Part shown: in pieces, positions 1 to 64,000 of the stretch
How positions within the stretch are numbered: position 1 is the stretch's first letter
How the letters are laid out: every line of letters begins with the position of its first letter
Assembly (NCBI RefSeq): GCF_022751215.1
Contig: NZ_JAICDG010000001.1
Location: 744,001-808,000, forward strand
Length of the DNA stretch: 64,000 nt
Direction of reading: 5' to 3'
Origin: Actinomadura terrae
Lineage (GTDB): Bacteria > Actinomycetota > Actinomycetes > Streptosporangiales > Streptosporangiaceae
Notes under the pieces: generated by a model
Seen by the model: only the letters and a program-made list of their open reading frames with translations
What the model was told of the DNA's origin: nothing
The model's database searches: none
Made by a program: the position numbers and the translations under genes

Positions 1-3000
1 CGGGACGATCGGGGCCGGGCCGTTCGCGCCGGGCAGCGTGAAGGGCGGCGTCGCCGGGTTGGGGAACCCGATCGGCGGCAGGCCGACCGCCCACTCCACC
101 TGGAACAGGTGGAAGTACAGCCGCACCTGCTGGACGGTCAGGCCGGTGCCGCCGGAGTTCAGCGCGATCCCGCCGACTCGCAGGCGCGGTGCGTCCCCCG
201 CCTCGCCGGCGGTGGTGGCCAGCGGCCACTCCAGCGGGGGGCCGTCGAGGGCAACGGCGCTGAGGCGCAGTTCGGTGCCGGTCCCGGTGAAGGTGAGCCG
301 CGCGCAGTTGCTCAGCTCGGCCTGCTCGGCCTGCTCGCTCCCCGCGCCCGCCACCGGGAGTTGCAGCCGACCGATCACCTCGACCGTGGCGACGCCGTCG
401 CCCGCGAAGACCACGCGGTCGAGCACCAGCGGGAAGAAGCGCAGCCCGAACAGGTCGAGGCCGGACGCGGGTTTGTCCGGATCGTCGGCGAGCGGGCGCA
501 GCCGCCACTCGTATCCGGTGCGGTGCTCGTAGTCGCTGCTGCGCGCCTCGGGGTCGTTGCTGTCGAGATCGAGTTCGACGGCCTTGGGCGAGCGGGCGGA
601 CGCCTTGCCGAACGTCGCGCCCTGGGCGGGCAGGTCGCGGAACCAGAGCCGCCAGGACGTCGTGCCGTGGCCGAGCGTGAGCGGCAGGCGGGTGGTCGTC
701 AGCTGGACATCGCCCGCGGTGGGGTGGCTCAGCGGGGTCCTGATCAGGTTGGACGCGGGCACGCTCGCGCCGCGGACCAGGCCGCGCTGGTCGGTGTAGC
801 CGCCGGTCCCGGCCGCGGCGGCCATGCTCCCGGCCGTCACCCGGTACCGGGCCGCGTCCGGGGGCGAGCCCGCGGGCAGGCGGCGCAGGGCGTTCGTTCC
901 GTCGGCGAAGTCGCCGTCGACCCCCTGGAGGGCCGTCTCGCCCTTCAGCGTCAGGAGGGCGCTGGGGGCGGCGGGGTCGGCGTTGTCCAGGCGCACCTCG
1001 CCGGGGTAGCCGTCCAGGACGAAGGCGGCCTTGACCGGCCACGGGTGGACGGACGCCAGGTCGCTCAGCGTCGGCTGGCCGTCCCGGCGGCCGAAGGCGG
1101 CCACGTCGTCGGCGGCGGCGAGGTTGGCGCGCTCGGCGAGGCGCCGCCAGTGCGCGGCGTAGTCCACGCGGGTGAGCGGGCGCGGCGGCTCGGGCGCCGC
1201 CGTGTCGGGCAGCGGTGAGCTCTCGCGCGGGTCCGTGGGGATCTTGGGGAGCTGGGCCAGCGCCTGGATCTCGTCGGTGTAGGGCAGGTCGTAGCGGTAC
1301 TGGACGGGCAGCCCGAGCGAGGCGTCGTTCTGCGGAGGGTCGCCGTCGGGACGCGGGTCGAGCACCAGGCCGGGCAGCGAGAGTGCCAGCAGGGGCAGGT
1401 CGAACAGCTTCGCCGCGTCCGCGCCGAGCCATTCGCGGGCGGGCGTGAGGGCGCCGCCGCCGTAGCGCGGCCAGCCCGCCGCGCCGTCCGCCGCGAAGCG
1501 CCAGCCCACGGGCAGGTCCACGCCGTCCTGGCGGGTGACCGGCAGCTCGAACGGGACGAGCTGCCGCCCGCCGATCGGCACGTTGGGCGGGGTGAGGCTC
1601 TGGGTCAGCGCGAGCGCCTGCACCATCGGCAGCGTCGGGTGGCGGCGCCAGACGAGCGGCAGCGCGAAGCCGAGCAGGTCGGGCGGCAGGGCGCCGCGCT
1701 GCACCAGGGCCCGCAGCAGCACCGGGTCGACGCCGTACTGGAAGGCCCAGGCGGCGAGGCCGGCCGAGGGCGCCGGCTTGCTCCGCCACGCGAAGCTGAT
1801 CGCCTCGAACGCGAGCCGCACGAGGGGCGGGAACAGCTCGCGCCCGGTGACGGTGTGCAGCGGCAGGGTTTGCAGGCCGCCGATCCAGTCGTCCAGGCCG
1901 GGCAGGGCGTCGGCCGTGGTCGGCGATTCGGTGCTCAGCCAGAACATGCCGCCCAGCGCCACCTCGGGCGCCTCCAGCGTCAGCGCGGCCGACTGGAGCT
2001 GGAACTCCTGGCCGCTCGGCGCGAGCGTCCAGGCGCCGGTCATGCGCTGGGTCGCCGCGAGCGTGAGGCTCCACGGCTGCTCGCCGGGGACCAGGGCGGC
2101 CACGGCCGGGTCGTCGTTGCCGAAGCTGACCGCGCCCTGGAGCAGGTTCGGGGGCGTCGGGACGGGATCCGAACGGGCCGCGCCCGCGTCGAGGTAGATC
2201 TGCTCGGACAGGTTGGGCAGCGGGAGCTGGGCCCAGCCGTCGTCCAGCGGGGCGAACCCCCACAGCACGGCCGGGGCGACGGGCTTGGCGGCGGCGCCCG
2301 CCGGGGCCGGGCTCCAGGTCGGCTCGGGCTCTCCCGCCGTGGCGCGGAGCCGGCGCGCGGCCTCGTTCGGGTCGAACGCGAGCGTGGTCGCGGCCAGCGT
2401 GATCCGCTCGCTCCACCCGGTGCCGTCGCGGACGGCCTGGTAGCCGAGCGTGCCCGGGGAGCCGGTGGGCGTGGTGCCCGCCCGCACGTCCACCCGCAGC
2501 TTCGTGCCGTCGGCGGTCAGCCGCGCGGTCGCGGGCGTGATCCGGGCGAGCGTGTCCGGCTGGGCGTTCTGGTCGTAGGGCTGGCGGTCGCTGAGCAGCA
2601 CGCCGAAGTCGTCGCCCGCGAAGCTGATCGGACGCGTTCCGGGCTGCTCCTGCCAGGGCGCGATCTCCCAGAACAGGCGCGGGACGGCCAGCGGATTGGC
2701 CGGCTCCAGCGTCGCCCACTCCGGCGCGGGCACCGGCTGGACCAGGCCGTTCAGCGGGTTGTTCGGGTTCAGGTAGCGGCCGAGGCGGCGCCAGGAGGCG
2801 ATGAGCGCCGCCCGCTCGGCGTCCGTCAGCCGCTCGGCCTCGATCGACATCCGGAAGCCGCGCACCCCGGCTCCGGGCGCCGGTTGGGGGTCGGGGACGA
2901 CCCGGGCGAGCTGGAACACGGCCTTGACCGGCGCGGTGTCCCAGAGCAGCCGGACCTGGCCGAAGACCGACAGCCCGGCCGCGTGGACGGCGAGGGCGCC

Positions 3001-3519
3001 GAGCAGGCGGGCCGCGCCGGTGCGCTGGGTGATCGCCGCCGGTTCGAGCCCCAGCGCCGTGTACAGCTTCTGGGTCGCGCCGAGCTGGGCGGCCATCGGG
3101 TCGAGGATGATCTCCCCGCCGAGGCAGGTGAAGGTGGGCAGCTTGCCGGCCGGGTTCTCGGGCCAGCCGTCGGCCGGGGCCTGGAGCAGGAGCAGGCTGA
3201 CGGTCCCGGCGCTGATCGCGGCCCGGATCGCCGCGGGCGGGAGTTTGCCGTCGGGCTTGTCGCCGCCGCGCTTCCACACGTACTGCGGCGTGCTGCCGTT
3301 GGTCGGGCTGATCGTGACGCTGGTGACGTACACCAGCGCGAGCACGGTCCGCGGCAGCAGGACGTCGTCCTCGCCGACCGCCTCGCGCGGTGTCGTGTCC
3401 GTGAACAACGTCCGGAACGCGAGGTTGGTGGCCGGATCGGCCAGCCGGATCACCTCGGCCTCGGCGGCCCAGAAGGGACCCGCGACCCTCAGCTTCGGTA
3501 GCTCGGGGAGATCCGCCAT
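1..3519 (-). CDS. Giant protein of unknown function, 3' end outside window
   Basis: Open frame of 1173 codons from an ATG at 3519 to the window edge without a stop; the C-terminus is missing. An excellent ribosome site (AGGAGG, about 5 bases before the ATG) fixes the start. The protein begins MADLPELPKLRVAGPFW and has no signal peptide or clear membrane segment. It is rich in Pro, Ala, Leu and Trp with alternating polar/hydrophobic stretches suggesting beta structure. I recognise no catalytic motif. It is the third gene of a minus-strand operon after the phospholipase D-like gene and the 3347-residue giant, starting 51 bases after the latter's stop. The C-terminal part of the giant and this protein share a similar style (repeated mentions of LP, PG, W-rich turns), so the two may be parts of one assembly; that is inference. 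Confidence 0.8.
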   Translation of the reverse strand, partial: MADLPELPKLRVAGPFWAAEAEVIRLADPATNLAFRTLFTDTTPREAVGEDDVLLPRTVLALVYVTSVTISPTNGSTPQYVWKRGGDKPDGKLPPAAIRAAISAGTVSLLLLQAPADGWPENPAGKLPTFTCLGGEIILDPMAAQLGATQKLYTALGLEPAAITQRTGAARLLGALAVHAAGLSVFGQVRLLWDTAPVKAVFQLARVVPDPQPAPGAGVRGFRMSIEAERLTDAERAALIASWRRLGRYLNPNNPLNGLVQPVPAPEWATLEPANPLAVPRLFWEIAPWQEQPGTRPISFAGDDFGVLLSDRQPYDQNAQPDTLARITPATARLTADGTKLRVDVRAGTTPTGSPGTLGYQAVRDGTGWSERITLAATTLAFDPNEAARRLRATAGEPEPTWSPAPAGAAAKPVAPAVLWGFAPLDDGWAQLPLPNLSEQIYLDAGAARSDPVPTPPNLLQGAVSFGNDDPAVAALVPGEQPWSLTLAATQRMTGAWTLAPSGQEFQLQSAALTLEAPEVALGGMFWLSTESPTTADALPGLDDWIGGLQTLPLHTVTGRELFPPLVRLAFEAISFAWRSKPAPSAGLAAWAFQYGVDPVLLRALVQRGALPPDLLGFALPLVWRRHPTLPMVQALALTQSLTPPNVPIGGRQLVPFELPVTRQDGVDLPVGWRFAADGAAGWPRYGGGALTPAREWLGADAAKLFDLPLLALSLPGLVLDPRPDGDPPQNDASLGLPVQYRYDLPYTDEIQALAQLPKIPTDPRESSPLPDTAAPEPPRPLTRVDYAAHWRRLAERANLAAADDVAAFGRRDGQPTLSDLASVHPWPVKAAFVLDGYPGEVRLDNADPAAPSALLTLKGETALQGVDGDFADGTNALRRLPAGSPPDAARYRVTAGSMAAAAGTGGYTDQRGLVRGASVPASNLIRTPLSHPTAGDVQLTTTRLPLTLGHGTTSWRLWFRDLPAQGATFGKASARSPKAVELDLDSNDPEARSSDYEHRTGYEWRLRPLADDPDKPASGLDLFGLRFFPLVLDRVVFAGDGVATVEVIGRLQLPVAGAGSEQAEQAELSNCARLTFTGTGTELRLSAVALDGPPLEWPLATTAGEAGDAPRLRVGGIALNSGGTGLTVQQVRLYFHLFQVEWAVGLPPIGFPNPATPPFTLPGANGPAPIVP

Positions 3520-3531
3520 CTGCTCCTCCTG

Positions 3532-3567
3532 GTCCGCTCGTGGATCCGCTCGTGGGGCCGCTCGTGG
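3532..3567. repeat. 12-bp tandem repeat, three copies, between two operon genes
   Basis: Three exact copies of CCGCTCGTGG start at 3534, 3546 and 3558 (period 12). They fill the gap between the stop of the giant gene (3571) and the ribosome site of the next gene. Unlike other 3'-end arrays in this window, the copies do not include the stop codon. Confidence 0.8.
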
Positions 3568-3570
3568 GTT

Positions 3571-6500
3571 TTACGCGTCCGCCCGCACGTCCGCGGGGTC
3601 GATCGGCCGCTGCTCGCTCGGGCCGGCGCTGCCGCGGCGGGCGCGGACCACCAGGGACCGCCCGGCCATGCCGCTGCCCTGGCTCGTGCGGTGCAGCCGC
3701 CTGAGGGCGAGTTGGTCGGGCCGTCCGGGATAGGACGACCGCAGCGCGGCCGGGTCGTCCGCGCGCATCATGCCGTGGTAGCGCATCAGCACGGCGCCGA
3801 GCAGCAGCTTCTCGGCGACGACACCGGTCAACCCCGACTGGACGGGCCGCACCGGCACGTCGAAGGGCACCGTGACCGGCGCGTCGCCCGGGGTGGCCGC
3901 GCCGCGCACCGCGACGATCAGCGCCTCCACGGCCTGGGTGAACTCGGGGAACGTGGCCCAGCGCCGGAGGGCGGCGGCGTCCGCGTCGGTCATCGCGCCG
4001 GTCCATCCGATCGAGGTGTAGCGCGTGCCCGGCGCGTTGCGCGCGAGATCCACCTTGCCCTGAAGCTTGTCGGGGATCTGCTCCGGCCCCACGGGGATCT
4101 CCACGCGGGTGATGACGTCCGGTCCCGCGCCCGCCGCCTGGGCGACGATCCGCGCGATCGCCCCGGTGAAGGCGCTGTCGCCGGGGAGCCGCTGGAGGTC
4201 CGCCGCCGCGGCGTCCGAGGGACCCTGCCAGGCCAGCGTGAGGGTCTGCGTGGGCAGGAAGTCGATCAGCGGCGCGAGCCGGTCGGGCAGGTGCGCGGCG
4301 GGGCCGCTCACCGGCTCCGTGACGTACCAGCTCTCGTACAGCTGCCGGATCTTCGCCGCGTCCGGCGCGCTCGTCAGCCCGACCAGGGCGTCGCGGTCCG
4401 CCCGCGTCATCACCCCGGCGAACAGCAGGCGGCCCTTGTCGTCGATGGCGACCCGGTTTCGGGTGTCCAGCGGGAGGTTCGCCGTGGAGTAACCGTGGCT
4501 GAGCTGCTCCTCGCTCACCTGGACGAGATCGACCGTCAGCGGGAAGTCGCCGAGGTCGCCCGCCGGGGGCGCCAGCGTGGTCCGCGCCACCAGGAAGCGC
4601 TTGCCCAGCTGGCGGTGGGTGAACCTGCCCGCGACCGCGTCGAAGAAGCACTCGGCCTGGACCTCGATGTTGCCGCTGAACAGCTCGACGATCTGGTAGA
4701 CGACCTCGGGGTCGGGCAGGGCGGCGAGCTTGCGCGCCGTCGCCCCGGCGTTCGCCCCGCTGGCGGCTGGGTCGGGCTTCTCGCCGGGCCAGCGTGCCTG
4801 GGCGTCGTCCGGCAGGCTGTCCCAGAACGGGCGCAGCGGGATCGTGACAGAGCGGACGCGCGTGTCGGCCTGGAGCGGGGCGTCGGCGGGGACGTCGGCG
4901 GGGAACGGCGGCAGCCGGTGCCACACGATGTCCGCGCCGCTCACGGTGGCGATCGGCAGCGGCGAGCGGTAGGTCAGGTCCCGCTGGGTGACGCTGTTGA
5001 TCGGCGAGACCGTGCCGTCGGTCTGGGCGATCACCAGCAGCCGGTGCTCGTAGTAGAACGGCAGCGCCCGCCACTGGAGGGCGAGGACGCCCCGCGAGAA
5101 GTCGCCGACGCGCTCGGGCAGGTCGAGGCCGCGCAGCTCGTCCCGGTCGGCCGCGCCGTCCAGCACGAGGTGGTCGGGCCGGTCCGGCAGGGTGGCCGGG
5201 ATGGCGGGGAACTCGTCCTCGACGAGGCGCACGGGCACCTCGCGCTGGTGGTCGCGTGCGAACCCGCGCACCCAGTCGTACCAGTCGGTGTAGCCGAAGC
5301 GGCGCAGCAGCGTGAACGCGAGCCGCCGGAACGCGAGCTGGCGGGCGAGGGTCTGGTTGTGCTCGGCGAGGGTCTGCTCGTGGTGCTGGGCGATGATCAC
5401 CTCCCAGATCGCGCCGGGCGCGGGCGGACGCGCCGGGGTGGCCGCCTCGTCGAGCCGCCGCGAGCCGAGGATCAGCGGGGCGTCCACGGCCTGCGTGCGT
5501 TCGATCACCACGTCGAGCCCGCCCGCGGCGGGGTCCACCTTGACGGCGGGGACGCCTACCTCGGCGGCGGCGCGGCCCGGGAACAGCGTCGGCGAGCGGC
5601 GCAGGCTCTGCCACAGCAGGTCGTAGCGGCCGTAGGGCTGGAAGTAGTAGCGCAGCGTGTGGGCCCAGTGGTCCTCGAGCAGGTGCGTGTAGGTCAGGCG
5701 CCCGCCCGCGTCGGGCGTGGCCACGGTCGGCGATCCCGCGCGCGGGTAGGCCGTGGCGACCCAGGGCCCGGTGCCCGTCGCGCCCAGCCCGTCCTGCCCG
5801 GCGAAGACCGCCCCGCTGGCGTCGAAGAAGCGCACCGTCCAGGCCAGCACGTCGGGCAGCGCCTTGGCGATCTCGGACTCGCCGGTGGGCAGCGTGACCC
5901 TGCCGGTGTCGGGCACCTTGGGGTCGTTGCTGTTCAGCGTCTCCAGGTAGTACTTGAGCCGCAGCCACTGGACGTGCTCGGGCACGCCGTCGTCCGGCGC
6001 GGCGAACACCGCGGCGAGCGCGCCGGTCGCGACCGTGAAGTGGTTGGTGCGCTCGTCGGTGGGGCCGAAGTCCTCGGTCCGCACCGTCCCGGCGAGGTTG
6101 TCCGCGGCCTGGAGGTCGGCCGGGTCGAGCGCGCGGCGCAGCAGCTTGATCTGGTCGGCGCTGAGCATCGTGCGCGCGGTGAGCAGCTTGCGTGCCTGGT
6201 CGTAGATCAGCAGGGACGCGATCGCCGGGTCGAAGGGCCCCGGGTCCTTGGTCAGCCGCGTCGAGGGACGTACCTCGATCGTCGCGGGAAGCGCCGCGGC
6301 GCGCAGGAGCAGCGCCGCCTCGCCGTTGAGCGGCAGCCTGATCGTCCGGGTGATCGGGGCGGGCTGCGGTTCGAGCTCGGACTGCCCGGACCCGGTGTCG
6401 GGCCGCTCGACCAGGCTGCACGGCGCGGTGACCGTGAAGCGCACCTCGACGTCGGCGTTCGAGCGCCCGGTGATCGTGACGGCGCGGTAGCGGAGCCGCT

Positions 6501-9500
6501 GCCGGACGGTGGGCCGCAGGCTGATCTGGACCAGGGCCAGCAGGTCGTCGCCCTCGGCCGCCCGCTCGCCCAGCTGGACGCTGTGTCCCGGCTGGAACAG
6601 CAGCTCGACGTGCAGGTGGCGGCGGAACGCGGCGAATGCCGCCGCGTCAGGATCGGCGGCCCCGGCGTCCCCCAGAAGCGTGAACAGCTTCTGGAGCAAC
6701 TCCAGCAGCTTCGGGCCGCGCAGGGCGCCCGTGGCGGGGTCGTGGAGGCTGAACGTCACCGCCAGGCCGAGGCGCTGGAGCACGCCCCAGCCGTACCGGT
6801 CGGCGGCGGGCGGGCAGCTGGCCAGGAAGTCGGCCAGGTCGTTGGGCAGCGTGGGCGGGCTGACCTGGAGCGCGGCGGCGTAACCGTCCGAGATCCGGCC
6901 CTGCGGGTCGGTGCCGCTGCCGGGACGCAGCGCGCGCAGCCGCTCCACCAGGCGTTCGAGCAGCGGGTGCAGCGCCGCCGTCCGCCGCCCGCCGGGCTGG
7001 GTGACGCCGGGCCAGGCGGGCCATTCGAGATAGGAGTCCTGCCAGGAGTACCAGGGGCCGCGCTGGTCGCGGACGCCCTCGGTGGCGGGGTCGGGCCGAC
7101 GGCGGCGCTGGATCGCGCCCGGATACCAGGCCTCCCACTGGCTGGTGTTCAGCGTGTCGCCGGGCACCAGCGGCAGGTCGTCGGCGGGAAGCATCTGGAC
7201 TTCCTGCCGGAGCCGGAGTTCCTCGGCGAGCCGGGCGGCGCTGGCGAAGGTGTCGGTGGTCGCCGCGTCGATGTTCAGCTCGTACAGCCGGTAGCCCGCG
7301 TTCAGCTCCAGCGGGTAGGCGGCGTCGCCGCTCGGGCCCTGGTTCCAGCGGAAGCGGATCGCCCGGATGCCCAGCGGATGCGGCCGGAACCCGACGATCG
7401 AGCCGATGGCGCCGGTGAAGATGAACGGGCCGGCCGCTTCGACGCCGGCCCCGCCGGTGGTGGCGAGCGGCATCGGTGTGTGGGCGAGGCCGGGCTCGGC
7501 GCGCTCGTCCTCGGGCCGCACCACGGCGAAGCCGGTCGGCCGCGGCAGCCACTCCAGCTCGGCCGGACGGCGCTCCTCGCGCGGCGCGCCCGTGTGCTCG
7601 ATCCGGTCGGTCGGCGCGGGGGAGGCGGGCGGCGCGGCCACCGCCTCGGCGGCGAGCAGCAGCTGCACCGGCGCGAGCGCCGAGGGCACGTCGCGGTCGG
7701 AGATCGTCTGGAAGAACACCCGCCACGCCTCGGGACGCCACGCGCCGTCCGGCAGCACGCCCGCCTCGCGCAGCTTCGCGACCGGGATCACCGCCGCGCG
7801 CGCACCGGGCGGCCCGAAGACGTGATCGAGGTCGATCTTGATGTCGGTGGGCAGCGGGCGGGCGTTCGAGGTCGGCAGGCCGGTGGTGCGGCCGCGCTGG
7901 GTCGTGCTGTCCAGGCCGTAGGAGCCGATCGGCACCGTGCTCTCGCGGCGGAAGATCAGCCGGTACGTGCGGACCGGTACCGGCGGCCCGTTCTGGACGG
8001 CCGGCTCGCTCCACTCCACGTAGACCTGGCGGGGCGGCATCACCTGGGGCGTCGCCGCGCTGCCCGCCGGGTCCAGATCGGACGGGGCGATGCTGTAGCT
8101 CACCGTGAGGTCGCCGTCCACCGGCACCGCCGGAGGGGTGTTCGGGTAGCGCGTCGCGATCAGGGTCAGCGGGCGTCCGGCGCTGCCGGAGAAGTCGACG
8201 GGGGTGATCGTGTAGACGTAGCCGCGCCCCTCGCGCGGCAGGGCGGCGCGGTCCTCCGCCGTGTCGGGGAAGTGGTCGACGACCTGGAAGCGCGGCTGGA
8301 GCAGCGAGAGCGTGTCGGTCGGCGTCGCGGCGTCCGTTCCCGCGCCGCCCGCCTCGTCCAGCCCCGGGACGCCGGGGACGTCGGTCGTGTGCCGGTGCAG
8401 CACCTTCACCGGCTTGACCGTGGTGGTGCGCTCGGCCTCGTCGCCGTCGAGCGCGCGCCTGCGCACGAGGTAGTGGGCCAGGTGGTGGTCGGGGTCGTTC
8501 TGCGCGCGGGTCATCCCCGGCGCGGCCGGGCGCCGCCAGCCGAGCTCCCAGGAGAGCGCGATCGTGCTCGCGTCGCTGTACTGGCGCACCTGCTCGAACT
8601 CGGGCGGGAACAGGTTGAACTGCGCCTGGGCGACGTTGAAGGAGCGGACGCTCTCGCTCGTCGACCCGGGGGCGGTCGCCTCGGGCCGCTCGCGCTGGCT
8701 GATCGACGGCTGGACGTCCGGCCCGGTCGCGACCTGGTCGAGCCAGGCGGGACGGCGGCCGTCGGCGGACTTCACCGCGAACACCAGCCCCATCCTGAAC
8801 GCCAGCGAACCGGCAGCGATCTTGTCGCGCTCGGCCTGGCTGCCCTCGGCGTGGAAGGCGCGCAGGTCGGAGATGATGTCGTGGATGATCACGCCGCGCA
8901 TCTGGTGGGCCTGCTGGTCGGCCTGGACCGCGCCGACCGTACCGGGATCGCCCTCGTCCTGCGCGGTGCCGTTCGGGGCGTAGATCGTCGTGCCCGTGCT
9001 GAAGGCCGACTCCAGCAGCTGCTCGTAGAGTTCCTGCGTGTCGTGCTTGAGGAAGGGCGAGCCGCTGAACTGCTCGAACGCCCCGCGCACGGCCGCCTCG
9101 AACGAGCTGTCCGAGGGGTTGCGCACCCGCGGGTCGCTGACCGGCGGCCGGTAGCCGGGCAGCGCGCCGGGGTCGCCGACCGGGCGGCCGACCGCGGTGT
9201 CCCCGCTGCCGGTGTACTGCTGCTTGAAGGCGTTGCCGACGTGCTGCGCCAGGCTGAGCCCGTCCCCCAGCTTCGTGGGGTCGCCCGGCTCGCCCGTGGT
9301 CTGGTTCACGACGCGGCGCTCGGCGGAGCCGGCGTACAGCCGCGCGGCCCAGTCCACCGCCCAGCTGATCGGCTGACCGGCGGTGACCGCGCCGCTCACG
9401 TCCACGAACTGCGGGGTGGGCAGGGGCTCGTAGTGCAGGAGCGTGTAGGTCTCGCCGGCCGCCGGCTTCGGCACGCGCAGCGCGAAGTCCTTCGTCGGCA

Positions 9501-12500
9501 CGGTGTTCTGGGCCGGGGGCGGCGGCAGGAAGCCCGGCTCGGGCTCGGCCACCGGGAAGCCGTCCTCGTCGAGGACGAGCCGGCCCTGCGCGTCCCGGTG
9601 CAGCCGCTCGCCCTGCGGCAGCAGCGCGAAGTAGATCTTGTGCTCGGCGTCCCAGCTCGGCGCGTCCCGCAGGACGAAGATGACGTAGCCGGGCACATGG
9701 AACACATCGGCCTCGACGGAGGGCGCCATGCCGAGCAGCGGCGCGAGCGCGCGCGGCGGCAGGACGTGCTGAGGCGTGGGCAGCATGCGCGCGATGTCCG
9801 GCGCGGCGCCCAGGGCGCCCTCGGTGCCCGGCACCGGGTCGACCTCGGTGGCCTCCAGCCCGAGCGACAGGAACTCCTTGGTCCGGTCGAGGGCCGCCTG
9901 GACGTTGTCCTCCTGGAACGCCACCTTGACGTTCGCCTGGAGGCTGTGGCCGCAGCAGGAGATCCCGACCGTGCCGTGGCCGCGCACGCCGGGGATGCTC
10001 AGCCCCTTGACTCCGATCTCCAGCCCGGCGCTGAAGCTGATCTCCAGGCTGAAGCGGAACGTGAGCCTGATCGTGGTGAAGACCAGCGGGATCTTGATCC
10101 AGAACTCGATCGCGAAGGTGACCTGCACCTCCAGCCCGATCGCGCCGTAGACGGCCGAGTTGCCCGTCGGGTCGCGGAAGTCGATGACGCCGATGTAGCG
10201 CGCGCCGAACGCGACCCGCGCGGTGGCGCTGATCCGCATGCCGACGAGCCCGAGGTCGACCCCGGCGCTCAGTTCGAGCCGGCCGCGGGCGAGGAAGCTC
10301 GTGCCGAGCACCATCTCCGTGGTCGAGACGCGGAAGATGAACCCGCCCTCGATCTCCACCGCCAGCGGGCCGAGCTTGGTGTGCCAGCGCAGCATGTTCG
10401 GCCAGCCCAGCTCGTAGTGGAACAGGCCCGGCTCGATCAGCAGCGTCGCCGAGAAGCGGCTGTTGCCGATCGCGTCGCGGACGAAGTCGGGCAGCGGCGG
10501 GTGCTTGCCCGGCTTGCCGCCCTCGGGCTTGGAGATGTGGGCGAGGAAGCGCTTCTGGCGTGGCGAGAGCAGGACGAACCCGCTCAGGATCGGGTTCTCG
10601 CGGGCGCCGTCGACGTTGTTGACGTAGTCGGCGTAGTTGGTGTTGAACCAGCCGCGCACCGCCATGAAGAACGTCAGGTCGCTGCGGAACGCGATGATCG
10701 CGTCGACGAGGAAGATGCAGGCGAGGTCGGCCTCGGCGGCGGCCTCGTAGCGCAGCGGCGAGGCCGAGGCGGACGTCTGCGAGATCATCGCGCGCAGCAC
10801 GATCGTCCAGCGCGGGTCCTGGCCGGCGTCCTCCAGGTCCACCGCCCAGCGGTCGCGCTTGGACAGGTCGCCCTGGGTGCGCGACAGCCCCTCCAGCGTC
10901 TTGAGGAGCTTCTTGACGTCGTGCTCGGCGTCGGCGGCCTTGATCGAGGCGATCGTGTAGCGGTAGCCGAAGCCCATCCCGATCTCGCGCAGGTAGATCT
11001 GGATGACCGGGATCATGAAGCTGACCTGGCGGATCTCCAGGTACAGGAACCAGGCCCGCAGCCACGGCTGGCCCGCGCCGCGCCGCACCCGCAGGAAGCC
11101 GAAGCTGGCCGCGAGCGTGGGCAGGCCGTGGATCTCGACCAGGCCCTCGCCGACCAGCCCCGTCTGGTCGGGCTCGTCGACGAAGTCGACCACGCCGTGC
11201 AGCCGGAAGGCGGACCCGATCGCGAGGTTCACCGCCAGGTGCGTGAAGTGGATGCGCGGCACGAACTCGCCCGGCGCCGGGAGGCCGATGAACAGCTCGT
11301 GGTAGTCGGGGCGCGAGTCCGGGGTGTCGCCGGGGCCCTGCGCGAACTTCAGCTGGCCGGTCACCTGCATGGCGCCGTCGCCGTCGAAGAACTCGCACTG
11401 CGGGACGAAGCCGATCGCGCGCAGCTCCATCTCGAAGCAGCCGAGGAAGTTGAACGACTTGGGCTTGGGCAGCTCGACCAGGAACTTCACATGCTTGGCG
11501 ATCACCCGGGCGTCGCCGGTGAGCGGACACTGGACGAGGTCGATGCGGGTCTTGCCGAGCAGCGCCAGCGGCCCGTCGGCGTCGTCGCCGGGGGCCAGGA
11601 CGAACTGGGCCGAGCCGGTGACGGTGAAGTACAGGTGGAAGGCGCCGTCGTCGACGAACCGCAGGCCGAGGGCGTCCACCGAGAACTGGAAGCGCGTGCC
11701 CTTGCAGTCGAGCAGCTTGACGCCGCGCAGGTTCGCGGCGCCCTGCACGAGCGTGAGGTTGCCGCCGTCGCGCTGGGCGAACTGGAGGGCGATGTCGGCC
11801 GTCGCGTCGCCCACGAGGTCGGGCGGCAGCGGGCCCGAGCCCGCGATCGTGAAGTCGGCGATGCGGTTCTCGCGGATCACGAAGCCGCTGTCGGTGAAGC
11901 GGAAGCGGGTGCGCAGGCCGTTGAGCCGGGCCGGGCGGTCGGTGACGGTGGCGGCGAGGTTCACGCCCTTGGGCGTGAGGGCGAAGTCCCGCACGCTGAA
12001 GGTGATCGGCTCCTCGCTGGCCCGCGTGAAGTCCAGTTCCAGCACGGCGCCCTCGGGCTGCTGGATCTGGTAGTGGTAGTCCTTCGTCGCGATCGTGAAG
12101 TAGTGGAAGGACTTGTCCTCCAGCGGCCTGCCCTTGAACCGCCAGCGCATCCCGAACAGGTCGGGGAACTCGCGCTCGGCCTCCGGGGCGCGCAGCTCGA
12201 TCCCCTGGTCGTGGTCGACCTTCAGGGCGAACGTGCTCAGGCTGAAGGTCAGGCGGCACAGCAGGTCGAAGCTGAGGCTGAGGACGCGCAGCCGCATCCC
12301 GATATCGAAGCTGACCTCGCCCTGCGGCAGCGTGATCGGCAGCCCGTCGAGGGGCGTGCGGAGGTAGAGCTGGAGGAACTGGGAGTCCGCGCCCTGTCCC
12401 TGCTTGAGGAAGGGCAGCGTGAACGCCCCGCCCCCCGCGTCGAGGTTGACGCTCAGCGTGGCGGTCCAGCCGTCGTGGAGGTCGGCCGGGTCGAAGACGG

Positions 12501-13614
12501 TGGGCTTGCAGAGCGCGGCCGGGTCGTTCAGGTCGAGCGCGGGGATCGGCGTGGTGAGCTGGCGGAAGAAGCCGGGCAGCTTCGGCGCGCCGAGCGCGAC
12601 GTCCAGCAGGACGAGGCTGCGCGGGCCGTCCGCCGGCTTGAGCGTGACCGCGAACAGCGGCTTGCCGGGCGGCTGCGGCGGTTCGTCGTTGTGCAGCTCG
12701 CGGTCGCCGTCGCGGCCCCAGGCGAACGTGCTGCCCGCCGTCACCGGATCGGTGCCCGTCAATGTGGCGACGAACGCGGCGCGGCCAAGCCCCGCGCCGC
12801 CCGCGCCCTGGCGCATCAGCAGCAGCGAGAAGCGGGTGGAGGCGGGCAGGCTCACGCTGAGGCCGGGCAGCGCGAACGCGGCGCCGGGCGCGGCCGCCTG
12901 CCAGTCGAGGCGCACCTCCTCGATGCCGTCCCCGATGATCATGCGCAGCGTGACCTGCTGCTCGCCCGCCGGGCTGCGGTCGCCCAGGTTCGGGACGAAC
13001 TGCCCGAGCAGCCTGTTGAGCGCGCCCTCCTTCCACTGGAGGACCAGGCACGTTCTGCCGTCCGCCTGGTGGAAGCCGACCGTGGCGCTGTCGACCACCA
13101 CTCCGGTGTCGGCGATCTGCACCGGATAGGGAAGCGCAGCGCTGAACGGCGTGTCGGAGCGGATGCCGTCCTTGCTGGCGGTCCCGCTGAGCTTCGGCAC
13201 CGCGAGCTCGACGAACGGTCGTCCGGGGTCGGGCTCGTAGCGGGCGTCGCCGCCGCCGCTCACCTTGCGCATGGCGCGCAGCAGTTTCGGGCCGAACCGC
13301 AGCGCCACGGGCGCGTCGGTCACGCGCAGCACCGTGTGCGGGACGAAGTCGATCTCCAGGCCCAGCCCCTGGGGATCGTCGGTTCCGCCGCTGTCGCGCT
13401 TCAGCACCAGGCTCACCGCGTCGAGCCCGGGCAGCCCCAGGACGAGATCCTGCTCCAGGAGCAGGCGGCTCACCAGGTTGACCTTGTCGGGCTGGACCGT
13501 CGTCTGCGGCGGCTCGATCCAGATGTGCGCGAGGACGGCGGGGTCGGCCGGCCTGGGCAGGAAGGGCGGCCACTTCTCGCCCAGGTAGTCCTTCAGGGAC
13601 ACGAATATCGTCAT
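3571..13614 (-). CDS. Giant beta-rich protein (3347 aa), unknown function
   Basis: Single uninterrupted frame of about 10 kb. The chosen start is the ATG at 13614, which overlaps the phospholipase D-like stop as ATGA and has a G6 ribosome site about 10 bases upstream; a GTG at 13632 is the alternative. No signal peptide is visible. Residues about 1-1350 consist of many short alternating-hydrophobic strands (for example VDLGLVGMRISATARVAF and LVFTTIRLTFRFSLEISF), a pattern of amphipathic beta-strands like long lipid-groove or barrel-like proteins. A CC pair sits near residue 1220. About residues 1620-1880 include two segments ending in fibronectin-III-like patterns (YVYTITPVDFSG, VYVEWSEP). 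The C-terminal third is Pro/Ala/Arg-rich with no motif I know. Translational coupling to the PLD gene suggests co-function. Confidence 0.85.
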   Translation of the reverse strand: MTIFVSLKDYLGEKWPPFLPRPADPAVLAHIWIEPPQTTVQPDKVNLVSRLLLEQDLVLGLPGLDAVSLVLKRDSGGTDDPQGLGLEIDFVPHTVLRVTDAPVALRFGPKLLRAMRKVSGGGDARYEPDPGRPFVELAVPKLSGTASKDGIRSDTPFSAALPYPVQIADTGVVVDSATVGFHQADGRTCLVLQWKEGALNRLLGQFVPNLGDRSPAGEQQVTLRMIIGDGIEEVRLDWQAAAPGAAFALPGLSVSLPASTRFSLLLMRQGAGGAGLGRAAFVATLTGTDPVTAGSTFAWGRDGDRELHNDEPPQPPGKPLFAVTLKPADGPRSLVLLDVALGAPKLPGFFRQLTTPIPALDLNDPAALCKPTVFDPADLHDGWTATLSVNLDAGGGAFTLPFLKQGQGADSQFLQLYLRTPLDGLPITLPQGEVSFDIGMRLRVLSLSFDLLCRLTFSLSTFALKVDHDQGIELRAPEAEREFPDLFGMRWRFKGRPLEDKSFHYFTIATKDYHYQIQQPEGAVLELDFTRASEEPITFSVRDFALTPKGVNLAATVTDRPARLNGLRTRFRFTDSGFVIRENRIADFTIAGSGPLPPDLVGDATADIALQFAQRDGGNLTLVQGAANLRGVKLLDCKGTRFQFSVDALGLRFVDDGAFHLYFTVTGSAQFVLAPGDDADGPLALLGKTRIDLVQCPLTGDARVIAKHVKFLVELPKPKSFNFLGCFEMELRAIGFVPQCEFFDGDGAMQVTGQLKFAQGPGDTPDSRPDYHELFIGLPAPGEFVPRIHFTHLAVNLAIGSAFRLHGVVDFVDEPDQTGLVGEGLVEIHGLPTLAASFGFLRVRRGAGQPWLRAWFLYLEIRQVSFMIPVIQIYLREIGMGFGYRYTIASIKAADAEHDVKKLLKTLEGLSRTQGDLSKRDRWAVDLEDAGQDPRWTIVLRAMISQTSASASPLRYEAAAEADLACIFLVDAIIAFRSDLTFFMAVRGWFNTNYADYVNNVDGARENPILSGFVLLSPRQKRFLAHISKPEGGKPGKHPPLPDFVRDAIGNSRFSATLLIEPGLFHYELGWPNMLRWHTKLGPLAVEIEGGFIFRVSTTEMVLGTSFLARGRLELSAGVDLGLVGMRISATARVAFGARYIGVIDFRDPTGNSAVYGAIGLEVQVTFAIEFWIKIPLVFTTIRLTFRFSLEISFSAGLEIGVKGLSIPGVRGHGTVGISCCGHSLQANVKVAFQEDNVQAALDRTKEFLSLGLEATEVDPVPGTEGALGAAPDIARMLPTPQHVLPPRALAPLLGMAPSVEADVFHVPGYVIFVLRDAPSWDAEHKIYFALLPQGERLHRDAQGRLVLDEDGFPVAEPEPGFLPPPPAQNTVPTKDFALRVPKPAAGETYTLLHYEPLPTPQFVDVSGAVTAGQPISWAVDWAARLYAGSAERRVVNQTTGEPGDPTKLGDGLSLAQHVGNAFKQQYTGSGDTAVGRPVGDPGALPGYRPPVSDPRVRNPSDSSFEAAVRGAFEQFSGSPFLKHDTQELYEQLLESAFSTGTTIYAPNGTAQDEGDPGTVGAVQADQQAHQMRGVIIHDIISDLRAFHAEGSQAERDKIAAGSLAFRMGLVFAVKSADGRRPAWLDQVATGPDVQPSISQRERPEATAPGSTSESVRSFNVAQAQFNLFPPEFEQVRQYSDASTIALSWELGWRRPAAPGMTRAQNDPDHHLAHYLVRRRALDGDEAERTTTVKPVKVLHRHTTDVPGVPGLDEAGGAGTDAATPTDTLSLLQPRFQVVDHFPDTAEDRAALPREGRGYVYTITPVDFSGSAGRPLTLIATRYPNTPPAVPVDGDLTVSYSIAPSDLDPAGSAATPQVMPPRQVYVEWSEPAVQNGPPVPVRTYRLIFRRESTVPIGSYGLDSTTQRGRTTGLPTSNARPLPTDIKIDLDHVFGPPGARAAVIPVAKLREAGVLPDGAWRPEAWRVFFQTISDRDVPSALAPVQLLLAAEAVAAPPASPAPTDRIEHTGAPREERRPAELEWLPRPTGFAVVRPEDERAEPGLAHTPMPLATTGGAGVEAAGPFIFTGAIGSIVGFRPHPLGIRAIRFRWNQGPSGDAAYPLELNAGYRLYELNIDAATTDTFASAARLAEELRLRQEVQMLPADDLPLVPGDTLNTSQWEAWYPGAIQRRRRPDPATEGVRDQRGPWYSWQDSYLEWPAWPGVTQPGGRRTAALHPLLERLVERLRALRPGSGTDPQGRISDGYAAALQVSPPTLPNDLADFLASCPPAADRYGWGVLQRLGLAVTFSLHDPATGALRGPKLLELLQKLFTLLGDAGAADPDAAAFAAFRRHLHVELLFQPGHSVQLGERAAEGDDLLALVQISLRPTVRQRLRYRAVTITGRSNADVEVRFTVTAPCSLVERPDTGSGQSELEPQPAPITRTIRLPLNGEAALLLRAAALPATIEVRPSTRLTKDPGPFDPAIASLLIYDQARKLLTARTMLSADQIKLLRRALDPADLQAADNLAGTVRTEDFGPTDERTNHFTVATGALAAVFAAPDDGVPEHVQWLRLKYYLETLNSNDPKVPDTGRVTLPTGESEIAKALPDVLAWTVRFFDASGAVFAGQDGLGATGTGPWVATAYPRAGSPTVATPDAGGRLTYTHLLEDHWAHTLRYYFQPYGRYDLLWQSLRRSPTLFPGRAAAEVGVPAVKVDPAAGGLDVVIERTQAVDAPLILGSRRLDEAATPARPPAPGAIWEVIIAQHHEQTLAEHNQTLARQLAFRRLAFTLLRRFGYTDWYDWVRGFARDHQREVPVRLVEDEFPAIPATLPDRPDHLVLDGAADRDELRGLDLPERVGDFSRGVLALQWRALPFYYEHRLLVIAQTDGTVSPINSVTQRDLTYRSPLPIATVSGADIVWHRLPPFPADVPADAPLQADTRVRSVTIPLRPFWDSLPDDAQARWPGEKPDPAASGANAGATARKLAALPDPEVVYQIVELFSGNIEVQAECFFDAVAGRFTHRQLGKRFLVARTTLAPPAGDLGDFPLTVDLVQVSEEQLSHGYSTANLPLDTRNRVAIDDKGRLLFAGVMTRADRDALVGLTSAPDAAKIRQLYESWYVTEPVSGPAAHLPDRLAPLIDFLPTQTLTLAWQGPSDAAAADLQRLPGDSAFTGAIARIVAQAAGAGPDVITRVEIPVGPEQIPDKLQGKVDLARNAPGTRYTSIGWTGAMTDADAAALRRWATFPEFTQAVEALIVAVRGAATPGDAPVTVPFDVPVRPVQSGLTGVVAEKLLLGAVLMRYHGMMRADDPAALRSSYPGRPDQLALRRLHRTSQGSGMAGRSLVVRARRGSAGPSEQRPIDPADVRADA

Positions 13615-15257
13615 ACCGAGCACGCCCCCCACGGCATTTTCGAGTCGACGTCTGCGAAGAGGTCGTACGTCTCCTGCTCCTTGTCAGAGAGCTTCTTCTC
13701 CGTGGTGGGCAGGATCACGGGGGTGACGCTGGACGGGAGGGTGACACCGCTGCCCGGCGTGCCCCAGGAGGTGTTCCAGACGTTGAGCGCCTTGTTGATG
13801 TCGATGATCTTCTGCTGGTCGGCCGGGGCGAGGCGGAAGGCGTCGCTCCAGAGCCTCACCCGGTACTGCCGCACCAGCGCCGTGTCCTTCTCGTCGTCCT
13901 CGTCGAGGAAGGCCACCGAGTGCTCGATGTCGGTGTAGAGACTCCGCCGGGCGCAATTGGCCGACCCGATGATCGCCCAGTGGTCGTCGACGATGGTGGT
14001 CTTCGAGTGGACCACCACGTCGCGGGTGAACATCCCCAACTGGGCGCGCTGCGGGGGAGTCAGCCCCTTCAGCAGCCCCTGGGTCAGCGCGACCAACGTG
14101 TACGGCGGATACTTCGGATCGGACGGGTCGCGGAGCCCGTTGACGAGGAGCACCTTGAGCTCGGGCTTGGTCGTGACGGCTTCCCGCAGTGCCTTCATCA
14201 GCTCGATCGACCAGAATTGCAGGTCCTCGATGTAGATGTAGCGCTCGGCGGCCTTGATCGCGTTGAGCCAGGCGGTGCGTATCTCGAACAGGCCGGCCGG
14301 AGCGAACGAGATCTTGTCGTTCTCGGGCAACCGGTTGGTGCTCTTGTAGTTGAACTGGGGCAGGGTGCGCAGCGACTGGACGCGGTGTTTGGCCACCGGC
14401 GCGGTCGACAGGGGGCGCGGGCCGAGGGCGGGGGAGCCGGGCGTGTGACTTGCGATGTTCGTGAAGCCCATGCGCAGCGTCCGCACGTTGCGGCCCCTGA
14501 CCTCGTTCCACATATCGCGGAAGAAGTCGTGCATCGCCTGCACCACCGGGCCCTCGACCTTCGCCTGCACGTCGTGCCACTGCCCCGCGGGGTGCGGCTG
14601 GGAGCCGTGGCGGTCGCCCACGAGGTCGAGCCCTCCGGTGTAGCCGATGGCCTTGTCACCGGTACCGAGGATCACCAGCTTGGTATGCGCGGCGCCCGCG
14701 GAGTGGGTCAGGATGTTCACCCAGGCCTTCTCGGCGAGGGCGGGTTCGGTGCGCAACTCCAGGATGGACGCCAAGGTGCCGAGGTTGACGTCGCGGATCG
14801 AGCCCAAACCGTTCTGCACCGCTTTGGTCTGGACGAAATTGTCGGCCATCAGCGCGAACGAGGCCCAGCCCAGTATCCGGACATCGACTCCGGCCTTCGC
14901 CTTCTTCTTGAGCAGGTCGATCAGGGTGGCCGCGGCCCCCGGCCCGTCGAGTGAGAACGGTTTCTCCAGGTCGACTGTCGGCAGATACGTGCCCGACGAA
15001 CCGGGCGCGGGGAGGATCTTGCCTCCCATCAGGTGAAGGTGCCAGCCGGCGATGTAGAGGAACTGCTTGGCGTTCTCCTCCGGCGTCCCCGTGCCCAGCG
15101 TGGCGAGCTGCGCCTTGAGGTCGTCGAAGTAGGTGGTGCCGTCGATCAGCGGGGTGATCTGGCAGCCGGAGAAGGTGGCCGGCATCGGCTCCGACGGGGG
15201 CACGGTGTCGTCGGGCTGGACGAAGTACTTCTTTATCAGGGCATCGATATCGGCCAA
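13611..15257 (-). CDS. Phospholipase D-like protein with two HKD motifs
   Basis: 548 residues, first gene of the minus-strand operon. Two HxKx4D-type motifs are present: HTKLVILGTGD at about residue 191 and HSKTTIVDD at about residue 417, the latter followed by the usual GSAN segment. This is the complete two-motif active site of the phospholipase D superfamily, whose members hydrolyse or transfer phosphodiesters through a phospho-histidine intermediate; substrates range from phospholipids to nucleic acids, and the sequence alone does not decide. There is no signal peptide, so it probably acts inside the cell or leaves by a non-Sec route. The start is TTG at 15257, preceded by a GGGGG stretch; no better start exists nearby. 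The stop overlaps the giant gene's ATG (ATGA). Confidence 0.88.
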   Translation of the reverse strand: MADIDALIKKYFVQPDDTVPPSEPMPATFSGCQITPLIDGTTYFDDLKAQLATLGTGTPEENAKQFLYIAGWHLHLMGGKILPAPGSSGTYLPTVDLEKPFSLDGPGAAATLIDLLKKKAKAGVDVRILGWASFALMADNFVQTKAVQNGLGSIRDVNLGTLASILELRTEPALAEKAWVNILTHSAGAAHTKLVILGTGDKAIGYTGGLDLVGDRHGSQPHPAGQWHDVQAKVEGPVVQAMHDFFRDMWNEVRGRNVRTLRMGFTNIASHTPGSPALGPRPLSTAPVAKHRVQSLRTLPQFNYKSTNRLPENDKISFAPAGLFEIRTAWLNAIKAAERYIYIEDLQFWSIELMKALREAVTTKPELKVLLVNGLRDPSDPKYPPYTLVALTQGLLKGLTPPQRAQLGMFTRDVVVHSKTTIVDDHWAIIGSANCARRSLYTDIEHSVAFLDEDDEKDTALVRQYRVRLWSDAFRLAPADQQKIIDINKALNVWNTSWGTPGSGVTLPSSVTPVILPTTEKKLSDKEQETYDLFADVDSKMPWGACSV

Positions 15258-15272
15258 CAGTCGGCCCCCGTA

Positions 15273-15286
15273 AGGTAAATATACCT
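15273..15286. promoter_or_regulatory. Palindrome before the PLD/giant operon
   Basis: AGGTA-AATA-TACCT, arms of five with a four-base spacer, lies 16 bases upstream of the PLD start codon within an AT-rich patch that is exceptional in this GC-rich region. It could be an operator or overlap the -10 region. It resembles but does not fit the IdeR/DtxR box, because the arm spacing is one base short. Confidence 0.4.
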
Positions 15287-15603
15287 AAATGACGGAATTC
15301 AGCGTTCTGCTTGGTGGGACAGTGGGCGAGTGCCGACTGTGAGCGAAGATCGAGCTCAGGAGCGAATGGCTCTGTATCGAAGAGTGTGGCATGGCGATGC
15401 TCTCACCGGGAAGACCGCGCCCACAACTGCTAGGCCCAATCCGGTCAGTGCTGCTTCCGCTGCCGGATCTTTGTGATCATCCGCCGGGCGGTGCCCGCTT
15501 GATGATCAACTACTTGATTTTCTGGGCTGATTGGTGGCGATTTATCCTGTTTGGTGTTCTTGGGAGAGCCGGGAATATCCTGGGCATTTGGGATTCTGCC
15601 CGG
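15287..15603. other. Intergenic region with a long imperfect hairpin (15474-15508)
   Basis: No convincing gene. Outer arms TGATCATC and GATGATCA (15474-15481, 15501-15508) flank an inner CGGGC/GCCCG stem, giving a 35-base hairpin between two minus-strand genes. There is no T-tract, so it may be a terminator of the GNAT transcript or an operator. Bases 15509-15600 are noticeably AT-richer than the surroundings and may hold promoter elements. Confidence 0.45.
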
Positions 15604-16281
15604 TCAGGGCCGGGGGTCGCGCCAGAGGGGGTAGGTCTCCAGATCGTCCGGGAACCGGATCGGGTTGCCGTGGGGCCGGTAGCCCGCGCGGGCGTAGACG
15701 CCGACCGCGGAGCGTTTCGTGGTGGCCTCCACGTAGGTGGGGACTCCGGCGGCGTCCAACTCCCGATGGCGGTGGGCCAGCAGGGCGGCGCCCAGGCCGC
15801 GCCCCTGATGTCCGGTGCCGGTGCCGAGGATCATCAGGTAGTCGTGCGCGGGTCCCTTCGGGTGGACGTCGTGCATGATCTCGCCGAACTGCGCGAAGCG
15901 GGGGCCATGGCGCCCGCAGACGCGCCGGAGCTCCTCGTCCAAGAAGGTGGCGTCGGGGGCGTCGGACGGCATCCAGACCGCGCATCCGTGGTCACCGGTG
16001 GCGTCGCCCGCCAGGTGCACCGCGCCGACGTCCTGACCGTGCCGGACGAACAGGTGGAGGTAGCCGTAGAGGACCTCGGCCCGGTCGGCGGGGTCGCGGA
16101 TGAGCCAGACAGTGACGGGGTCGTCGGCGAACGCGTCGGTGAGGAGGGCGGCGCAGCGGTCGGCGTCGTCCGCCCCGATCGCGGCCCGCACGCGGGGAGC
16201 GTCGGGCGCGGTGGGGGAGCCGGGCGCAAGAGGGGAGCCGGGCGCGGTGGGGGCGTCGGGCTCGGTGGGGGAGTCAGGCAT
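15604..16281 (-). CDS. GNAT-family N-acetyltransferase
   Basis: 225 residues. The acetyl-CoA binding loop is clear: GTGTGHQGRGLGAALL in the C-terminal half, followed by the usual GVYARAGY segment of the final strands. Transfers an acetyl group to an unidentified amine substrate in the cytoplasm. The start at 16281 overlaps the 3' end of the upstream permease gene by 8 bases, so the two are translationally coupled. The first 30 residues are a Pro/Ala/Ser repeat (PTAPGSPLAPGSP), which may be a linker or an over-long start; a GTG at 16191 would remove it. Confidence 0.85.
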   Translation of the reverse strand: MPDSPTEPDAPTAPGSPLAPGSPTAPDAPRVRAAIGADDADRCAALLTDAFADDPVTVWLIRDPADRAEVLYGYLHLFVRHGQDVGAVHLAGDATGDHGCAVWMPSDAPDATFLDEELRRVCGRHGPRFAQFGEIMHDVHPKGPAHDYLMILGTGTGHQGRGLGAALLAHRHRELDAAGVPTYVEATTKRSAVGVYARAGYRPHGNPIRFPDDLETYPLWRDPRP

Positions 16282-17770
16282 CCTCGTTCTCCTTGGGGGG
16301 TGTCGCGTTGCCGAGGCCGATGCGGTGGTAGGCGGCGCCCGGCCGGTCGCGTCCGAGGTACAGGTGGACGCCACGCGCGAGGCCCAGCAGCGCCGCGAGG
16401 ACGAGCACGCCGGGCAGCAGGCGGGCGGCCGGGGCGCCGGGCTCCACGCCGAGGAGGGTGGCGTAGTGGTCGAGGGTCAGCACGACGACGGCGCCGAGCG
16501 AGACGGCGGACAGGGCGGGGAACACCACTCGGCGCGCGAACGGTTCGCCGTGCGGGTCGCGGGCGAAGAAGCCGAGGACGGCGACGCTGGCCAGGCACAT
16601 CAGCACGGCGACGCCGACGCCCGCGAGCGTGCCCATCCAGAAGAACATCTGCACCAGCGGGTCCCAGCCGAAGGCGACGGCGACGAGCAGCACCGTCGCG
16701 GAGATCGCGCTCTGGCACAGGGACGCGTTCGCCGGGGCGCCCGTCCGGCCGGACGTGACGCTCAGCGCGCGGGGCAGGACGCCCTCGCGGCCCAGCGCGA
16801 ACAGGTACCGGGCGACCGTGTTGTGAAAGGCCAGGCAGGAGGCGAAGAGGCTGGTCACGAACAGCAGCCGCCCCACGTCAGTGATCATCGTGCTCCCCAG
16901 GGAGGAGCCGACCAGGGTGAACATCAGCTCGGCGCCCTGCTCCCGGGCGTCGTCGACGACGTGGTCGGGGCCGGTCGCCACCGAGATCGCCCACGCCGAC
17001 AGCGCGTAGACGGCCGTGCCGAGGACGACCGAGACACGCATGGCCCGCCCGATCGTCCCGGGGCGGCTCTCCTCGGAGTAGTTGGTCGTGTCCTCGACGC
17101 CGACGAAGCTCGTGAACGCGATCACGACCGCGACGGAGACGGCGGGGTTCGCCAGCCCGGACGGCGCGAGCGTCGCCGTGCTCAACTGGCCGTCGTGGGG
17201 GTGGGCGAGCATGACCGCGTCGTAGACGATCATGATCAGGCACTCGGCGGCCATCAGCGTGCCGAGCACGCGCCCGTTGAAGTCCACTCGTAAGCGGCCC
17301 AGGATGAGCACCAGCACCCAGGCCACGGCGCTGTACGTCCACCAAGGCGGATTTCCGAGTCTCGGGCCGAGGAAGCCGTCGGCCACGGCGCCCGTGCCGC
17401 CGAACAGGCCGACCTGCATCGCCGAGTACGACACCAGCGCGACGAACGCGGCGCCGACGCCGGGTATCCGGCCGAGCCCTCGGGACACGTAGGTGTAGAT
17501 CGCGCCCGCCGAGGTGACGTGCGGGCTCATCGCCGCGTACCCGACGATGAACACCAGCAGCAGGACGGCGGTCACGACGAACGCCAGCGGGATCTGCGTG
17601 ACGCCCGTGACCGCCCATCCGGTCGACGCGCCGCCGGCGGTGCTGGCGAGCGGCGCCGCCGCGCCGAGCACGAAGAACACCAGCGCGGTCGAGCCTAAGC
17701 GGTCGCGGGCGAGCGAGGTGGAACCGTGCGCCGGTGGAGAGTGATCGTGGATTCGCACGGGTCCATTCAC
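16274..17770 (-). CDS. APC-superfamily amino acid permease
   Basis: About 498 residues with around 12 hydrophobic segments, beginning STALVFFVLGAAAPLAS, the typical first membrane helix of the amino acid/polyamine/organocation family. The FTSFVGVEDTTNYSEESR segment is the conserved loop after helix 6 in this family. Likely imports or exchanges amino acids or amines at the cytoplasmic membrane; substrate unknown. Start taken as GTG 17770; GTG 17758 in the same frame is equally possible and neither has a strong ribosome site. The 3' end overlaps the GNAT gene by 8 bases, so the acetyltransferase may act on the transported compound (inference). Confidence 0.88.
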   Translation of the reverse strand: MNGPVRIHDHSPPAHGSTSLARDRLGSTALVFFVLGAAAPLASTAGGASTGWAVTGVTQIPLAFVVTAVLLLVFIVGYAAMSPHVTSAGAIYTYVSRGLGRIPGVGAAFVALVSYSAMQVGLFGGTGAVADGFLGPRLGNPPWWTYSAVAWVLVLILGRLRVDFNGRVLGTLMAAECLIMIVYDAVMLAHPHDGQLSTATLAPSGLANPAVSVAVVIAFTSFVGVEDTTNYSEESRPGTIGRAMRVSVVLGTAVYALSAWAISVATGPDHVVDDAREQGAELMFTLVGSSLGSTMITDVGRLLFVTSLFASCLAFHNTVARYLFALGREGVLPRALSVTSGRTGAPANASLCQSAISATVLLVAVAFGWDPLVQMFFWMGTLAGVGVAVLMCLASVAVLGFFARDPHGEPFARRVVFPALSAVSLGAVVVLTLDHYATLLGVEPGAPAARLLPGVLVLAALLGLARGVHLYLGRDRPGAAYHRIGLGNATPPKENEDA

Positions 17771-17941
17771 CGATGATCGCGCCCGGATGTCGATGGCCGC
17801 GCGTTCGTTGAATTTCACTTCCGCCGTCGAATGCTCTGATCCCGGCCCGGTTGCTGGTCTCGGCCTGTCGGCTTCTCTCAACCTGCTGGCTGGTCGCGGG
17901 CCGGTGGGCGCCTCGGCGCGGGGCGGGCCTACTGTTGTGGT

Positions 17942-18298
17942 GTGCGGAATCTTGTGGCCGGGGCGCTCGACGTGTGCGGCGTGCTCGTCTTCGTCGCCAT
18001 CGGACGCGCCTCCCACGAGGAGGCCGGGAGCGTGACGGGGTTCGCCGGTACCGCGTGGCCGTTCCTGGTGGGGCTCGCTGCTGGGTGGGCGGTCGTCCGC
18101 GCGTGGCGGCGGCCGGACCGGTTGGCGCCGGTCGGCGTGGGCGTGTGGATGACGACGGTCGCGGTGGGCATGGTGCTGCGGGTGGTCTCCGGGCAGGGCA
18201 CGGCGTTCGCGTTCGTCCTGGTGGCGCTGGCCTTCCTCGGGCTGGTGCTGCTCGGCTGGCGTGCCGTGGGCACCCGGCTCGTACCGCACCGGACCTGA
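17942..18298 (+). CDS. DUF3054 small membrane protein
   Basis: 118 residues with four hydrophobic segments, matching the pattern of DUF3054 proteins of Actinobacteria, whose function is unknown. GTG start at 17942 with a weak ribosome site. Divergent from the permease gene, with about 170 bases between them, and 21 bases before the fused hydrolase/synthetase gene, with which it may be co-transcribed. Confidence 0.8.
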   Translation: MRNLVAGALDVCGVLVFVAIGRASHEEAGSVTGFAGTAWPFLVGLAAGWAVVRAWRRPDRLAPVGVGVWMTTVAVGMVLRVVSGQGTAFAFVLVALAFLGLVLLGWRAVGTRLVPHRT

Positions 18299-18319
18299 CG
18301 CCCCCCTGAGAGGTCGAGG

Positions 18320-21300
18320 ATGCCGTCTGCCGCTCGCTCGCTGCTCCGACTCGGCGGCCGCCTGGGCGCCCGGCTGGGCTCCACCGCCCAGAACGCCCTG
18401 GAGGTCGCCCGGTTCGGCGGGCTCGACACCGACGAGGACGCCTCGCCCAGCGAGGTCGTCACCGAGCAGCGGGTGTACCGGCTGCGGCACTACTTCCCCG
18501 AGTCGGCCGCCGGGCCCGTGGTGCTGCTCGTCCCGCCGCTGATGATCACCGCGGAGGTGTACGACATCTCCTCGCGGGTCAGCGCGGTCGCGGTGCTGCG
18601 GCGGCTCGGCACCGACCCGTGGGTGGTGGACTTCGGCGCGCCCGAGCGCGAGCCCGGCGGGCTGGAGCGCACGATCACCGACCATGTGCTCGCGATCAGC
18701 GACGCGGTCGACCGCATCCGCGCGATCACCGGACGGGACGTCCACCTCGCCGGATACTCCCAGGGCGGCATGTTCGTCTACCAGGCCGCCGCGTACCGGC
18801 GCGCGGAGGGCATCGGGTCGGTCGTGACCTTCGGCAGCCCCGCCGACACCAGCGTGGGCCTGCCGTTCGGGCTGCCGGGCTGGATCGCGACGGAGGGCGC
18901 CGAGCGGATTCCCGACCGGCTCCTCGGCGCGTTCGCGGTGCCCGGGTGGGTGACGCGGGTCGGGTTCCAGATGCTGAGCCCGGTGAAGTCGGTGCGGTCG
19001 CGGGTCGAGTTCGTCCTGCAACTGCACGACCGGGAGCGGCTCGCCCAGCGCGAGCGGCAGCGGCGCTTCCTCGAACGGGAGGGCTGGGTGTCGTGGCCGG
19101 GCCCGGCGCTCGCGGAGTTCGTCCGGCAGTTCGTCCAGCACAACCGGATGCTCACGGGCGGGTTCGTGATCGGCGACCGGCTCGTGACGCTCGCCGACAT
19201 CACCTGCCCGGTGCTCGCGTTCGTCGGCGAGGTGGACGAGATCGCGGCGCCGCCGATGGTGCGGGGCATCCGGCGGGCCGCGCCGCGCGCGCCGGTGTAC
19301 GAGGCGTCGCTGCGCGCCGGGCACTTCGGGCTGGTCGTCGGGAGCCTCGCGGTCGGCCGGACGTGGCCCGCCGTCGCCGCGTGGGCGCGCTGGCGGGAGG
19401 GCGAGGGCGACCTCCCGGAGATCGTCGCGCCCGTCACCGGCGACGAGGAGGCCCCGCCCGCGAGCCTGCCCGGCGGACCGGCCGGTTACGGTCTCCAGCT
19501 CGCGATGGGCGTCGGGGCCGGTGCCGCCCGGTCGATGATCGGCGCGGCGGCGCGGGCGGCGCGCGGCACCCGCCGGTTCGCGGACGAGGCGGCGCGGAAC
19601 ATGCCCCGGCTCGCCCGGCTGGAGCGCATCCACTCCGACACCCGCATGTCCCTCGGCCTGCTGCTGGACGAGCAGGCCGAGCGGATGCCCGGCGAGGTGT
19701 TCTTCCTCTACCAGGGACGCGCGCACCGGCACGAGGTGGCCAAGGCCCGCATCGACGCGGTCGTGCGCGGGCTGATCCACATCGGCGTCCGGCGGGGCGA
19801 GCCGGTCGGGGTGCTGATGGGCACCCGCCCGAGCGCGCTCGCCCTGGTCGCCGCGCTCAGCAGGCTCGGCGCGGTCGCGGTGTTGCTGCGTCCGGGCGGC
19901 GACCCGGCGGCGGAGGCGCGGCTCGCCCAGGTCGCGCGGGTGATCGCCGACCCGGAGCACGCGGAGGCGGCCGCGTGCCTGGACGGCGTCCAGGCGTACC
20001 TGCTGGGCGGACGCGGCTCCGAGGGGCGGGAGGCGACCGGCCTGCCCGACATGGAGCTGATCGACCCCGGCGAGGTCGAGATTCCTGGGTGGTACCGGCC
20101 CAATCCGGGATGCGCGGGCGATCTCGCGTTCGTGGTGTTCAGCGGCGAGGGCGAGCGGTTGCGCGCGAACCGCATCACGAACCGGCGGTGGGCGCTGTCG
20201 GCGTTCGGGACCGCCTCGTCCGCCGCGCTGTCCCCGGCGGACACGGTCTTCAGCATCACCCCGATCCACCACCCGTCCGCGCTGCTGATGAGCCTCGGCG
20301 GCGCGGTCGCGGGCGGCGCCCGGCTCGCGCTCGCGAGCGCCTACGATCACGAGACGTCCTGGCCCGACGCGTTCTGGGACGAGGCGCGCCGCTACGGCGC
20401 GACCGTCGCGTCCTACACCTGGACGCGGCTGAGCGACCTCGTGAACGCGCCCCCGCATCCGGGGGAGCGGCACCACGCCGTCCGGCTGTTCATCGGGTCG
20501 GGCATGCCGCGCGGGCTGTGGCGGCGGGTCGAGGAGCGGTTCGCCCCGGCGCGGGTCCTGGAGTTCTACGCCGCGACCGAGGGCGAGACGATCCTGGTGA
20601 ACCTCAGCGGGCGCAAGCCGGGGTCGATGGGCCGCCCGATGCCGGGCAGCGGGACCGTCCGGCTCGCCCGCTACGACCTGGAGCGGGGCCGTCTCGTCGA
20701 GGGCCCGGACGGTTTCGCGATCGAGTGCGAGCCGGGCGAGATCGGGATGCTGCTGGCACGCGTCCGGCTGTCCGCGCTCGGCTCGGTGGCGCGTCCCGTG
20801 CGCGGCGTGTTCGCCTCCGACGACGCGTGGGCGATCACCGGCGACCTGTTCCACCGCGACGCGGACGGCGACTTCTGGCTCGCCGGACGGGAGGCCGAGC
20901 TGATCCGCACGGCGGACGGCCTCGTCCCGCCCGGCCCGGTCCGGGACGCGCTCGGCGACCTGCCCGTCATCGACACGGTCGCCGTCTACGGCATCCCGGC
21001 CGGTGTCTCGGAGGGCGCGGAGGGCGCAGGCGGCGCGGACGGCGCTCCGGAAAGCATCCCCGACGGCGACACCGAACTGCTCGCGGCGGCTGTCACGCTG
21101 CGCGAGGGCGGTGAGCTGACGGCGGCCGACCTGTCGGAGGCGCTGCTGCGAGTGGAGCCCGCGTCGCGTCCCGCGATCGTCCGCGTGGTGGACGAGATCC
21201 CGGTCACCGCCGAGGGACGGCCGCGCACGGCACCGCTCCGCGATCAGGGCGTCCCCGCAGGTGAGGACGGCCTTACCTACGTCCGGGACCAGGACAACGC

Positions 21301-21346
21301 GTACCGGTCTCTGGCCGGTGATCTTCGACCGGGCGGCACCCGGTAA
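18320..21346 (+). CDS. Fusion of alpha/beta hydrolase (PhaC-like) and AMP-binding acyl-CoA synthetase-like domain
   Basis: 1008 residues, ATG preceded by GAGAGG. The N-terminal half (about 1-370) is an alpha/beta hydrolase related to polyhydroxyalkanoate synthases, with the nucleophile elbow GYSQGG and preceding LLVPPLMITAEVYDI. The C-terminal half (about 440-990) follows the adenylate-forming fold: FYAATEGETI matches motif A5 and ITGDLFHRDADGDFW matches A7/A8. The phosphate-binding loop normally rich in Ser/Thr/Gly is replaced by FSGEGERLRAN, and the catalytic lysine near the C-terminus is replaced (EGRPRTAPL), so adenylation may be weak or lost. Mycobacterial proteins of this layout are annotated as acyl-CoA synthetases. 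It is followed 59 bases later by a P450 gene, suggesting lipid or sterol-like substrates (inference). Confidence 0.85.
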   Translation: MPSAARSLLRLGGRLGARLGSTAQNALEVARFGGLDTDEDASPSEVVTEQRVYRLRHYFPESAAGPVVLLVPPLMITAEVYDISSRVSAVAVLRRLGTDPWVVDFGAPEREPGGLERTITDHVLAISDAVDRIRAITGRDVHLAGYSQGGMFVYQAAAYRRAEGIGSVVTFGSPADTSVGLPFGLPGWIATEGAERIPDRLLGAFAVPGWVTRVGFQMLSPVKSVRSRVEFVLQLHDRERLAQRERQRRFLEREGWVSWPGPALAEFVRQFVQHNRMLTGGFVIGDRLVTLADITCPVLAFVGEVDEIAAPPMVRGIRRAAPRAPVYEASLRAGHFGLVVGSLAVGRTWPAVAAWARWREGEGDLPEIVAPVTGDEEAPPASLPGGPAGYGLQLAMGVGAGAARSMIGAAARAARGTRRFADEAARNMPRLARLERIHSDTRMSLGLLLDEQAERMPGEVFFLYQGRAHRHEVAKARIDAVVRGLIHIGVRRGEPVGVLMGTRPSALALVAALSRLGAVAVLLRPGGDPAAEARLAQVARVIADPEHAEAAACLDGVQAYLLGGRGSEGREATGLPDMELIDPGEVEIPGWYRPNPGCAGDLAFVVFSGEGERLRANRITNRRWALSAFGTASSAALSPADTVFSITPIHHPSALLMSLGGAVAGGARLALASAYDHETSWPDAFWDEARRYGATVASYTWTRLSDLVNAPPHPGERHHAVRLFIGSGMPRGLWRRVEERFAPARVLEFYAATEGETILVNLSGRKPGSMGRPMPGSGTVRLARYDLERGRLVEGPDGFAIECEPGEIGMLLARVRLSALGSVARPVRGVFASDDAWAITGDLFHRDADGDFWLAGREAELIRTADGLVPPGPVRDALGDLPVIDTVAVYGIPAGVSEGAEGAGGADGAPESIPDGDTELLAAAVTLREGGELTAADLSEALLRVEPASRPAIVRVVDEIPVTAEGRPRTAPLRDQGVPAGEDGLTYVRDQDNAYRSLAGDLRPGGTR

Positions 21347-21405
21347 ATTTGGACTTACTGGTCGGCCCCGCCCCGCCGTCCCCACCCCGTCGATCCGGAG
21401 GGTTC

Positions 21406-22755
21406 ATGCCGAGCGTGCTCGCGCCGCCGCCGGAGGGCAGCGGCCTGAAGGCGGTCCCCGGCGTGCCGGGCATCCCCTACATCGGCAACACGTTCCAGGT
21501 GATGCGGCGCCCCTTCCACCACGCGCGCCGCCGCTACGAGGAGTTCGGCCCCGTGGCGTGGGGGTGGCTGCTCGGGCAGCGGACGGTCACCGTGCAGGGC
21601 CCGGAGGCCGCCGAGGTCGTCCTGGTCAACCGGGACAAGGCGTTCGCCAGCGGCGCCGCCTGGAGCTACTTCATCGGCCCGTTCTTCTCGCGCGGCATGA
21701 TGCTGCTGGACTTCGAGGAGCACCTGCACCACCGCCGGATCATGCAGCAGGCGTTCACCCCGGAGCGGCTCCGCTCCTACCTGGACGTGATGGCGCCCGG
21801 CATCGTCCGGGGCGTGAACGCGTGGGAGCCCGGCCCCGCCTTCAAGGTCTACGACCACCTGAAGCGCCTCACCCTCGACCTCGCGGTGGACACCTTCATG
21901 GGCGTCGAGCTGGACCCGGCCGAGCGGGCGCGGGTCAACGGCGCGTTCATCGCCGCCGTGCGGGCGGGGACGGCCTATGTCCGCTTCCCCGTCCCCGGGC
22001 TGCGCTGGCACCGGGGGCTCCAGGCCCGCCGGGTGCTGGAGGAGTTCTTCCGCCGCCACCTGCCCGCCAAGCGCCGCGACGGCGGCGCGGACCTGTTCGC
22101 CGCGCTGTGCGCCGCCGAGACCGACGACGGCCACCGGTTCACCGACGACGACGTCGTCAACCACATGATCTTCGTGCTGATGGCGGCGCACGACACAACC
22201 ACGATCACGCTGACGACGATGGCCTACCACCTGGCGAAGTTCCCCGAGTGGCAGGAGCGCCTGCGCGAGGAGTCGCAGGCCCTCGGCACGTCCCGTCCCG
22301 GATACGGGGATCTGGACGCGCTCACCGGCATCGACATGGTCATGCGGGAGTCGCTGCGGATGGTGGCGCCCGTCCCGGCGCTGCCGCGCAGGGTCGTCAA
22401 GGACACCTCGATCCTCGGCTTCCACATCCCGGCGGGCACGACCGTGGTCGTCCCGATGCTGACCAACCACCACATGGCCGACTGGTGGCCGGACCCCGAG
22501 CGGTTCGACCCCGAGCGGTTCGCGCCCGACCGCCGCGAGGACCGCGTCCACAAGTACGCGTGGTCGCCGTTCGGCGGCGGCGCGCACAAGTGCATCGGCC
22601 TGTACTTCGCGGGCATGCAGGTCAAGACGATCATGCACCAGGTGCTGCTGCGGTACCGGTGGAGCGTGCCGGCGCGCTACGAATGGCCGCTGGACACCTC
22701 GTCGCTGCCCTCACCGAGGGACGGCCTGCCCGTCCGGCTCTACGAGTTGGAATGA
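21406..22755 (+). CDS. Cytochrome P450
   Basis: 449 residues from an ATG at 21406 behind GGAGGG. All hallmark motifs are present: the oxygen-binding I-helix AAHDTTT, the ExxR motif in MRESLRM, the PERF-type segment, and the heme-binding loop FGGGAHKCIG with its cysteine near residue 395. The proline-rich start PGVPGIPYIGN is typical of class I bacterial enzymes related to the CYP51/CYP120 branch. Monooxygenase requiring ferredoxin partners that are not encoded nearby. Substrate unknown; the adjacent acyl-CoA-synthetase-like fusion hints at a lipid. Confidence 0.93.
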   Translation: MPSVLAPPPEGSGLKAVPGVPGIPYIGNTFQVMRRPFHHARRRYEEFGPVAWGWLLGQRTVTVQGPEAAEVVLVNRDKAFASGAAWSYFIGPFFSRGMMLLDFEEHLHHRRIMQQAFTPERLRSYLDVMAPGIVRGVNAWEPGPAFKVYDHLKRLTLDLAVDTFMGVELDPAERARVNGAFIAAVRAGTAYVRFPVPGLRWHRGLQARRVLEEFFRRHLPAKRRDGGADLFAALCAAETDDGHRFTDDDVVNHMIFVLMAAHDTTTITLTTMAYHLAKFPEWQERLREESQALGTSRPGYGDLDALTGIDMVMRESLRMVAPVPALPRRVVKDTSILGFHIPAGTTVVVPMLTNHHMADWWPDPERFDPERFAPDRREDRVHKYAWSPFGGGAHKCIGLYFAGMQVKTIMHQVLLRYRWSVPARYEWPLDTSSLPSPRDGLPVRLYELE

Positions 22756-22795
22756 CCAGTGCCGTTGGGATGACCCAGCGCTGTTGGAATGTCTA
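22744..22795. repeat. Stop-spanning tandem repeat after the P450 gene
   Basis: The last bases of the P450 gene including its TGA (TTGGAATGACC) recur as TTGGGATGACCC and TTGGAATGTC, with TGA at 22753, TGA at 22771 and TGT at 22790. The array fills the gap to the convergent lhgO stop. Confidence 0.7.
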
Positions 22796-24022
22796 GAGCT
22801 GGTCGACGATGTGCTCGGCGATCGCGAGTGAGGACGTCGCCGCCGGGGACGGGGCGTTGCGGATCGTCGTGACCGGGCCGCGGCGGCCGATGCGGAAGTC
22901 GTCGACCAGGGAGCCGTCGGCGTCCACGGCCTGCGCGCGGACACCGGCGGGCGCGGGGACCACGTCGTCCACCGTCAGCTCCGGGACGAACGCCCGCGCC
23001 TCCGCCACGAACGCGCGCCGCACCGCCGACCCGTACAGCTCCCGGGCGCCGGTTCGCCAGTGCGCGCGCGCCAGGCGGCGGAACCCCGGCCAGCGGAGCG
23101 TCTCCCACACGTCCGCCGGACGGACGTCGCGGCGCCGGTACCCCTCCCGCGCCAGCGCCAGGACGGCGTTCGGGCCCACGTCCACGCCGCCGTCCACGCG
23201 CCGCGTGAAGTGCACGCCGAGGAACGGGTAGCGGGGGTCGGGCACCGGGTAGATGAGGCCGCGGACCAGGTCCGTCCTGGACGGGACGAGCCGGAGGTAC
23301 TCGCCGCGGAACGGGATGATCGCGGGCGCGGGGGAGTCGCCCGCCAGCCGCGCCACCCGGTCGGACTGGAGCCCGGCGCACACCACCAGCCGGTCCACGA
23401 CCAGCTCACCGGTGCGGGAGATGACCCTGACCCGGTCGCCCGCCGGACCCGCCGGGCGCAGCCGGACGACCTCGAAGCCCAGCCTGATCTCGCCGCCGCC
23501 CTTGCGGACGTCGTCCGCGAACGCGCGGGCCACGGCGGTGAAGTCGACGATCGCCGTGGTGGGGGAGTGCAGCGCGGCGACCCCGGCGGCGTGCGGCTCG
23601 ATCTCGCGCAGCCCGGACCCGCTCAGCCTGCGCAGGCCCGGCACGCCGTTGGCCGTCGCGCGGCGCTCGATCTCCTGCAGCGCGGCGATCTCGCGGGTGT
23701 TCCGGGCGACGACGACCTTGCCGCACTCCTCGTAGGGCAGCTCGCGGTCGGCGCAGTACTCGCGGAGGAGCCCGGCTCCGCGCCGGCACAGCGTCGCCTT
23801 CAGGGACCCCGGCGCGTAGTACAGGCCCGCGTGCGCGACGCCGCTGTTGTGGCCGGTCTGGTGGGCGGCGACCCGGTCCTCCTTCTCCAGGACCGTCACC
23901 TTCACGTCCGGACGCGTCTCGATGATCCGGCGCGCGACGGCCAGCCCGAGGATGCCCGCGCCCACGATCCCGACCGTCGCCGTCCCCGCCGCTGACTCCG
24001 CCGCACCCGCTGACTCCGCCAC
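22793..24022 (-). CDS. lhgO: L-2-hydroxyglutarate oxidase
   Basis: 409 residues, FAD-dependent oxidoreductase of the DAO fold. The N-terminal dinucleotide-binding loop VGIVGAGILGLAVA, the HNSGVAHAGLYY segment and the C-terminal TIRNAPSPAATSSLAIAEHI are characteristic of LhgO, which oxidises L-2-hydroxyglutarate to 2-oxoglutarate, passing electrons to the membrane quinone pool. GTG start at 24022; the first 14 residues are an AESAG-type repeat that may be dispensable. Convergent with the P450 gene. Confidence 0.9.
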   Translation of the reverse strand: MAESAGAAESAAGTATVGIVGAGILGLAVARRIIETRPDVKVTVLEKEDRVAAHQTGHNSGVAHAGLYYAPGSLKATLCRRGAGLLREYCADRELPYEECGKVVVARNTREIAALQEIERRATANGVPGLRRLSGSGLREIEPHAAGVAALHSPTTAIVDFTAVARAFADDVRKGGGEIRLGFEVVRLRPAGPAGDRVRVISRTGELVVDRLVVCAGLQSDRVARLAGDSPAPAIIPFRGEYLRLVPSRTDLVRGLIYPVPDPRYPFLGVHFTRRVDGGVDVGPNAVLALAREGYRRRDVRPADVWETLRWPGFRRLARAHWRTGARELYGSAVRRAFVAEARAFVPELTVDDVVPAPAGVRAQAVDADGSLVDDFRIGRRGPVTTIRNAPSPAATSSLAIAEHIVDQL

Positions 24023-24054
24023 ACCCGCACCCTATGCGGGGCGGTGCGCGAAGG

Positions 24055-24246
24055 TCAGCTCCCGAGCCGCTTGCGGCCCTGGGCGCGAACCCGCTTGCGC
24101 TGGGACGGGTCGAGCATCATGTACGCGACGACCGGCAGTGCCACCACGCCCAGCACGATCAGCAGCGCGATCAGCGGGCCGAGGATCTTGAGGGCGATGA
24201 GCGAGACCACCACTCCGCCGACGACGTAGACGACTTTCTTTCCCAT
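24055..24246 (-). CDS. Small two-helix membrane protein
   Basis: 63 residues from an ATG at 24246 with a strong ribosome site (GGAGGTG). Two hydrophobic segments (VVYVVGGVVVSLIALKIL and LIALLIVLGVVALPVVAYMM) are followed by a basic tail QRKRVRAQGRKR, so the C-terminus is probably cytoplasmic. An earlier in-frame start (24357) lacks a ribosome site. Lies 32 bases upstream of lhgO on the same strand, so it may be co-transcribed with it. Function unknown. Confidence 0.7.
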   Translation of the reverse strand: MGKKVVYVVGGVVVSLIALKILGPLIALLIVLGVVALPVVAYMMLDPSQRKRVRAQGRKRLGS

Positions 24247-24367
24247 CCCTGCACCTCCGAGGGCTCTCAACGGGGAAACGGCCACCGCACCCCGGTCGTT
24301 CCGCGTCCGGCCGTCAATCCACGATATATCTCGTATGCAAGCGGTGGCAGGTGTCAAGGGACGGGTG

Positions 24368-25171
24368 TCAGATACGGAGGGAGAGCTGGCCGCCGCCGAG
24401 GGTGCGCAGGACGTCCGCGTGGAGCTTGCCGTTGGTGCACACGACGCTGCCGCCGTCGCACCCCGGGACGCCGGACAGGTCGGTGAACATGCCGCCCGCC
24501 TCCTCCACGATCACCTGGAGCGCCGCGAGGTCCCACAGCGACACCTCGGGTTCGGCGGAGATGTCGGCCGAGCCCTCGGCGACCATCATGTGCGACCAGA
24601 AGTCGCCGAACGCGCGCGTCCGCCACACCTCGCGGGTCAGGTCGAGGAACCGGTCGAGGCGGCCCTGCTCCTCCCAGCCGCTCAGGCTGGAGAACGACAG
24701 CGACGCGTCCGACAGGTCCGTCACCGCCGAGACGTTCATGCGGGTGGCGCGGGTGAGGCTCCGGCCCGTCCAGGCGCCGCCGCCCCGGGCCGCCCACCAG
24801 CGCCGGTTCAGCGCGGGCGCCGACACGACCCCGACGACGATCTCGTCGTTCTCGCGCAGCGCGATCAGCGTCGCCCACACCGGGACGCCGCGGACGAAGT
24901 TCTTCGTGGCGTCGATCGGGTCGACGATCCAGCAGCGGTTGCCGTAGCCGGTGCTGCCGAACTCCTCGCCGACCACCGCGTCCCGTGGGCGGGCCCGCTT
25001 CAGCGTGCCGCGGATCTGCTCCTCGACGCTGCGGTCGGCGTCGCTGACCGGCGTCAGGTCGGGCTTGGTCTCGATCTCCAGATCGAGCGCCCGGAAGCGC
25101 TTCGTCGTGATGTCGTCGGCCCCGTCCGCCAGCACATGCGCGAGACGCAGGTCATCGGAATAGCCCGCCAC
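24368..25171 (-). CDS. hisN: Histidinol-phosphatase, inositol monophosphatase family
   Basis: About 267 residues. Metal-binding motifs of the inositol-monophosphatase fold are present: GEEFG, WIVDPIDATKNF and, near the C-terminus, SLWDLAAL. The segment ETKPDLTPVSDADR and FVRGVPVWATLIAL closely match actinobacterial HisN, which dephosphorylates L-histidinol phosphate in histidine synthesis; other inositol-phosphatase substrates cannot be excluded. Start taken as GTG 25171; TTG 25180 in the same frame is possible. It is divergent from the coiled-coil gene starting at 25298. Confidence 0.9.
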   Translation of the reverse strand: MAGYSDDLRLAHVLADGADDITTKRFRALDLEIETKPDLTPVSDADRSVEEQIRGTLKRARPRDAVVGEEFGSTGYGNRCWIVDPIDATKNFVRGVPVWATLIALRENDEIVVGVVSAPALNRRWWAARGGGAWTGRSLTRATRMNVSAVTDLSDASLSFSSLSGWEEQGRLDRFLDLTREVWRTRAFGDFWSHMMVAEGSADISAEPEVSLWDLAALQVIVEEAGGMFTDLSGVPGCDGGSVVCTNGKLHADVLRTLGGGQLSLRI

Positions 25172-25297
25172 GCCGGGCAACGCTACCCTGAGCGCGCCGC
25201 GCGCCGACACACGTACCCATGCGGTTCCGGCTTTTCGGTCGTCTCGGTGGGCGCGCCGCGGCGGGTCCGGCGGGTGCCGGGATGGGAGCATGGGGCC

Positions 25298-26149
25298 ATG
25301 GCGCACGACCTTCCCGGGTGGGTGGCCGAGCTGACCGACCCGCGCCGGGCCCAGACGCTCGACGAGCTCGCCGACCGCCTCGTCCCCCTCGCCGAGCACG
25401 CCATCGACGTGTCCCGCCGGTTGCAGTCGCAGCTCAACGAGCTCAACGACCCGTTCAAACGGGAGGCGCTGTACGGGCGGGTGGAGCGGCTCAAGGCCCG
25501 CGCCGGGGAGGCCCTGGAGGAGATCACGGCGGAGATCGCCGCGTCCGGGGAGGAGCGCATGGAACGGGTCTGGGCCGACTGGGCCGAGCGCGCCGACCCC
25601 GGCGACCGGGCCGAACGCGAGCGGGAGCTGCGGCGGCGCCTCGACCGCGACGTCGTCCCGGTGCTGTCCAAGCAGCAGCAGGACGTGGCGGAGCGGGTCG
25701 CGGCGCGCACCTCCGGCGCTCTGGAGGAGGCCACGCAGACACTCCTGACCCGCGTCGAGGAGCTGGCCAAGGCGGTGACCGACCTGATCCACGAGGTGCT
25801 GCCGCTGGCCCGCGAGGGGCTGTCGCTGGCCAGCCGCATCTCGACGCTGTCCAGCCACGCGCGCAAGGCGGGCCGGGGTCCGATCCCGGACGAGCTGAAG
25901 GGCGCCGGTGCCGAGACCGCGCGGGCCTTCGACGAGGCCGTCGCCCGGCTTGAACTGGAGTGGGCCGCGCTCGGCGCCCGCTCGGCCAGCGTCCGGGCCG
26001 CGCTGCGCGGCGCGGAGGAGAGCGCGTTCAGCCAGGTCACCGAGGAGATGACCCGCTGCGTGGAGGAGCTCGCGCCCGAGCACGTCAAGGCGCTGAACGA
26101 GGCCGAGGCCCGCGCACGGACGCTGTTCGGCGAGCCGTCCCCGGACTAG
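25298..26149 (+). CDS. Coiled-coil protein of unknown function
   Basis: 283 residues, highly charged (Glu/Arg/Ala) and almost entirely predicted alpha-helical, with heptad-like runs through residues about 35-170 and 220-275. It has no signal peptide, membrane segment or catalytic motif. ATG at 25298 with GGGAG 13 bases upstream. Divergent from hisN and convergent with the flavoprotein gene. I do not recognise a family. Confidence 0.75.
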   Translation: MAHDLPGWVAELTDPRRAQTLDELADRLVPLAEHAIDVSRRLQSQLNELNDPFKREALYGRVERLKARAGEALEEITAEIAASGEERMERVWADWAERADPGDRAERERELRRRLDRDVVPVLSKQQQDVAERVAARTSGALEEATQTLLTRVEELAKAVTDLIHEVLPLAREGLSLASRISTLSSHARKAGRGPIPDELKGAGAETARAFDEAVARLELEWAALGARSASVRAALRGAEESAFSQVTEEMTRCVEELAPEHVKALNEAEARARTLFGEPSPD

Positions 26150-26210
26150 CCCTGTTTGGTGACGGCCCTGTTAGCTGGCCGACCTGTTAGCTGACGGCTC
26201 TGTTAAGTGA
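26150..26210. repeat. Stop-spanning 16-bp tandem repeat after the flavoprotein gene
   Basis: Read on the minus strand, the gene's end including TAA (26205-26203) is repeated at exact 16-base intervals: TAA at 26189 and 26173, then AAA at 26157. The consensus unit is about AGCTAACAGG plus six bases. The array abuts the stop codon of the convergent coiled-coil gene. Confidence 0.8.
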
Positions 26211-27708
26211 CAGCCTGGGGGAAACTGAACAGGCGGTTCGGGTCGTAGGCGGCCTTCACCTTGGCGAGGCGTTCCAGGTTGGGGCCGTAGTAGGCGCGCG
26301 CCCAGCCCTTCAGGCCGCTGTCGATGTAGTTCACGTAGGCGGTGCCGCCGAGGTGGGGTTCCATCGCGCGGTGCGTCGCGTCCAGCCAGGCGGGGTCGGG
26401 CGCGAGGTACTGGACGCAGAACAGCGCCGCCCGGTGCGGGAACGCGGTGTCGCCCGGACGGACCCGCCCCGCCGCCCCGCCCAGCGCGTCCATCAGCACG
26501 GACCGGTCGGCGACGTCGTTGCCCGCCTCCAGCCGCCGCAGCAGGACGGCGATCGCCGCGTCCGGCAGCGGACGGTACGCGACGTGCGACTTGCCGCCGT
26601 AGTCCGTCCGTGGGAAGGCGCCGCCGGGACGCAGCCCCGGGAGGGTGCCCTGGCCGTGGCACTGCTCGATGGTCTGCCCGGAGCAGCCGCCCAGGAGCCG
26701 CACCGCGTCCATGTAGGGGCGGCTCCGCGCGCTGGTCGAGACGGGGTCGGCGCCGATCGCGGCGGTCAGCCGTCCGATGTGGCGGTCGGCGTTCGCGAGC
26801 GCGAGCCCCGCGATCTCGACGGTCGGGGTCGGCCCGTCGGGATCGCTTTGGAGCTGAAGGGACGTCCAGACGTCGTCGGGCGCGGTCCGGGTCCATCCCT
26901 GCCAGCCCCGGATCACCTCGGCGGCGCGCGACCAGGGCCAGCTCAGGAAGAACGGCGTGACGTCGTGCACCTCGTGCGTGCGGAACGTGAACGAGACCGC
27001 GGCGCCGAAGTTCCCGCCGCCCCCGCCCCGGCACGCCCAGAACAGGTCGGGGTCGCGGTTCGCGTCGCAGGTCCGGACGCGGCCGTCCGCCGTGACGAGG
27101 TCGACCGACTCCAGCACGTCGCAGGTCAGCCCGTACGCGCGGGACATCGACCCGATGCCGCCGCCCAGCGTCAGGCCCGCCACCCCCACGGTCGGGCAGC
27201 TTCCCGCCGGGACGCCCACGCCCCGCGCGGCGAGCCGGTCGTAGAGGTCGATCAACCGGGTGCCCGCGCCGACGGTCGCGCGCCCGCCGCCCACCGTGAC
27301 CGAGTTCAGCGGCGAGACGTCGACGACCAGGCCCGGGCCCGTGGACCAGCCCGCGTAGCTGTGGCCGCCGCAGCGCATCGCGACCGGGATCTTCCGTGCG
27401 GCGGCGAACGCCAGGCAGGTGCTCACGTCGGCGGGCGTCTCGCAGTAGGCGATCCCCTGCGGCCGCCTGGAGTCGTACCGGGGGATGTAGAGGCGGCGCG
27501 CCTCGTCGTAGTCGTCGTCGGTGGGGCGGACGAGCCGTCCCTTCAGGTCCTTGGGGAGCGCGTTCCAGTCGGCGGGGGTCGCCGTGGCGGCGGGACGGGC
27601 CGCCTGCGTGGGCTTGGCCCTCGGTTGGGGTTTGTCGCCGTCCGAGCATGCCGCCGACGCGGCGAGGGGAGCCAGGACCGCCGCCTTGAGTACCGTCCGC
27701 CTCCGCAT
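26203..27708 (-). CDS. Tat-exported FAD-linked oxidoreductase, BBE type
   Basis: 501 residues. It starts MRRRTVLKAAVLAPLAASAAC: a twin-arginine signal ending in a lipobox-like cysteine, so it is likely folded in the cytoplasm, exported by Tat and lipid-anchored. The FAD-binding 4 domain (about 60-230) has the histidine of CGGHSYAG and the cysteine of GSCPTVGVAG, the two residues that bind FAD covalently in berberine-bridge and gluco-oligosaccharide oxidases. The C-terminal BBE segment (NPD-like AYDPNRLFSFPQ) is present. It likely oxidises a sugar or alcohol, producing hydrogen peroxide. The ATG overlaps the upstream kinase stop by one base (TGATG), so the two are translationally coupled. Confidence 0.9.
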   Translation of the reverse strand: MRRRTVLKAAVLAPLAASAACSDGDKPQPRAKPTQAARPAATATPADWNALPKDLKGRLVRPTDDDYDEARRLYIPRYDSRRPQGIAYCETPADVSTCLAFAAARKIPVAMRCGGHSYAGWSTGPGLVVDVSPLNSVTVGGGRATVGAGTRLIDLYDRLAARGVGVPAGSCPTVGVAGLTLGGGIGSMSRAYGLTCDVLESVDLVTADGRVRTCDANRDPDLFWACRGGGGGNFGAAVSFTFRTHEVHDVTPFFLSWPWSRAAEVIRGWQGWTRTAPDDVWTSLQLQSDPDGPTPTVEIAGLALANADRHIGRLTAAIGADPVSTSARSRPYMDAVRLLGGCSGQTIEQCHGQGTLPGLRPGGAFPRTDYGGKSHVAYRPLPDAAIAVLLRRLEAGNDVADRSVLMDALGGAAGRVRPGDTAFPHRAALFCVQYLAPDPAWLDATHRAMEPHLGGTAYVNYIDSGLKGWARAYYGPNLERLAKVKAAYDPNRLFSFPQAVT

Positions 27709-29288
27709 CAGGACGCCTTTCGCAGCGTGCTCAGGAACGTCTGGAAATAGGGCAGGCTCGCGTCCCAGTCCTTCTGTTCGGTCACCAGGAGCGCCAGGTA
27801 GAGCGCGCCGCCGAGGCGGAACAGCCGCACCCGGGCGCGTCCCGGCTTCCCGTTCCTGGTGAAGCTGAACTGGAGCTCGGCGGCCTCGTCGCCGAGGTAG
27901 GGGATGTGCCGGGTGAAGCTCTCCTGCTTGTAGTCGGGATAGCTGCCCGAGTCGTTCTTGAACTGGTTCGCGGTCGTGGCCAGCGCGTCCCCGGGGTCGG
28001 TGTTGTGGCCGAGGCCCAGCGAGGGGCGCTGGATCGCGATGCCGCGGATCACCGAGGGCGAGGGGTCCTTGAACGTGACGTCGTCGCCGGACCCGTCGGT
28101 CGTCCAGCCCCTGGGCTTGGCGACGACGAACTCCGAGCCGCGGAACTGCTCGTACCCGGCGGGCGCACCACCGGTGTTCCCGCCGGTGCCGCCGTTCGCC
28201 GCCGAGCCGCTCCGCGGGCCGCCGGACGCGCGGCCCCGGCCCGGATCGTCCCCCTCCCCGCCCCCGCCGTTGACAAAGACCACGACCGCGACGACGGCGG
28301 CGAGCAGCGCCACCGAGAACACCCCGGCAGGAACGATCAGCGCCCAGCGCGCGGGCCTCTTCGGCGGCGTCCCCTGCGGGAGTGGCCCGGGCGGCGGCAG
28401 GGTCGGTTGCGGGACGGGACGCGGGAGCGTCGCATCACGCGGGGGATGCGGGGGGTACTGCGCGTAAGGGGCGGGAGCCGAGGGCGTCTCGGCGACCTGG
28501 CGGAGCAGCCGCTCGGCGTCGTCCGGCCGCAGCCGCTCGCTCGGGTCCCTGCGGAGCAGGCCGTGCAGGACGGGCGCGAGCGGCCCGGCACGCTCCAGCG
28601 GGTCGGGGTCGTCCGACAGGAGCGCCGCCATCAGGCCCCACATGTCCGGGCGCCGGTACGGTGGACGTCCCTCGACGGCCGCGTACAGGGTGCCGCCCAG
28701 CGACCACAGGTCCGACGCCGGGGTCGCCTTCTGGTGGCGTGCCTGCTCGGGCGCGAGGTAGGCGGGGGAGCCGACGATCGCGCCGGCCTGGGTGAGCGTC
28801 TCGTCGCCCGCGAGCGTCGCGATGCCGAAGTCGGTGAGGACGGCCCGCCCGCCCGGCAGCAGCACGTTCCCCGGCTTGACGTCGCGGTGCACGACCCCGG
28901 CGGCGTGCGCGGCGCGCAGCGCGTCCAGCAGGTCCAGGCCGATCGCCGCGACCCGCCGGGGCGGCAGCGGGCCCTCCCGCGCGATCACGGCGTCCAGCGC
29001 CTCCGCCCGGACGAGCTGCATGACGATCCACGGCCGCCCGTCCTCCTCGACGACGTCGTACACCGTGACGATCCCGGGGTGGTCGAGCCGCGCCGCCGAC
29101 CGCGCCTCGCGGAGGGTGCGCGCGTAGGACCGCCTGACCTGCGCCTCGTCCAGCCCGGACGGCAGCGCCACCTCCTTGATCGCCACCTCGCGGTCGAGCG
29201 TGCGGTCGTGGGCCCGCCACACCGCGCCCATCCCGCCGCGGCCGAGCACCTCCACCAGCTCGTAACGCGCTGCGATCACCTCGGACAT
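27708..29288 (-). CDS. Transmembrane Ser/Thr protein kinase (PknB-like)
   Basis: 526 residues from ATG 29288. The kinase domain (about 1-265) has LGRGGMGAVW, the lysine of VAIKEV, the catalytic loop HRDVKPGN and DFGIA. A proline-rich linker leads to a single membrane helix (about 335-355, IVPAGVFSVALLAAVVAVVVF) and an extracellular domain of about 160 residues after a Gly/Ser-rich stretch. The outer domain (FVVAKPRGWT...) may sense a ligand. Coupled to the exported flavoprotein gene downstream, so the kinase may control or sense that activity (inference). A GTG at 29312 lacks a better ribosome site. Confidence 0.92.
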   Translation of the reverse strand: MSEVIAARYELVEVLGRGGMGAVWRAHDRTLDREVAIKEVALPSGLDEAQVRRSYARTLREARSAARLDHPGIVTVYDVVEEDGRPWIVMQLVRAEALDAVIAREGPLPPRRVAAIGLDLLDALRAAHAAGVVHRDVKPGNVLLPGGRAVLTDFGIATLAGDETLTQAGAIVGSPAYLAPEQARHQKATPASDLWSLGGTLYAAVEGRPPYRRPDMWGLMAALLSDDPDPLERAGPLAPVLHGLLRRDPSERLRPDDAERLLRQVAETPSAPAPYAQYPPHPPRDATLPRPVPQPTLPPPGPLPQGTPPKRPARWALIVPAGVFSVALLAAVVAVVVFVNGGGGEGDDPGRGRASGGPRSGSAANGGTGGNTGGAPAGYEQFRGSEFVVAKPRGWTTDGSGDDVTFKDPSPSVIRGIAIQRPSLGLGHNTDPGDALATTANQFKNDSGSYPDYKQESFTRHIPYLGDEAAELQFSFTRNGKPGRARVRLFRLGGALYLALLVTEQKDWDASLPYFQTFLSTLRKAS

Positions 29289-29652
29289 GCAAGGGACGAT
29301 ACCGACGTCCACCCAATACCGGGGCGTACTGGCAGTCCGGGCGGACGAATAGTGCGGGTGGGGCGACGCTTAAGGCAAAGTCGGCGATCGGAGCAGTGCG
29401 GCAGTTGAGAGGGGGCGGTGCTCGTGCGGAGAGCGGCCGCCGGAACAGTCCGGCGGCCGGAGGCTAGGCAGTGTTATAGAGTCCCCGTCCACGTCCCTCG
29501 ACTGGCGGTTCGGGACGTGACCGTGCCTTCGGCGGGCGCGGAATCGCTTCGCGATCTTCCCCGTGGGGCTCGCCTCCGGCATCGTCCCACCGCTCGGCTA
29601 CGCACTCGCGTGATGGCTGAGGCCCCTTGAAACACGCCCTAGGCGCCGTCGG
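29289..29652. other. Intergenic region with a strong hairpin (29434-29459)
   Basis: No supported gene between the kinase start and the rsgA stop. An 11-base perfect stem (CGGCCGCCGGA / TCCGGCGGCCG, loop ACAG) sits at 29434-29459 and may end the aroA-rsgA transcript; no T-tract follows. A second small hairpin, AATCGCTTCGCGATC, is at about 29541-29555. An AT-richer patch around 29464-29484 (GTGTTATAGAG) could hold a promoter. Confidence 0.45.
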
Positions 29653-30678
29653 TCATTCGGTTGTGCGGGTGCCGGGTTGTTCGGGGTCGCGGCTGGCGAG
29701 GAGGCGGCGCAGGGAGTCCAGGCGGGCGCGGCTGGCGTGGCCGTCCTCGACCCAGCCGTCCAGGCCGCAGTCGTCCTGGCGGTGGTCGCAGTGCGGCGGG
29801 CAGCGCTCGGCGGCGCCCTCGGCGAGGTCCTCGAAGGCGTTGATCACGTGCTCCGGCTGGACGTGTGCGAGGCCGAAGCTCCGCACGCCCGGGGTGTCGA
29901 TGATCCAGCCGTCCCCGCCGGGCAGCTCCAGCGCGATCGCCGACGAGGAGGTGTGACGCCCCCGCCCGGTGACCGCGTTGACGTGGCTGACCGCGCGCTC
30001 GGCGTCCGGGACCAGCGCGTTCACCAGCGTCGACTTCCCGACGCCGGAGTGGCCGACCAGCACGCTCGTGCGTCCGGCGAGGTACTCGCGCAGCTCGGAC
30101 GGGTCGTCGCCGCGCCGCGTCACCACCCACGGGACGCCGATCGGCGCGTACTCGGCGACCAGCGCGGCCGGGTCGGCGAGGTCGGCCTTGGTGAGGCAGA
30201 GCAGCGGCTCCATCCCCGCGTCGTAGGCGGCGACGAGCTGCCGGTCGATCATCCGCGGGCGCGGCTCGGGGTCGGCGAGCGCGGTCACGATGACCAGCCG
30301 GTCGGCGTTCGCGACGATGATCCGTTCGAAGGGGTCGGTGTCGTCGGCGGTGCGGCGCAGCGCCGAGGTCCGCGGCTCGACCCGGACGATCCGCGCGAGC
30401 GTGTCGGCGTCGCCCGACACGTCCCCGACCAGCGCGACCCGGTCGCCGACGACGACCCCCTTGCGGCCGAGCTCCCGGGCCCGCATGGCGGTGACGGCGC
30501 GCTCGTCCCGGGTCCCGGCGCCGACCAGGCACCGGTAGCGGCCCCGGTCCACGGCGGTGACGAACCCGGCGGAGGCGTCCTCGTGCGCCGGACGCCGCCG
30601 GGTGCGCGGCCGCGTCCCCCGGCGGCCGGGCCGTACCCGGACGTCGTCCTCGTCGTAGTCGCGTGTTCGTCGTGCCAG
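29653..30678 (-). CDS. rsgA: Ribosome small-subunit GTPase RsgA
   Basis: Circularly permuted GTPase that checks 30S subunit maturation. Motifs in the permuted order are clear: LTKAD (G4), GHSGVGKSTLVNAL (G1), DTPGVRSFGL (G3), and a C-terminal zinc site CPPHCDH with a second cysteine in DDCGL. An OB-fold precedes the GTPase domain. Standard starts give GTG 30552 (299 aa), but that removes the first strand of the OB-fold. The frame continues upstream as RDYDEDDVRVRPGRRGTRP, matching the N-terminus I recall for actinobacterial RsgA, with no ATG, GTG or TTG; the only plausible start is CTG at 30678 (341 aa). Lies 28 bases after aroA, probably one transcript. Confidence 0.9.
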   Translation of the reverse strand: MARRTRDYDEDDVRVRPGRRGTRPRTRRRPAHEDASAGFVTAVDRGRYRCLVGAGTRDERAVTAMRARELGRKGVVVGDRVALVGDVSGDADTLARIVRVEPRTSALRRTADDTDPFERIIVANADRLVIVTALADPEPRPRMIDRQLVAAYDAGMEPLLCLTKADLADPAALVAEYAPIGVPWVVTRRGDDPSELREYLAGRTSVLVGHSGVGKSTLVNALVPDAERAVSHVNAVTGRGRHTSSSAIALELPGGDGWIIDTPGVRSFGLAHVQPEHVINAFEDLAEGAAERCPPHCDHRQDDCGLDGWVEDGHASRARLDSLRRLLASRDPEQPGTRTTE

Positions 30679-30706
30679 TGGTCTGTCCCGTCCGTGTCGT
30701 GGTTGG

Positions 30707-31987
30707 TCAGTCGTGCGCCAGCAGTGACGCCCAAAGATCGGTGAAGCCCGGAAGAGTCTTGCCCACCGTGGCCGGGTTCTCCACCTCGACGCCCTCGACG
30801 GCCAGGCCCAGCACGGCGGCGGCCATGACCATCCGGTGGTCGTCGTAGGTGTGGAACACGCCGCCGTGCAGCGGGCGCGGACGGATCTCCAGGCCGTCCG
30901 GCAGCTCCCGCGCGTCCCCGCCGAGCCCGTTGATCTCGGCGACGAGGGCCGCGAGCCGGTCGGTCTCGTGGCCGCGCAGGTGCGCGATGCCGGTCAGCCG
31001 GGACGGCGAGTCCGCCAGCGCGGCCAGCGCCGCCAGCACCGGGGTCAGCTCGCCGACCTCGTGCAGGTCGGCCTCCAGCCCGGCGAACCCGCCGGGGCCG
31101 CGCACGGTCAGCGCGTCCGGGCCCAGCGTGACTTCGGCGCCCATCGCGGCGAGCAGCCCGCGCAGCGCGTCCCCCGGCTGTGTCGTGTCGGACGGCCAGC
31201 CCGGCACGGTCACCCGGCCGCCCGTCACCAGCGCGGCGCCGAGGAACTGTGCCGCGTTGGACAGGTCCGGCTCGATCGGCCACTCCCGCGCCCGGACGGC
31301 GCCGGGCGCCACATGCCACACGTTCTCGCCGGTCTCGACCGTCGCGCCCGCCTCCCGCAGCATCCGCACGGTCATCGCCAGATGCGGCGCGGACGGAACC
31401 GGCGGCCCCTCGTGCCGGACCTCCACGCCCTTCTCGAAGCGCGGCGCCGCCAGCAGCAGCCCCGACACGAACTGCGACGACCCGGACGCGTCGATCGTCA
31501 CCACCCCGCCCGGCACCGAGCCCGTCCCCCGCACGGTGAAGGGCAGCGCGCCGCGTCCGGCGTCGTCGACGTCGGCGCCGAGCGCCCGCAGCGCTGCGAT
31601 GACCGGGCCCATCGGCCGCTCGCGGGCATGCGGGTCGCCGTCGAGCGCGATCTCGCCGGACGCGAGCGCCGCGACCGGCGGCAGGAACCGCATGACGGTC
31701 CCGGCGAGCCCGACGTCCACCCGCGCCGGGCCTCTCAGCTCGCCCGGAAGGACCTGCCAGTCGCCCGAGTCCTCGCCGCCGCCGCTGATGCCGGTGCCGA
31801 GTGCGCGGAGCGCGTCCGCCATCAACTCGGTGTCGCGGCTGCGGAGCGGGCGCGTGATGGTCGCCGGCGCGCCGGCCAGCGCGGCCAGGATCAGCGCCCG
31901 GTTGGTCATCGACTTGGACCCGGGCAAGGGCACCGTGGCATCGACGGAGCCGTGCGCGACCGGGGCCGACCACTGCGGTGAGGACAT
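30707..31987 (-). CDS. aroA: 5-enolpyruvylshikimate-3-phosphate synthase
   Basis: 426 residues, sixth step of the shikimate pathway. Signature segments are [27 protein letters not shown] and the C-terminal [17 protein letters not shown] at 31987 chosen because the protein then begins just before the conserved region, although an open frame extends to 32122. First gene of the aroA-rsgA pair. Confidence 0.95.
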
Positions 31988-32030
31988 GCTCACAAGGTTA
32001 TCGGCACCGGCCCCGGCGCCGGGCTGACGC

Positions 32031-32130
32031 GCGACCCCGTGCCGCGTCAGCCCGGCGCCGTCTCGGCCGGGCGCCGTCTCGGCTGGGCGCCCTCTCACCT
32101 CGGTGCCGTCTCGGCCCGGCACCGTCTCAG
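32031..32130. repeat. Stop-spanning 16-bp tandem repeat after the CHRD gene
   Basis: On the minus strand the last bases of the CHRD gene, GGGCTGAGACGGTGCC, are followed by five more copies at exact 16-base spacing. The stop position reads TGA (32129), CGA, TGA, CGA, CGA, TGA (32049). The array fills most of the gap before aroA. Confidence 0.85.
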
Positions 32131-33533
32131 CCCAGGAACACGTAGTCGGCCCTGTAGGGGACCTTGGCCAGGGGCGTGGCCGCCGGGTCGCACGCTCCGG
32201 ACGGCGCGACGCCGCCGACGGTGTTCAGCCGGAGGATCTGCGTGGTTCCCGACAGGAGCCCGTCGCCTGTCGGGCTCGCGTCCAGGACGAGTTCGGGGAT
32301 GTTGCCCGCGCCGTTCGGCGTCTTCGTGACGGCCTTGCCCGTCACGGCGCTGCCGTCGTCGGCGACCCACTGCGGCGGCCCGGCCGGTCCCGGCCGCGCG
32401 AACGTGTGCCGGATGCCGCCCTCCAGCACCGCGTCCACGCCGTCCTGGGTGAACGCGTAGCCGCCGGACGGCTGCGCCGTGCAGCGGTAGACCTGCGCGC
32501 CCGCCACGACCCGCCTGGTGAAGGCGCGGGCCGGGCGGTCCGACGCCGGGGCGAGCTGCCCGCGCACCGCGCCGCCGGGGAACTCGCCGGTGTGCAGGTT
32601 GGTGTAGAAGCCGCTGGGCCCCCGCGCGATCCGATCGGCGGCACCGGGCGCGACCCGCGTCACCCCAGCAAGGCCGGTGATCGGCGCGGGCAGCCCGGAC
32701 GGTGCCGCGAACAGGTCCGCGACCACCGCGCCGTTGCGTCCCCGCGCGCCCTCGTGGACGTGCCCGAGCGTCGGCGGCGCGATCGACGACCACGTGAACC
32801 CCCACGCCAGCAGCCCGTCGCGGGCGCGGGCGAACCCGGTCGCCTGGCCGTCGGGATCGCCGGTCGCCTTGCCGTCCGCCGCCGGGACCTCCTGCGCGCC
32901 GTCCGCGAGCGACCGCAGTTCCGGGGACGCCGCCCCGTTCAGCACCCCGTTCAGGTCCACGGGACGGTTCAGCTTGTGCAACTGCCCCCGGACGGCCCCA
33001 CCCGGCCGGTCGCCGGTGTGCAGGTTGGCGTAGAGGCCGCCAGGGTCGTCGCGGAGCCGGTCCAGCGTGGCCCTGTCGGTGATCCGGACGGTGCCCGTCA
33101 CGGCCCTCGCCGTTTCCGGCAGCGTCCCGGCGAAGAGCGGGACCTTGACGGCGCCGTTCGTCCCGGCGGCGCCCAGGTGGAGGTGCCCGGCGGTCGGCGC
33201 CGTGATGTCCTGCCAACGCAGCGCGTACCAGAGCCGATCGCCCTGGACGCGCAGCACCGCCACGGCCCGCCCGTCCCGGTCGCCCACGGCGTTCCGTCCA
33301 TCGGTAGCGTTCTGCTCGTGCGCGGCGTTTCCGTTGTGCGCGGCGGGCCCGCCGTGGGCGACCGGGACCTCGTTGGCGCCGCTCAGGCTCGCGGCCAGGA
33401 AGATCGTGCCGTCCTGCTTCGCGGGGGCTTTCGCATGGACGCCACCGGTCATAGCGGCGGCGGCCACGGTCGCCCCGGCGGCGATGAGAGCGGCGGCGGA
33501 GACCGCCGGGACCGCGATTCTACGAATGGACAT
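32127..33533 (-). CDS. Secreted protein with two CHRD domains and a DUF3455-like C-terminus
   Basis: 468 residues with a Sec signal peptide (about 1-28, ending VAAAAM). Two CHRD units (about 45-185 and 205-325) each show the pattern [12 protein letters not shown] / [12 protein letters not shown] followed by [17 protein letters not shown] / [17 protein letters not shown]. The last third ([14 protein letters not shown]...) resembles DUF3455. CHRD domains occur in secreted or cell-surface proteins, mostly of unknown function. The promoter at 33577-33605 matches the one before the neighbouring ECF sigma gene, so it is probably a direct target of that sigma factor. Confidence 0.88.
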
Positions 33534-33576
33534 GACCTGCTCCGGTTCTCGGGCTTATAACGCGCTTTCACCCAGT

Positions 33577-33605
33577 CGCACGACAGCGACACCCCGCACG
33601 GTTCA
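33577..33605 (-). promoter_or_regulatory. ECF-type promoter of the CHRD gene
   Basis: Minus strand: -35 TGAACC (33605-33600), 16-base spacer beginning GTGCGG, then TCGTG (33583-33579). The same sequence architecture occurs before the ECF sigma gene at 35111-35137, including the shared TGAACCGTGCGG. Expected transcription start is about 40 bases before the ATG at 33533. Confidence 0.65.
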
Positions 33606-33718
33606 GCCGATCCGGAACTATTTTCGTGCCTTTCCTGGATCGCATCAAAAATAAACCGGCATGGCGGAGACCGCCATGCCGGAAAATGCTTTGCGGAAAA
33701 CGTCTAGCGGGAAGGGGA

Positions 33719-34486
33719 TCAGACCGGAATGCTGAGCAGTGTCCGGCCGCCGTCCACCACCACCTCGAAGCGGCTGAGATCGCCCCGCAGGATTCCGGTG
33801 CCGCCATGCGTGATCAGCGGATCGGGCGAGCCGGGCACCCCGTACCCCTTGGCGGGAACGCGCCAGCCGGTGACGACACTGCGCTCACCGGTGCGCGATA
33901 CCGCCTCCAGGTGGCAGTTCAGCGGCCCCCTCACGCCCTTCAACTCCAGCCCGACGTGCGTGCCCCAGCCCTTGCTCTCCAATCCGACGACACCCGACGC
34001 GCCCGTCCCCGCGTCCGCCGCCTGATGCCGCTCACCCCAGATGACCAGCGCCTTCGCAGGACCATGCGCGGAATGCAGATCGCTCGCCGGGTCATCGCTG
34101 CCGAGCGCCGACCCGATCGTCACCCCGGTCGCCAGCAGCACGGCCGCCGCCGCGACACCGATGATGTACGTCCCGCGCCGGAACCGGCGCTCCGCCCGCC
34201 GCTGCCGCAGGTCGATGACCCGCGCGGGCGGCCCCTCGGCGCCCCGCTCCCCGGCGCCCCCGCCGTCGGAGTCATCGTGCGTCTTGTCGTCGCGCGTCTC
34301 GTCGTCGTGCGCATCGACGAAAGGACCGATCCCGGAGAGCGCGTCGGCCATTCCCGACATCTGCCGGAGCTCGGACGCACACGTCTCGCATTCGTCCAGA
34401 TGCGTCTCGAAGGCCCGGCGATCGGCGTCCTCCAGAAGACCCAGCGCGTAGGCGCCGACATCGGTGTGCTCGACCTGAGAGCTCAT
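33719..34486 (-). CDS. Membrane anti-sigma factor with zinc finger
   Basis: 255 residues. The N-terminal zinc-binding anti-sigma domain has H29, C33 and C36 (HLDECETC). One membrane helix lies at about 107-128 (YIIGVAAAAVLLATGVTI), and the outside domain of about 120 residues resembles RskA-type C-termini. The ATG overlaps the sigma gene's stop (ATGA), the usual coupling that keeps sigma and anti-sigma balanced. It should hold the sigma factor at the membrane until a signal triggers proteolysis. Confidence 0.88.
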   Translation of the reverse strand: MSSQVEHTDVGAYALGLLEDADRRAFETHLDECETCASELRQMSGMADALSGIGPFVDAHDDETRDDKTHDDSDGGGAGERGAEGPPARVIDLRQRRAERRFRRGTYIIGVAAAAVLLATGVTIGSALGSDDPASDLHSAHGPAKALVIWGERHQAADAGTGASGVVGLESKGWGTHVGLELKGVRGPLNCHLEAVSRTGERSVVTGWRVPAKGYGVPGSPDPLITHGGTGILRGDLSRFEVVVDGGRTLLSIPV

Positions 34487-35067
34487 GCCGTCACGCCCCT
34501 TTCCTCCATTGCGACGCGCAGCGCGCGCAGCGCGTAGTACACGCGGGACTTGACCGTGCCCACCGGGATTCCGAGCGCTTCCGCGGCCTGGTTCACCGTC
34601 CGGTCGCGCAGGATCGTCTCCGTCAGTGCCTCGCGGTGCGCGTCGGACAGCGAGGCGAGCGCCTCCGCGATGACGACTTTGCGCAGGAGCCCGTCCATGC
34701 CGTCCGTCCCGCTCGTCATGGGGAGGTTCTCCAGCGGGCCGTCGCCGACCTCCGCCGGACGGGCCTCCCGGTGCCGCCGGTTGTCGATGACGATACGCCG
34801 GGCCACGGTGGCGAGCCAGGGCATGAGCGACACCTGCTCGTCCAGCTGGTCGGCGCTCCGCCACGCGCGGATCATCGTCTCCTGGACGACGTCCTCGGCC
34901 CACTGGCGATCGCCGGTCAGGCGTAAGACGAACGTGAGCAGCGGCCGCTGGTACTCGCGGTACAACGCGCCGAAGACCGCGTCGTGGTCGTCCACCGGTG
35001 TCACGGGCCTGCGGATCAGGTTCCGCAGACCGCCGGTCCGGCGTCCGGTCGATCCGGGTGCTGCCAT
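34483..35067 (-). CDS. ECF RNA polymerase sigma factor (SigK/SigL-like)
   Basis: 194 residues from ATG 35067 with GGAGA upstream. Region 2 is seen in DVVQETMIRAWRSADQL and region 4 in LGIPVGTVKSRVYYALRAL. An upstream GTG (35121) lies inside the predicted promoter and is therefore excluded. The promoter at 35111-35137 has the same elements as that of the CHRD gene, indicating autoregulation. Its neighbour encodes the zinc-finger anti-sigma factor. Confidence 0.9.
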   Translation of the reverse strand: MAAPGSTGRRTGGLRNLIRRPVTPVDDHDAVFGALYREYQRPLLTFVLRLTGDRQWAEDVVQETMIRAWRSADQLDEQVSLMPWLATVARRIVIDNRRHREARPAEVGDGPLENLPMTSGTDGMDGLLRKVVIAEALASLSDAHREALTETILRDRTVNQAAEALGIPVGTVKSRVYYALRALRVAMEERGVTA

Positions 35068-35110
35068 GGCCGGGCGTCTCCGTCGCGTCGATGGTGTGGT
35101 CAGGGGGCAG

Positions 35111-35137
35111 TACGGGACCACACCGCCGCACGGTTCA
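35111..35137 (-). promoter_or_regulatory. Autoregulatory ECF promoter of the sigma gene
   Basis: Minus strand: TGAACC (35137-35132), 16-base spacer starting GTGCGG, then CCGTA (35115-35111). Shares the 12-mer TGAACCGTGCGG and the spacing with the promoter before the CHRD gene. Confidence 0.65.
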
Positions 35138-35179
35138 ACGGATTTGAGCCTCTTTTAAGGTTTTCTTCGGGAAGCCAGG

Positions 35180-35198
35180 CCGGGGAGGCCGGCCCCGG
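35180..35198 (-). terminator. Possible terminator after the DoxX gene
   Basis: CCGGGG / CCCCGG stem with a seven-base loop lies directly after the DoxX stop on the minus strand and ahead of the sigma promoter. No T-run follows, so it is tentative. Confidence 0.35.
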
Positions 35199-35202
35199 GG
35201 AG

Positions 35203-35898
35203 TCAGCGCTTCGCGCCCACCAGCACCCTGCCCTTGCCGGCGGTCGCCTTCATCGACTTCCGGGCCTTAACGGCCCGCCCGGCCGCGCCCGCCCGCGCCG
35301 CCTTCGCGTTCTTCGCCGCCTTCGCCCCCGACTTCGCCGCCCGGCGAGCCCCTTCCGCGCGGGCCTGGCGCACCTGCCGCGCCGCCTCCCGCCGCGCCTC
35401 CTTCAGCGTCGCGGCTGCCTCCCGCCGCAGCGCCTTCGCCTCGGCGCCGCTCTTGATCTGGGTCTCCCTCGCGTGCCGCCGCAGCTCGGCGAGCCGAGGC
35501 GCCCGGCGCGGCTCGGCCGCCACCATCAGCAGCGCCCCGAACAGCCCGGCGTTCTTCAGCAGATGTGACCGCTCGTTCGCGCGGCGCTCCGGGTCGTCCT
35601 CGGTCCAGTACCGGTGCTCGGTCGCCAGCGCGGGCAGCAGTTGCGCGGCCAGCAGCAGAGTCGTCAGCCGGCGGAACCGCCCGGTCAGCAGCAGCGCGCC
35701 GGTTCCGAGGCTCACCGCGCCCTCAAGCCGGACGAGCGCCTCGGGGTCCTTCGGCAGCCACTCGACCCGGTCGGCGAGCGGCTTCACCGCCGGGCCCACA
35801 CGCTCGGCCCGCTCCCGCGGATCCCGGAGCGCGTCCAGGCCGGACATGATGTAGGGCGCCGCCACGAACGGACGGGCCAGGGTCGTGATGGGTCGCAT
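35203..35898 (-). CDS. DoxX-family membrane protein with a histone-like basic tail
   Basis: 231 residues. The first about 125 residues have the DoxX arrangement of short membrane helices (FVAAPYIMSGLDALRDP, LEGAVSLGTGALLLTGRFRR, LLKNAGLFGALLMVAAE). From about residue 135 to the end the protein is an Ala/Lys/Arg-rich extension (AKSGAKAAKNAKAARAGAAG) resembling the tails of bacterial histone-H1-like proteins. DoxX proteins are associated with respiratory or redox functions at the membrane; the tail could bind nucleic acid or acidic lipid. ATG at 35898. Confidence 0.82.
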   Translation of the reverse strand: MRPITTLARPFVAAPYIMSGLDALRDPRERAERVGPAVKPLADRVEWLPKDPEALVRLEGAVSLGTGALLLTGRFRRLTTLLLAAQLLPALATEHRYWTEDDPERRANERSHLLKNAGLFGALLMVAAEPRRAPRLAELRRHARETQIKSGAEAKALRREAAATLKEARREAARQVRQARAEGARRAAKSGAKAAKNAKAARAGAAGRAVKARKSMKATAGKGRVLVGAKR

Positions 35899-36351
35899 GC
35901 TCCGCTACATGCCCACCGCACCGCACCTCAAGCAACCAACCGCCGTTCCGTCCAAAGACACCATCCCCGGAAGCCCCCGCAGGCACCCTCGCCATGGACC
36001 ATTCCGACATAACGGCCAAAACTCAAGAATGGCGCGGTGTGCCATGGGTTATAACCTCCAGCCTGCGGCTATCAGTCAGTCTTCCTAAAGACCGAAATTG
36101 ACTTCAGAAGCCGTCCCCGGGTTTGTCGGCCCTGGTGGGACGGCACATGCGTCGCTCCTCAGATCAGTTGACGTCACTTGACCCAAACTAATATGATAAC
36201 TTGACTCCCAATCCGGCTCGTCATTCGATAGGCGATCCGGCGCCGGCTGGGAGTCCAGCTCTCGGAACGGCCTGTGAGTACATTCCTTCTCTGAAATTGC
36301 CGCTGCTACCGGAGCCGGAACCCTCCGGCGATGTCATATTCTGGAGCTACG
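35899..36351. other. Intergenic, AT-rich, with a housekeeping-type promoter
   Basis: No supported gene. GC falls well below the surroundings from about 36000. A -35 TTGACG (36168-36173) and -10 TATGAT (36192-36197) separated by 18 bases point right toward the YbaB-type gene, giving a leader of about 150 bases. TTGAC occurs three times in 36168-36205. Confidence 0.55.
36168..36197 (+). promoter_or_regulatory. Sigma-70-type promoter for the YbaB/type VII module
   Basis: TTGACG, 18-base spacer, TATGAT; close to the housekeeping consensus and rare in this GC-rich sequence. Confidence 0.55.
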
Positions 36352-36627
36352 ATGGAACCTACGGGCAACCCCGAAATCGACCGCTACATGAAGGTCATCC
36401 AGGAGCAGTTGCAGCATGCGACGGATGTCCAGTCTCAGCTCGCGGAGCTCACCGGGGAGGGTGCTGCGGCTGATGAACAGGTCAGAGTCACCGTGGGGCC
36501 GACCGGCAACCTGATGTCACTGACCATTGAGCCGAAGGCCATGCGGCTGGGGGCCGAGGCCCTGACGGAAGCCATTCTCGAGTCCGCGCGGTTGGCGACT
36601 GCGAACGCCGTGGAAAAAGATCAATGA
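36352..36627 (+). CDS. YbaB/EbfC-family protein, truncated by frameshift
   Basis: 91 residues from ATG 36352 (GGAG eight bases upstream) to a TGA at 36627. The fold core is recognisable: the first helix (NPEIDRYMKVIQEQL...), VRVTVGPTGNLMSLTIEP, and the second helix ALTEAILESARLATANAVE. The frame then breaks at a run of five A residues (36614-36618). With one A fewer the frame continues as VEKINELTEPLLAGENLAQ for 54 more codons to TAG 36790, giving about 145 residues. YbaB-like proteins bind DNA and, next to WXG100-type genes, are often part of type VII secretion loci. Either the strain has a broken gene, or a sequencing error, or +1 frameshifting restores it. Confidence 0.75.
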   Translation: MEPTGNPEIDRYMKVIQEQLQHATDVQSQLAELTGEGAAADEQVRVTVGPTGNLMSLTIEPKAMRLGAEALTEAILESARLATANAVEKDQ

Positions 36628-36790
36628 GCTGACCGAGCCACTTCTGGCAGGGGAGAATCTGGCCCAGATGATGACCGGCAACCTTCCGGGCGTCTCCACA
36701 GATATGCGATCTGCTGTCCCCGACCTCAGCCAGTCCGGAGACCCGCTCCAGGACGCTCTCAAATACCTGAAGTCGAACTACCGCTTCTAG
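36619..36790 (+). pseudogene. Out-of-frame C-terminal part of the YbaB-type gene
   Basis: Frame +1 relative to 36352-36627: INELTEPLLAGENLAQMM followed by a segment ending LQDALKYLKSNYRF, stop TAG 36788-36790. It has no ribosome site of its own; the only ATGs are at 36668 and 36671. Best read as the severed C-terminus of the preceding gene. Confidence 0.6.
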
Positions 36791-36828
36791 GCGGTTCCTG
36801 GCAGTCAAGCAGGAAGGTGAATGAGTAA

Positions 36829-37929
36829 ATGGGTGAAGGGCAGTTCAAAGGGGATCGCGACAAGATTCTGGAAGGGGGTGGGAAGATTCTTGCCGGATCA
36901 AAGCCCAATGTGGATGCCGCGTTGAAGTATATCGACCAGGACTGTCCGCTTCCGTTCCACGCCTTTGGTGTGGCATTCGGTGCCGTAGTATCAGGCCCCT
37001 ACGAATCGTCGCGCAGCTCGGTGTCCAGCAATACGAAGCAGGCGGCGAGCATCGTGCAGGCCGCTTCTGACGGCCTTCTCGCAGTCGCCAAGAACTTCGC
37101 CGGTGCGGATGAGAAGAGCTCGGTAACGAAGTTTCCCAGCTCTGCGCTCTCCTACCAGACTCCTTCCGGTTCCCTCTCTGGGCTCTCTGGCCTTCAGGCC
37201 AAGGCCATGGCGGTTGGCGGCATTGGTGCGGCTGTCCCTCTCAGCCGGAACCTCCCAGTGCTCCCAGCTCTGAAGCCCAGGCATTACGCGACGCTCACCG
37301 CGCTGACCTCCGCGAGGGCGATGGCGCCTACGGCCATTCTCGCCATTGCGATCTGGCTGCTGACCGAGGCGGATGACGAGGCACTCGTCAAGTCAGTCAA
37401 CGCGTGGGACGCTGCCCACGGCCATCTGGAGAAGGTCAGTATCAGCGAGGATACCAAAGACACCTTCAAGGAAGAGAAGAGTTGGAGCGGAAGCTCGAAA
37501 GATGCGTTCGACGCATGGGTGACGAAGTTTGAATCCGCCGCGAAGAAGCTCCAGGACGCTGCGGCGAAGAATAAAGAGACTCTCGACACCCTTACAAAGG
37601 CGGTGCTGACCATGCAGCTCGTCGCCTTCGGTTTTGCGATCGCGAACCTTGCCATGATCATCGCCTACTATGTCGCCTCCTTCCTTCCATTCGTAGGCCC
37701 CATCTTCAAAGTACTCACCATGATTCAAGGTATTATTTTGGGAGTCGGAACTGGGGCTACGGTGGCTCGGACGCTCGCTATCCTGGCTTCTGTGGCGGCG
37801 GGAGGGTCTGCTCTGATGATCTCGGGCTCCCTTGACTGGGCCAGTCTCAAGGTCAACCCGCAGGGCGGCGTTTTTGTAGACACGAAGCAGATTACCTGGG
37901 ATGAACCGAGTGAACTCCCTAAAGGGTAG
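36829..37929 (+). CDS. WXG100-like protein with membrane segments, probable type VII substrate
   Basis: 366 residues, ATG 36829 behind AGGAAGG. A helical N-terminal domain (about 1-100) is followed by a linker, a hydrophobic helix (about 155-180, MAPTAILAIAIWLL) and a second helical domain with a central WSG turn (EEKSWSGSSKDAFDAWV), the WXG motif of ESX substrates. Two or three further membrane segments lie at about 255-330 (LVAFGFAIANLAMIIAYYV, IQGIILGVGTGATVARTL). It probably works with type VII secretion. GC and codon use are lower than in neighbouring core genes, suggesting acquisition. Confidence 0.75.
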   Translation: MGEGQFKGDRDKILEGGGKILAGSKPNVDAALKYIDQDCPLPFHAFGVAFGAVVSGPYESSRSSVSSNTKQAASIVQAASDGLLAVAKNFAGADEKSSVTKFPSSALSYQTPSGSLSGLSGLQAKAMAVGGIGAAVPLSRNLPVLPALKPRHYATLTALTSARAMAPTAILAIAIWLLTEADDEALVKSVNAWDAAHGHLEKVSISEDTKDTFKEEKSWSGSSKDAFDAWVTKFESAAKKLQDAAAKNKETLDTLTKAVLTMQLVAFGFAIANLAMIIAYYVASFLPFVGPIFKVLTMIQGIILGVGTGATVARTLAILASVAAGGSALMISGSLDWASLKVNPQGGVFVDTKQITWDEPSELPKG

Positions 37930-37939
37930 GTGGCGCGAC

Positions 37940-38197
37940 GTGGGGCACTATCGCAAGATATATAAAGAACCAGAGGTGTTGCGAAAAGAACTCAGGCGGG
38001 AATCGATCACTTTTGTGCTGGTGTTCGCGCTGTGTCTCGCGCTGGTCGTGCTCAGTTTTTTCTTTGACACTTCCACGAAGTTCGGTTTTATCAACCGCAT
38101 GATGACAGTGCTCGTGGTGCCAGTTCTCCTGCCGGTGAGCGCGTTTGCGGTGGGCCGGGCCTGGTGGCGTTGGCGAAAGTCTCCCTGGCGGACCTGA
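37940..38197 (+). CDS. Small two-helix membrane protein
   Basis: 85 residues from GTG 37940, chosen because AGGTGG lies seven bases upstream; ATG 37901 would add 13 residues and overlap the previous gene by 29 bases without a ribosome site. Two membrane helices (FVLVFALCLALVVLSFFF and MTVLVVPVLLPVSAFAVG) with basic ends. Last gene of the YbaB/WXG module, convergent with the DUF397 gene five bases away. Function unknown. Confidence 0.6.
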   Translation: MGHYRKIYKEPEVLRKELRRESITFVLVFALCLALVVLSFFFDTSTKFGFINRMMTVLVVPVLLPVSAFAVGRAWWRWRKSPWRT

Positions 38198-38201
38198 TCG
38201 G

Positions 38202-38396
38202 TTACCGCTTCAGGCCGGTCACCAGTGCGGCGAAGTCGTCACGACTGACGACCAACGTGGGCCCGCCCGGATCCTTGGAGTCCCGGACGGCGACGCTCCC
38301 GCGAAGGTGCGTCAGCTCTACGCACTCGCCTCCCGTGCCGCCGCTGTAGCTGCTTTTGCGCCAGGCAGGATGTTCATTGCTCGCGATGGATTGCAT
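38202..38396 (-). CDS. DUF397 protein
   Basis: 64 residues with the DUF397 signature: WRKSSYSGGTGGECVEL then VRDSKDPGGPTLVVSRDDFAALV. Such small proteins pair with XRE regulators in filamentous actinomycetes and take part in developmental control. ATG at 38396. It is separated from the XRE/DUF397 pair upstream by a hairpin at 38434-38462, so it may be an independent second copy. Confidence 0.85.
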   Translation of the reverse strand: MQSIASNEHPAWRKSSYSGGTGGECVELTHLRGSVAVRDSKDPGGPTLVVSRDDFAALVTGLKR

Positions 38397-38433
38397 GTCC
38401 GGTAGATGCCCGAGCCCGCCGTGTATCAAGCGT

Positions 38434-38462
38434 GAGCCCCAGCCCTGTCAGGGCCGGGGCTC
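38434..38462 (-). terminator. Hairpin between two DUF397 genes
   Basis: GAGCCCC-A-GCCCT, loop GTC, AGGGC-C-GGGGCTC: a 12-pair stem with one mismatch. Positioned after the first DUF397 gene of the minus-strand operon. Confidence 0.65.
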
Positions 38463-38476
38463 GTGTTGCTGAGGGG

Positions 38477-38656
38477 CTAGCGCTTGAGGTCGGCGACCAG
38501 CGTGGCGAGGGCGACGCGAGTGATGACCAGGCTTGGTCCGTCTGGATCTTTGGAGTCTCGGACGCCTACAACCTCACCCAGGTTGGCCAGTTCGACGCAG
38601 TTGTCACCCTGCGAGCTGCTGTGGCTGCTTCTGCGCCATACGGGGCGGGAGTTCAT
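38477..38656 (-). CDS. DUF397 protein coupled to the XRE regulator
   Basis: 59 residues: WRRSSHSSSQGDNCVELANL and VRDSKDPDGPSLVITRVALATLV match DUF397. The ATG overlaps the XRE stop (ATGA). The coupled pair is the usual layout in which the DUF397 partner modulates the regulator. Confidence 0.88.
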   Translation of the reverse strand: MNSRPVWRRSSHSSSQGDNCVELANLGEVVGVRDSKDPDGPSLVITRVALATLVADLKR

Positions 38657-39471
38657 GGCTGCTTCCATACTTCTTCTGCTATCTCCCTGATCAGCCCTGC
38701 CGATAGCTCGGCCGGGAGCGCGTATGTAGCGATATCCGCGAACCGCTCATGTAGCCGTTCGACCTCGGAGGGGCCATCCAGAACCCGGCCGCACGGCTCG
38801 GCTGAAGTGTAGGCCCTCCGCGATTCATCCGGCAGGGTCGCAAGCACGAATGCCCCTGAGTTGCCTGGATGTGGCGCTCCATCCGGAATGACCTGTACGG
38901 AGAGGCGCGGCGACACGGCATCCGCGAGCCGGTGGAGCTGTTCGTACATCACCTGAGTGGTTCCGACCCGCGAACGCAGGACCCGTTCAGGTAGGAGGTA
39001 GATCAACCGGGGCGGTGGCGGGGTGTCCCGGGTAAGGACTGCCTGCCGGTCCACGCGACTCTGGACGGCGGCCTGGTCGCCATACAGCAGGACGTCGGCA
39101 TAGCTCGGCGTCTGCAACAAACCATAGACGACGAGCGGTTCGTAGGCGCGCAGCGTCTCGGCCTGACCCTCGTACTCGGGCCAGTCTTCGAACCACGCCG
39201 GGAACCTGGCGGAGCGGCCGTCGAAGGGGCCGTCGTGGAGGTGGGCAAGAGCTTCTCGGGTGTCGAGAAGGCGATCGCATTCCACGGCGAACACGCGGTC
39301 GCAGGTGGACTTGCCCAGCTCTATGTCTCCGATGGTGGACGCGGCGAAGGGGATCTGGTCGGCGAGTTGGGCGAGGGACAGTCCCGCCAGTTGGCGGTAA
39401 CGGCGAACCTCCGACCCGAACAGATCCATCGGGCCGCGTGAAGGGGTCAGGCGCTTGGGGGGTTGCGGCAT
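38653..39471 (-). CDS. XRE-family regulator with DUF5753 (WhiJ/Scr1-like)
   Basis: 272 residues from ATG 39471 behind GGAGG. An N-terminal helix-turn-helix (about 15-75; FGSEVRRYRQLAGLSLAQLAD, STIGDIELGK) precedes a DUF5753 ligand-like domain (YEPLVVYGLLQTPSYADVLL ... YEQLHRLADAVSPRLSVQVIP). This is the regulator of the XRE-DUF397 pairs that are multiplied in Streptomyces and relatives. A divergent RsbW-like ATPase gene follows 148 bases upstream, the third member of such modules. Confidence 0.9.
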   Translation of the reverse strand: MPQPPKRLTPSRGPMDLFGSEVRRYRQLAGLSLAQLADQIPFAASTIGDIELGKSTCDRVFAVECDRLLDTREALAHLHDGPFDGRSARFPAWFEDWPEYEGQAETLRAYEPLVVYGLLQTPSYADVLLYGDQAAVQSRVDRQAVLTRDTPPPPRLIYLLPERVLRSRVGTTQVMYEQLHRLADAVSPRLSVQVIPDGAPHPGNSGAFVLATLPDESRRAYTSAEPCGRVLDGPSEVERLHERFADIATYALPAELSAGLIREIAEEVWKQP

Positions 39472-39618
39472 GCCGGCCTCCTGATGACCGCTGATCACCG
39501 GGCGCATACGGAGCACCGTGGTCGATGTCCGCGACGATGCGCTTTGTTTCTCTCATCATTCTTGCTTGAGAAATGCTTGGGCGCAGGAGAAACACTGAGT
39601 TCCCCGAGGTGATCCCTT

Positions 39619-40011
39619 ATGTCCGCTCCGGTCAAGGCGCCCGAAATTCTCACGCTCGTCCTTGAATCTACCGATAAGGCGCCGGGGCTGGCGCGGCGGT
39701 TTGTCGGGGACGTGTGCGCGGGGTGGGGGATTGCTGATGACTACGTGGCGCGGCTTGTGGTGTGCGAGTTGGTAACCAACTCCTATCTGCATGGTGAGGG
39801 GCCGATCGTGGTGCGGGTTCTGCGGGACGAGCGGGATGGGCGCCTGGTCATTGAGGTGTGGGACGGCGGACTGGGGCGTCCGGAGGTCGGTTCGGAGAAT
39901 CTCGCTTCGATCTCGGGGCGCGGGTTGGCGCTGGTGATCGAGATGGTGCGGGCGTGGGGAGTGCGTCCGCTGAACGAGGGAGGAAAGGTCGTATGGGTCA
40001 AGTTTCACTGA
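39619..40011 (+). CDS. RsbW-like histidine-kinase-type ATPase
   Basis: 130 residues with the Bergerat ATP-binding fold: CELVTNSYLHG (N-box), VWDGGLGRP (G1) and GRGLALVIEMV (G2). Small stand-alone ATPases of this type act as anti-sigma kinases or are partners of XRE/DUF397 modules. Divergent from the XRE gene. The 3' end overlaps the next gene by 19 bases. Confidence 0.88.
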   Translation: MSAPVKAPEILTLVLESTDKAPGLARRFVGDVCAGWGIADDYVARLVVCELVTNSYLHGEGPIVVRVLRDERDGRLVIEVWDGGLGRPEVGSENLASISGRGLALVIEMVRAWGVRPLNEGGKVVWVKFH

Positions 40012-40376
40012 CCGGTTACGAGGTGCGGCGCAGGCTTCGCTTCTGTTACCTGAAGTGGCGGACGGAAATGCACCGTGAACTTGTGATCGGGTATCTGGAC
40101 GCGTTGGCGCCGGAACTCGAGGTGTACGGATGGCGGTGCGTGCCGACGTATCGTCCGGAGGTGATCGTGGTGCAGCAGCCGTTGTTGCGCGTCTACGGCG
40201 AGCACGGGGCGGTGACGATGGTGAACGTGATGGCCGTCCCCGGCGGGCGGTGGGGATTCCACGAGGCGGCGTACGGGTGGAGCGGGTTCCTGTTCCCCTG
40301 CGAAGGCGACATCAAGGACGCGGCCAAGGGGATCGATCGGTTCCTTCGGGGACGGTGCGCGGAGTTGAGGGCCTAA
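39993..40376 (+). CDS. Hypothetical protein coupled to the ATPase gene
   Basis: 127 residues from ATG 39993 (AGGAAAGG upstream). Predicted mixed alpha/beta, no membrane segment, with an aromatic-rich middle (GGRWGFHEAAYGWSGFLFPCEGD). It overlaps the ATPase gene by 19 bases, so the pair is probably made together. No family recognised. Confidence 0.72.
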   Translation: MGQVSLTGYEVRRRLRFCYLKWRTEMHRELVIGYLDALAPELEVYGWRCVPTYRPEVIVVQQPLLRVYGEHGAVTMVNVMAVPGGRWGFHEAAYGWSGFLFPCEGDIKDAAKGIDRFLRGRCAELRA

Positions 40377-40415
40377 TCTGCGAGTGTTCCGGCAGAGAAC
40401 CAGGGAGGCCATGTC

Positions 40416-41198
40416 ATGTGCGGACGGTATGCCACCAGCCGGGCCCGGCAGGAGTTGCTGGACGAGTTCCAGGTCCAGTTCGACGCCGTGGACGGGGAGA
40501 TCGAGCCCGACTACAACGTCGCGCCCACCAAGCAGGTGCCCGCGATCCTCACCCGGCGGCCGAAGGACGCGCCCGAGGAGGAGGACGCCGTCCGGACGCT
40601 GCGGACGTTGCGCTGGGGCCTCGTCCCCTCGTGGGCGAAGGATCTCGCGATCGGGTCCCGCATGATCAACGCGCGGGTGGAGACGGCGCACGAGAAGCCG
40701 TCCTACCGGCGCGCGTTCGCCAAGCGGCGGTGCCTGCTGCCCGCCGACGGCTACTTCGAGTGGTACACGCTCCAGGCGCCGGACGACCCCGCGCAGGGGG
40801 AGAAGAAGAGCAAGAAACCGCAGAAGCAGCCGTTCTTCATCCGTCCCAAGGACGAGGCCGTGATGGCGATCGCCGGGCTCTATGAACTGTGGAAAAGCCC
40901 CGAGGACGAGTGGATCTGGACGTGCACGGTGATCACCACCAACGCGCCCGACGACCTTGGGCGAATCCACGACCGGATGCCGATGGTCGTCGAGCCGAGC
41001 CGCTGGGAGGCGTGGCTCGACCCGGACCTCAACGACGTCGATGAGGTGCGTGGCCTGCTGGTTCCCGCCATGGCCGGGACGATGGACGCCTATCCCGTCT
41101 CCAAGGCGGTCAACAACGTGAGAAACAACGGGCCACAACTCATAGAACCGGCGTCGAACGGGGATAGTCCAGGCGACCATTCCGACGCCCTGTTCTGA
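40416..41198 (+). CDS. SRAP/HMCES-type abasic-site DNA-protein crosslinking protein
   Basis: 260 residues starting MCGRYA, so after methionine removal C2 is N-terminal and can form the thiazolidine crosslink to abasic sites in single-stranded DNA. The other catalytic residues are in place: N85 (INARVET), E115 (GYFEWY) and H185 (RIHDRMP). A Lys-rich insertion at about 128-138 is unusual. The M. tuberculosis counterpart I recall (Rv3226c) also lies next to aroA. Confidence 0.93.
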   Translation: MCGRYATSRARQELLDEFQVQFDAVDGEIEPDYNVAPTKQVPAILTRRPKDAPEEEDAVRTLRTLRWGLVPSWAKDLAIGSRMINARVETAHEKPSYRRAFAKRRCLLPADGYFEWYTLQAPDDPAQGEKKSKKPQKQPFFIRPKDEAVMAIAGLYELWKSPEDEWIWTCTVITTNAPDDLGRIHDRMPMVVEPSRWEAWLDPDLNDVDEVRGLLVPAMAGTMDAYPVSKAVNNVRNNGPQLIEPASNGDSPGDHSDALF

Positions 41199-41267
41199 CC
41201 GTCGCGCCGGCGGCGGCCGGAAGCGAGAATCCCCCGCCCGGGAATCCCGGGAGGAGTTCGGAGCACC

Positions 41268-41579
41268 GTGGACACCGCCACCGCCCGTTCCCGCCTGGAG
41301 TCCATGCTCGGCGACCTCGACCGCTCGATCGCGATACTGCGGGGCGAGCATCCGGGCCGCGAGAACTGTCCGGCCGACGCGGCCACCGGACTGACCGACA
41401 GCGACCGGGTCGAGGCCGCGCTGGAGTCGCTGGAGAGCCACCGCGCGGCGGTGGTCGCGGCGCTGGAGCGGGTCGCGTCCGGCACCTACGGCCGTTGCGT
41501 CGGGTGCGGGCGTCCGATACCCGAGGGGCGTCTGGAGGCACGTCCGGACGCCACCCGCTGCATCGCCTGCGCCTCGTGA
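41268..41579 (+). CDS. TraR/DksA-type zinc-finger protein
   Basis: 103 residues. A helical N-terminus is followed by the C4 zinc finger CVGCGRPIPEGRLEARP...CIAC. DksA-like proteins bind RNA polymerase through the secondary channel; in actinobacteria small members of this type also occur without known partners. GTG at 41268 with GGAG eight bases upstream. Convergent with the methyltransferase gene three bases away. Confidence 0.85.
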   Translation: MDTATARSRLESMLGDLDRSIAILRGEHPGRENCPADAATGLTDSDRVEAALESLESHRAAVVAALERVASGTYGRCVGCGRPIPEGRLEARPDATRCIACAS

Positions 41580-41582
41580 GGG

Positions 41583-42425
41583 CTACCGGGTGCGCCTCCT
41601 CGCGCTGGCCAGGAGGTGGATTCCGAGGGAGTCGTCGGGCGGCGGCGCGTTCAGCTCCGAGCGGACCAGGCGGGGGAGCGCGTCCGGGGAGGCGCTCAGG
41701 ACGTGCTCGACGGTCGAGGGCGACAGGGCGGTGCGCGGCCTGATCCACTCGACCTCCAGGCCGACCTCGGTGAGCAGCTCGCGGAGCTGGTCGGCCCAGA
41801 AGCAGCGGGTGATCGTCCCGTCCGGCCAGGGGACGAGGACGACCTCGGCGGACGGGACGTCCGACAGGTGCGCCCAGTAGTTCTGCTCGGCCAGCAGCGC
41901 CATGCCGAGCGTGAGGGAGTCCACGCACAGCAGGACGCGGCCGCCCGGACGCAGCACCCGCGCGATCTCCGCGACCGTCGTTTCGGTGGCGAGATGGCGG
42001 GACAGGACGCGGTTCTCGGCGATGACCGCGTCCATCGAGGCGTCGCCGACGAAACGGAGGGCGCCGGAATCGCCGATCACCGGGACGGCCGTGGCTCCCC
42101 TGGTTGCGGACTGTCCATTATCCCGATCGTGTCGCCCGTTACCCGGGACGCCAGCTCGCCGGGGTGTTCGGCGGTCCAGGAGGGGGTCGCGCACCTCCAG
42201 GACGGAGTGGCCCGCCGCGGCGGCCCGCCCCGCGCTGCGTCCGCCGCCGCCCGAAAGATCGAGCACGCGGGACGGACGGCGGGGCAACCACCGTGTGAGC
42301 TGGGCGTCCGCGACAGCCCAGTAGAACGTCCAGTAGCGCGCCAATGAGTCCCCCGCCCCCTCGGAGGAGGCGTCGCGCAGGCTCGCGATGGTGGGCTCGG
42401 GAGGTCGCGCCGGCACCGGTAGCAA
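41583..42425 (-). CDS. Class I SAM-dependent methyltransferase
   Basis: 280 residues. Motif I is [34 protein letters not shown] and [14 protein letters not shown] match post-I, motif II and motif III of class I methyltransferases. Substrate unknown. TTG start at 42425 with AGGAGC upstream; GTG 42416 is an alternative. Transcribed away from sigR. Confidence 0.82.
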
Positions 42426-42567
42426 CGGTTTGCTCCTGTTCTCGCCGTGTATGTCACTTCTTTCCCCGTCCCGGCCCTGGCATCACCCTCCGTACAGGTC
42501 GGGGTGAGGTGATCCCATCCTGTGCGGAGAACTTCCGGAATCTGTTCCGTGCCTCACCCCGGGTCGG

Positions 42568-42593
42568 GGAATCGGCGGGCACCCTCCGGCGTT
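42568..42593 (+). promoter_or_regulatory. SigR-type promoter upstream of sigR
   Basis: GGAAT (42568-42572), exactly 18 bases, then GTT (42591-42593): the thiol-stress sigma R/H promoter consensus. Predicts positive autoregulation from about 42600, upstream of the long-form start at 42632. Confidence 0.75.
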
Positions 42594-42631
42594 GCACCGT
42601 CTCACAACCCAGTACAGCGGAGGTGCAACTC

Positions 42632-43384
42632 ATGACCACAGCCGTTGCCGAGCAAAGGCGGAGAGCCGGGAGCGCGGCGCCGCCCGGCGACGCGAGGACC
42701 CCCGTCCGCGTGAGCAGGCCCCGTGGACCGATATCGTCTGTGGGGTACGACGCCGCCGGCGTCGCCACAGCCAAGGGGGTGGGTCAGGTACCGGGCACCA
42801 CGGAGACCGTGGAGCAGCGCCAGGAGCGGTTCCAGCGCGACGTGCTCCCGTTCTTGGACCAGCTGTATTCGGCCGCGCTGCGCATGACGCGCAACCCGGC
42901 GGACGCCGAGGATCTCGTACAGGAGACCTTCGCGAAGGCGTTCGCGTCCTTCCACCAGTTCAAGGAAGGCACCAATCTCAAGGCGTGGCTCTACCGCATC
43001 CTGACCAACACCTTCATCAACTCCTACCGCAAGAGGCAGCGCCAGCCCCAGCAGGCCGCCACCGAGGAGATCGAGGACTGGCAGCTCGCGCGCGCCGAGT
43101 CGCACACCTCAAGCGGACTGAAGTCCGCCGAGGCCGAGGCGCTTGAGCACCTGCCCGACTCCGACGTCAAGCGGGCGTTGCAGGAGTTGCCCGAGGAGTT
43201 CCGCATAGCGGTCTACCTCGCCGACGTCGAGGGCTTCGCCTACAAGGAGATCGCCGAGATCATGGGCACGCCCATCGGCACCGTGATGTCGCGGCTGCAC
43301 CGGGGACGCCGGCAGCTCCGCGGCATGCTTGAGGACTACGCTCGGGACCGCGGCCTCACGCGCACGAGCGGGGGGTCGGCATGA
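42632..43384 (+). CDS. sigR: Thiol-oxidative stress sigma factor SigR/SigH
   Basis: ECF sigma factor that transcribes thioredoxin, mycothiol and protease genes. Region 2 ([23 protein letters not shown]) and region 4 ([20 protein letters not shown]) match SigR/SigH. ATG 42632 with GGAGGTG gives 250 residues; GTG 42779, preceded by an AAGGGG run, gives 201 residues. In Streptomyces a longer, unstable SigR isoform is made from the SigR-dependent promoter, and the same arrangement appears here. A mini-ORF links it to rsrA. Confidence 0.93.
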
Positions 43385-43479
43385 GCCCGAACGCCGCCCG
43401 CCGCGCCGCCCGCCAGGCCGGGCCCAGCGATACGCTCGACACCGCGGCCGCCCTCGCGGTGCATGAGGAGGGTGAGTGA
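43381..43479 (+). CDS. 32-codon mini-ORF between sigR and rsrA
   Basis: ATG overlaps the sigR stop (ATGA); ends TGA at 43477-43479, three bases before the rsrA ATG. Encodes [15 protein letters not shown] and 17 more residues. It may serve to carry ribosomes across the 98-base gap and couple rsrA translation to sigR. It could also be untranslated spacer. Confidence 0.4.
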
Positions 43480-43482
43480 GCC

Positions 43483-43779
43483 ATGAGCTGTGGCAACCAC
43501 CACGAGACCCCGTGCGACGAGGTGCTCGCGCGGGTGTACACCTATCTTGACGGCGAACTCGATCAGGGTGGCTGCGGCGAGGTCCGCGAGCACCTCGACG
43601 AGTGCGGCCCCTGCCTGCGCGAGTACGGGCTGGAGGAGGCCGTCAAGAAGCTGGTGAACAAGTCGTGCGCCTGCGAGCAGGCCCCCGACGACCTGCGCGC
43701 CAAGGTCCTCGGCCGCATCGAGGAGATCTGCGGCGAGATCAAGACCTCCTCCGAAGCGGGCACGTCCGGCACCGCTTGA
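43483..43779 (+). CDS. rsrA: Redox-sensing zinc anti-sigma factor RsrA
   Basis: 98 residues, ATG behind GGAGGGTGAG. Contains the ZAS motif HLDECGPC (H37, C41, C44) plus C3, C11, C31, C62 and C64; C11 with the ZAS cysteines is the redox switch in Streptomyces RsrA. It binds SigR when reduced and releases it on disulfide formation. Confidence 0.95.
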   Translation: MSCGNHHETPCDEVLARVYTYLDGELDQGGCGEVREHLDECGPCLREYGLEEAVKKLVNKSCACEQAPDDLRAKVLGRIEEICGEIKTSSEAGTSGTA

Positions 43780-43824
43780 TCGGCACAGTCTGATCAGCGC
43801 CGCCTGACCGGCGCTGCCTGACTA
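43769..43824. repeat. Stop-spanning 14-bp tandem repeat after rsrA
   Basis: TGA codons at 43777, 43791, 43805 and 43819, exactly 14 bases apart. Surrounding units are GCACCGCTTGATCG, GCACAGTCTGATCA, GCGCCGCCTGACCG and GCGCTGCCTGACTA. The first TGA is the rsrA stop. All four copies keep TGA although the rest diverges. Confidence 0.9.
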
Positions 43825-44160
43825 CGCGCCCGATCCCCGGCCGCGCCGCGTTTCGTCCGGGCTGAGTCTCGCTTGCGCGCCTCGATCGGGGATGCACGTT
43901 CCGGTCGCACATCCATCTTGGGTCGTTCTGGCCCGCCCATCCTTCTCCAATCGTGCGCTCTAGCCGCGTCCACTCCGCTGCCCGGCCGCCCGAGCGTGCC
44001 CAGAAGACTCCTCAGCGCATCCGAACCTGGCTCTGAGCTAAGGGCGCCAACGCGCCTCTCCAGGGCCGTCTGAGGGCTTCTGAGGGCGGCGTGGCAGGTG
44101 TGGGACGGGGCGTCCTCGCGGACGTGCGGCGGGTCGGGTGCTGATCGGTATCGTGCTGGG
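43825..44160. other. Intergenic region
   Basis: Between the rsrA repeat and the epimerase gene. I see no convincing gene, hairpin or promoter consensus. GC is slightly lower than in flanking coding sequence. Confidence 0.5.
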
Positions 44161-45090
44161 GTGCTCGCACTCGTCACCGGCGCGGCCGGATTCATCGGGT
44201 CCCATCTCGTCGACCGGCTCCTGGCCGACGGGCACGAGGTCATCGGCGTGGACGACCTGTCCTCGGGCTCGAACGCCAACTCCGGCATGGAGCTGTGGCG
44301 GATGGACGTGGCCGATCCGGCGCTGCCCGAGCGGGCGGCCGCGCGCCGTCCCGAGGTCGTGTGCCATCTGGCGGCGCAGGTCAGCGTCCGGGCCAGCGTC
44401 GCGGACCCGCTGCACGACGCCCGGGTCAACGTGGTCGGCACCGCGAACGTCCTGGAGGCGGCGCGGGCGGGCGGGGCGCGCAAGGTCGTGTTCACCTCCA
44501 GTTGCGCGGTGTACGGGGTGCCGGACGCGCTGCCGGTCCCGCCTCACGCCGAGCTGCGCCCGGCGTCGCCGTACGCGGCGTCCAAAGTGTCCGGGGAGAT
44601 CTACGCGCGGACGTACCGGGTGCTGCACGGACTCGACGTGACCACGCTGACGCTCGCGAACGTCTACGGGCCCCGGCAGACGCCCGAGGGAGAGGCGGGC
44701 GTCGTCTCGATCTTCACCGACGCGCTGCTGGCCGGACGTCCGACGAAGGTGTTCGGGGACGGCAAGCAGACCCGCGACTACATCCACGTCCGGGACGTGG
44801 TGGACGCCTTCGCCCGCGCCACCGGCGACCTCGGCGGCGGCGAGCGACTCAACGTCGGAACGGGCCAGCAGACCACCGACCGGGACCTGCACACGCTCGT
44901 CGCCGCCGCGGTCGGCGCCCCCGACGAGCCCGCGTTCGCGCCGCCGCGTCCGGGCGACCTGCCCGCGATGGCGGTGGACCCGGGCCGCACCCGCGAGGTT
45001 CTCGGCTGGACCCCGGCGACCGCGCTGCGCGACGGCCTCGCCGACACCGTCGCGTGGGCACGCGAACGATCGGCCGCCGGCCGCGCCTAA
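44161..45090 (+). CDS. NAD-dependent sugar-nucleotide epimerase/dehydratase (GalE-like)
   Basis: 309 residues, extended short-chain dehydrogenase. Features: TGAAGFIGSHLVDRL (NAD loop), HLAAQVSVRASV, the catalytic S-Y-K set (TSSCAVYG and SPYAASK), ANVYGPRQ and DYIHVRDVVDAF. Likely a UDP-glucose/UDP-sugar 4-epimerase or related enzyme in cell-surface glycan synthesis. GTG 44161 starts directly at the NAD-binding strand. Confidence 0.9.
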   Translation: MLALVTGAAGFIGSHLVDRLLADGHEVIGVDDLSSGSNANSGMELWRMDVADPALPERAAARRPEVVCHLAAQVSVRASVADPLHDARVNVVGTANVLEAARAGGARKVVFTSSCAVYGVPDALPVPPHAELRPASPYAASKVSGEIYARTYRVLHGLDVTTLTLANVYGPRQTPEGEAGVVSIFTDALLAGRPTKVFGDGKQTRDYIHVRDVVDAFARATGDLGGGERLNVGTGQQTTDRDLHTLVAAAVGAPDEPAFAPPRPGDLPAMAVDPGRTREVLGWTPATALRDGLADTVAWARERSAAGRA

Positions 45091-45562
45091 CCGCGCCCCG
45101 CACTATGCCCCCCACCCCGCACCCCGCAGCCCGCCCCGCAGCCCGCCGCGCACCCCGCATCCGTCCGTCCCTCGGCGCCGCGCACCCGCGCTCCGCACCC
45201 GCGCTCCGCACCAGGCCGCGCCGGGTCGAGCACCCCGCGCTCCGCGCCGCACGTCCGGCGCGTCCTGCGCCGAGTCCGGGCGCTCCTCAACTGCTCTCCG
45301 GCCGCTCACGGGTGCTTCCCCGAGCGCTTTCGGCCGACCTCTCCGGCGGATTCTGACTGCGATTGTGACTGCCCGTGACGATGCACGTGCATTCGGTGTG
45401 CGCAAAAACGTTCGCGGGCAAACGAGCTCTACCTTTCCGGATGGACAATTGATCACGTGAGGTGACGATTGGTTCACGCTTTGCTCACGATTCTCCGCAT
45501 GCCTGTGTGGGTCGGGTCGGGCGCGTTAGGCTTGAGCCGAAATCAGCGACGGGAGCACGTGC
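45091..45562. other. Intergenic, low-complexity then AT-richer promoter-like region
   Basis: Bases 45100-45260 are short CCCCGCA/CGCTCCGCAC repeats of no clear coding value. From about 45356 to 45500 the sequence is AT-richer (CAAAAACGTTCGCGGG, GGACAATTGATCACGTGAGG) and probably holds the promoter for the small gene at 45563 or the HD genes. Confidence 0.45.
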
Positions 45563-45769
45563 ATGCTCGTGAAATCGGGGTATGTGCTGGCCCGGGAGCA
45601 CCGGGACCGGACGGTCCCGGCGGTCGGCCGCGAGGTCGGCCCGCCCGATGACCGCGGGGGGAGGCAAGCAACCATGCTCAAGCGTTCAACGCCGGTCGGC
45701 CACGGCCGGTACCAGAGCGCCACGGCGTCGTCGTCGCTGATGATGCCCAAGGGCGTGTCCTGGGTCTAG
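45563..45769 (+). CDS. Small hypothetical protein
   Basis: 68 residues, ATG 45563 with GGGAGCAC nine bases upstream. Basic and polar, no membrane helix; the second half (LKRSTPVGHGRYQSATASSS) lacks any motif I know. Lies 63 bases before the HD-protein gene on the same strand, so it could be a leader gene. Confidence 0.4.
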   Translation: MLVKSGYVLAREHRDRTVPAVGREVGPPDDRGGRQATMLKRSTPVGHGRYQSATASSSLMMPKGVSWV

Positions 45770-45832
45770 TGCCGTCAGGCACGACCGATCCCGGCGGCGG
45801 CCCGCTCATTCGTCACTCCCGAGGGGGCGGCA

Positions 45833-47179
45833 ATGCGTGGACTTCCTCCTGCTGCCTGGGCGTACGTCTGCGGTGTGGCCGCCCTCGCGGCCGGCCTCAT
45901 CGGGACGTCGTCCTTCGCGAGGCTGGACTGGACCAAGCTGGCCGTGCTGGCCTTGCTCTTCCTGATCTGTGACTCGGCGCCCGCGCGCCTGAACGTCGAG
46001 CGCGCGAGGGTCTCGTTGAGCTTCGCCGCCAGCCTCGCGTCGGTGGTGCTGCTCGGCCCCGCCGGAGCCGCCCTCCTCGGGCTCTGTGCCCTGGTCACCG
46101 GGCAGCGCTTCTTCGCCCCGGTCAAGCGGATCTTCAACGGCGCGCAGTTCGCGCTGAGCGGCTTCATCGCCGGGACGGTGTTCGAGCTGCTCGGCGGGCA
46201 CCCGTTCCGCCGCGGCGAGGCCCGCTGGGTCGAGCACGTCACCGGGCCGTTCCTCGGCGCGCTCGTCACGTTCGTCCTGGTCAACCTGTCGCTGATGGCC
46301 GGGGTGCTGCTGCTGAGCCGGCAGGCGGCGCCGCGCGAGCTGCTGCACGAGAGCGGGCAGCTCGCCATCGGCTGCCTCGGCTACGGCATGGTCGGGCTGC
46401 TGATCGCGGGGCTGTGGCCGCGCGTCGGCCCGCTCGCCGCCGTCCTGGTGCTGCTGCCCCTGTTCATCGCCCGCTGGGCGCTGGAGCAGGCGCACGCGCA
46501 GCAGCAGGCGCACGCCGCGACCCTCGCCGCGCTGTGCCAGGCCGTCGAGACCAAGGACTTCTACACCCGCGGCCACTCCGAGCGCGTCTCCCGCGGCTCG
46601 GTGATGATCGCGCGGGAGATCGGCATGCGCGCCGACCGGGTCGAGGCCATCCGCTACGCCGGGATGCTGCACGACGTCGGCAAGCTCGGCGTCCCCACGA
46701 AGGTGCTCCAGAAGAACGGCCCGATGACCGAGGAGGAGTTCGCCGCGATCCAGCTGCACCCGATGCGCGGGCTGGAGATCGTCCGCGAGATCGGGTTCCT
46801 GGACGAGGCGCTCGCCGGCATCATGCACCACCACGAGAAGATGAACGGGCGCGGCTACCCGATGGGCCTGGCCGGCGACGAGATCCCAGAGTTCGCCCGG
46901 GTCATCTCCGTCGCGGACGCGTTCGACTCCATGACCTCGACCCGCTCCTACCGTCCGGCCCGCAGCGTCGAGGCGGCCGTGCAGGAGCTGCGCCGCGGCA
47001 TGGGCGACCACTTCGACCCGGCGATGGTCGAGGCGTTCCTGCGGGCGCTGGACCGGGACGGCTGGGAGCCGCCCGACCCGGTCGTGCTGCCGGACGACGA
47101 CATCGTCGAGACCACCCAGCAGGACCACGACGACCCGAGCGCCCCGCTCAAGGTCGCCGGCGACGAAGCACGGCGGTGA
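45833..47179 (+). CDS. Membrane HD-GYP phosphodiesterase
   Basis: 448 residues. Six to seven membrane helices span about 1-215, followed by an HD-GYP domain (about 225-410): HSERVSRGSVM, HDVGK, then HHHEKMNGRGYP. HD-GYP proteins hydrolyse cyclic di-nucleotides; the full HD and GYP motifs suggest activity. The membrane part resembles sensory modules. ATG behind GAGGGGGCGG. Overlaps the next HD gene (GTGA). Confidence 0.88.
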   Translation: MRGLPPAAWAYVCGVAALAAGLIGTSSFARLDWTKLAVLALLFLICDSAPARLNVERARVSLSFAASLASVVLLGPAGAALLGLCALVTGQRFFAPVKRIFNGAQFALSGFIAGTVFELLGGHPFRRGEARWVEHVTGPFLGALVTFVLVNLSLMAGVLLLSRQAAPRELLHESGQLAIGCLGYGMVGLLIAGLWPRVGPLAAVLVLLPLFIARWALEQAHAQQQAHAATLAALCQAVETKDFYTRGHSERVSRGSVMIAREIGMRADRVEAIRYAGMLHDVGKLGVPTKVLQKNGPMTEEEFAAIQLHPMRGLEIVREIGFLDEALAGIMHHHEKMNGRGYPMGLAGDEIPEFARVISVADAFDSMTSTRSYRPARSVEAAVQELRRGMGDHFDPAMVEAFLRALDRDGWEPPDPVVLPDDDIVETTQQDHDDPSAPLKVAGDEARR

Positions 47180-48537
47180 CCCGGCCCCCCATGAGCGGTA
47201 CCCAGATGCGGCCCCGTGAGCGCGCCGCGTGGCAGACCATCGACTCCGGTCAGCTGCTGCTGATCGCCACCGCCGGCCTGTTCGTGATCGTGGCGATCAC
47301 GCAGGTCGCCGCCGTCCGGCTCGTCCAGCCCGACATCGCGATCATCTTCGGGGTGCTGATCGCGCTCGGCGAGCTGTTCCGGATGGTGATGCCCGGCAAC
47401 CGGGAGGTCGCGCCCATCGCCAGCGCGGGCGCGATCGGCTACGCGATGCTGGTCGGCGTCGGCCCGGAGCACGCGCCGCCGCACGCGCCGCTCGGGGTCG
47501 AGGCCGCGACGCACTCCCCGCTCCAGGTCGTCGCGGTGACCGCCGCCGGGATGGTCGTCGGCTCGCTGCCGCACATCGCGGTCGGGCGCTCGCCGCGTCC
47601 GGAGGCGATGGCGCGGCGGCTGTTCACCGTCGCCGTCGTGGCGCTGTGCTTCCGCCCGCTGGTCTCCCTCCACCTGCCCTGGCAGCTCCTGCTGCTGCTC
47701 ATGGGCGTCGTCGTCGTGCTCTCCTGCTGCACGGACGTGGTGATCGCCGCGATGATCCGGGCAGAGGCCGTCCGGGTCAGGTTCGGGATCGCGTTGCGCG
47801 ACGAGCTCGACGCGAAGATGGCGCTGTGCGCGGCCACCAGCGCGACCGCGATGCTCATCGCGGTCGCGACCACGGCGATGGGCGAGGCCGCGCTGCTGAT
47901 CTTCACGGTGCCGATCCTCGTCACGCAGTTCGCGTTCCGCCGGTACGCGGGCATCCGCGCGACCTACCTCCAGACCGTCCGCGCGCTGTCGCGGGTCACC
48001 GAGGTCGGCGGGTACGTGGAGGCCGGGCACTCGCACCGCGTCTCGAAGCTCGCGGTGTCGATGGGCCGCGAGCTCGGCATGTCCGAGGAGGAACTGCTCG
48101 AACTGGAGTACGCGGCGCTCATGCACGACATCGGGCAGCTCTCTCTCGGCGACCCGATCCCCGGCGGCGCCACCGTGCTCGCCTCACCCGCCGAGCAGCG
48201 CCGCATCGCCGAGCTCGGCGCCGAGGTGATCAAGCAGACCGGGGTGCTGGACCGCGTCGCCCACATCGTCCAGCTCTCCTCCCACCCCTACCGGACGGGA
48301 CACGAGGCCGCCCCCGGGGACGACGCCGGCACGCCGGTGCCGCGCCCCGTCCCGCCGCCGCTCGCGGGCCGGATCATCAAGGTCGCCAACGCCTACGACG
48401 ACCTCGTCGGCGACTCCGCCGACCGCGACCGCGGCGTCGCCGTCCTGGACCGGCTCCGGATCGACTCCGCCGCCGAGTACGACCCGACCGTCGTCGAGGC
48501 CCTGAGCCGCGTCGTCGACCGCCGCACGCGCCTGTAG
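47176..48537 (+). CDS. Second membrane HD-domain protein, degenerate GYP
   Basis: 453 residues from GTG 47176 (overlap GTGA with the previous stop; ATG 47191 is an alternative). Seven or so membrane helices (about 20-265) and an HD domain: HSHRVSKLAV and MHDIGQLSLGDP. The GYP region reads SSHPYRTGH, so the GYP triad is lost and activity is doubtful. Adjacent paralogue-like pair, perhaps acting as active and regulatory partners. Followed by a long stop-spanning array. Confidence 0.85.
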   Translation: MTRPPMSGTQMRPRERAAWQTIDSGQLLLIATAGLFVIVAITQVAAVRLVQPDIAIIFGVLIALGELFRMVMPGNREVAPIASAGAIGYAMLVGVGPEHAPPHAPLGVEAATHSPLQVVAVTAAGMVVGSLPHIAVGRSPRPEAMARRLFTVAVVALCFRPLVSLHLPWQLLLLLMGVVVVLSCCTDVVIAAMIRAEAVRVRFGIALRDELDAKMALCAATSATAMLIAVATTAMGEAALLIFTVPILVTQFAFRRYAGIRATYLQTVRALSRVTEVGGYVEAGHSHRVSKLAVSMGRELGMSEEELLELEYAALMHDIGQLSLGDPIPGGATVLASPAEQRRIAELGAEVIKQTGVLDRVAHIVQLSSHPYRTGHEAAPGDDAGTPVPRPVPPPLAGRIIKVANAYDDLVGDSADRDRGVAVLDRLRIDSAAEYDPTVVEALSRVVDRRTRL

Positions 48538-48790
48538 CCCGCACGCGGCTGTAGCCCGCACGCGCCTGTAGCCCGCACGCGCCTGTAGCCCGCACACGGC
48601 TGTAGCCCGCACACGGCTGTAGCCCGCATGCGCCGGTAGTCCGCACGCGCCGGTAGTCCGCACGCGCCGGTAGTCCGCGGGGCGGTAGTCGGCAGGACGG
48701 CGTCGTCCGCAGGGTGGTTGTCGTGCGCGGGGCGGCTGTAGTCCGCGGAGCGGTTGTGGTTGCGGTGGCGGTTCGCGGGCGGTCTCTCTG
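48523..48790. repeat. Stop-spanning 17-bp tandem array after the second HD gene
   Basis: Unit CGCACGCGCCTGTAGCC, first copy 48523-48539 containing the gene's TAG (48535). Nine 17-base units run to 48675, then a 15-base unit, and progressively diverged copies continue to about 48790. All first ten copies keep TAG; flanking bases drift from CGCGCCTG to CGCCGG and GGGGCGG. Confidence 0.9.
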
Positions 48791-49216
48791 CGCGGGCGGT
48801 TGTGTTTGCCGGACGCCTGTAGTGCGCGGGCGGTGGCGGTTCGCGGTGCCGCGCCAATTCTGTGCCGCGTTCCATTCAACCCGCGCCCAAGGCGCCCACC
48901 TGTGCATACGCTGCTCACCGGTGGCCTGCGTATACCGAGTGTCCGTGCTGTGCATACCGACTGTGCTTGTGCAAGTGCGGGCTCGTGCAAGTGCAGGCGG
49001 CTTGTGCGGATGCTCCGCTCGCCTCCGCGAGGACGGGGTGGCGGCCCGCGCGCGTGACGGCTGGGAGCATTTCGGAAAAGGCCCTCGGACGTCCGGACGA
49101 GCGGCGCACAAAACTACGGTCGGGTATTTGTCGGGCGTCGGTCCGGACGCGGGGGCGCCGCAAACGCTAGGGTCGGCGGATCGGCCTGCCCCCGACCCGC
49201 CGAAGGAGGCCAGCGG
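48791..49216. other. Intergenic region before the biotin carboxylase gene
   Basis: No supported gene. GTGCATAC-like words recur (48901-48960: TGTGCATACGCTG, TGCGTATACCGAG, TGTGCATACCGAC), a short diverged repeat. The promoter is probably in 49070-49130, where AT content rises (CAAAACTACGGTCGGGTATT). Confidence 0.45.
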
Positions 49217-50554
49217 GTGTTCGAGTCCGTCCTCGTGGCGAACCGCGGTGAGATCGCCAGCCGGATCGTCCACACCGTCCGCTCGATGGGGCTCAAGGCC
49301 ATCGCCGTGTACTCCGAGGCCGACGCGCAGCTCCCGTTCGTGGCCGAGGCGGACGAGGCGATCCTCATCGGCCCGGCCGACCCGTCCCGCTGCTACCTCG
49401 ACGCGGAGGCCGTGCTGGAGGCCGCTCGCCGGACCAACGCGCGGGCCGTCCACCCCGGGTACGGGTTCCTGGCCGAGAACGCCGCGTTCGCGCGCCGGGT
49501 CGCCGAGCGCGACCTCGGCTGGATCGGTCCGCCGCCGCTCGTCATCGCCCGGATGGCCGACAAGATCAACGCCCGGAACCTGATGAAGGAGGCGGGCGTC
49601 CCCGTCGCGCCCGGCGTGTGGGAGCCCGTCCCGGACGCGGCGACGGCGGTGGAGGAGGCCGAGCGGATCGGCTACCCCGTCATGGTCAAGCCCGCGGCCG
49701 GCGCGGGCGGCATCGGGCTCGCCGCCGCCTACAACGAGACCGCGCTCCGGGACGCCTACGAGGCGGCACGCGGCCACGCGGCGCGCGTGTTCGGCGACGC
49801 CGACGTCCTGCTGGAGCGGTACGTGGAGGGCGCCCGGCACGTCGAGGTGCAGATTCTCGGGCTGGCCGACGGCACCGTCCTCGCGCTCGGCGAGCGGGAG
49901 TGCTCCGTCCAGCGCCGGTACCAGAAGGTCGTCGAGGAGACGCCGTCGCCGGGGATTTCGCCCGCGCTGCGCGAGCGGATGCTGGCCGCCGCCGTCCGCG
50001 CCGGGGAGGTTGTCGGCTACCGGGGCGCGGGCACCGTCGAATGCCTCGTGGACCCCGCCGCGCAGCAGTTCTACTTCCTGGAGATGAACACCCGCCTCCA
50101 GGTCGAGCACCCCGTCACCGAACTGGTGACCGGCATCGACCTCGTCGAGCAGCAGCTGCGGATCGCGGCGGGCGAGCCCGTCTCGTTCACCACGGCGACA
50201 CCGCGCGGGCACGCGGTCGAGTTCCGCGTCCAGGCCGAGGACCCGCTGCACTTCCAGCCGGGCGGCGGCGAGATCAAGGTGTGGGAGGAGCCCGTCGGCG
50301 ACGGCATCCGCATCGACGCGGGCTACGCCGAGGGCAACACCGTCACCTCCTACTACGACCCGCTGCTCGCGAAGCTGTGCGTGCACGGCGACGACCGCGA
50401 CCACGCCCTGCGCCGCGCCCGCGCCGCCGTGGCCGCGTTCCGCATCGAGGGCGTCCGGACGAACCTGCCGTTCCTGGCCGAGCTGCTCGACCACCCCGAG
50501 TTCATCGGCGGCGCCTACGACACCGGCATCGTCCCGCGGATGCGCGCCCGGTGA
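49217..50554 (+). CDS. Stand-alone biotin carboxylase (AccC-like)
   Basis: 445 residues. ATP-grasp fold with VLVANRGEIASRI, HPGYGFLAEN, MVKPAAGAGGIGL, KVVEETPSP and the catalytic EMNTRLQVEHPVTE; the C-terminal domain has YYDPLLAKL. It would carboxylate biotin on a separate carrier; no biotin-carrier domain is fused and none is seen in the window. Actinobacterial acyl-CoA carboxylase alpha chains usually carry one, so the carrier must be supplied by another gene. GTG 49217. Confidence 0.9.
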   Translation: MFESVLVANRGEIASRIVHTVRSMGLKAIAVYSEADAQLPFVAEADEAILIGPADPSRCYLDAEAVLEAARRTNARAVHPGYGFLAENAAFARRVAERDLGWIGPPPLVIARMADKINARNLMKEAGVPVAPGVWEPVPDAATAVEEAERIGYPVMVKPAAGAGGIGLAAAYNETALRDAYEAARGHAARVFGDADVLLERYVEGARHVEVQILGLADGTVLALGERECSVQRRYQKVVEETPSPGISPALRERMLAAAVRAGEVVGYRGAGTVECLVDPAAQQFYFLEMNTRLQVEHPVTELVTGIDLVEQQLRIAAGEPVSFTTATPRGHAVEFRVQAEDPLHFQPGGGEIKVWEEPVGDGIRIDAGYAEGNTVTSYYDPLLAKLCVHGDDRDHALRRARAAVAAFRIEGVRTNLPFLAELLDHPEFIGGAYDTGIVPRMRAR

Positions 50555-50564
50555 CCCTCGGCCC

Positions 50565-50765
50565 CCGGGCCAGAAGCGAGGACGCAGGCGAGCACTCAGC
50601 ACGCCGGGGACACAGGTCAGAGCACCGGGGCGTAGGCCTGTCGCCAGGGTGCAGGGGTGCAGGTCACAACGCGAGGGCGTAGTTCGGTCGCCAGGACGTA
50701 GGGGAGCAGGCCAGAACGCCAGGGCGTAGGCGGTCGGGTTAGAACGCCAGGGCGTAGGTGAGCAG
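50565..50765. repeat. Diverged stop-spanning repeats after the GNAT gene
   Basis: Read on the minus strand, the GNAT end CTACGCCCTGGCGTTCTAA recurs about six times at 28- and 19-base intervals (for example CTACGCCCTGGCGTTCTGG, CTACGTCCTGGCGACCGAA, CTACGCCCTCGCGTTGTGA). It fills the gap to the convergent biotin carboxylase gene. Confidence 0.8.
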
Positions 50766-51290
50766 GTTGAGGCCCGGTTTCGGTGCCCAGTCGCGTTCGG
50801 GCGTCCGGACGAACCCCATCCGCTCGTACATGCGTTGCGCGGCGCGCATGTTCGACATCGTCGACAGCCGCAGCCCCACGAGCCCCGCCGCCCGCGCCCG
50901 GTCGGCGCAGGCGCGCACCAGGGCCGCGCCCACGCCCATCCCGCGCGCCCGCTCCAGGACGGCGAGGATCCGGAACTCGCCCTCGTCCGGCCCCGCCAGT
51001 TCGGCGTAGGGGCTGCCGGGCGGGCAGTACGCGATCGACCCGGCCAGCTCCCCGTCGACTTCCGCGACCAGCAACTCCGCCTTCGCGGCCCAGCCGGCGG
51101 CATCGCGGAGCCTGTCCACATACGACGACTCCGCCGCGATGAGCCCGCTGCCCACATATACCTCGACGGTCAGCTCGCCGATCCGCTCGTACTCCTCCGC
51201 CCGCGCCGCCCGCACGGTGACCCGCTCGCCCACCCGCACATCCTCTGTCCGCTGGGAGGCCGCCGACGGCGCCTCCGGTTCGTTCTCCAC
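50739..51290 (-). CDS. GNAT-family N-acetyltransferase
   Basis: 183 residues from GTG 51290, one base after the YoeB stop (TGAcGTG). The acetyl-CoA loop is ILAVLERARGMGVGAALV and the C-terminal strands include MYERMGFVRTPERDW. Possibly co-transcribed with the toxin-antitoxin pair. Longer in-frame starts overlap yoeB and are unlikely. Substrate unknown. Confidence 0.86.
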   Translation of the reverse strand: MENEPEAPSAASQRTEDVRVGERVTVRAARAEEYERIGELTVEVYVGSGLIAAESSYVDRLRDAAGWAAKAELLVAEVDGELAGSIAYCPPGSPYAELAGPDEGEFRILAVLERARGMGVGAALVRACADRARAAGLVGLRLSTMSNMRAAQRMYERMGFVRTPERDWAPKPGLNLLTYALAF

Positions 51291-51291
51291 G

Positions 51292-51552
51292 TCAACGTCC
51301 GTAGTGGTACCGGCAGGCGGCGATACGGACCTCGCCCTCGGTGACCTTGTAGACGAGCCGGTGTTCGTCCGTGATCCGGCGGGACCAGTAGCCATGGAAG
51401 CCGTGCTTCAACGGCTCGGGCTTGCCGATCCCCTCGTTGCCGTTGCGCTGGACGTCTCGGATCAAAATGTTGATCCGTTTGAGGACCTTGCGGTCCTCTG
51501 TCTGCCACCAGACGTAGTCGTTCCAGGCGGCCTCGTCCCACACGAGCTTCAT
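51292..51552 (-). CDS. yoeB: YoeB-type mRNA interferase toxin
   Basis: 86 residues, Txe/YoeB family: begins MKLVWDEAAWNDYVWWQ and ends RIAACRYHYGR, with the usual KPEPLKHGFHGYWSRRITDEHRLVYK core containing the catalytic Glu/Arg/His set. Cleaves mRNA on the ribosome. ATG overlaps the antitoxin stop (ATGA). Confidence 0.95.
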   Translation of the reverse strand: MKLVWDEAAWNDYVWWQTEDRKVLKRINILIRDVQRNGNEGIGKPEPLKHGFHGYWSRRITDEHRLVYKVTEGEVRIAACRYHYGR

Positions 51553-51800
51553 TCGGTGAGGGCCCGCTCGATCCCGCCGTCGTTCTCCAGCCGGTCGATG
51601 GACGCCAGCAGCCTCCGGGCGTTCTCCGGGCTCCTGAGCAGGTAGGCGGTCTCCTTCAACGACTCGTAGTCGTCGAGGGCCACGATGACCACCGGATCAC
51701 GACCCGCCCGGGTGATGATCACTTCCTCCCGGTCGTCGATCACCTTGTTGAGCGTCTCGGCGTAGTTCGCACGAGACTCGGAGTACGTCATCGTCTTCAT
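51549..51800 (-). CDS. yefM: YefM-type antitoxin
   Basis: 83 residues, Phd/YefM family: MTYSESRANYAETLNKVIDD and ITRAGRDPVVIVALDDYESLKET are characteristic. It binds its own operator and neutralises YoeB. ATG 51800 behind GGAGGTGATG. The palindrome at 51812-51835 lies immediately upstream. Confidence 0.95.
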   Translation of the reverse strand: MKTMTYSESRANYAETLNKVIDDREEVIITRAGRDPVVIVALDDYESLKETAYLLRSPENARRLLASIDRLENDGGIERALTE

Positions 51801-51811
51801 CTCATCACCTC

Positions 51812-51835
51812 CCACGTACAAGAAATTGTACGTGG
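51812..51835. promoter_or_regulatory. YefM/YoeB operator palindrome
   Basis: CCACGTACAA-GAAA-TTGTACGTGG, a perfect palindrome with 10-base arms and a four-base spacer, 11 bases upstream of the yefM start. The GTACA/TGTAC core matches the type of site bound by YefM. Confidence 0.8.
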
Positions 51836-51883
51836 CGGCAGCTTCGGTCACAACTCGCCCTATCAGCTCACGCACGCGCTACC

Positions 51884-51957
51884 GGGTCCTGCGCGCGGTG
51901 TCGGCTCGTGCGCGGTGTCGGATCTCGCGCAGCGTCGGGCCTTGCGCGGTGTCAGGT
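51884..51957. repeat. Stop-spanning 17-bp tandem repeat after the lipoprotein gene
   Basis: On the minus strand, TGACACCGCGCAAGGCC (with the gene's TGA at 51954) is followed by copies at exact 17-base spacing: CGACGCTGCGCGAGATC, CGACACCGCGCACGAGC, CGACACCGCGCGCAGGA. The stop is not kept in the copies (CGA). Confidence 0.85.
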
Positions 51958-52764
51958 GAGGTCGCGGCAGGAGGATTCGCCGGGGAGCAGCGGGCGCACG
52001 TGGACCGTGTAGGTCTTGCCCTGGCTGCGCCAGCCGACGTCCGGACGCGAGGCGGGCACTTTGTCCGCGGGAACCAGGGTGCAGACGCCGCCCGGCACCT
52101 GCTCGCCCTTGCCGAGCGGGGACAGCGGCCACTTCCTGGCCGTCCCGCTCCCGGGGTTCTCGATCGCGAGGACCGCGACCCGCGCCGGCGCGTACGGCCT
52201 GCCGGGGGATGCCAGGTCGCCCGCGGGCCAGCGCCGCGGGTCCAGGCGCTCGCGGAACCGCACCGCCGGGTCCGACTGCGCCTCAGGTTGGATGATCTTG
52301 GTCTTGGCCTGCCCCATCGTGAACTCCAGGACGATGGCGTCCATGACGCGGCTCGGGCCGCTCGTGTGGGAGCGGCCGAGCCCCGCCTTGCGGGCCTCGT
52401 CCAGCAGCCGCTGGAGCGCCTCGGGTTTCAGGCGGTACTCCCTCGCCTTTCCCTGGGACGCGGCGACGGCGCGGCCCGTCGAGTACAGCGAGAAGTCGGG
52501 GAGCGTCCCAGGGCCGCCCTTTCCGGCGAAGCCGCCGGTCTCGCGCCAGCGGAGCACGAGCCGTTCGGCGGGGGAGTTCTCGGCGGGGGACGCGGTCGTG
52601 GGCGACGGCGCGGGCGCCGGCGAGGTGCTCTGGGACGAGCCGGAAGGCGGCTTGGGAGAAGCGAGGGAATGCGGGGGCTTGCCGGAGTCCCCGTCACAGG
52701 CGGTGAGCGCGCTCGCGCAGGCGAGCGTCAGCACCCAGCTATAGCGTGCGTACGGGCCAGCCAT
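51952..52764 (-). CDS. Putative lipoprotein of unknown function
   Basis: 270 residues from ATG 52764. The signal sequence YSWVLTLACASALTAC ends in a lipobox (LTAC), so it is probably anchored outside the membrane by lipid. A Pro/Ser/Thr linker (about 28-70) precedes a domain with VLRWRETGGFAG and ends with PGESSCRDL. No catalytic motif. Unrelated to the downstream toxin-antitoxin genes by spacing. Longer in-frame starts lack coding character. Confidence 0.78.
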   Translation of the reverse strand: MAGPYARYSWVLTLACASALTACDGDSGKPPHSLASPKPPSGSSQSTSPAPAPSPTTASPAENSPAERLVLRWRETGGFAGKGGPGTLPDFSLYSTGRAVAASQGKAREYRLKPEALQRLLDEARKAGLGRSHTSGPSRVMDAIVLEFTMGQAKTKIIQPEAQSDPAVRFRERLDPRRWPAGDLASPGRPYAPARVAVLAIENPGSGTARKWPLSPLGKGEQVPGGVCTLVPADKVPASRPDVGWRSQGKTYTVHVRPLLPGESSCRDLT

Positions 52765-52929
52765 GAGCGTTGGACGAGCGGAGCCGCCCCCGGGTTCCAC
52801 GTGCCGAAATCTCAGTGCCGAAAACCCCGCCGAAGACCCGTGCCGAAAGCCCCGTGACAAAAACGAGGCCCGAAGACTGTGGATTCCAGCGCGGGACCTC
52901 GGCCGCGCCCGCCCGCTAGTGTGCGGCTC

Positions 52930-53655
52930 GTGAGCGTCATCGTGGTTTCCGGTACCTGTACGGGGGTCGGCAAGACCGTCGTCACCGCCGCGCTGGCCGC
53001 CGTGGCGGCCGCCCGGGGCGCGCCGGTCGCCGTCGTCAAGCCGGGCCAGACCGGCGTCGTGGAGGGTGAGCCCGGCGACCTCGACGAGGTGGCGCGGCTC
53101 GCCCGGGTCTGCGACCTGCACGAGTTCGCCCGGTTCCCCGATCCGCTGTCACCGGCCGCGGCGGCGCGGCGCGCGGGCGTCCCGCCCGTCCGGTTGCCGG
53201 ATGTGGCCAAGCGCGTCCAGGACCTGTCGAGCGGGCACCGGCTGGTGCTGGTGGAGGGCGCGGGCGGGCTCCTCGTCCGCTACGACGAGGAGGGCACCAC
53301 GATCGCCGACCTCGCCCGCTGGCTCGGCGCCGCCGTCGTCGTCGTGACCCGTCCGGACCTCGGCACGCTCAACCACACCGCGCTCACCCTGGAGGCGATG
53401 GCGCACCGCGGCGTCCAACTCGCGGGCGTGGTCATCGGCGCTTGGCCGGACGAGCCCGACCTCGCCATGCGCAGCAACGTCCGCGACCTGGAGACGATCG
53501 CCGCCCGCCCGCTGGCCGGCGTCCTGCCGTCCGGCGCGGCGGCCCTGGACCCGGCCGAGTTCCTGGTGACCGCCCAGCGCGGCCTGGCACCGTCCCTCGG
53601 CGGCTCCTTCGACCCCGCCGCCTTCCGCACCTCCGTCCAGCCCGAAGGCCACTAG
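52930..53655 (+). CDS. bioD: Dethiobiotin synthetase
   Basis: 241 residues. The Walker A loop is VSGTCTGVGKT, where a Cys replaces the more common Gly. VAVVKPGQTG and VEGAGGLLVRYDE match the diaminopelargonic acid and Mg/ATP sites. Converts 7,8-diaminopelargonate, CO2 and ATP to dethiobiotin. GTG 52930 selected; GTG 52921 is also in frame. bioF is 1.6 kb away on the other strand, separated by uma2-like and dasR genes. Confidence 0.9.
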   Translation: MSVIVVSGTCTGVGKTVVTAALAAVAAARGAPVAVVKPGQTGVVEGEPGDLDEVARLARVCDLHEFARFPDPLSPAAAARRAGVPPVRLPDVAKRVQDLSSGHRLVLVEGAGGLLVRYDEEGTTIADLARWLGAAVVVVTRPDLGTLNHTALTLEAMAHRGVQLAGVVIGAWPDEPDLAMRSNVRDLETIAARPLAGVLPSGAAALDPAEFLVTAQRGLAPSLGGSFDPAAFRTSVQPEGH

Positions 53656-53657
53656 AA

Positions 53658-53699
53658 GACCATTAGCCCGGCGGGCGGTGCCCCGCCGGGCTTGTGGTC
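53658..53699. terminator. Strong bidirectional terminator between bioD and the Uma2 gene
   Basis: An 11-base stem AGCCCGGCGGG / CCCGCCGGGCT (53665-53675, 53682-53692) is extended by GACCA/TGGTC. It separates convergent genes and also overlaps an 11-base repeat of the bioD stop (TAG at 53653 and 53664). Confidence 0.8.
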
Positions 53700-54360
53700 A
53701 GTCCTTCCAGGCCGTCCAGCGGCGGGTGTCGATCTCGACGCCGAAGGGCTCGGGAAGGTGGATCGTCTCACCGAAAGCCCACGTGTCGCTGTGCAGGTAG
53801 GCACCCGTGCCCGCGTCGGGGATCGAGTAGAGCCTGGTGGAGGCGACTTTGGGGGAGCGGTCGACGAGAAGGTAGTAGGGGATCTCGACCCGGGCGTACC
53901 CCGACCATTTGGACGGCTTGCGCAGGGCCCTCCCCTCGCCCGGAGGCCTGTCATAGGCCGCGCCGTCCTTGGACGTGACCTCCACGACCATCTCGATCTC
54001 GTCAGCCACGAGGTGCATCTGCTCCGCCTCACCGGCGGACTCGAACACGTGCTCCTCCGCCACGACGAGGTCGGGGATGTAACCCTGTTCGATGCCCAGC
54101 AGGCTCAGGTTTGTCATCTGCCGGGCGGACCAGGGGAAGGACGGGTCGGCGAACGCCGCCCGCTCCATGGCGCGTGTGATGTGGTGAACGATATTGCCGT
54201 GGGCCACGACAGGGGCGGGGGACACGACGATCTCTCCTTCGATGACCTCGACGCGATGCCCTTTGGGGGCGTGGACGAAGTCGTCGAGTTCGCCGCGGGC
54301 CCACATGTTGTACGCCGTGTCCGGCAGGGACACCGGGCCCACATGATCGACTACCGTCAC
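53698..54360 (-). CDS. Uma2-family PD-(D/E)XK nuclease-like protein
   Basis: 220 residues from GTG 54360, chosen because AAGGAG lies about nine bases upstream. Core motifs of Uma2 (DUF820) proteins are present: YIPDLVVAE, EMVVEVTSKD and EIPYYLLVDR, the D-ExK-type nuclease residues. The family is abundant in actinobacteria and cyanobacteria with no settled role. Confidence 0.85.
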   Translation of the reverse strand: MTVVDHVGPVSLPDTAYNMWARGELDDFVHAPKGHRVEVIEGEIVVSPAPVVAHGNIVHHITRAMERAAFADPSFPWSARQMTNLSLLGIEQGYIPDLVVAEEHVFESAGEAEQMHLVADEIEMVVEVTSKDGAAYDRPPGEGRALRKPSKWSGYARVEIPYYLLVDRSPKVASTRLYSIPDAGTGAYLHSDTWAFGETIHLPEPFGVEIDTRRWTAWKD

Positions 54361-54439
54361 TTTGGGCGACTCCTTCCTCACGGTCTGCTCCGGTCATCGT
54401 AGGGAACGTGTGTTCGGAGTGTATGCGGAACGTCACATG

Positions 54440-55243
54440 TCAGCGGCGGAGTCGGGTGACGAACTTGTACCGGTCTCCCCGGTAGAGGGACTGGGCCCAC
54501 TCGACGGGCTGCCCGGTCGTGTCGAAGGCGTGGCGGGAGAGCAGGAGCATGGGCAGGCCCACGTCCACGCCGAGGAGCTGCGCGTCGTGGGGCGTGGCGA
54601 GGACGGTCTCGATGGTCTCCTCGGCCTCGGTCAGGTGGACCTCGTAGGCGGTGGCGAGGGTCTCGTAGAGGGAGTGGTGCCGGGACAGCTCGCGGCGCAG
54701 GCCGGGGAAGCGGCGGGCCGGGAGGTGGGAGGTGTCGATGGACATGGGCTCCCCGTCGGCGAGGCGGAGCCGGTGGACGCGCAGCACCCGTCCCCCCGGA
54801 CGGATGCGGAGCAGCGTGGCGAGGCGCTCGTCGGCGCTGACGTAGCCGGCCTCCAGTATGCGGGTCTCGGGACGCAGCCCGTGGTGCCGCATGTCCTCGG
54901 TGTAGCTGACCAGCTGGAGCTCCTGGGAGACCTTCGGCTTCGCGACGAAGGTGCCCTTGCCCTGGATGCGCTGGAGGCGCCCCTCGACGACGAGCTCGGC
55001 GAGGGCCTGCCGGACCGTCGTCCGGGACGTCTCGTACTTCTCGGCGAGCGCCCGCTCAGGCGGCAGTGGGCTGCCTGGCGGCAGCGACTGGATCAGCTCG
55101 ACGAGCAGCTCTTTCAGCTTGTAGTACTTCGGTATGCGCGGCGCCTGGCTGGCGTGGTGCTTGGCGATGTCCCCCAGCGTTGCCCGATCGAATCCATGCT
55201 CGAATCCGCCCCCGTGCCGGGGCCCACCCCTGACCTCCGTCAC
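54440..55243 (-). CDS. dasR: GntR/HutC-family regulator DasR
   Basis: 267 residues. The winged helix (about 38-105) has [28 protein letters not shown] and [15 protein letters not shown]; the UTRA effector domain has [11 protein letters not shown] and ends [11 protein letters not shown]. These segments are nearly those I recall for Streptomyces DasR, the N-acetylglucosamine-responsive repressor that links chitin use to development. GTG 55243 with GAGGAG upstream. The N-terminus is about a dozen residues longer than usual. It lies between biotin genes rather than beside a sugar-uptake operon. Confidence 0.92.
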
Positions 55244-55280
55244 GGCATCTCCTCACGTTCATCATCGGTTTTCCCCGATG

Positions 55281-56453
55281 TTATGCGTGAAGACTACGGG
55301 CGGTAGAGCCCGCGATCTCCGCCAGGGCCGCCGCGAGGCGGGTGAGGTCCGGCTCGCTCAGCGTGGCGCGGGCGGTGAGCCGCAGGCAGGCACGCCCCTT
55401 GGGGACCGAGGGAGGCCTGAAGCAGCCTACGCGGACGCCGTGCGCCGCGCAGGTTTCGGCCGCCCGGAGCGCCGCGTGCGGCTCGCCGAGAAAGACCGGG
55501 ACGACGGCGGCGGCCGGGTCGGCGGTCTCAAGGCCGGAACCGGCCGCGAGACCGGCCAGCGCGCGGGCCCGGTCGCGGGCGCGGGCGGGCAGGTCCGGCT
55601 CGGACTCCAGGACGTCGAGCGCGGCGAGCGCGGCGCCGACGGCGGGCGGGTTCAGGCCGGTGTCGAAGATGAACGCGCGGGCGGTGTCGACCAGCGTGTC
55701 GATCACCTCGGGCGCGCCGAGGACCGCGCCCCCCTGGGATGCCAGGGACTTCGACAGCGTCAGCGTGCGGACCACGTCCGGTTCGGCGGCGAGGCCGGCG
55801 GCGTGGACGGCGCCGCGGCCGTGCTCGCCGACGACGCCGAGCGCGTGCGCCTCGTCCACCACGAGGAGGGCGCCGTGCGCGCGGACGGCCCGGTGCAGGT
55901 CGGCGAGGGGCGCGAGGTCGCCGTCCACGGAGAACACGGCGTCGGTGACGACGAGCGCGTGGTCCTCCTCGCGTTCGGCGAGGGCGCGTTCGGCGGCGGC
56001 GACGTCCCGGTGCGGGACGATCACGACGCGGGCCCGCGACAGCCGGCAGGCGTCCACGATCGAGGCGTGGTTGACCTGGTCGGACACCACCAGCGTGCCG
56101 GGCCCGGCGAGCGCGGTGACGGCGCCGAGGTTGGCGAGGAAGCCCGAGGAGAACACCAGGCCGGCGGGGGCGCCGCCGAACGCGGCGAGCCGCCGGTCGA
56201 GTTCGGCGTGCAGCCCGGTCGTCCCGGTGACCAGGCGCGATCCGGACGAGCCGGTGCCCCACTCGCGCGCCGCCGCGACCGCGCCCGCGGTCAGCCGCGG
56301 GTCGCCGGCGAGCCCGAGGTAGTCGTTGGACGCGAGGTCCACCAGCCCGTCGTGATCAGGGGTGCGGGGACGCAGCGTGCGGCGCAGCCCCGCCTCCGCC
56401 CGGCGCGCGGCGGCGTCGCGGAGCCTGGCCAGCGGATCTCCCGTTGCGGACAT
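55281..56453 (-). CDS. bioF: 8-amino-7-oxononanoate synthase
   Basis: 390 residues, PLP-dependent alpha-oxoamine synthase. SNDYLGLAGDPR, GSSGSRLVTG, VVDEAHALG and the PLP lysine in TLTLSKSLASQGG are all present. Condenses pimeloyl-ACP (or -CoA) with alanine. ATG 56453. Lies upstream of dasR on the same strand (37-base gap) and divergent from the PdtaS-like kinase. Confidence 0.93.
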   Translation of the reverse strand: MSATGDPLARLRDAAARRAEAGLRRTLRPRTPDHDGLVDLASNDYLGLAGDPRLTAGAVAAAREWGTGSSGSRLVTGTTGLHAELDRRLAAFGGAPAGLVFSSGFLANLGAVTALAGPGTLVVSDQVNHASIVDACRLSRARVVIVPHRDVAAAERALAEREEDHALVVTDAVFSVDGDLAPLADLHRAVRAHGALLVVDEAHALGVVGEHGRGAVHAAGLAAEPDVVRTLTLSKSLASQGGAVLGAPEVIDTLVDTARAFIFDTGLNPPAVGAALAALDVLESEPDLPARARDRARALAGLAAGSGLETADPAAAVVPVFLGEPHAALRAAETCAAHGVRVGCFRPPSVPKGRACLRLTARATLSEPDLTRLAAALAEIAGSTARSLHA

Positions 56454-56530
56454 ACCGGAAATCCTTCCAGGTCGCCCGAGCGGAGGGGGACGCCGTCCCC
56501 GTCCAAAAACCCATGGGCGATGATGGTCGG

Positions 56531-58207
56531 GTGCCTACCTTGACCGATCTGGTGCGCGACCACACCGACCTCACCGAGACCGATGTGGAGTGGCTGCACG
56601 CGCTGGTGTCGGACTGGCAGCTGCTCGCGGACCTGTCGTTCGCCGACCTGCTGCTGTGGGTGCCGCTCCGGTCCGCGGACGTGCTGCCCGCCGAGACCGG
56701 TTCGGGCGGCCCGTCCCGCCGCCAGCCCGTCGCGCTGGACACCGGCGCCGCCGTCCCCGGCTGGGTGGCGATCGCGCAGATGCGCCCGACGACCGGCCCG
56801 ACCGCCTACCCCGAGGACCTCGTCGGCAAGGTCGTCCGGACGGGACGCCGCGGGCTGATCGACGTGGCCTGGCGGGAGCGGCGGATCGTCCGGGAGGGCG
56901 ATCCGGAGTGGGGGAGCGGCATCCCCGTCCGGGAGGAGTCGATCCCGGTGCGGCGCGGCGCGAAGATCCTCGGGGTGATCCAGCGCAGCACGAACCTCAG
57001 CTCGGCGCGCACCCCGAGCCGCCTGGAGCTGACCTACCTCCAGAGCGCCAGCGACCTCGCCAAGATGATCTCCGAGGGCCGGTTCCCGGTGCCGGGCGAG
57101 GAGCCGAACCTCGTGCGCTCGCCCCGGGTCGGCGACGGCCTGATGCGGCTGGACCGCTCGGGCAGGGTCAGCTACGCCAGCCCGAACGCGCAGTCGGCCT
57201 ACCGCCGCCTCGGGTTCCCCGCCGACCTCGTCGGGGAGTCGCTCGGCCAGGTCACCGCCGACCGGTGCGACACGGGCGAGCCGCTGGAGGAGGCGCTGAG
57301 CGTCGCCCTCAGCGGGCGCGCGCCCCGCGAGGTCGAGGTCGAGGCGCACGGGTCGGTCATGCAGCTGCGGACGATCCCGCTGGTCGTCGGCGGGACGCGG
57401 ATCGGCGCGATCGTGCTCTGCCGGGACGTCACCGAGCTCCGCTGGCGCGACCGGGAGCTGATGACCAAGGACGCCACGATCCGCGAGATCCACCACCGGG
57501 TGAAGAACAACCTCCAGACGGTCGCGGCGCTGCTGCGGCTCCAGGCGCGGCGGCTCCAGATCCCGGAGGGCAGGGCGGCGCTGGACGAGGCCGTCCGCCG
57601 GGTCGGGTCGATCGCGATCGTCCACGAGACCCTCTCGCACACCCCCGACGAGCTGATCGACTTCGACGACATCGCGGACCGGGTGATCACGATGGCGGGG
57701 GAGGTCTCCACCCCCGAGACCAAGGTCACCCCGAAGCGCACCGGGAACTTCGGCGTCCTGCCCGCCGAAGTCGCGACGCCGCTGGCGATGGCGCTGACCG
57801 AACTCCTCCAGAACGCGCTGGAGCACGGCCTGGCGAACCGCTTCGGAACCCTGGAGGTCGCCGCCCGCCGCTACGGCTCCGGCGGCCCGGCCCCGACCCC
57901 CGTCCCGGACCCCAACGACGTCTCCCTCTGGGGCGAGTGGCCGACCCCCGGCGAGCACGCGCCGCACAGGGAGCCGCCCGCCGACGGACGCCGCCTCGTG
58001 GTGGTCGTCGCCGACGACGGAAAGGGCCTCCCGCCCGACTTCGACGTGGAGAGCAGCAACAGCCTGGGCCTACAGATCGTCCGGACCCTGATCGTGGGCG
58101 AACTGGGCGGCCGCCTGGACTTCCGTCCCCGCGAAGGCGGTGGCACGGAGGTGGTGGTGGACGTCCCAGTGGAGCAACACAATCGCCCGGGCTCCCCGCG
58201 TCCCTGA
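56531..58207 (+). CDS. pdtaS: Histidine kinase of PdtaS type
   Basis: 558 residues. An N-terminal GAF-like domain (about 1-140, WLHALVSDWQLLADLSFADLLLW), a PAS domain (about 205-310), then a HisKA_2-type phosphoacceptor (REIHHRVKNNLQTVAALLRLQ) and HATPase with ELLQNALEHG and VADDGKGLP. M. tuberculosis PdtaS works with the RNA-binding antiterminator PdtaR, which is not encoded here. The soluble architecture and adjacency to whiB1 match that locus. GTG 56531; ATG 56513 is in frame. Confidence 0.88.
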   Translation: MPTLTDLVRDHTDLTETDVEWLHALVSDWQLLADLSFADLLLWVPLRSADVLPAETGSGGPSRRQPVALDTGAAVPGWVAIAQMRPTTGPTAYPEDLVGKVVRTGRRGLIDVAWRERRIVREGDPEWGSGIPVREESIPVRRGAKILGVIQRSTNLSSARTPSRLELTYLQSASDLAKMISEGRFPVPGEEPNLVRSPRVGDGLMRLDRSGRVSYASPNAQSAYRRLGFPADLVGESLGQVTADRCDTGEPLEEALSVALSGRAPREVEVEAHGSVMQLRTIPLVVGGTRIGAIVLCRDVTELRWRDRELMTKDATIREIHHRVKNNLQTVAALLRLQARRLQIPEGRAALDEAVRRVGSIAIVHETLSHTPDELIDFDDIADRVITMAGEVSTPETKVTPKRTGNFGVLPAEVATPLAMALTELLQNALEHGLANRFGTLEVAARRYGSGGPAPTPVPDPNDVSLWGEWPTPGEHAPHREPPADGRRLVVVVADDGKGLPPDFDVESSNSLGLQIVRTLIVGELGGRLDFRPREGGGTEVVVDVPVEQHNRPGSPRP

Positions 58208-58220
58208 CGCGGGACCGGTT

Positions 58221-58475
58221 CTAGCGGGTGGGGTTGAGGGTCCGCCGGTTGATACGGCGCTTCAGGGCGCGGCGTTCGTCCTCGCCCATGCCGCCCCAGA
58301 CGCCGGAGTCCTGGCCGGACTCCAGGGCCCAGCGCAGGCAGGCGTCGGTGACGTCGCAGCGCTTGCACACCTGCTTGGCCTCTTCGATCTGTAGGATCGC
58401 GGGCCCGGTGTTGCCGATCGGGAAGAACAACTCGGGGTCCACGTCACGGCAGGCTGCGCGGTGGCGCCAGTCCAT
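58221..58475 (-). CDS. whiB1: WhiB1-type iron-sulfur regulator
   Basis: 84 residues starting MDWRHRAACRD, with the four [4Fe-4S] ligands C9, C37, C40 and C46 and the GVWGG turn, followed by the basic DNA-contact tail. Nitric-oxide-sensitive transcription factor, essential in mycobacteria. ATG 58475 behind AAGGAG. A TGTGA-N6-TCACA palindrome lies 42 bases upstream. Convergent with the PdtaS-like gene. Confidence 0.95.
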   Translation of the reverse strand: MDWRHRAACRDVDPELFFPIGNTGPAILQIEEAKQVCKRCDVTDACLRWALESGQDSGVWGGMGEDERRALKRRINRRTLNPTR

Positions 58476-58516
58476 GCGGTCCACTCCTTCGTCAGGTGGT
58501 GGAATCACTCCACACT

Positions 58517-58532
58517 TGTGAACGGGTTCACA
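58517..58532. promoter_or_regulatory. CRP-type palindrome upstream of whiB1
   Basis: TGTGAACGGGTTCACA, an exact match to TGTGA-N6-TCACA. The M. tuberculosis whiB1 promoter is known to be controlled by the cAMP receptor protein; the conserved location supports the same here. Confidence 0.7.
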
Positions 58533-58769
58533 TGTCGCGAACTCCCGGAGCGGCGATGATGGCCAGATCCAGGGGTTGTTGTTCGGCGGCGGTGCGAGCA
58601 GGTGGCTGACGACGTTGGGCCCCTGTCGGCCGGCGCACTTTGAGCGTGTCAGCAGGGCGCGGGCAGACGCAAGACCCTTGAGAAAGGATTCTCAAAGTAT
58701 GGGTGTCGCATGTGTCACATCGGTGGGTCGGCCCAGTTGCTTTGTCGTTAACAGATGGGCCGGACGGCC

Positions 58770-59711
58770 TCATATGACGATGCGGATGGCCTTCGGTACC
58801 GATCGGAACGTGATGAGGTCCTGCTCGCCAAGGTAGTCGCCGTCGAGCTGAAAGGCCACGGGACGCTCCGCGCGCAGTGTGATCTCCGCCGCGTCGTGCA
58901 CGTCCACCACGTGACGTCCCTGGACGGGACGGGTGCGCGGGGTCATCATGCGGGCCAGCGCGGACAGCGTGGGCGCCGCGTCCAGCGTCCGCGTCGCGAA
59001 CACGTCGAGGCCGCGCGAGAAGTTCGCCTTGGGGCTCGGATTCACCGGTACCGGACCCATGAAAGTCCACGGCGCGGTATTGGAGATGAAGGCCATGAAC
59101 ACCCCCGATTTCGTTGGGAGCCCCGGCACTTCCATCGTTAGCGCGGGACGGCGCCGATCCGTCCCGGAGAAGAAATGGCGGATGGCGGTCCGCACATAGA
59201 GCGACGGGTCGGCCTTCGCTCCCGCGCTGCGCCGCCGCTCCACCTCCCGGACGACCTCCGCGTCGAACCCGACGCCCCCGCAGAAGGTGAAGTAGCGTTC
59301 GGGCCCGCCGGAGTGACTGGCCGTTCCGAGCCCGACGGTGCGGTACCGGCCGGCGCGCAACGCGTCCAGGACGACCCGGGTCGCGCCGATCGGGTCGCGC
59401 GGCAGGCCCAGCGCGCGGGCGAACACGTTGGCGCTGCCGATCGGCAGCACGGCCAGCGCCGGAAGATCGGGGGAGGGGCCCTCCGCCAGCAGCCCGTTCA
59501 CCGCCTCGTTCACCGTTCCGTCCCCGCCGAGCGCGATCACCGCGTCGTAGCCGTCCAGCGCGGCCCGCCGCGCGATCTCGGTCGCGTGGCCGCGGTGGGC
59601 GGTGTCGGCGATGACGAGGTCGAGATCCCCGGAGAAGGCCCGCACGAGGAGGTCGCGGGCCCGCCGGGAGGTCGAGGTCGCCTTGGGGTTGGCGATCAGC
59701 ATGGCGCGCAC
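58770..59711 (-). CDS. Diacylglycerol/lipid kinase family protein
   Basis: 313 residues. The ATP-binding loop GGDGTVNEAVNGL and VLPIGSANVFAR are the hallmark of DagK/YegS/LCB5 lipid kinases; YFTFCGGVGFDAEVV belongs to the C-terminal beta-sandwich. It would phosphorylate a diacylglycerol or similar lipid at the membrane. GTG 59711 or ATG 59702 can start it. Confidence 0.88.
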   Translation of the reverse strand: MRAMLIANPKATSTSRRARDLLVRAFSGDLDLVIADTAHRGHATEIARRAALDGYDAVIALGGDGTVNEAVNGLLAEGPSPDLPALAVLPIGSANVFARALGLPRDPIGATRVVLDALRAGRYRTVGLGTASHSGGPERYFTFCGGVGFDAEVVREVERRRSAGAKADPSLYVRTAIRHFFSGTDRRRPALTMEVPGLPTKSGVFMAFISNTAPWTFMGPVPVNPSPKANFSRGLDVFATRTLDAAPTLSALARMMTPRTRPVQGRHVVDVHDAAEITLRAERPVAFQLDGDYLGEQDLITFRSVPKAIRIVI

Positions 59712-59800
59712 GGCGCCAGCGTATCGACCGTTCCGATGCGTTCTCCCACACGGCGGTCCCGGGACGTCCCGCCGGGAGGGGGCGAGTAGGGTTTCAGGTT

Positions 59801-60316
59801 GTGACGAAGCGTCCGTTCACCGTGCAGGCAGCCGCCGCCCTGGAGGCCGCGGAGGGCCTCGCCGCCATGGGTTTCGGGGTGTACACCGGCATCGAGACGG
59901 TGGCCGGCTCCGCCGTCGACCCCGTCAGCGCCGTCGGGGTCACCGTGCTCGCCCTCGTCGGCGGCATCGCCATGCTCGGCTGCGCCCGCGGGCTGCTGCG
60001 CGCCGACCAGTGGAGCCGCGCCCCCACGGTGCTCACCCAACTGTTCGCGCTGCCCGTCGCGTGGTCGCTGTGGCAGAGCGAGCGCCCCGAGATCGCGCTC
60101 CCGCTGGGCGCCGCCGCCGTCCTCACACTGATCACGGTGCTCAGCCCGCCCAGCACCGCCTGGCTTGTCGAGGTCCCCGAACAAGACTCGGACGACTCAG
60201 ACGACACAGCCCAGGGCGGCGGGGACGCCACGGAGGCCACGGACGGCAAAGAGAACGCGAGCGGCGCGGACGCCGCCCCGCGCTCCGGTAGCCGCTCGCC
60301 ACGCTCCGGCCGCTGA
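59801..60316 (+). CDS. Integral membrane protein
   Basis: 171 residues: four hydrophobic segments within about 5-120, then a strongly acidic tail (EQDSDDSDDTAQGG). No motif; corresponds by position to the membrane protein Rv3217c of M. tuberculosis. GTG 59801. Convergent with the sigF-like gene; a long repeat fills the gap. Confidence 0.8.
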   Translation: MTKRPFTVQAAAALEAAEGLAAMGFGVYTGIETVAGSAVDPVSAVGVTVLALVGGIAMLGCARGLLRADQWSRAPTVLTQLFALPVAWSLWQSERPEIALPLGAAAVLTLITVLSPPSTAWLVEVPEQDSDDSDDTAQGGGDATEATDGKENASGADAAPRSGSRSPRSGR

Positions 60317-60495
60317 TTACCAGGTACCGGTAGCCGCTAACGCGCTAGGGCGCGGATCACCGGGTTCCGGCGGTCTCCACCGCGCTTACGGCCGCCGATC
60401 AGCAAGCTCCGGCGGCCGCTAACGGGCTCCGGCTGCTGGTTACCAGGTTCCGGCGGCCTCTATCGTGCTTTGGCCGCCGATCACCCGTCTGGTCA
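60314..60495. repeat. Stop-spanning array between the membrane protein and sigF-like genes
   Basis: Read on the minus strand from the sigF-like stop TGA (60495), units of mostly 20-21 bases begin at stop triplets: TGA, TGA, TAG, TAA, TAG, TGA, (TGG at the seventh), TGA, TAG, TAA (60319). Nine of ten triplets are stops, using all three kinds, while flanks vary around CGGCGGCCGGAGC. The array ends at the plus-strand gene's TGA. Confidence 0.85.
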
Positions 60496-61305
60496 TTCGT
60501 CGGCGGTCAGGCCCTCGCGCAACTGGGCGAGCGTCCGGGCCAGCAGTCGCGACACGTGCATCTGCGAGATTCCGAGCTCGGCCGCGATCTGCGACTGCGT
60601 CATGTTGCCGAAGAAGCGCAGCAGCAGGATCTTCTTCTCGCGGGCGGGCAGCTTCTCCAGCAGCGGCTTGAGGGACTCGCGGTACTCCACGCCCTCCAGC
60701 GACTCGTCCACCATGCCGAGCGAGTCCGCCACGGCGGGGGCGTCCTCGTCGCCGGAGTCGGGGGCGTCGAGGGACACCGTGGAATAGGCGTTCGCCGACT
60801 CCAGCCCCTCCAGCACCTCCTCCTCGCTCATCTGGAGGTGCGCCGCCAGTTCGCTGACCGTCGGGGCACGCCCCTCGCGCTGCGCGAGGTCGCTGATCGC
60901 CTTCGTCAGCGACAGCTTCAGCTCCTGAAGCCGCCGCGGGACGCGCACGGCCCAGCCCTTGTCGCGGAAATGCCGCTTGATCTCGCCGACGATCGTCGGC
61001 GTCGCGTAGGTCGAGAACTCCACCCCGCGCCCGAGATCGAATCGGTCGATCGACTTGATCAACCCGATCGTCGCGACCTGGATCAGATCGTCCAGCCACT
61101 CGCCCCGGTTGCGGAAACGGCGGGCCAGATACTCCACCAGCGGAAGGTGCAGCTCCACGAGCTGGTCGCGAATCCGCTGCCGCTCCGGGTCGCCCTCCGG
61201 CAGCTCCGCCAGACGCTCGAACAACGCGCGCGCCCGGGCGCGGTCGGGGACCGCGCTCTCGGACCGCTCGTTGCCGGAGCCCGCGATCGTCGTCTTCTCC
61301 GTCAC
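60493..61305 (-). CDS. sigF: SigF/SigB-family stress sigma factor
   Basis: 270 residues. Regions 2-4 of the sigma-B/F/G type: LVEYLARRFRNRGEWLDDLIQVA, FSTYATPTIVGEIKRHFRD, VPRRLQELKLSL, LLLRFFGNMTQSQIA and GISQMHVSRLLAR. GTG 61305 overlaps the RsbW-type stop (GTGA). Controlled by the anti-sigma kinase upstream. Several paralogues exist in actinomycetes, so the exact name is a family-level call. Confidence 0.9.
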   Translation of the reverse strand: MTEKTTIAGSGNERSESAVPDRARARALFERLAELPEGDPERQRIRDQLVELHLPLVEYLARRFRNRGEWLDDLIQVATIGLIKSIDRFDLGRGVEFSTYATPTIVGEIKRHFRDKGWAVRVPRRLQELKLSLTKAISDLAQREGRAPTVSELAAHLQMSEEEVLEGLESANAYSTVSLDAPDSGDEDAPAVADSLGMVDESLEGVEYRESLKPLLEKLPAREKKILLLRFFGNMTQSQIAAELGISQMHVSRLLARTLAQLREGLTADE

Positions 61306-61709
61306 GGGGCCCCCGCCACACCCCGGCGCTTCTGGAGCGTCACGGTGACCCGGTCGTCGGAGCCGACCTGGGCGTCGACCTCGCCCGCCAGCGACGACAG
61401 GACCGTCCACGCGAACGTGTCGCGGCTCGGTTCCTGACCGTCCACCGTCAGCACCGCGACCGAGATGCGCACCGCATCGCCGGTCAGCTCGAACTCGCAG
61501 GTCAGATCGGTTCCGGGGACGGCCTGCGCGAGCAGCATCGCACAGGCCTCATCGACCGCGATGCGCAGGTCCTCGATCTCGTCCAGCGTGAAGTCGAGCC
61601 TGGCCGCGAGCCCCGCCGTCGCGGTTCTCAGAACCGACAGGTAGGCACTCGCGGCGGGCAGCTTCACCGTCACCACATCGCGGACGGACAACTGTGTACT
61701 GGCGGGCAT
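61302..61709 (-). CDS. rsbW: Anti-sigma factor serine kinase, RsbW-like
   Basis: 135 residues from ATG 61709 with GAGGAA upstream; GTG 61730 in the same frame is possible. A Bergerat-fold ATPase: LDEIEDLRIAVDEACAMLL is the N-box helix, and GDDR-like sequence near the end closes the fold. It should bind the sigma factor encoded just downstream and release it when an unphosphorylated anti-anti-sigma factor is present. Confidence 0.87.
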   Translation of the reverse strand: MPASTQLSVRDVVTVKLPAASAYLSVLRTATAGLAARLDFTLDEIEDLRIAVDEACAMLLAQAVPGTDLTCEFELTGDAVRISVAVLTVDGQEPSRDTFAWTVLSSLAGEVDAQVGSDDRVTVTLQKRRGVAGAP

Positions 61710-62100
61710 TGCAGCGGTTTCCTCGGTCACGTCACTCCCTCGCAGGATGGTCCTGCTGCTTCCGAAACTACCGCCTTCCGGCCCCACTGCGAGACTCCGC
61801 GCGCGCGTGTTTGGCGGGTTTAATCGCTGTGTTCATTGCTTTGCCCTTGGCATCGGCGCCGAGATCCCCCCTTCGGCGGCTGCGAGATCGACGTGTGGCG
61901 CCGTCAGCGTGCGGGTTCGCCTTCGCGGGCCTGGGGGCTCGGTTGGGGGACGGTTGTGATGTGTGTGGCTGGTGTGGTGCGGCTGGCGGCGTCTGTTGGG
62001 GATGTCACGTTTGCGTGGGCGGAGGGGTGTCCGATCGTTCAGGACGCTCTGGACGGCGGCCCGTCCTGGCCGGTTGGCCTGCTCCAATAGTCTGGAACGT
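61710..62100. other. Intergenic region between divergent sigF/rsbW and GNAT genes
   Basis: I see no gene. The left part (61750-61880) should hold the rsbW-sigF promoter, but no GTTT-N15-GGGTA element is obvious. The TAGTCT at 62088-62093 lies seven bases before the GNAT GTG, which would suit a leaderless transcript. Confidence 0.4.
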
Positions 62101-62571
62101 GTGATTCGAACTGCTACAGCCGATGACGTCCCCGCGATCCGGCAGCTGATCCGCGACCTGGCGGAGTACGAGCGGGCCCTGCACGAGGTGAAGGTCACCG
62201 AGGAGCAGCTGCGCGCCGGCCTGTTCGGGGACGAGCCGCGCGTGTTCGCGCACGTCGCCGAGCATGAGGGACGGGTCGTCGGGTTCGCCATGTGGTTCCT
62301 CACCTTCTCGACGTGGGAGGGCGTCCACGGGATCTACCTGGAGGACCTCTACGTCGACCCCGGCGTCCGGGGGCACGGGTACGGGAAGGCGCTGCTCACG
62401 GAGCTGGCGCGGGTCGCCGACGAGAACGGGTACGCGCGGGTCGAATGGTCTGTCCTGAAGTGGAACACCCCGGCCATCGGCTTCTACGAGTCCCTCGGCG
62501 CCCGCCCGCAGGACGAGTGGCAGGTGTACCGGCTCACCGGGGACGCTCTCACCAAGGTCGCCCGCGCCTGA
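62101..62571 (+). CDS. GNAT acetyltransferase, diamine-acetyltransferase-like
   Basis: 156 residues. The order YLEDLYVDPGVRGHGYGKALL and WSVLKWNTPAIGFYESLGA follows spermidine/spermine-type (SSAT) acetyltransferases. Acetylates an amine, perhaps a polyamine. GTG 62101, possibly leaderless. Followed by an 11-base stop-spanning repeat and a terminator. Confidence 0.88.
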   Translation: MIRTATADDVPAIRQLIRDLAEYERALHEVKVTEEQLRAGLFGDEPRVFAHVAEHEGRVVGFAMWFLTFSTWEGVHGIYLEDLYVDPGVRGHGYGKALLTELARVADENGYARVEWSVLKWNTPAIGFYESLGARPQDEWQVYRLTGDALTKVARA

Positions 62572-62611
62572 AGCACGCCTGAAGCACGCCTGAGGCACAC
62601 GAAGCACATGA
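62563..62611. repeat. Stop-spanning 11-bp tandem repeat after the GNAT gene
   Basis: CGCCTGAAGCA repeats with TGA at 62569 (the stop), 62580 and 62591, exactly 11 bases apart, then diverged copies (CACACGAAG, CACATGAGG). Confidence 0.85.
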
Positions 62612-62635
62612 GGCCCGCCCTGGGGACGGGCCTCA
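62609..62635. terminator. Bidirectional terminator
   Basis: TGAGGCCCG / CGGGCCTCA, nine perfect pairs with a nine-base loop, between the convergent GNAT and aminopeptidase genes. Confidence 0.75.
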
Positions 62636-62641
62636 CGCGGG

Positions 62642-64000
62642 TCACCAGCTGGTCGGCTTGTCCTTGGTGTAGAGCCAGGCGTCGAACAGCCCGTCGAGCT
62701 GCTTGTGGGAGATCCGTTCGGCGAGCGCGATGAACTGCTCGGTCGTCACGTTGCCGTTGCGGTGCGCGCTCGTCCACGTCTTCAGGAGGGCGAAGAAGGC
62801 GCGGTCGCCGATGCGGTCGCGCAGGGCCTGGAGGGTGAGGCCGCCGCGCCAGTACGCGGTGAGGGTGAACAGCTCGTTCGCGCCCGGGTCGCCCGCCTGG
62901 CGGTCGCGCCACAGCTCGTCGTAATACGGCCAGTCATCGGTCTTGGCGTAGAGGTTGTCGAAGGTCTGCTTCGCGGTCGGGCCGCCGTGCTGCTCGTCCC
63001 ACAGCCATTCGGCGTAGGTCGCGAAGCCCTCGTTGAGCCAGATGTCCTTCCAGCGCCGCACGCTGACGCTGTCGCCGAACCACTGGTGCGCCAGCTCGTG
63101 GACGATCGTCGGGGTGTCGGGCTGGTAGCCGTAGATCGGGCGGCTCTGCGTCTCCAGCGAGAAGGCCACGTCCACGCCGACGCGGATGCCGCCGGTCGAG
63201 GCGAAGGGGTAGCGGCCGAAGACCTTCTCCTCCCAGTCGATCGCCTTGATCGTGCCCTCGTGGATCGTCTTCAGCTCGCCCGCGCGGTTCGGCGCGACGG
63301 CGGTGATGACGGGGATGCCGCGCTGGGTGCGGCCCTTCTGGAGGGTGAACTTGCCGATGGCCAGCATCGCCAGGTAGCTCGCCATGGGGGAGCGCTCGTT
63401 CCACACGAATGTGGACTTCTCGCCGCGCGTCCACTCGCCGCCGGGCTGCCCGTTGGACAGCACCTGCGTGCCCTTGGGAACCGTCACGCGGTAGGTGTAG
63501 GTGGCCTTGTCGGACGGGTGGTCGTTGCTCGGGAACCAGGTGGACGCGCCGTCGGGCTCGCTGACGACGTAGGCGCCGTCCGGGGTCCTGATCCAGCCGA
63601 ATTCACCGAGGTCGGGGCGGGTCACGGATTTCGGCGTGCCCGCGTAGGCGACGGTGACGGTGAAGCGGCGTCCCTTCGGCAGGCCCTCGCGCGGGGTGAC
63701 CACGAGTTCCTGGCCCTCGCGGGTGAAGCGCGCGTTCCGGCCGTCCACCTGGACGCTCTTGACCGTGAGCTGCTTCAGGTCGAGGTCGAAGCGGGACAGG
63801 TCCTGGGTCGCGCGGGCCTTGATGCGGGCGGTCGCGACCAGCGCGTTGGAGGCGGGGGTGTAATCGAGCGACAGGTCATAGTGGGCGACGTCGTATCCGC
63901 CGTTCCCCTCCAGGGGGAAGTACGGGTCGCCCGCGCCGGGCGCGCCGGGGGAGAACCGGTGGCCGTGGGACGCGGCGATGGCGGGGGTCGCGGGTGCCAC
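62642..64000 (-). CDS. M1-family metalloaminopeptidase, 5' end outside window
   Basis: 452 codons seen; the N-terminus is cut by the window edge. The gluzincin active site is HELAHQWFGD with the third zinc ligand in NEGFATYAEW. The residues at the edge (ATPAIAASHGHRFSPG) look like the end of a signal peptide, so the enzyme is probably exported. It lacks the long C-terminal domain of ERAP-type aminopeptidases, like the short secreted M1 peptidases of Streptomyces. Confidence 0.9.
   Translation of the reverse strand: MAPATPAIAASHGHRFSPGAPGAGDPYFPLEGNGGYDVAHYDLSLDYTPASNALVATARIKARATQDLSRFDLDLKQLTVKSVQVDGRNARFTREGQELVVTPREGLPKGRRFTVTVAYAGTPKSVTRPDLGEFGWIRTPDGAYVVSEPDGASTWFPSNDHPSDKATYTYRVTVPKGTQVLSNGQPGGEWTRGEKSTFVWNERSPMASYLAMLAIGKFTLQKGRTQRGIPVITAVAPNRAGELKTIHEGTIKAIDWEEKVFGRYPFASTGGIRVGVDVAFSLETQSRPIYGYQPDTPTIVHELAHQWFGDSVSVRRWKDIWLNEGFATYAEWLWDEQHGGPTAKQTFDNLYAKTDDWPYYDELWRDRQAGDPGANELFTLTAYWRGGLTLQALRDRIGDRAFFALLKTWTSAHRNGNVTTEQFIALAERISHKQLDGLFDAWLYTKDKPTSW

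Follow-up and report, generated by a model that had tools for sequence, protein, structure and literature searches.

Our results suggest that the tandem arrays behind genes of this Actinomadura genome probably stem from short tandem duplications, helped by microhomology, which are tolerated behind genes and purged elsewhere, stops in all reading frames being a by-product. We likewise think it probable that the arrays are lineage-specific and minisatellite-like. What we observed directly, and what this reading draws upon, are the position of the arrays, their unit-size spectrum, the excess homology at the ends of the units, the non-conservation at the orthologous ends compared and the occurrence of unlike arrays at the same gene in different species. 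Of the options in a preliminary description of this DNA the third, slippage-type duplication, agrees best with the data, except that it must be widened beyond stops.

The window, i.e., the whole stretch of 64,000 nucleotides analysed, is an array-dense part of the Actinomadura genome, with 12 non-triplet arrays where sliding 64-kb stretches of the 848 kb hold 1 to 14. Ten genes had been named as carrying tandem arrays at their 3' ends; nine do have one over or beside the stop, the exception being a bioD-like gene. Arrays at gene ends, detected by TRF and/or our own ungapped scan, are as follows; those given as 'at the stop' span it.

22746..22791, plus strand: 19-bp repeat, about 2.5 copies, at the stop of the P450 gene (21406-22755); TRF score 64
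26149..26214, minus strand: 16-bp array, 4.1 copies, at the TAA stop of the FAD/BBE flavoprotein gene (26203-27708)
32035..32133, minus strand: 16-bp array, 6.2 copies, at the stop of the CHRD/DUF3455 gene (32127-33533)
43767..43822, plus strand: 14-bp array, 4.0 copies, at the stop of the zf-HC2 anti-sigma-like (rsrA-like) gene (43483-43779)
45082..45158, plus strand: 12-bp array, 6.4 copies, at the end of the epimerase gene (44161-45090)
48522..48678, plus strand: 17-bp array, 9.2 copies, at the TAG stop of the HD-domain gene (47206-48537)
50613..50768, minus strand: 28/47-bp degenerate array behind the GNAT gene 50739-51290
51893..51956, minus strand: 17-bp array, 3.8 copies, at the stop of the gene for a 201-aa protein (51952-52557)
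60302..60485, no strand assigned: degenerate array of about 41 bp in the gap between 59801-60316 (plus) and the sigma-factor gene 60493-61305 (minus)
62565..62598, plus strand: 11-bp array, 3.1 copies, at the stop of the GNAT gene 62101-62571

The P450 repeat, in the convergent gap to an oxidoreductase gene, was found by TRF only and went unscored by the ungapped scan. Degenerate repeats of the HD array run on to about 48846, and the array behind the GNAT gene 50739-51290 occupies the gap to a convergent biotin carboxylase gene. The 201-aa protein, for which a Pfam search gave no match, is taken to be the lipoprotein of the preliminary description. The sigF-like gene had been credited with an array of about 20 bp that copies the stop; the array there has a period of about 41 bp, starts just behind the stop and fills the whole convergent gap. 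At the bioD-like gene (52921-53655) no array appeared at the thresholds used, and its 3' end has a seven-base resemblance 11 bases apart followed by a hairpin-like inverted repeat. An 18-bp repeat (23980-24028) sits at the 5' end of the oxidoreductase gene as called and thus not at a 3' end. By eye, the units and periods of the listed arrays are mutually unlike. The epimerase array is an addition to the genes named earlier; a second array, of 13 bp (45175-45212), comes after it.

Stops are not the only place where arrays accumulate. In 848 kb of this genome, with 666 genes called by our own codon-usage caller rather than taken from curated annotation, there are 141 intergenic arrays, 23 of which include a stop and 3 a start, although missed genes and wrong starts push triplet-period arrays into the intergenic class. 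Array density is 1.29 per kb in both convergent and codirectional gaps and 0.45 in divergent ones. Non-triplet arrays cover 3.96% of non-coding but 0.36% of coding bases and are thus almost confined to intergenic DNA, mainly on the 3' side of genes. The preliminary description would have been contradicted by equal frequencies at start codons and within intergenic DNA: arrays are clearly rarer at starts, which does not refute it, whereas other 3' intergenic arrays are nearly as frequent as those at stops, which largely refutes a special tie to the stop. With triplet-period arrays and arrays in gaps of more than 600 bp dropped, 40 of 107 non-triplet arrays in seven Actinomadura samples span a stop against about 25 under uniform placement, and 12 of 39 do so against 14.3 in 52 more distant loci. 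The excess is therefore only modest and restricted to the Actinomadura samples. The 52 loci are heterogeneous: most come from Streptosporangiaceae and other Thermomonosporaceae, yet four are named Actinomadura (L099, L100, L104 and L141); all the named loci surround the HD gene and hence are not independent genome samples.

Comparison with relatives shows that most of the window arrays are missing in the nearest one, G012. Among 137 orthologous ends compared, 11 carry a stop-spanning array in this genome and 6 in G012; only 1 carries one in both, with different periods, and none common by descent was found at these ends. Copy number also differs between the two, a comparison between species only. 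The 19-bp P450 array is absent from G012, G007, G002, G006 and G005, the last three having self-matches of period 9 or 39 that begin at +5 to +71. At the FAD/BBE end 19 bp in G012 replace the 66 found here, between flanks that are 95% identical, and stop-spanning arrays, dissimilar in their units, occur in just 2 of 30 near orthologs, counting this genome. No array was found at the CHRD end in G012 or G007, at the GNAT 50739-51290 end in G012, G002 or G005, or at the GNAT 62101-62571 end in G012; nor was one of 17-bp period at the 51952-52557 end in G012, G007, G005 or G002. The zf-HC2 stop in G012 bears another array, of 10 bp. The HD array is absent from G012 despite 97.5% protein identity; among 37 loci with identity of 72% or more, 4 (this genome included) have unlike arrays across the HD stop, one of the three others being weak, a count that leaves out the 12-bp array of L047 visible at this stop in a separate comparison. 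Five relatives whose sigma factor is 95.9-100% identical lack the 41-bp array; G012 shows a weak 40-bp self-match at this end, and in G002 a separate 18-bp repeat covers the stop. The epimerase array may be partly common to both genomes, as G012 too has a self-match of period 12 bp there (+17 to +101, score 18).

The preliminary description also proposed that the arrays could be selected as a multi-frame back-up stop against readthrough or frameshifting, which we regard as very improbable. Stops in all three frames do occur within 60 nt at 14 of 62 array ends compared with 13 of 989 array-free ends, and an in-frame stop within 20 codons at 25/62 compared with 205/989; this excess, however, arises because a stop was copied. 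The stop was said to be kept while neighbouring bases drift. This is true of the rsrA-like (3/3 later copies), HD (8/8), GNAT 62571 (2/2) and FAD/BBE (2/3) arrays but not of those at CHRD (2/5), the epimerase (0/5) and the 51952 gene (0/3), nor in general across samples. Stop triplets are retained more often than other triplets in this genome (54/81 versus 546/1031) and in 28 other Actinomadura-group loci (34/61 versus 299/732), whereas the order is reversed in G012 (4/19 versus 66/121) and in the 52 more distant loci (21/61 versus 505/972). With retention higher in two sets and lower in two there is no overall excess over other repeat columns, and the claim is not supported on that term. Nor was the conservation across orthologs expected of a back-up stop seen, arrays being not shared by descent at the ends compared and in no excess in the 52 distant loci. 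Ho and Hurst report that compelling evidence for selection of additional stops is lacking in eubacteria (PMC6764699). A period code was considered and rejected: remainders modulo 3 of 0, 1 and 2 number 18, 18 and 34 among 70 stop-spanning arrays from the seven Actinomadura samples (P 0.026) and 11, 11 and 11 in the 52 more distant loci, so that only a mild remainder-2 excess exists, in the Actinomadura samples alone and as one among many tests.

An mRNA 3'-end or terminator element built of repeated units, the remaining option, would agree with the location of arrays directly behind genes and with an inverted repeat after the CHRD array (around window 32020-32055). However, array ends fold no more stably than array-free ends (z-scores over the first 70 nt of -0.89 for 46 ends with arrays and -0.84 for 120 sampled ends without), an Rfam search of window 22000-63500 gave no match, the units look dissimilar by eye, the ends compared show no conservation, and most window arrays are missing in the nearest relative. 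We give such an element hardly any credence.

The duplications themselves have a distinct size range. Perfect two-copy repeats of 11-20 bp number 88 in all samples against about 1 in shuffled gaps, so that head-to-tail copies exceed chance, as in minisatellite-type repeats. In 649 kb there are 107 perfect intergenic duplications with units of 10-20 bp (about 3 in shuffles), none of 21-39 bp, one of 40 bp and one of 56 bp. Homology at the ends averages 4.1 bases against 0.8 expected (43 cases), with some high values being remnants of multi-copy arrays, and is zero in 9 of 43. The mechanism would probably be flap ligation or replication slippage and not end joining. Ku end joining or a missing MutS was set aside as the cause because neither discriminates: Ku was present in 9 of 9 genomes searched and MutS_V in 1 of 9, and G024, with 65% GC, has Ku and no MutS_V match yet hardly any arrays (0.8 non-triplet ones per 100 kb). 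Two further candidates were discarded: growth by addition of copies on the gene side (of 51 stop-spanning arrays, 23 have higher adjacent-copy identity towards the stop, 20 lower and 8 equal, no clear difference) and an error-prone polymerase (the copy-to-copy substitution spectrum is ordinary, the same as between species).

We propose that a frequent process would duplicate 10-20 bp head to tail, usually where the unit ends have a few homologous bases, and that some duplicates would expand to 3-10 copies. Purifying selection would discard copies that shift a frame or disturb 5' control, and the survivors would therefore be located behind genes. A duplication beginning in the last codons and including the stop would be silent because the first copy still terminates the protein; hence stops would be caught in arrays, periods would be free of the triplet rule, and stops in all three frames would follow as a by-product. 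A striking stop-codon pattern can thus arise without selection on the stop. The 10-20 bp unit, excess end homology, survival behind genes and repeated origin per gene form a mutational signature for GC-rich actinomycetes that could help to name the responsible repair or replication step.

A simple model of recent duplication fails to explain the divergence between copies. In seven arrays without a counterpart in G012 divergence between copies is 4-29%, or about 20% when pooled, and flanks differ by about 9% between the two genomes, a figure from 71 flanks kept after 41 with arrays and 10 unalignable were dropped, which favours conserved flanks. Only 50 of 141 arrays were placeable on G012, the label 'shared' being loose; of 10 non-triplet arrays labelled absent, the 7 used had flanks abutting within 15 bases. 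If this fast divergence is real, the arrays would be sites of local hypermutation. Divergence over the last 30 coding bases is 11.6% at 17 ends with an array here, 10.8% at 11 with an array in G012 and 7.6% at 135 with neither (permutation P 0.02, own-array versus array-free ends), and the stop codon differs between the species in 6/17 own-array ends compared with 15/135 array-free ends. In addition, array starts of this genome cluster at -20 to +10 of stops, where three 10-bp bins hold 40 of them, and 52 lie at -25 to +10 in the seven Actinomadura samples against about 36 expected. The pile-up of starts and faster divergence of coding ends hint that gene ends are special in Actinomadura.

Such findings could reflect a true mutational hotspot, although we consider this unlikely: RNA-DNA hybrids, termination or fork collisions would cause breaks or gaps where ribosomes leave the transcript. 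It is equally doubtful that repair of these lesions both duplicates 10-20 bp and lifts the local substitution rate. In its full form, which we hold with little confidence, Actinomadura gene ends would be hotspots at which 10-20 bp duplications are frequent and afterwards diverge at two to three times the rate of nearby intergenic DNA, 3' ends being rewritten again and again, separately in every species, by repair that has an inherent 20-bp limit. In agreement with this, the seven Actinomadura samples exceed uniform placement 1.4- to 1.6-fold, and copies have diverged more than array age suggests. However, the 52 more distant loci show no excess, arrays distant from stops are frequent, and terminators and promoters filling the rest of the gap would give the same pile-up. 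The two-species counts are inflated by alignment anchoring, with convergent gaps entered from both sides; the stop differs in just 1 of 11 ends with a G012 array, and the HD and GNAT arrays are little self-diverged (0.07 and 0.04). We infer that most of the 3' bias is due to selection, not to a gene-end hotspot. Individual hotspot genes were also considered and set aside, stop-spanning arrays coinciding at orthologous ends three times against about 1.25 expected in five comparisons with few cases.

Non-triplet arrays number 8.3 per 100 kb in this genome, 3.5-9.0 in the Actinomadura samples, 5.0 in Streptomyces plasmids (halves of two, 100 kb), which is inside the Actinomadura range, 10.0 in a Nonomuraea stretch (50 kb) and 0 in E. 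coli K-12 (50 kb). The controls from outside the order, Streptomyces and E. coli, are small; array density is not demonstrably special to Actinomadura. In bacterial minisatellites, or VNTRs, units of about 10-60 bp follow one another head to tail; they are mostly intergenic and variable between close lineages. The Actinomadura arrays are similarly head-to-tail, mostly intergenic and different between close lineages (between species only), but many are found at 3' ends of genes with the stop inside, and perfect units fall sharply above 20 bp. Mycobacterial interspersed repetitive units (MIRU), about 50 bp long, form a single homologous family; they too are tandem units at gene junctions of a high-GC actinobacterium, whereas each array here resembles its own gene end. 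The tandem repeats of archaeal Borgs are perfect, A-enriched and on extrachromosomal elements (PMC9879509), unlike the mostly degenerate, GC-rich arrays of a large actinobacterial genome. In Beggiatoaceae, tandem intergenic TAACTGA repeats are reported, one fixed motif with stop triplets (PMC4679880); no common motif was seen here, but the arrays are likewise tandem and intergenic with stop triplets inside.

The repetition of gene 3' ends across their stop codons is a real and recurrent pattern. It is best explained by frequent tandem duplication of 10-20 bp with selection as a filter: a duplication process would often produce tandem copies of this size, selection would filter the resulting duplications, and the stop codon would be caught up in the duplication rather than being its target. 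A preliminary description of the window had listed ten genes with short head-to-tail tandem repeats (arrays) at their 3' ends. With TRF and our own ungapped self-match scan, arrays were re-found over or beside the stop in nine of these (the P450 array by TRF alone), but none was detected for the bioD-like gene at the thresholds used. The sigma-factor array is present, but its period is about 41, not 20, and it starts just behind the stop. An epimerase gene (44161-45090) provides an extra case. Gene identities were taken from Pfam; the 201-aa protein at 51952-52557, which has no Pfam match, is assumed to be the lipoprotein of the original list. The window corresponds to C1:744001-808000; the whole genome is 8.96 Mb. 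Array density in the window is high, with 12 non-triplet arrays (period not divisible by three) versus 1 to 14 per sliding 64-kb stretch.

Non-triplet arrays are largely a property of non-coding DNA. The stretch C1:1-848000, with 666 genes from a codon-usage caller written for the purpose, contains 141 intergenic arrays (period 8-60, score 16 reached). Codirectional and convergent gaps each hold 1.29/kb, whereas divergent gaps hold 0.45/kb; a stop lies within 23 of the arrays and a start within 3. Non-triplet arrays make up 3.96% of non-coding sequence and 0.36% of coding sequence, and 308 of 325 coding arrays in the first 400 kb are triplet-periodic. Non-triplet coverage begins to climb near position -20 relative to the stop, reaches 7-10% of positions at +10 to +49 and remains at 4-9% farther downstream; over the nearest 200 bp upstream of starts it is 0.2-5%.

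Whether stops are hit more often than chance placement predicts was judged by placing each non-triplet array randomly in its own gap (gaps up to 600 bp, one-period overlap with the stop allowed). Arrays including the stop (stop-spanning) number 40/107 versus about 25 expected in the seven Actinomadura samples pooled, and 12/39 versus 14.3 in a set of 52 more distant loci, which comprises Streptosporangiaceae, other Thermomonosporaceae and MAGs along with four loci that still go by the name Actinomadura. There is thus a modest excess inside the genus and none outside.

Stop-spanning among non-triplet arrays (expected in brackets) and, for four samples, stop triplets and other triplets kept in later copies of stop-spanning arrays
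This genome: 15/45 (10.6); stop 54/81; other 546/1031
G012, closest relative compared: 7/17 (3.6); stop 4/19; other 66/121
G005, Actinomadura: 0/4 (0.1)
G007, Actinomadura: 3/6 (1.3)
G002, Actinomadura: 4/12 (2.1)
G006, Actinomadura: 0/4 (1.1)
28 named loci (27 Actinomadura, 1 Spirillospora): 11/19 (6.3); stop 34/61; other 299/732
52 more distant loci: 12/39 (14.3); stop 21/61; other 505/972
G024, array-poor comparison genome: 0/1

One proposed role is that of a back-up stop, with the stop triplet kept while its neighbours drift. Such retention is seen in this genome and in the 28 named loci, but in G012 and the 52 distant loci the same stop is kept less often than other triplets. Within 60 nt, each of the three reading frames contains a stop at 14/62 array ends versus 13/989 array-free ends, a surplus that follows when a stop is duplicated at a non-triplet period. 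Periods leave remainders 0, 1 and 2 modulo 3 in 18, 18 and 34 of 70 arrays from the seven Actinomadura samples, and in 11, 11 and 11 from the distant loci. Ho and Hurst 2019 (PMC6764699) describe selected additional stops in eubacteria as lacking compelling evidence. In the open-access literature that we searched, we found no account of actinomycete tandem duplications that cross a stop. A second proposal, an mRNA 3'-end element, finds no echo in folding of 3' flanks, which is no better with arrays (z -0.89, n=46) than without (z -0.84, n=120 sampled), or in an Rfam search of window positions 22000-63500, which gave no match.

Orthologous ends were compared where at least 30 bp follow the gene. 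Among 137 ends shared with G012, stop-spanning arrays occur at 11 here, at 6 in G012 and at 1 in both, the anti-sigma gene, where the periods differ (14 and 10). Joint ends number 1/57, 0/30, 1/31 and 0/40 for G007, G005, G002 and G006; the G007 case has period 16 in both genomes, over 160 bp (score 147) here and 19 bp (score 14) there. The closest named relatives of the HD protein are Actinomadura, and it is 85-98% identical in several genomes of the genus; its gene has stop-spanning arrays, several of them weak, at 4/37 loci of at least 72% identity (our own counted) and 5/52 others, and the FAD/BBE flavoprotein gene at 2/30 (our own counted). Array units at the HD and FAD/BBE stops look dissimilar between loci. 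Counting against non-conservation, a 12-bp self-match is also present at the epimerase end of G012, and certain intergenic arrays distant from stops are common to both genomes. A perfect 19-bp two-copy repeat at C1:555413-555450 (locus L030), also common to both, has flanks differing by 8-18% and contrasts with the diverged arrays.

The nine samples together supply 649 kb of intergenic DNA, in which we find 107 perfect tandem duplications with units of 10-20 bp (19, 13, 13, 11, 6, 12, 6, 13, 8, 3 and 3 for 10 through 20 bp). Units of 21-39 bp are absent, and there is a single case at 40 bp and another at 56 bp. When the gaps are Markov-shuffled, about 3 of 10-20 bp arise. Requiring perfection disfavours long units, and with degenerate arrays admitted the counts still drop beyond 20 bp, but not to zero. 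In 43 two-copy cases with period of at least 13, the match continues past two full copies by a mean of 4.1 bases versus 0.8 expected, although such end homology is absent in 9. This would point to homology-assisted slippage or to duplication of the flap type rather than to random joining.

This genome and G012 differ at 9.7% of third codon positions (176 orthologs) and by 8.9% in array-free 3' flanks (71 flanks, 7897 columns, leaving out 41 flanks with arrays and 10 unalignable). When 23 non-triplet arrays were placed on G012, 10 were absent, 7 could loosely be labelled 'shared' and 6 were ambiguous. For seven of the absent arrays, G012 has no more than about one unit and the two flanks meet to within 15 bases; here, the divergence between neighbouring copies of these arrays is 0.29, 0.27, 0.12, 0.17, 0.22, 0.24 and 0.04 (pooled about 20%), and for the other three, more poorly placed, it is 0.07 (HD), 0.28 and 0.21. 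In three cases the array is equally long in both genomes, and these differ by 0.00, 0.15 and 0.24; given these similar values, lineage-specific arrays look no younger than those that are shared. This leaves two readings: loss of many old arrays in G012, or divergence that is faster in arrays than in their flanks. The substitution spectrum is the same between array copies as between the two species (48% transitions). The last 30 coding bases diverge by 11.6% at 17 ends with an array here, 10.8% at 11 with an array in G012 and 7.6% at a further 135 (permutation P 0.02, 17 versus 135 ends), and the stop codon differs in 6/17, 1/11 and 15/135, respectively. Two points are worth following: the high divergence of array copies and the modest surplus of arrays at gene ends among the Actinomadura samples.

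Other features of the window are as follows.
24335-26149, plus strand: long ORF, probably spurious, as only the ORF opposite it has a Pfam match
24368-26083, minus strand: long ORF matching inositol monophosphatase
29460-29640: interspersed repeat of ~180 bp, at no fewer than 40 genomic places including itself (others 82-90% identical) and >20 in G012; folded as single-strand DNA, it is unremarkable (z -0.88)
32020-32055: inverted repeat (arms of 12 bases) following the CHRD/DUF3455 gene's array, possibly a terminator; the array query pointed to it by also hitting the opposite strand (83%)
45875-47179 and 47206-48537, same strand: adjacent HD-domain genes, the second being the HD gene with the array; a second, weaker match lies directly upstream of the HD ortholog in 17/17 same-genus relatives
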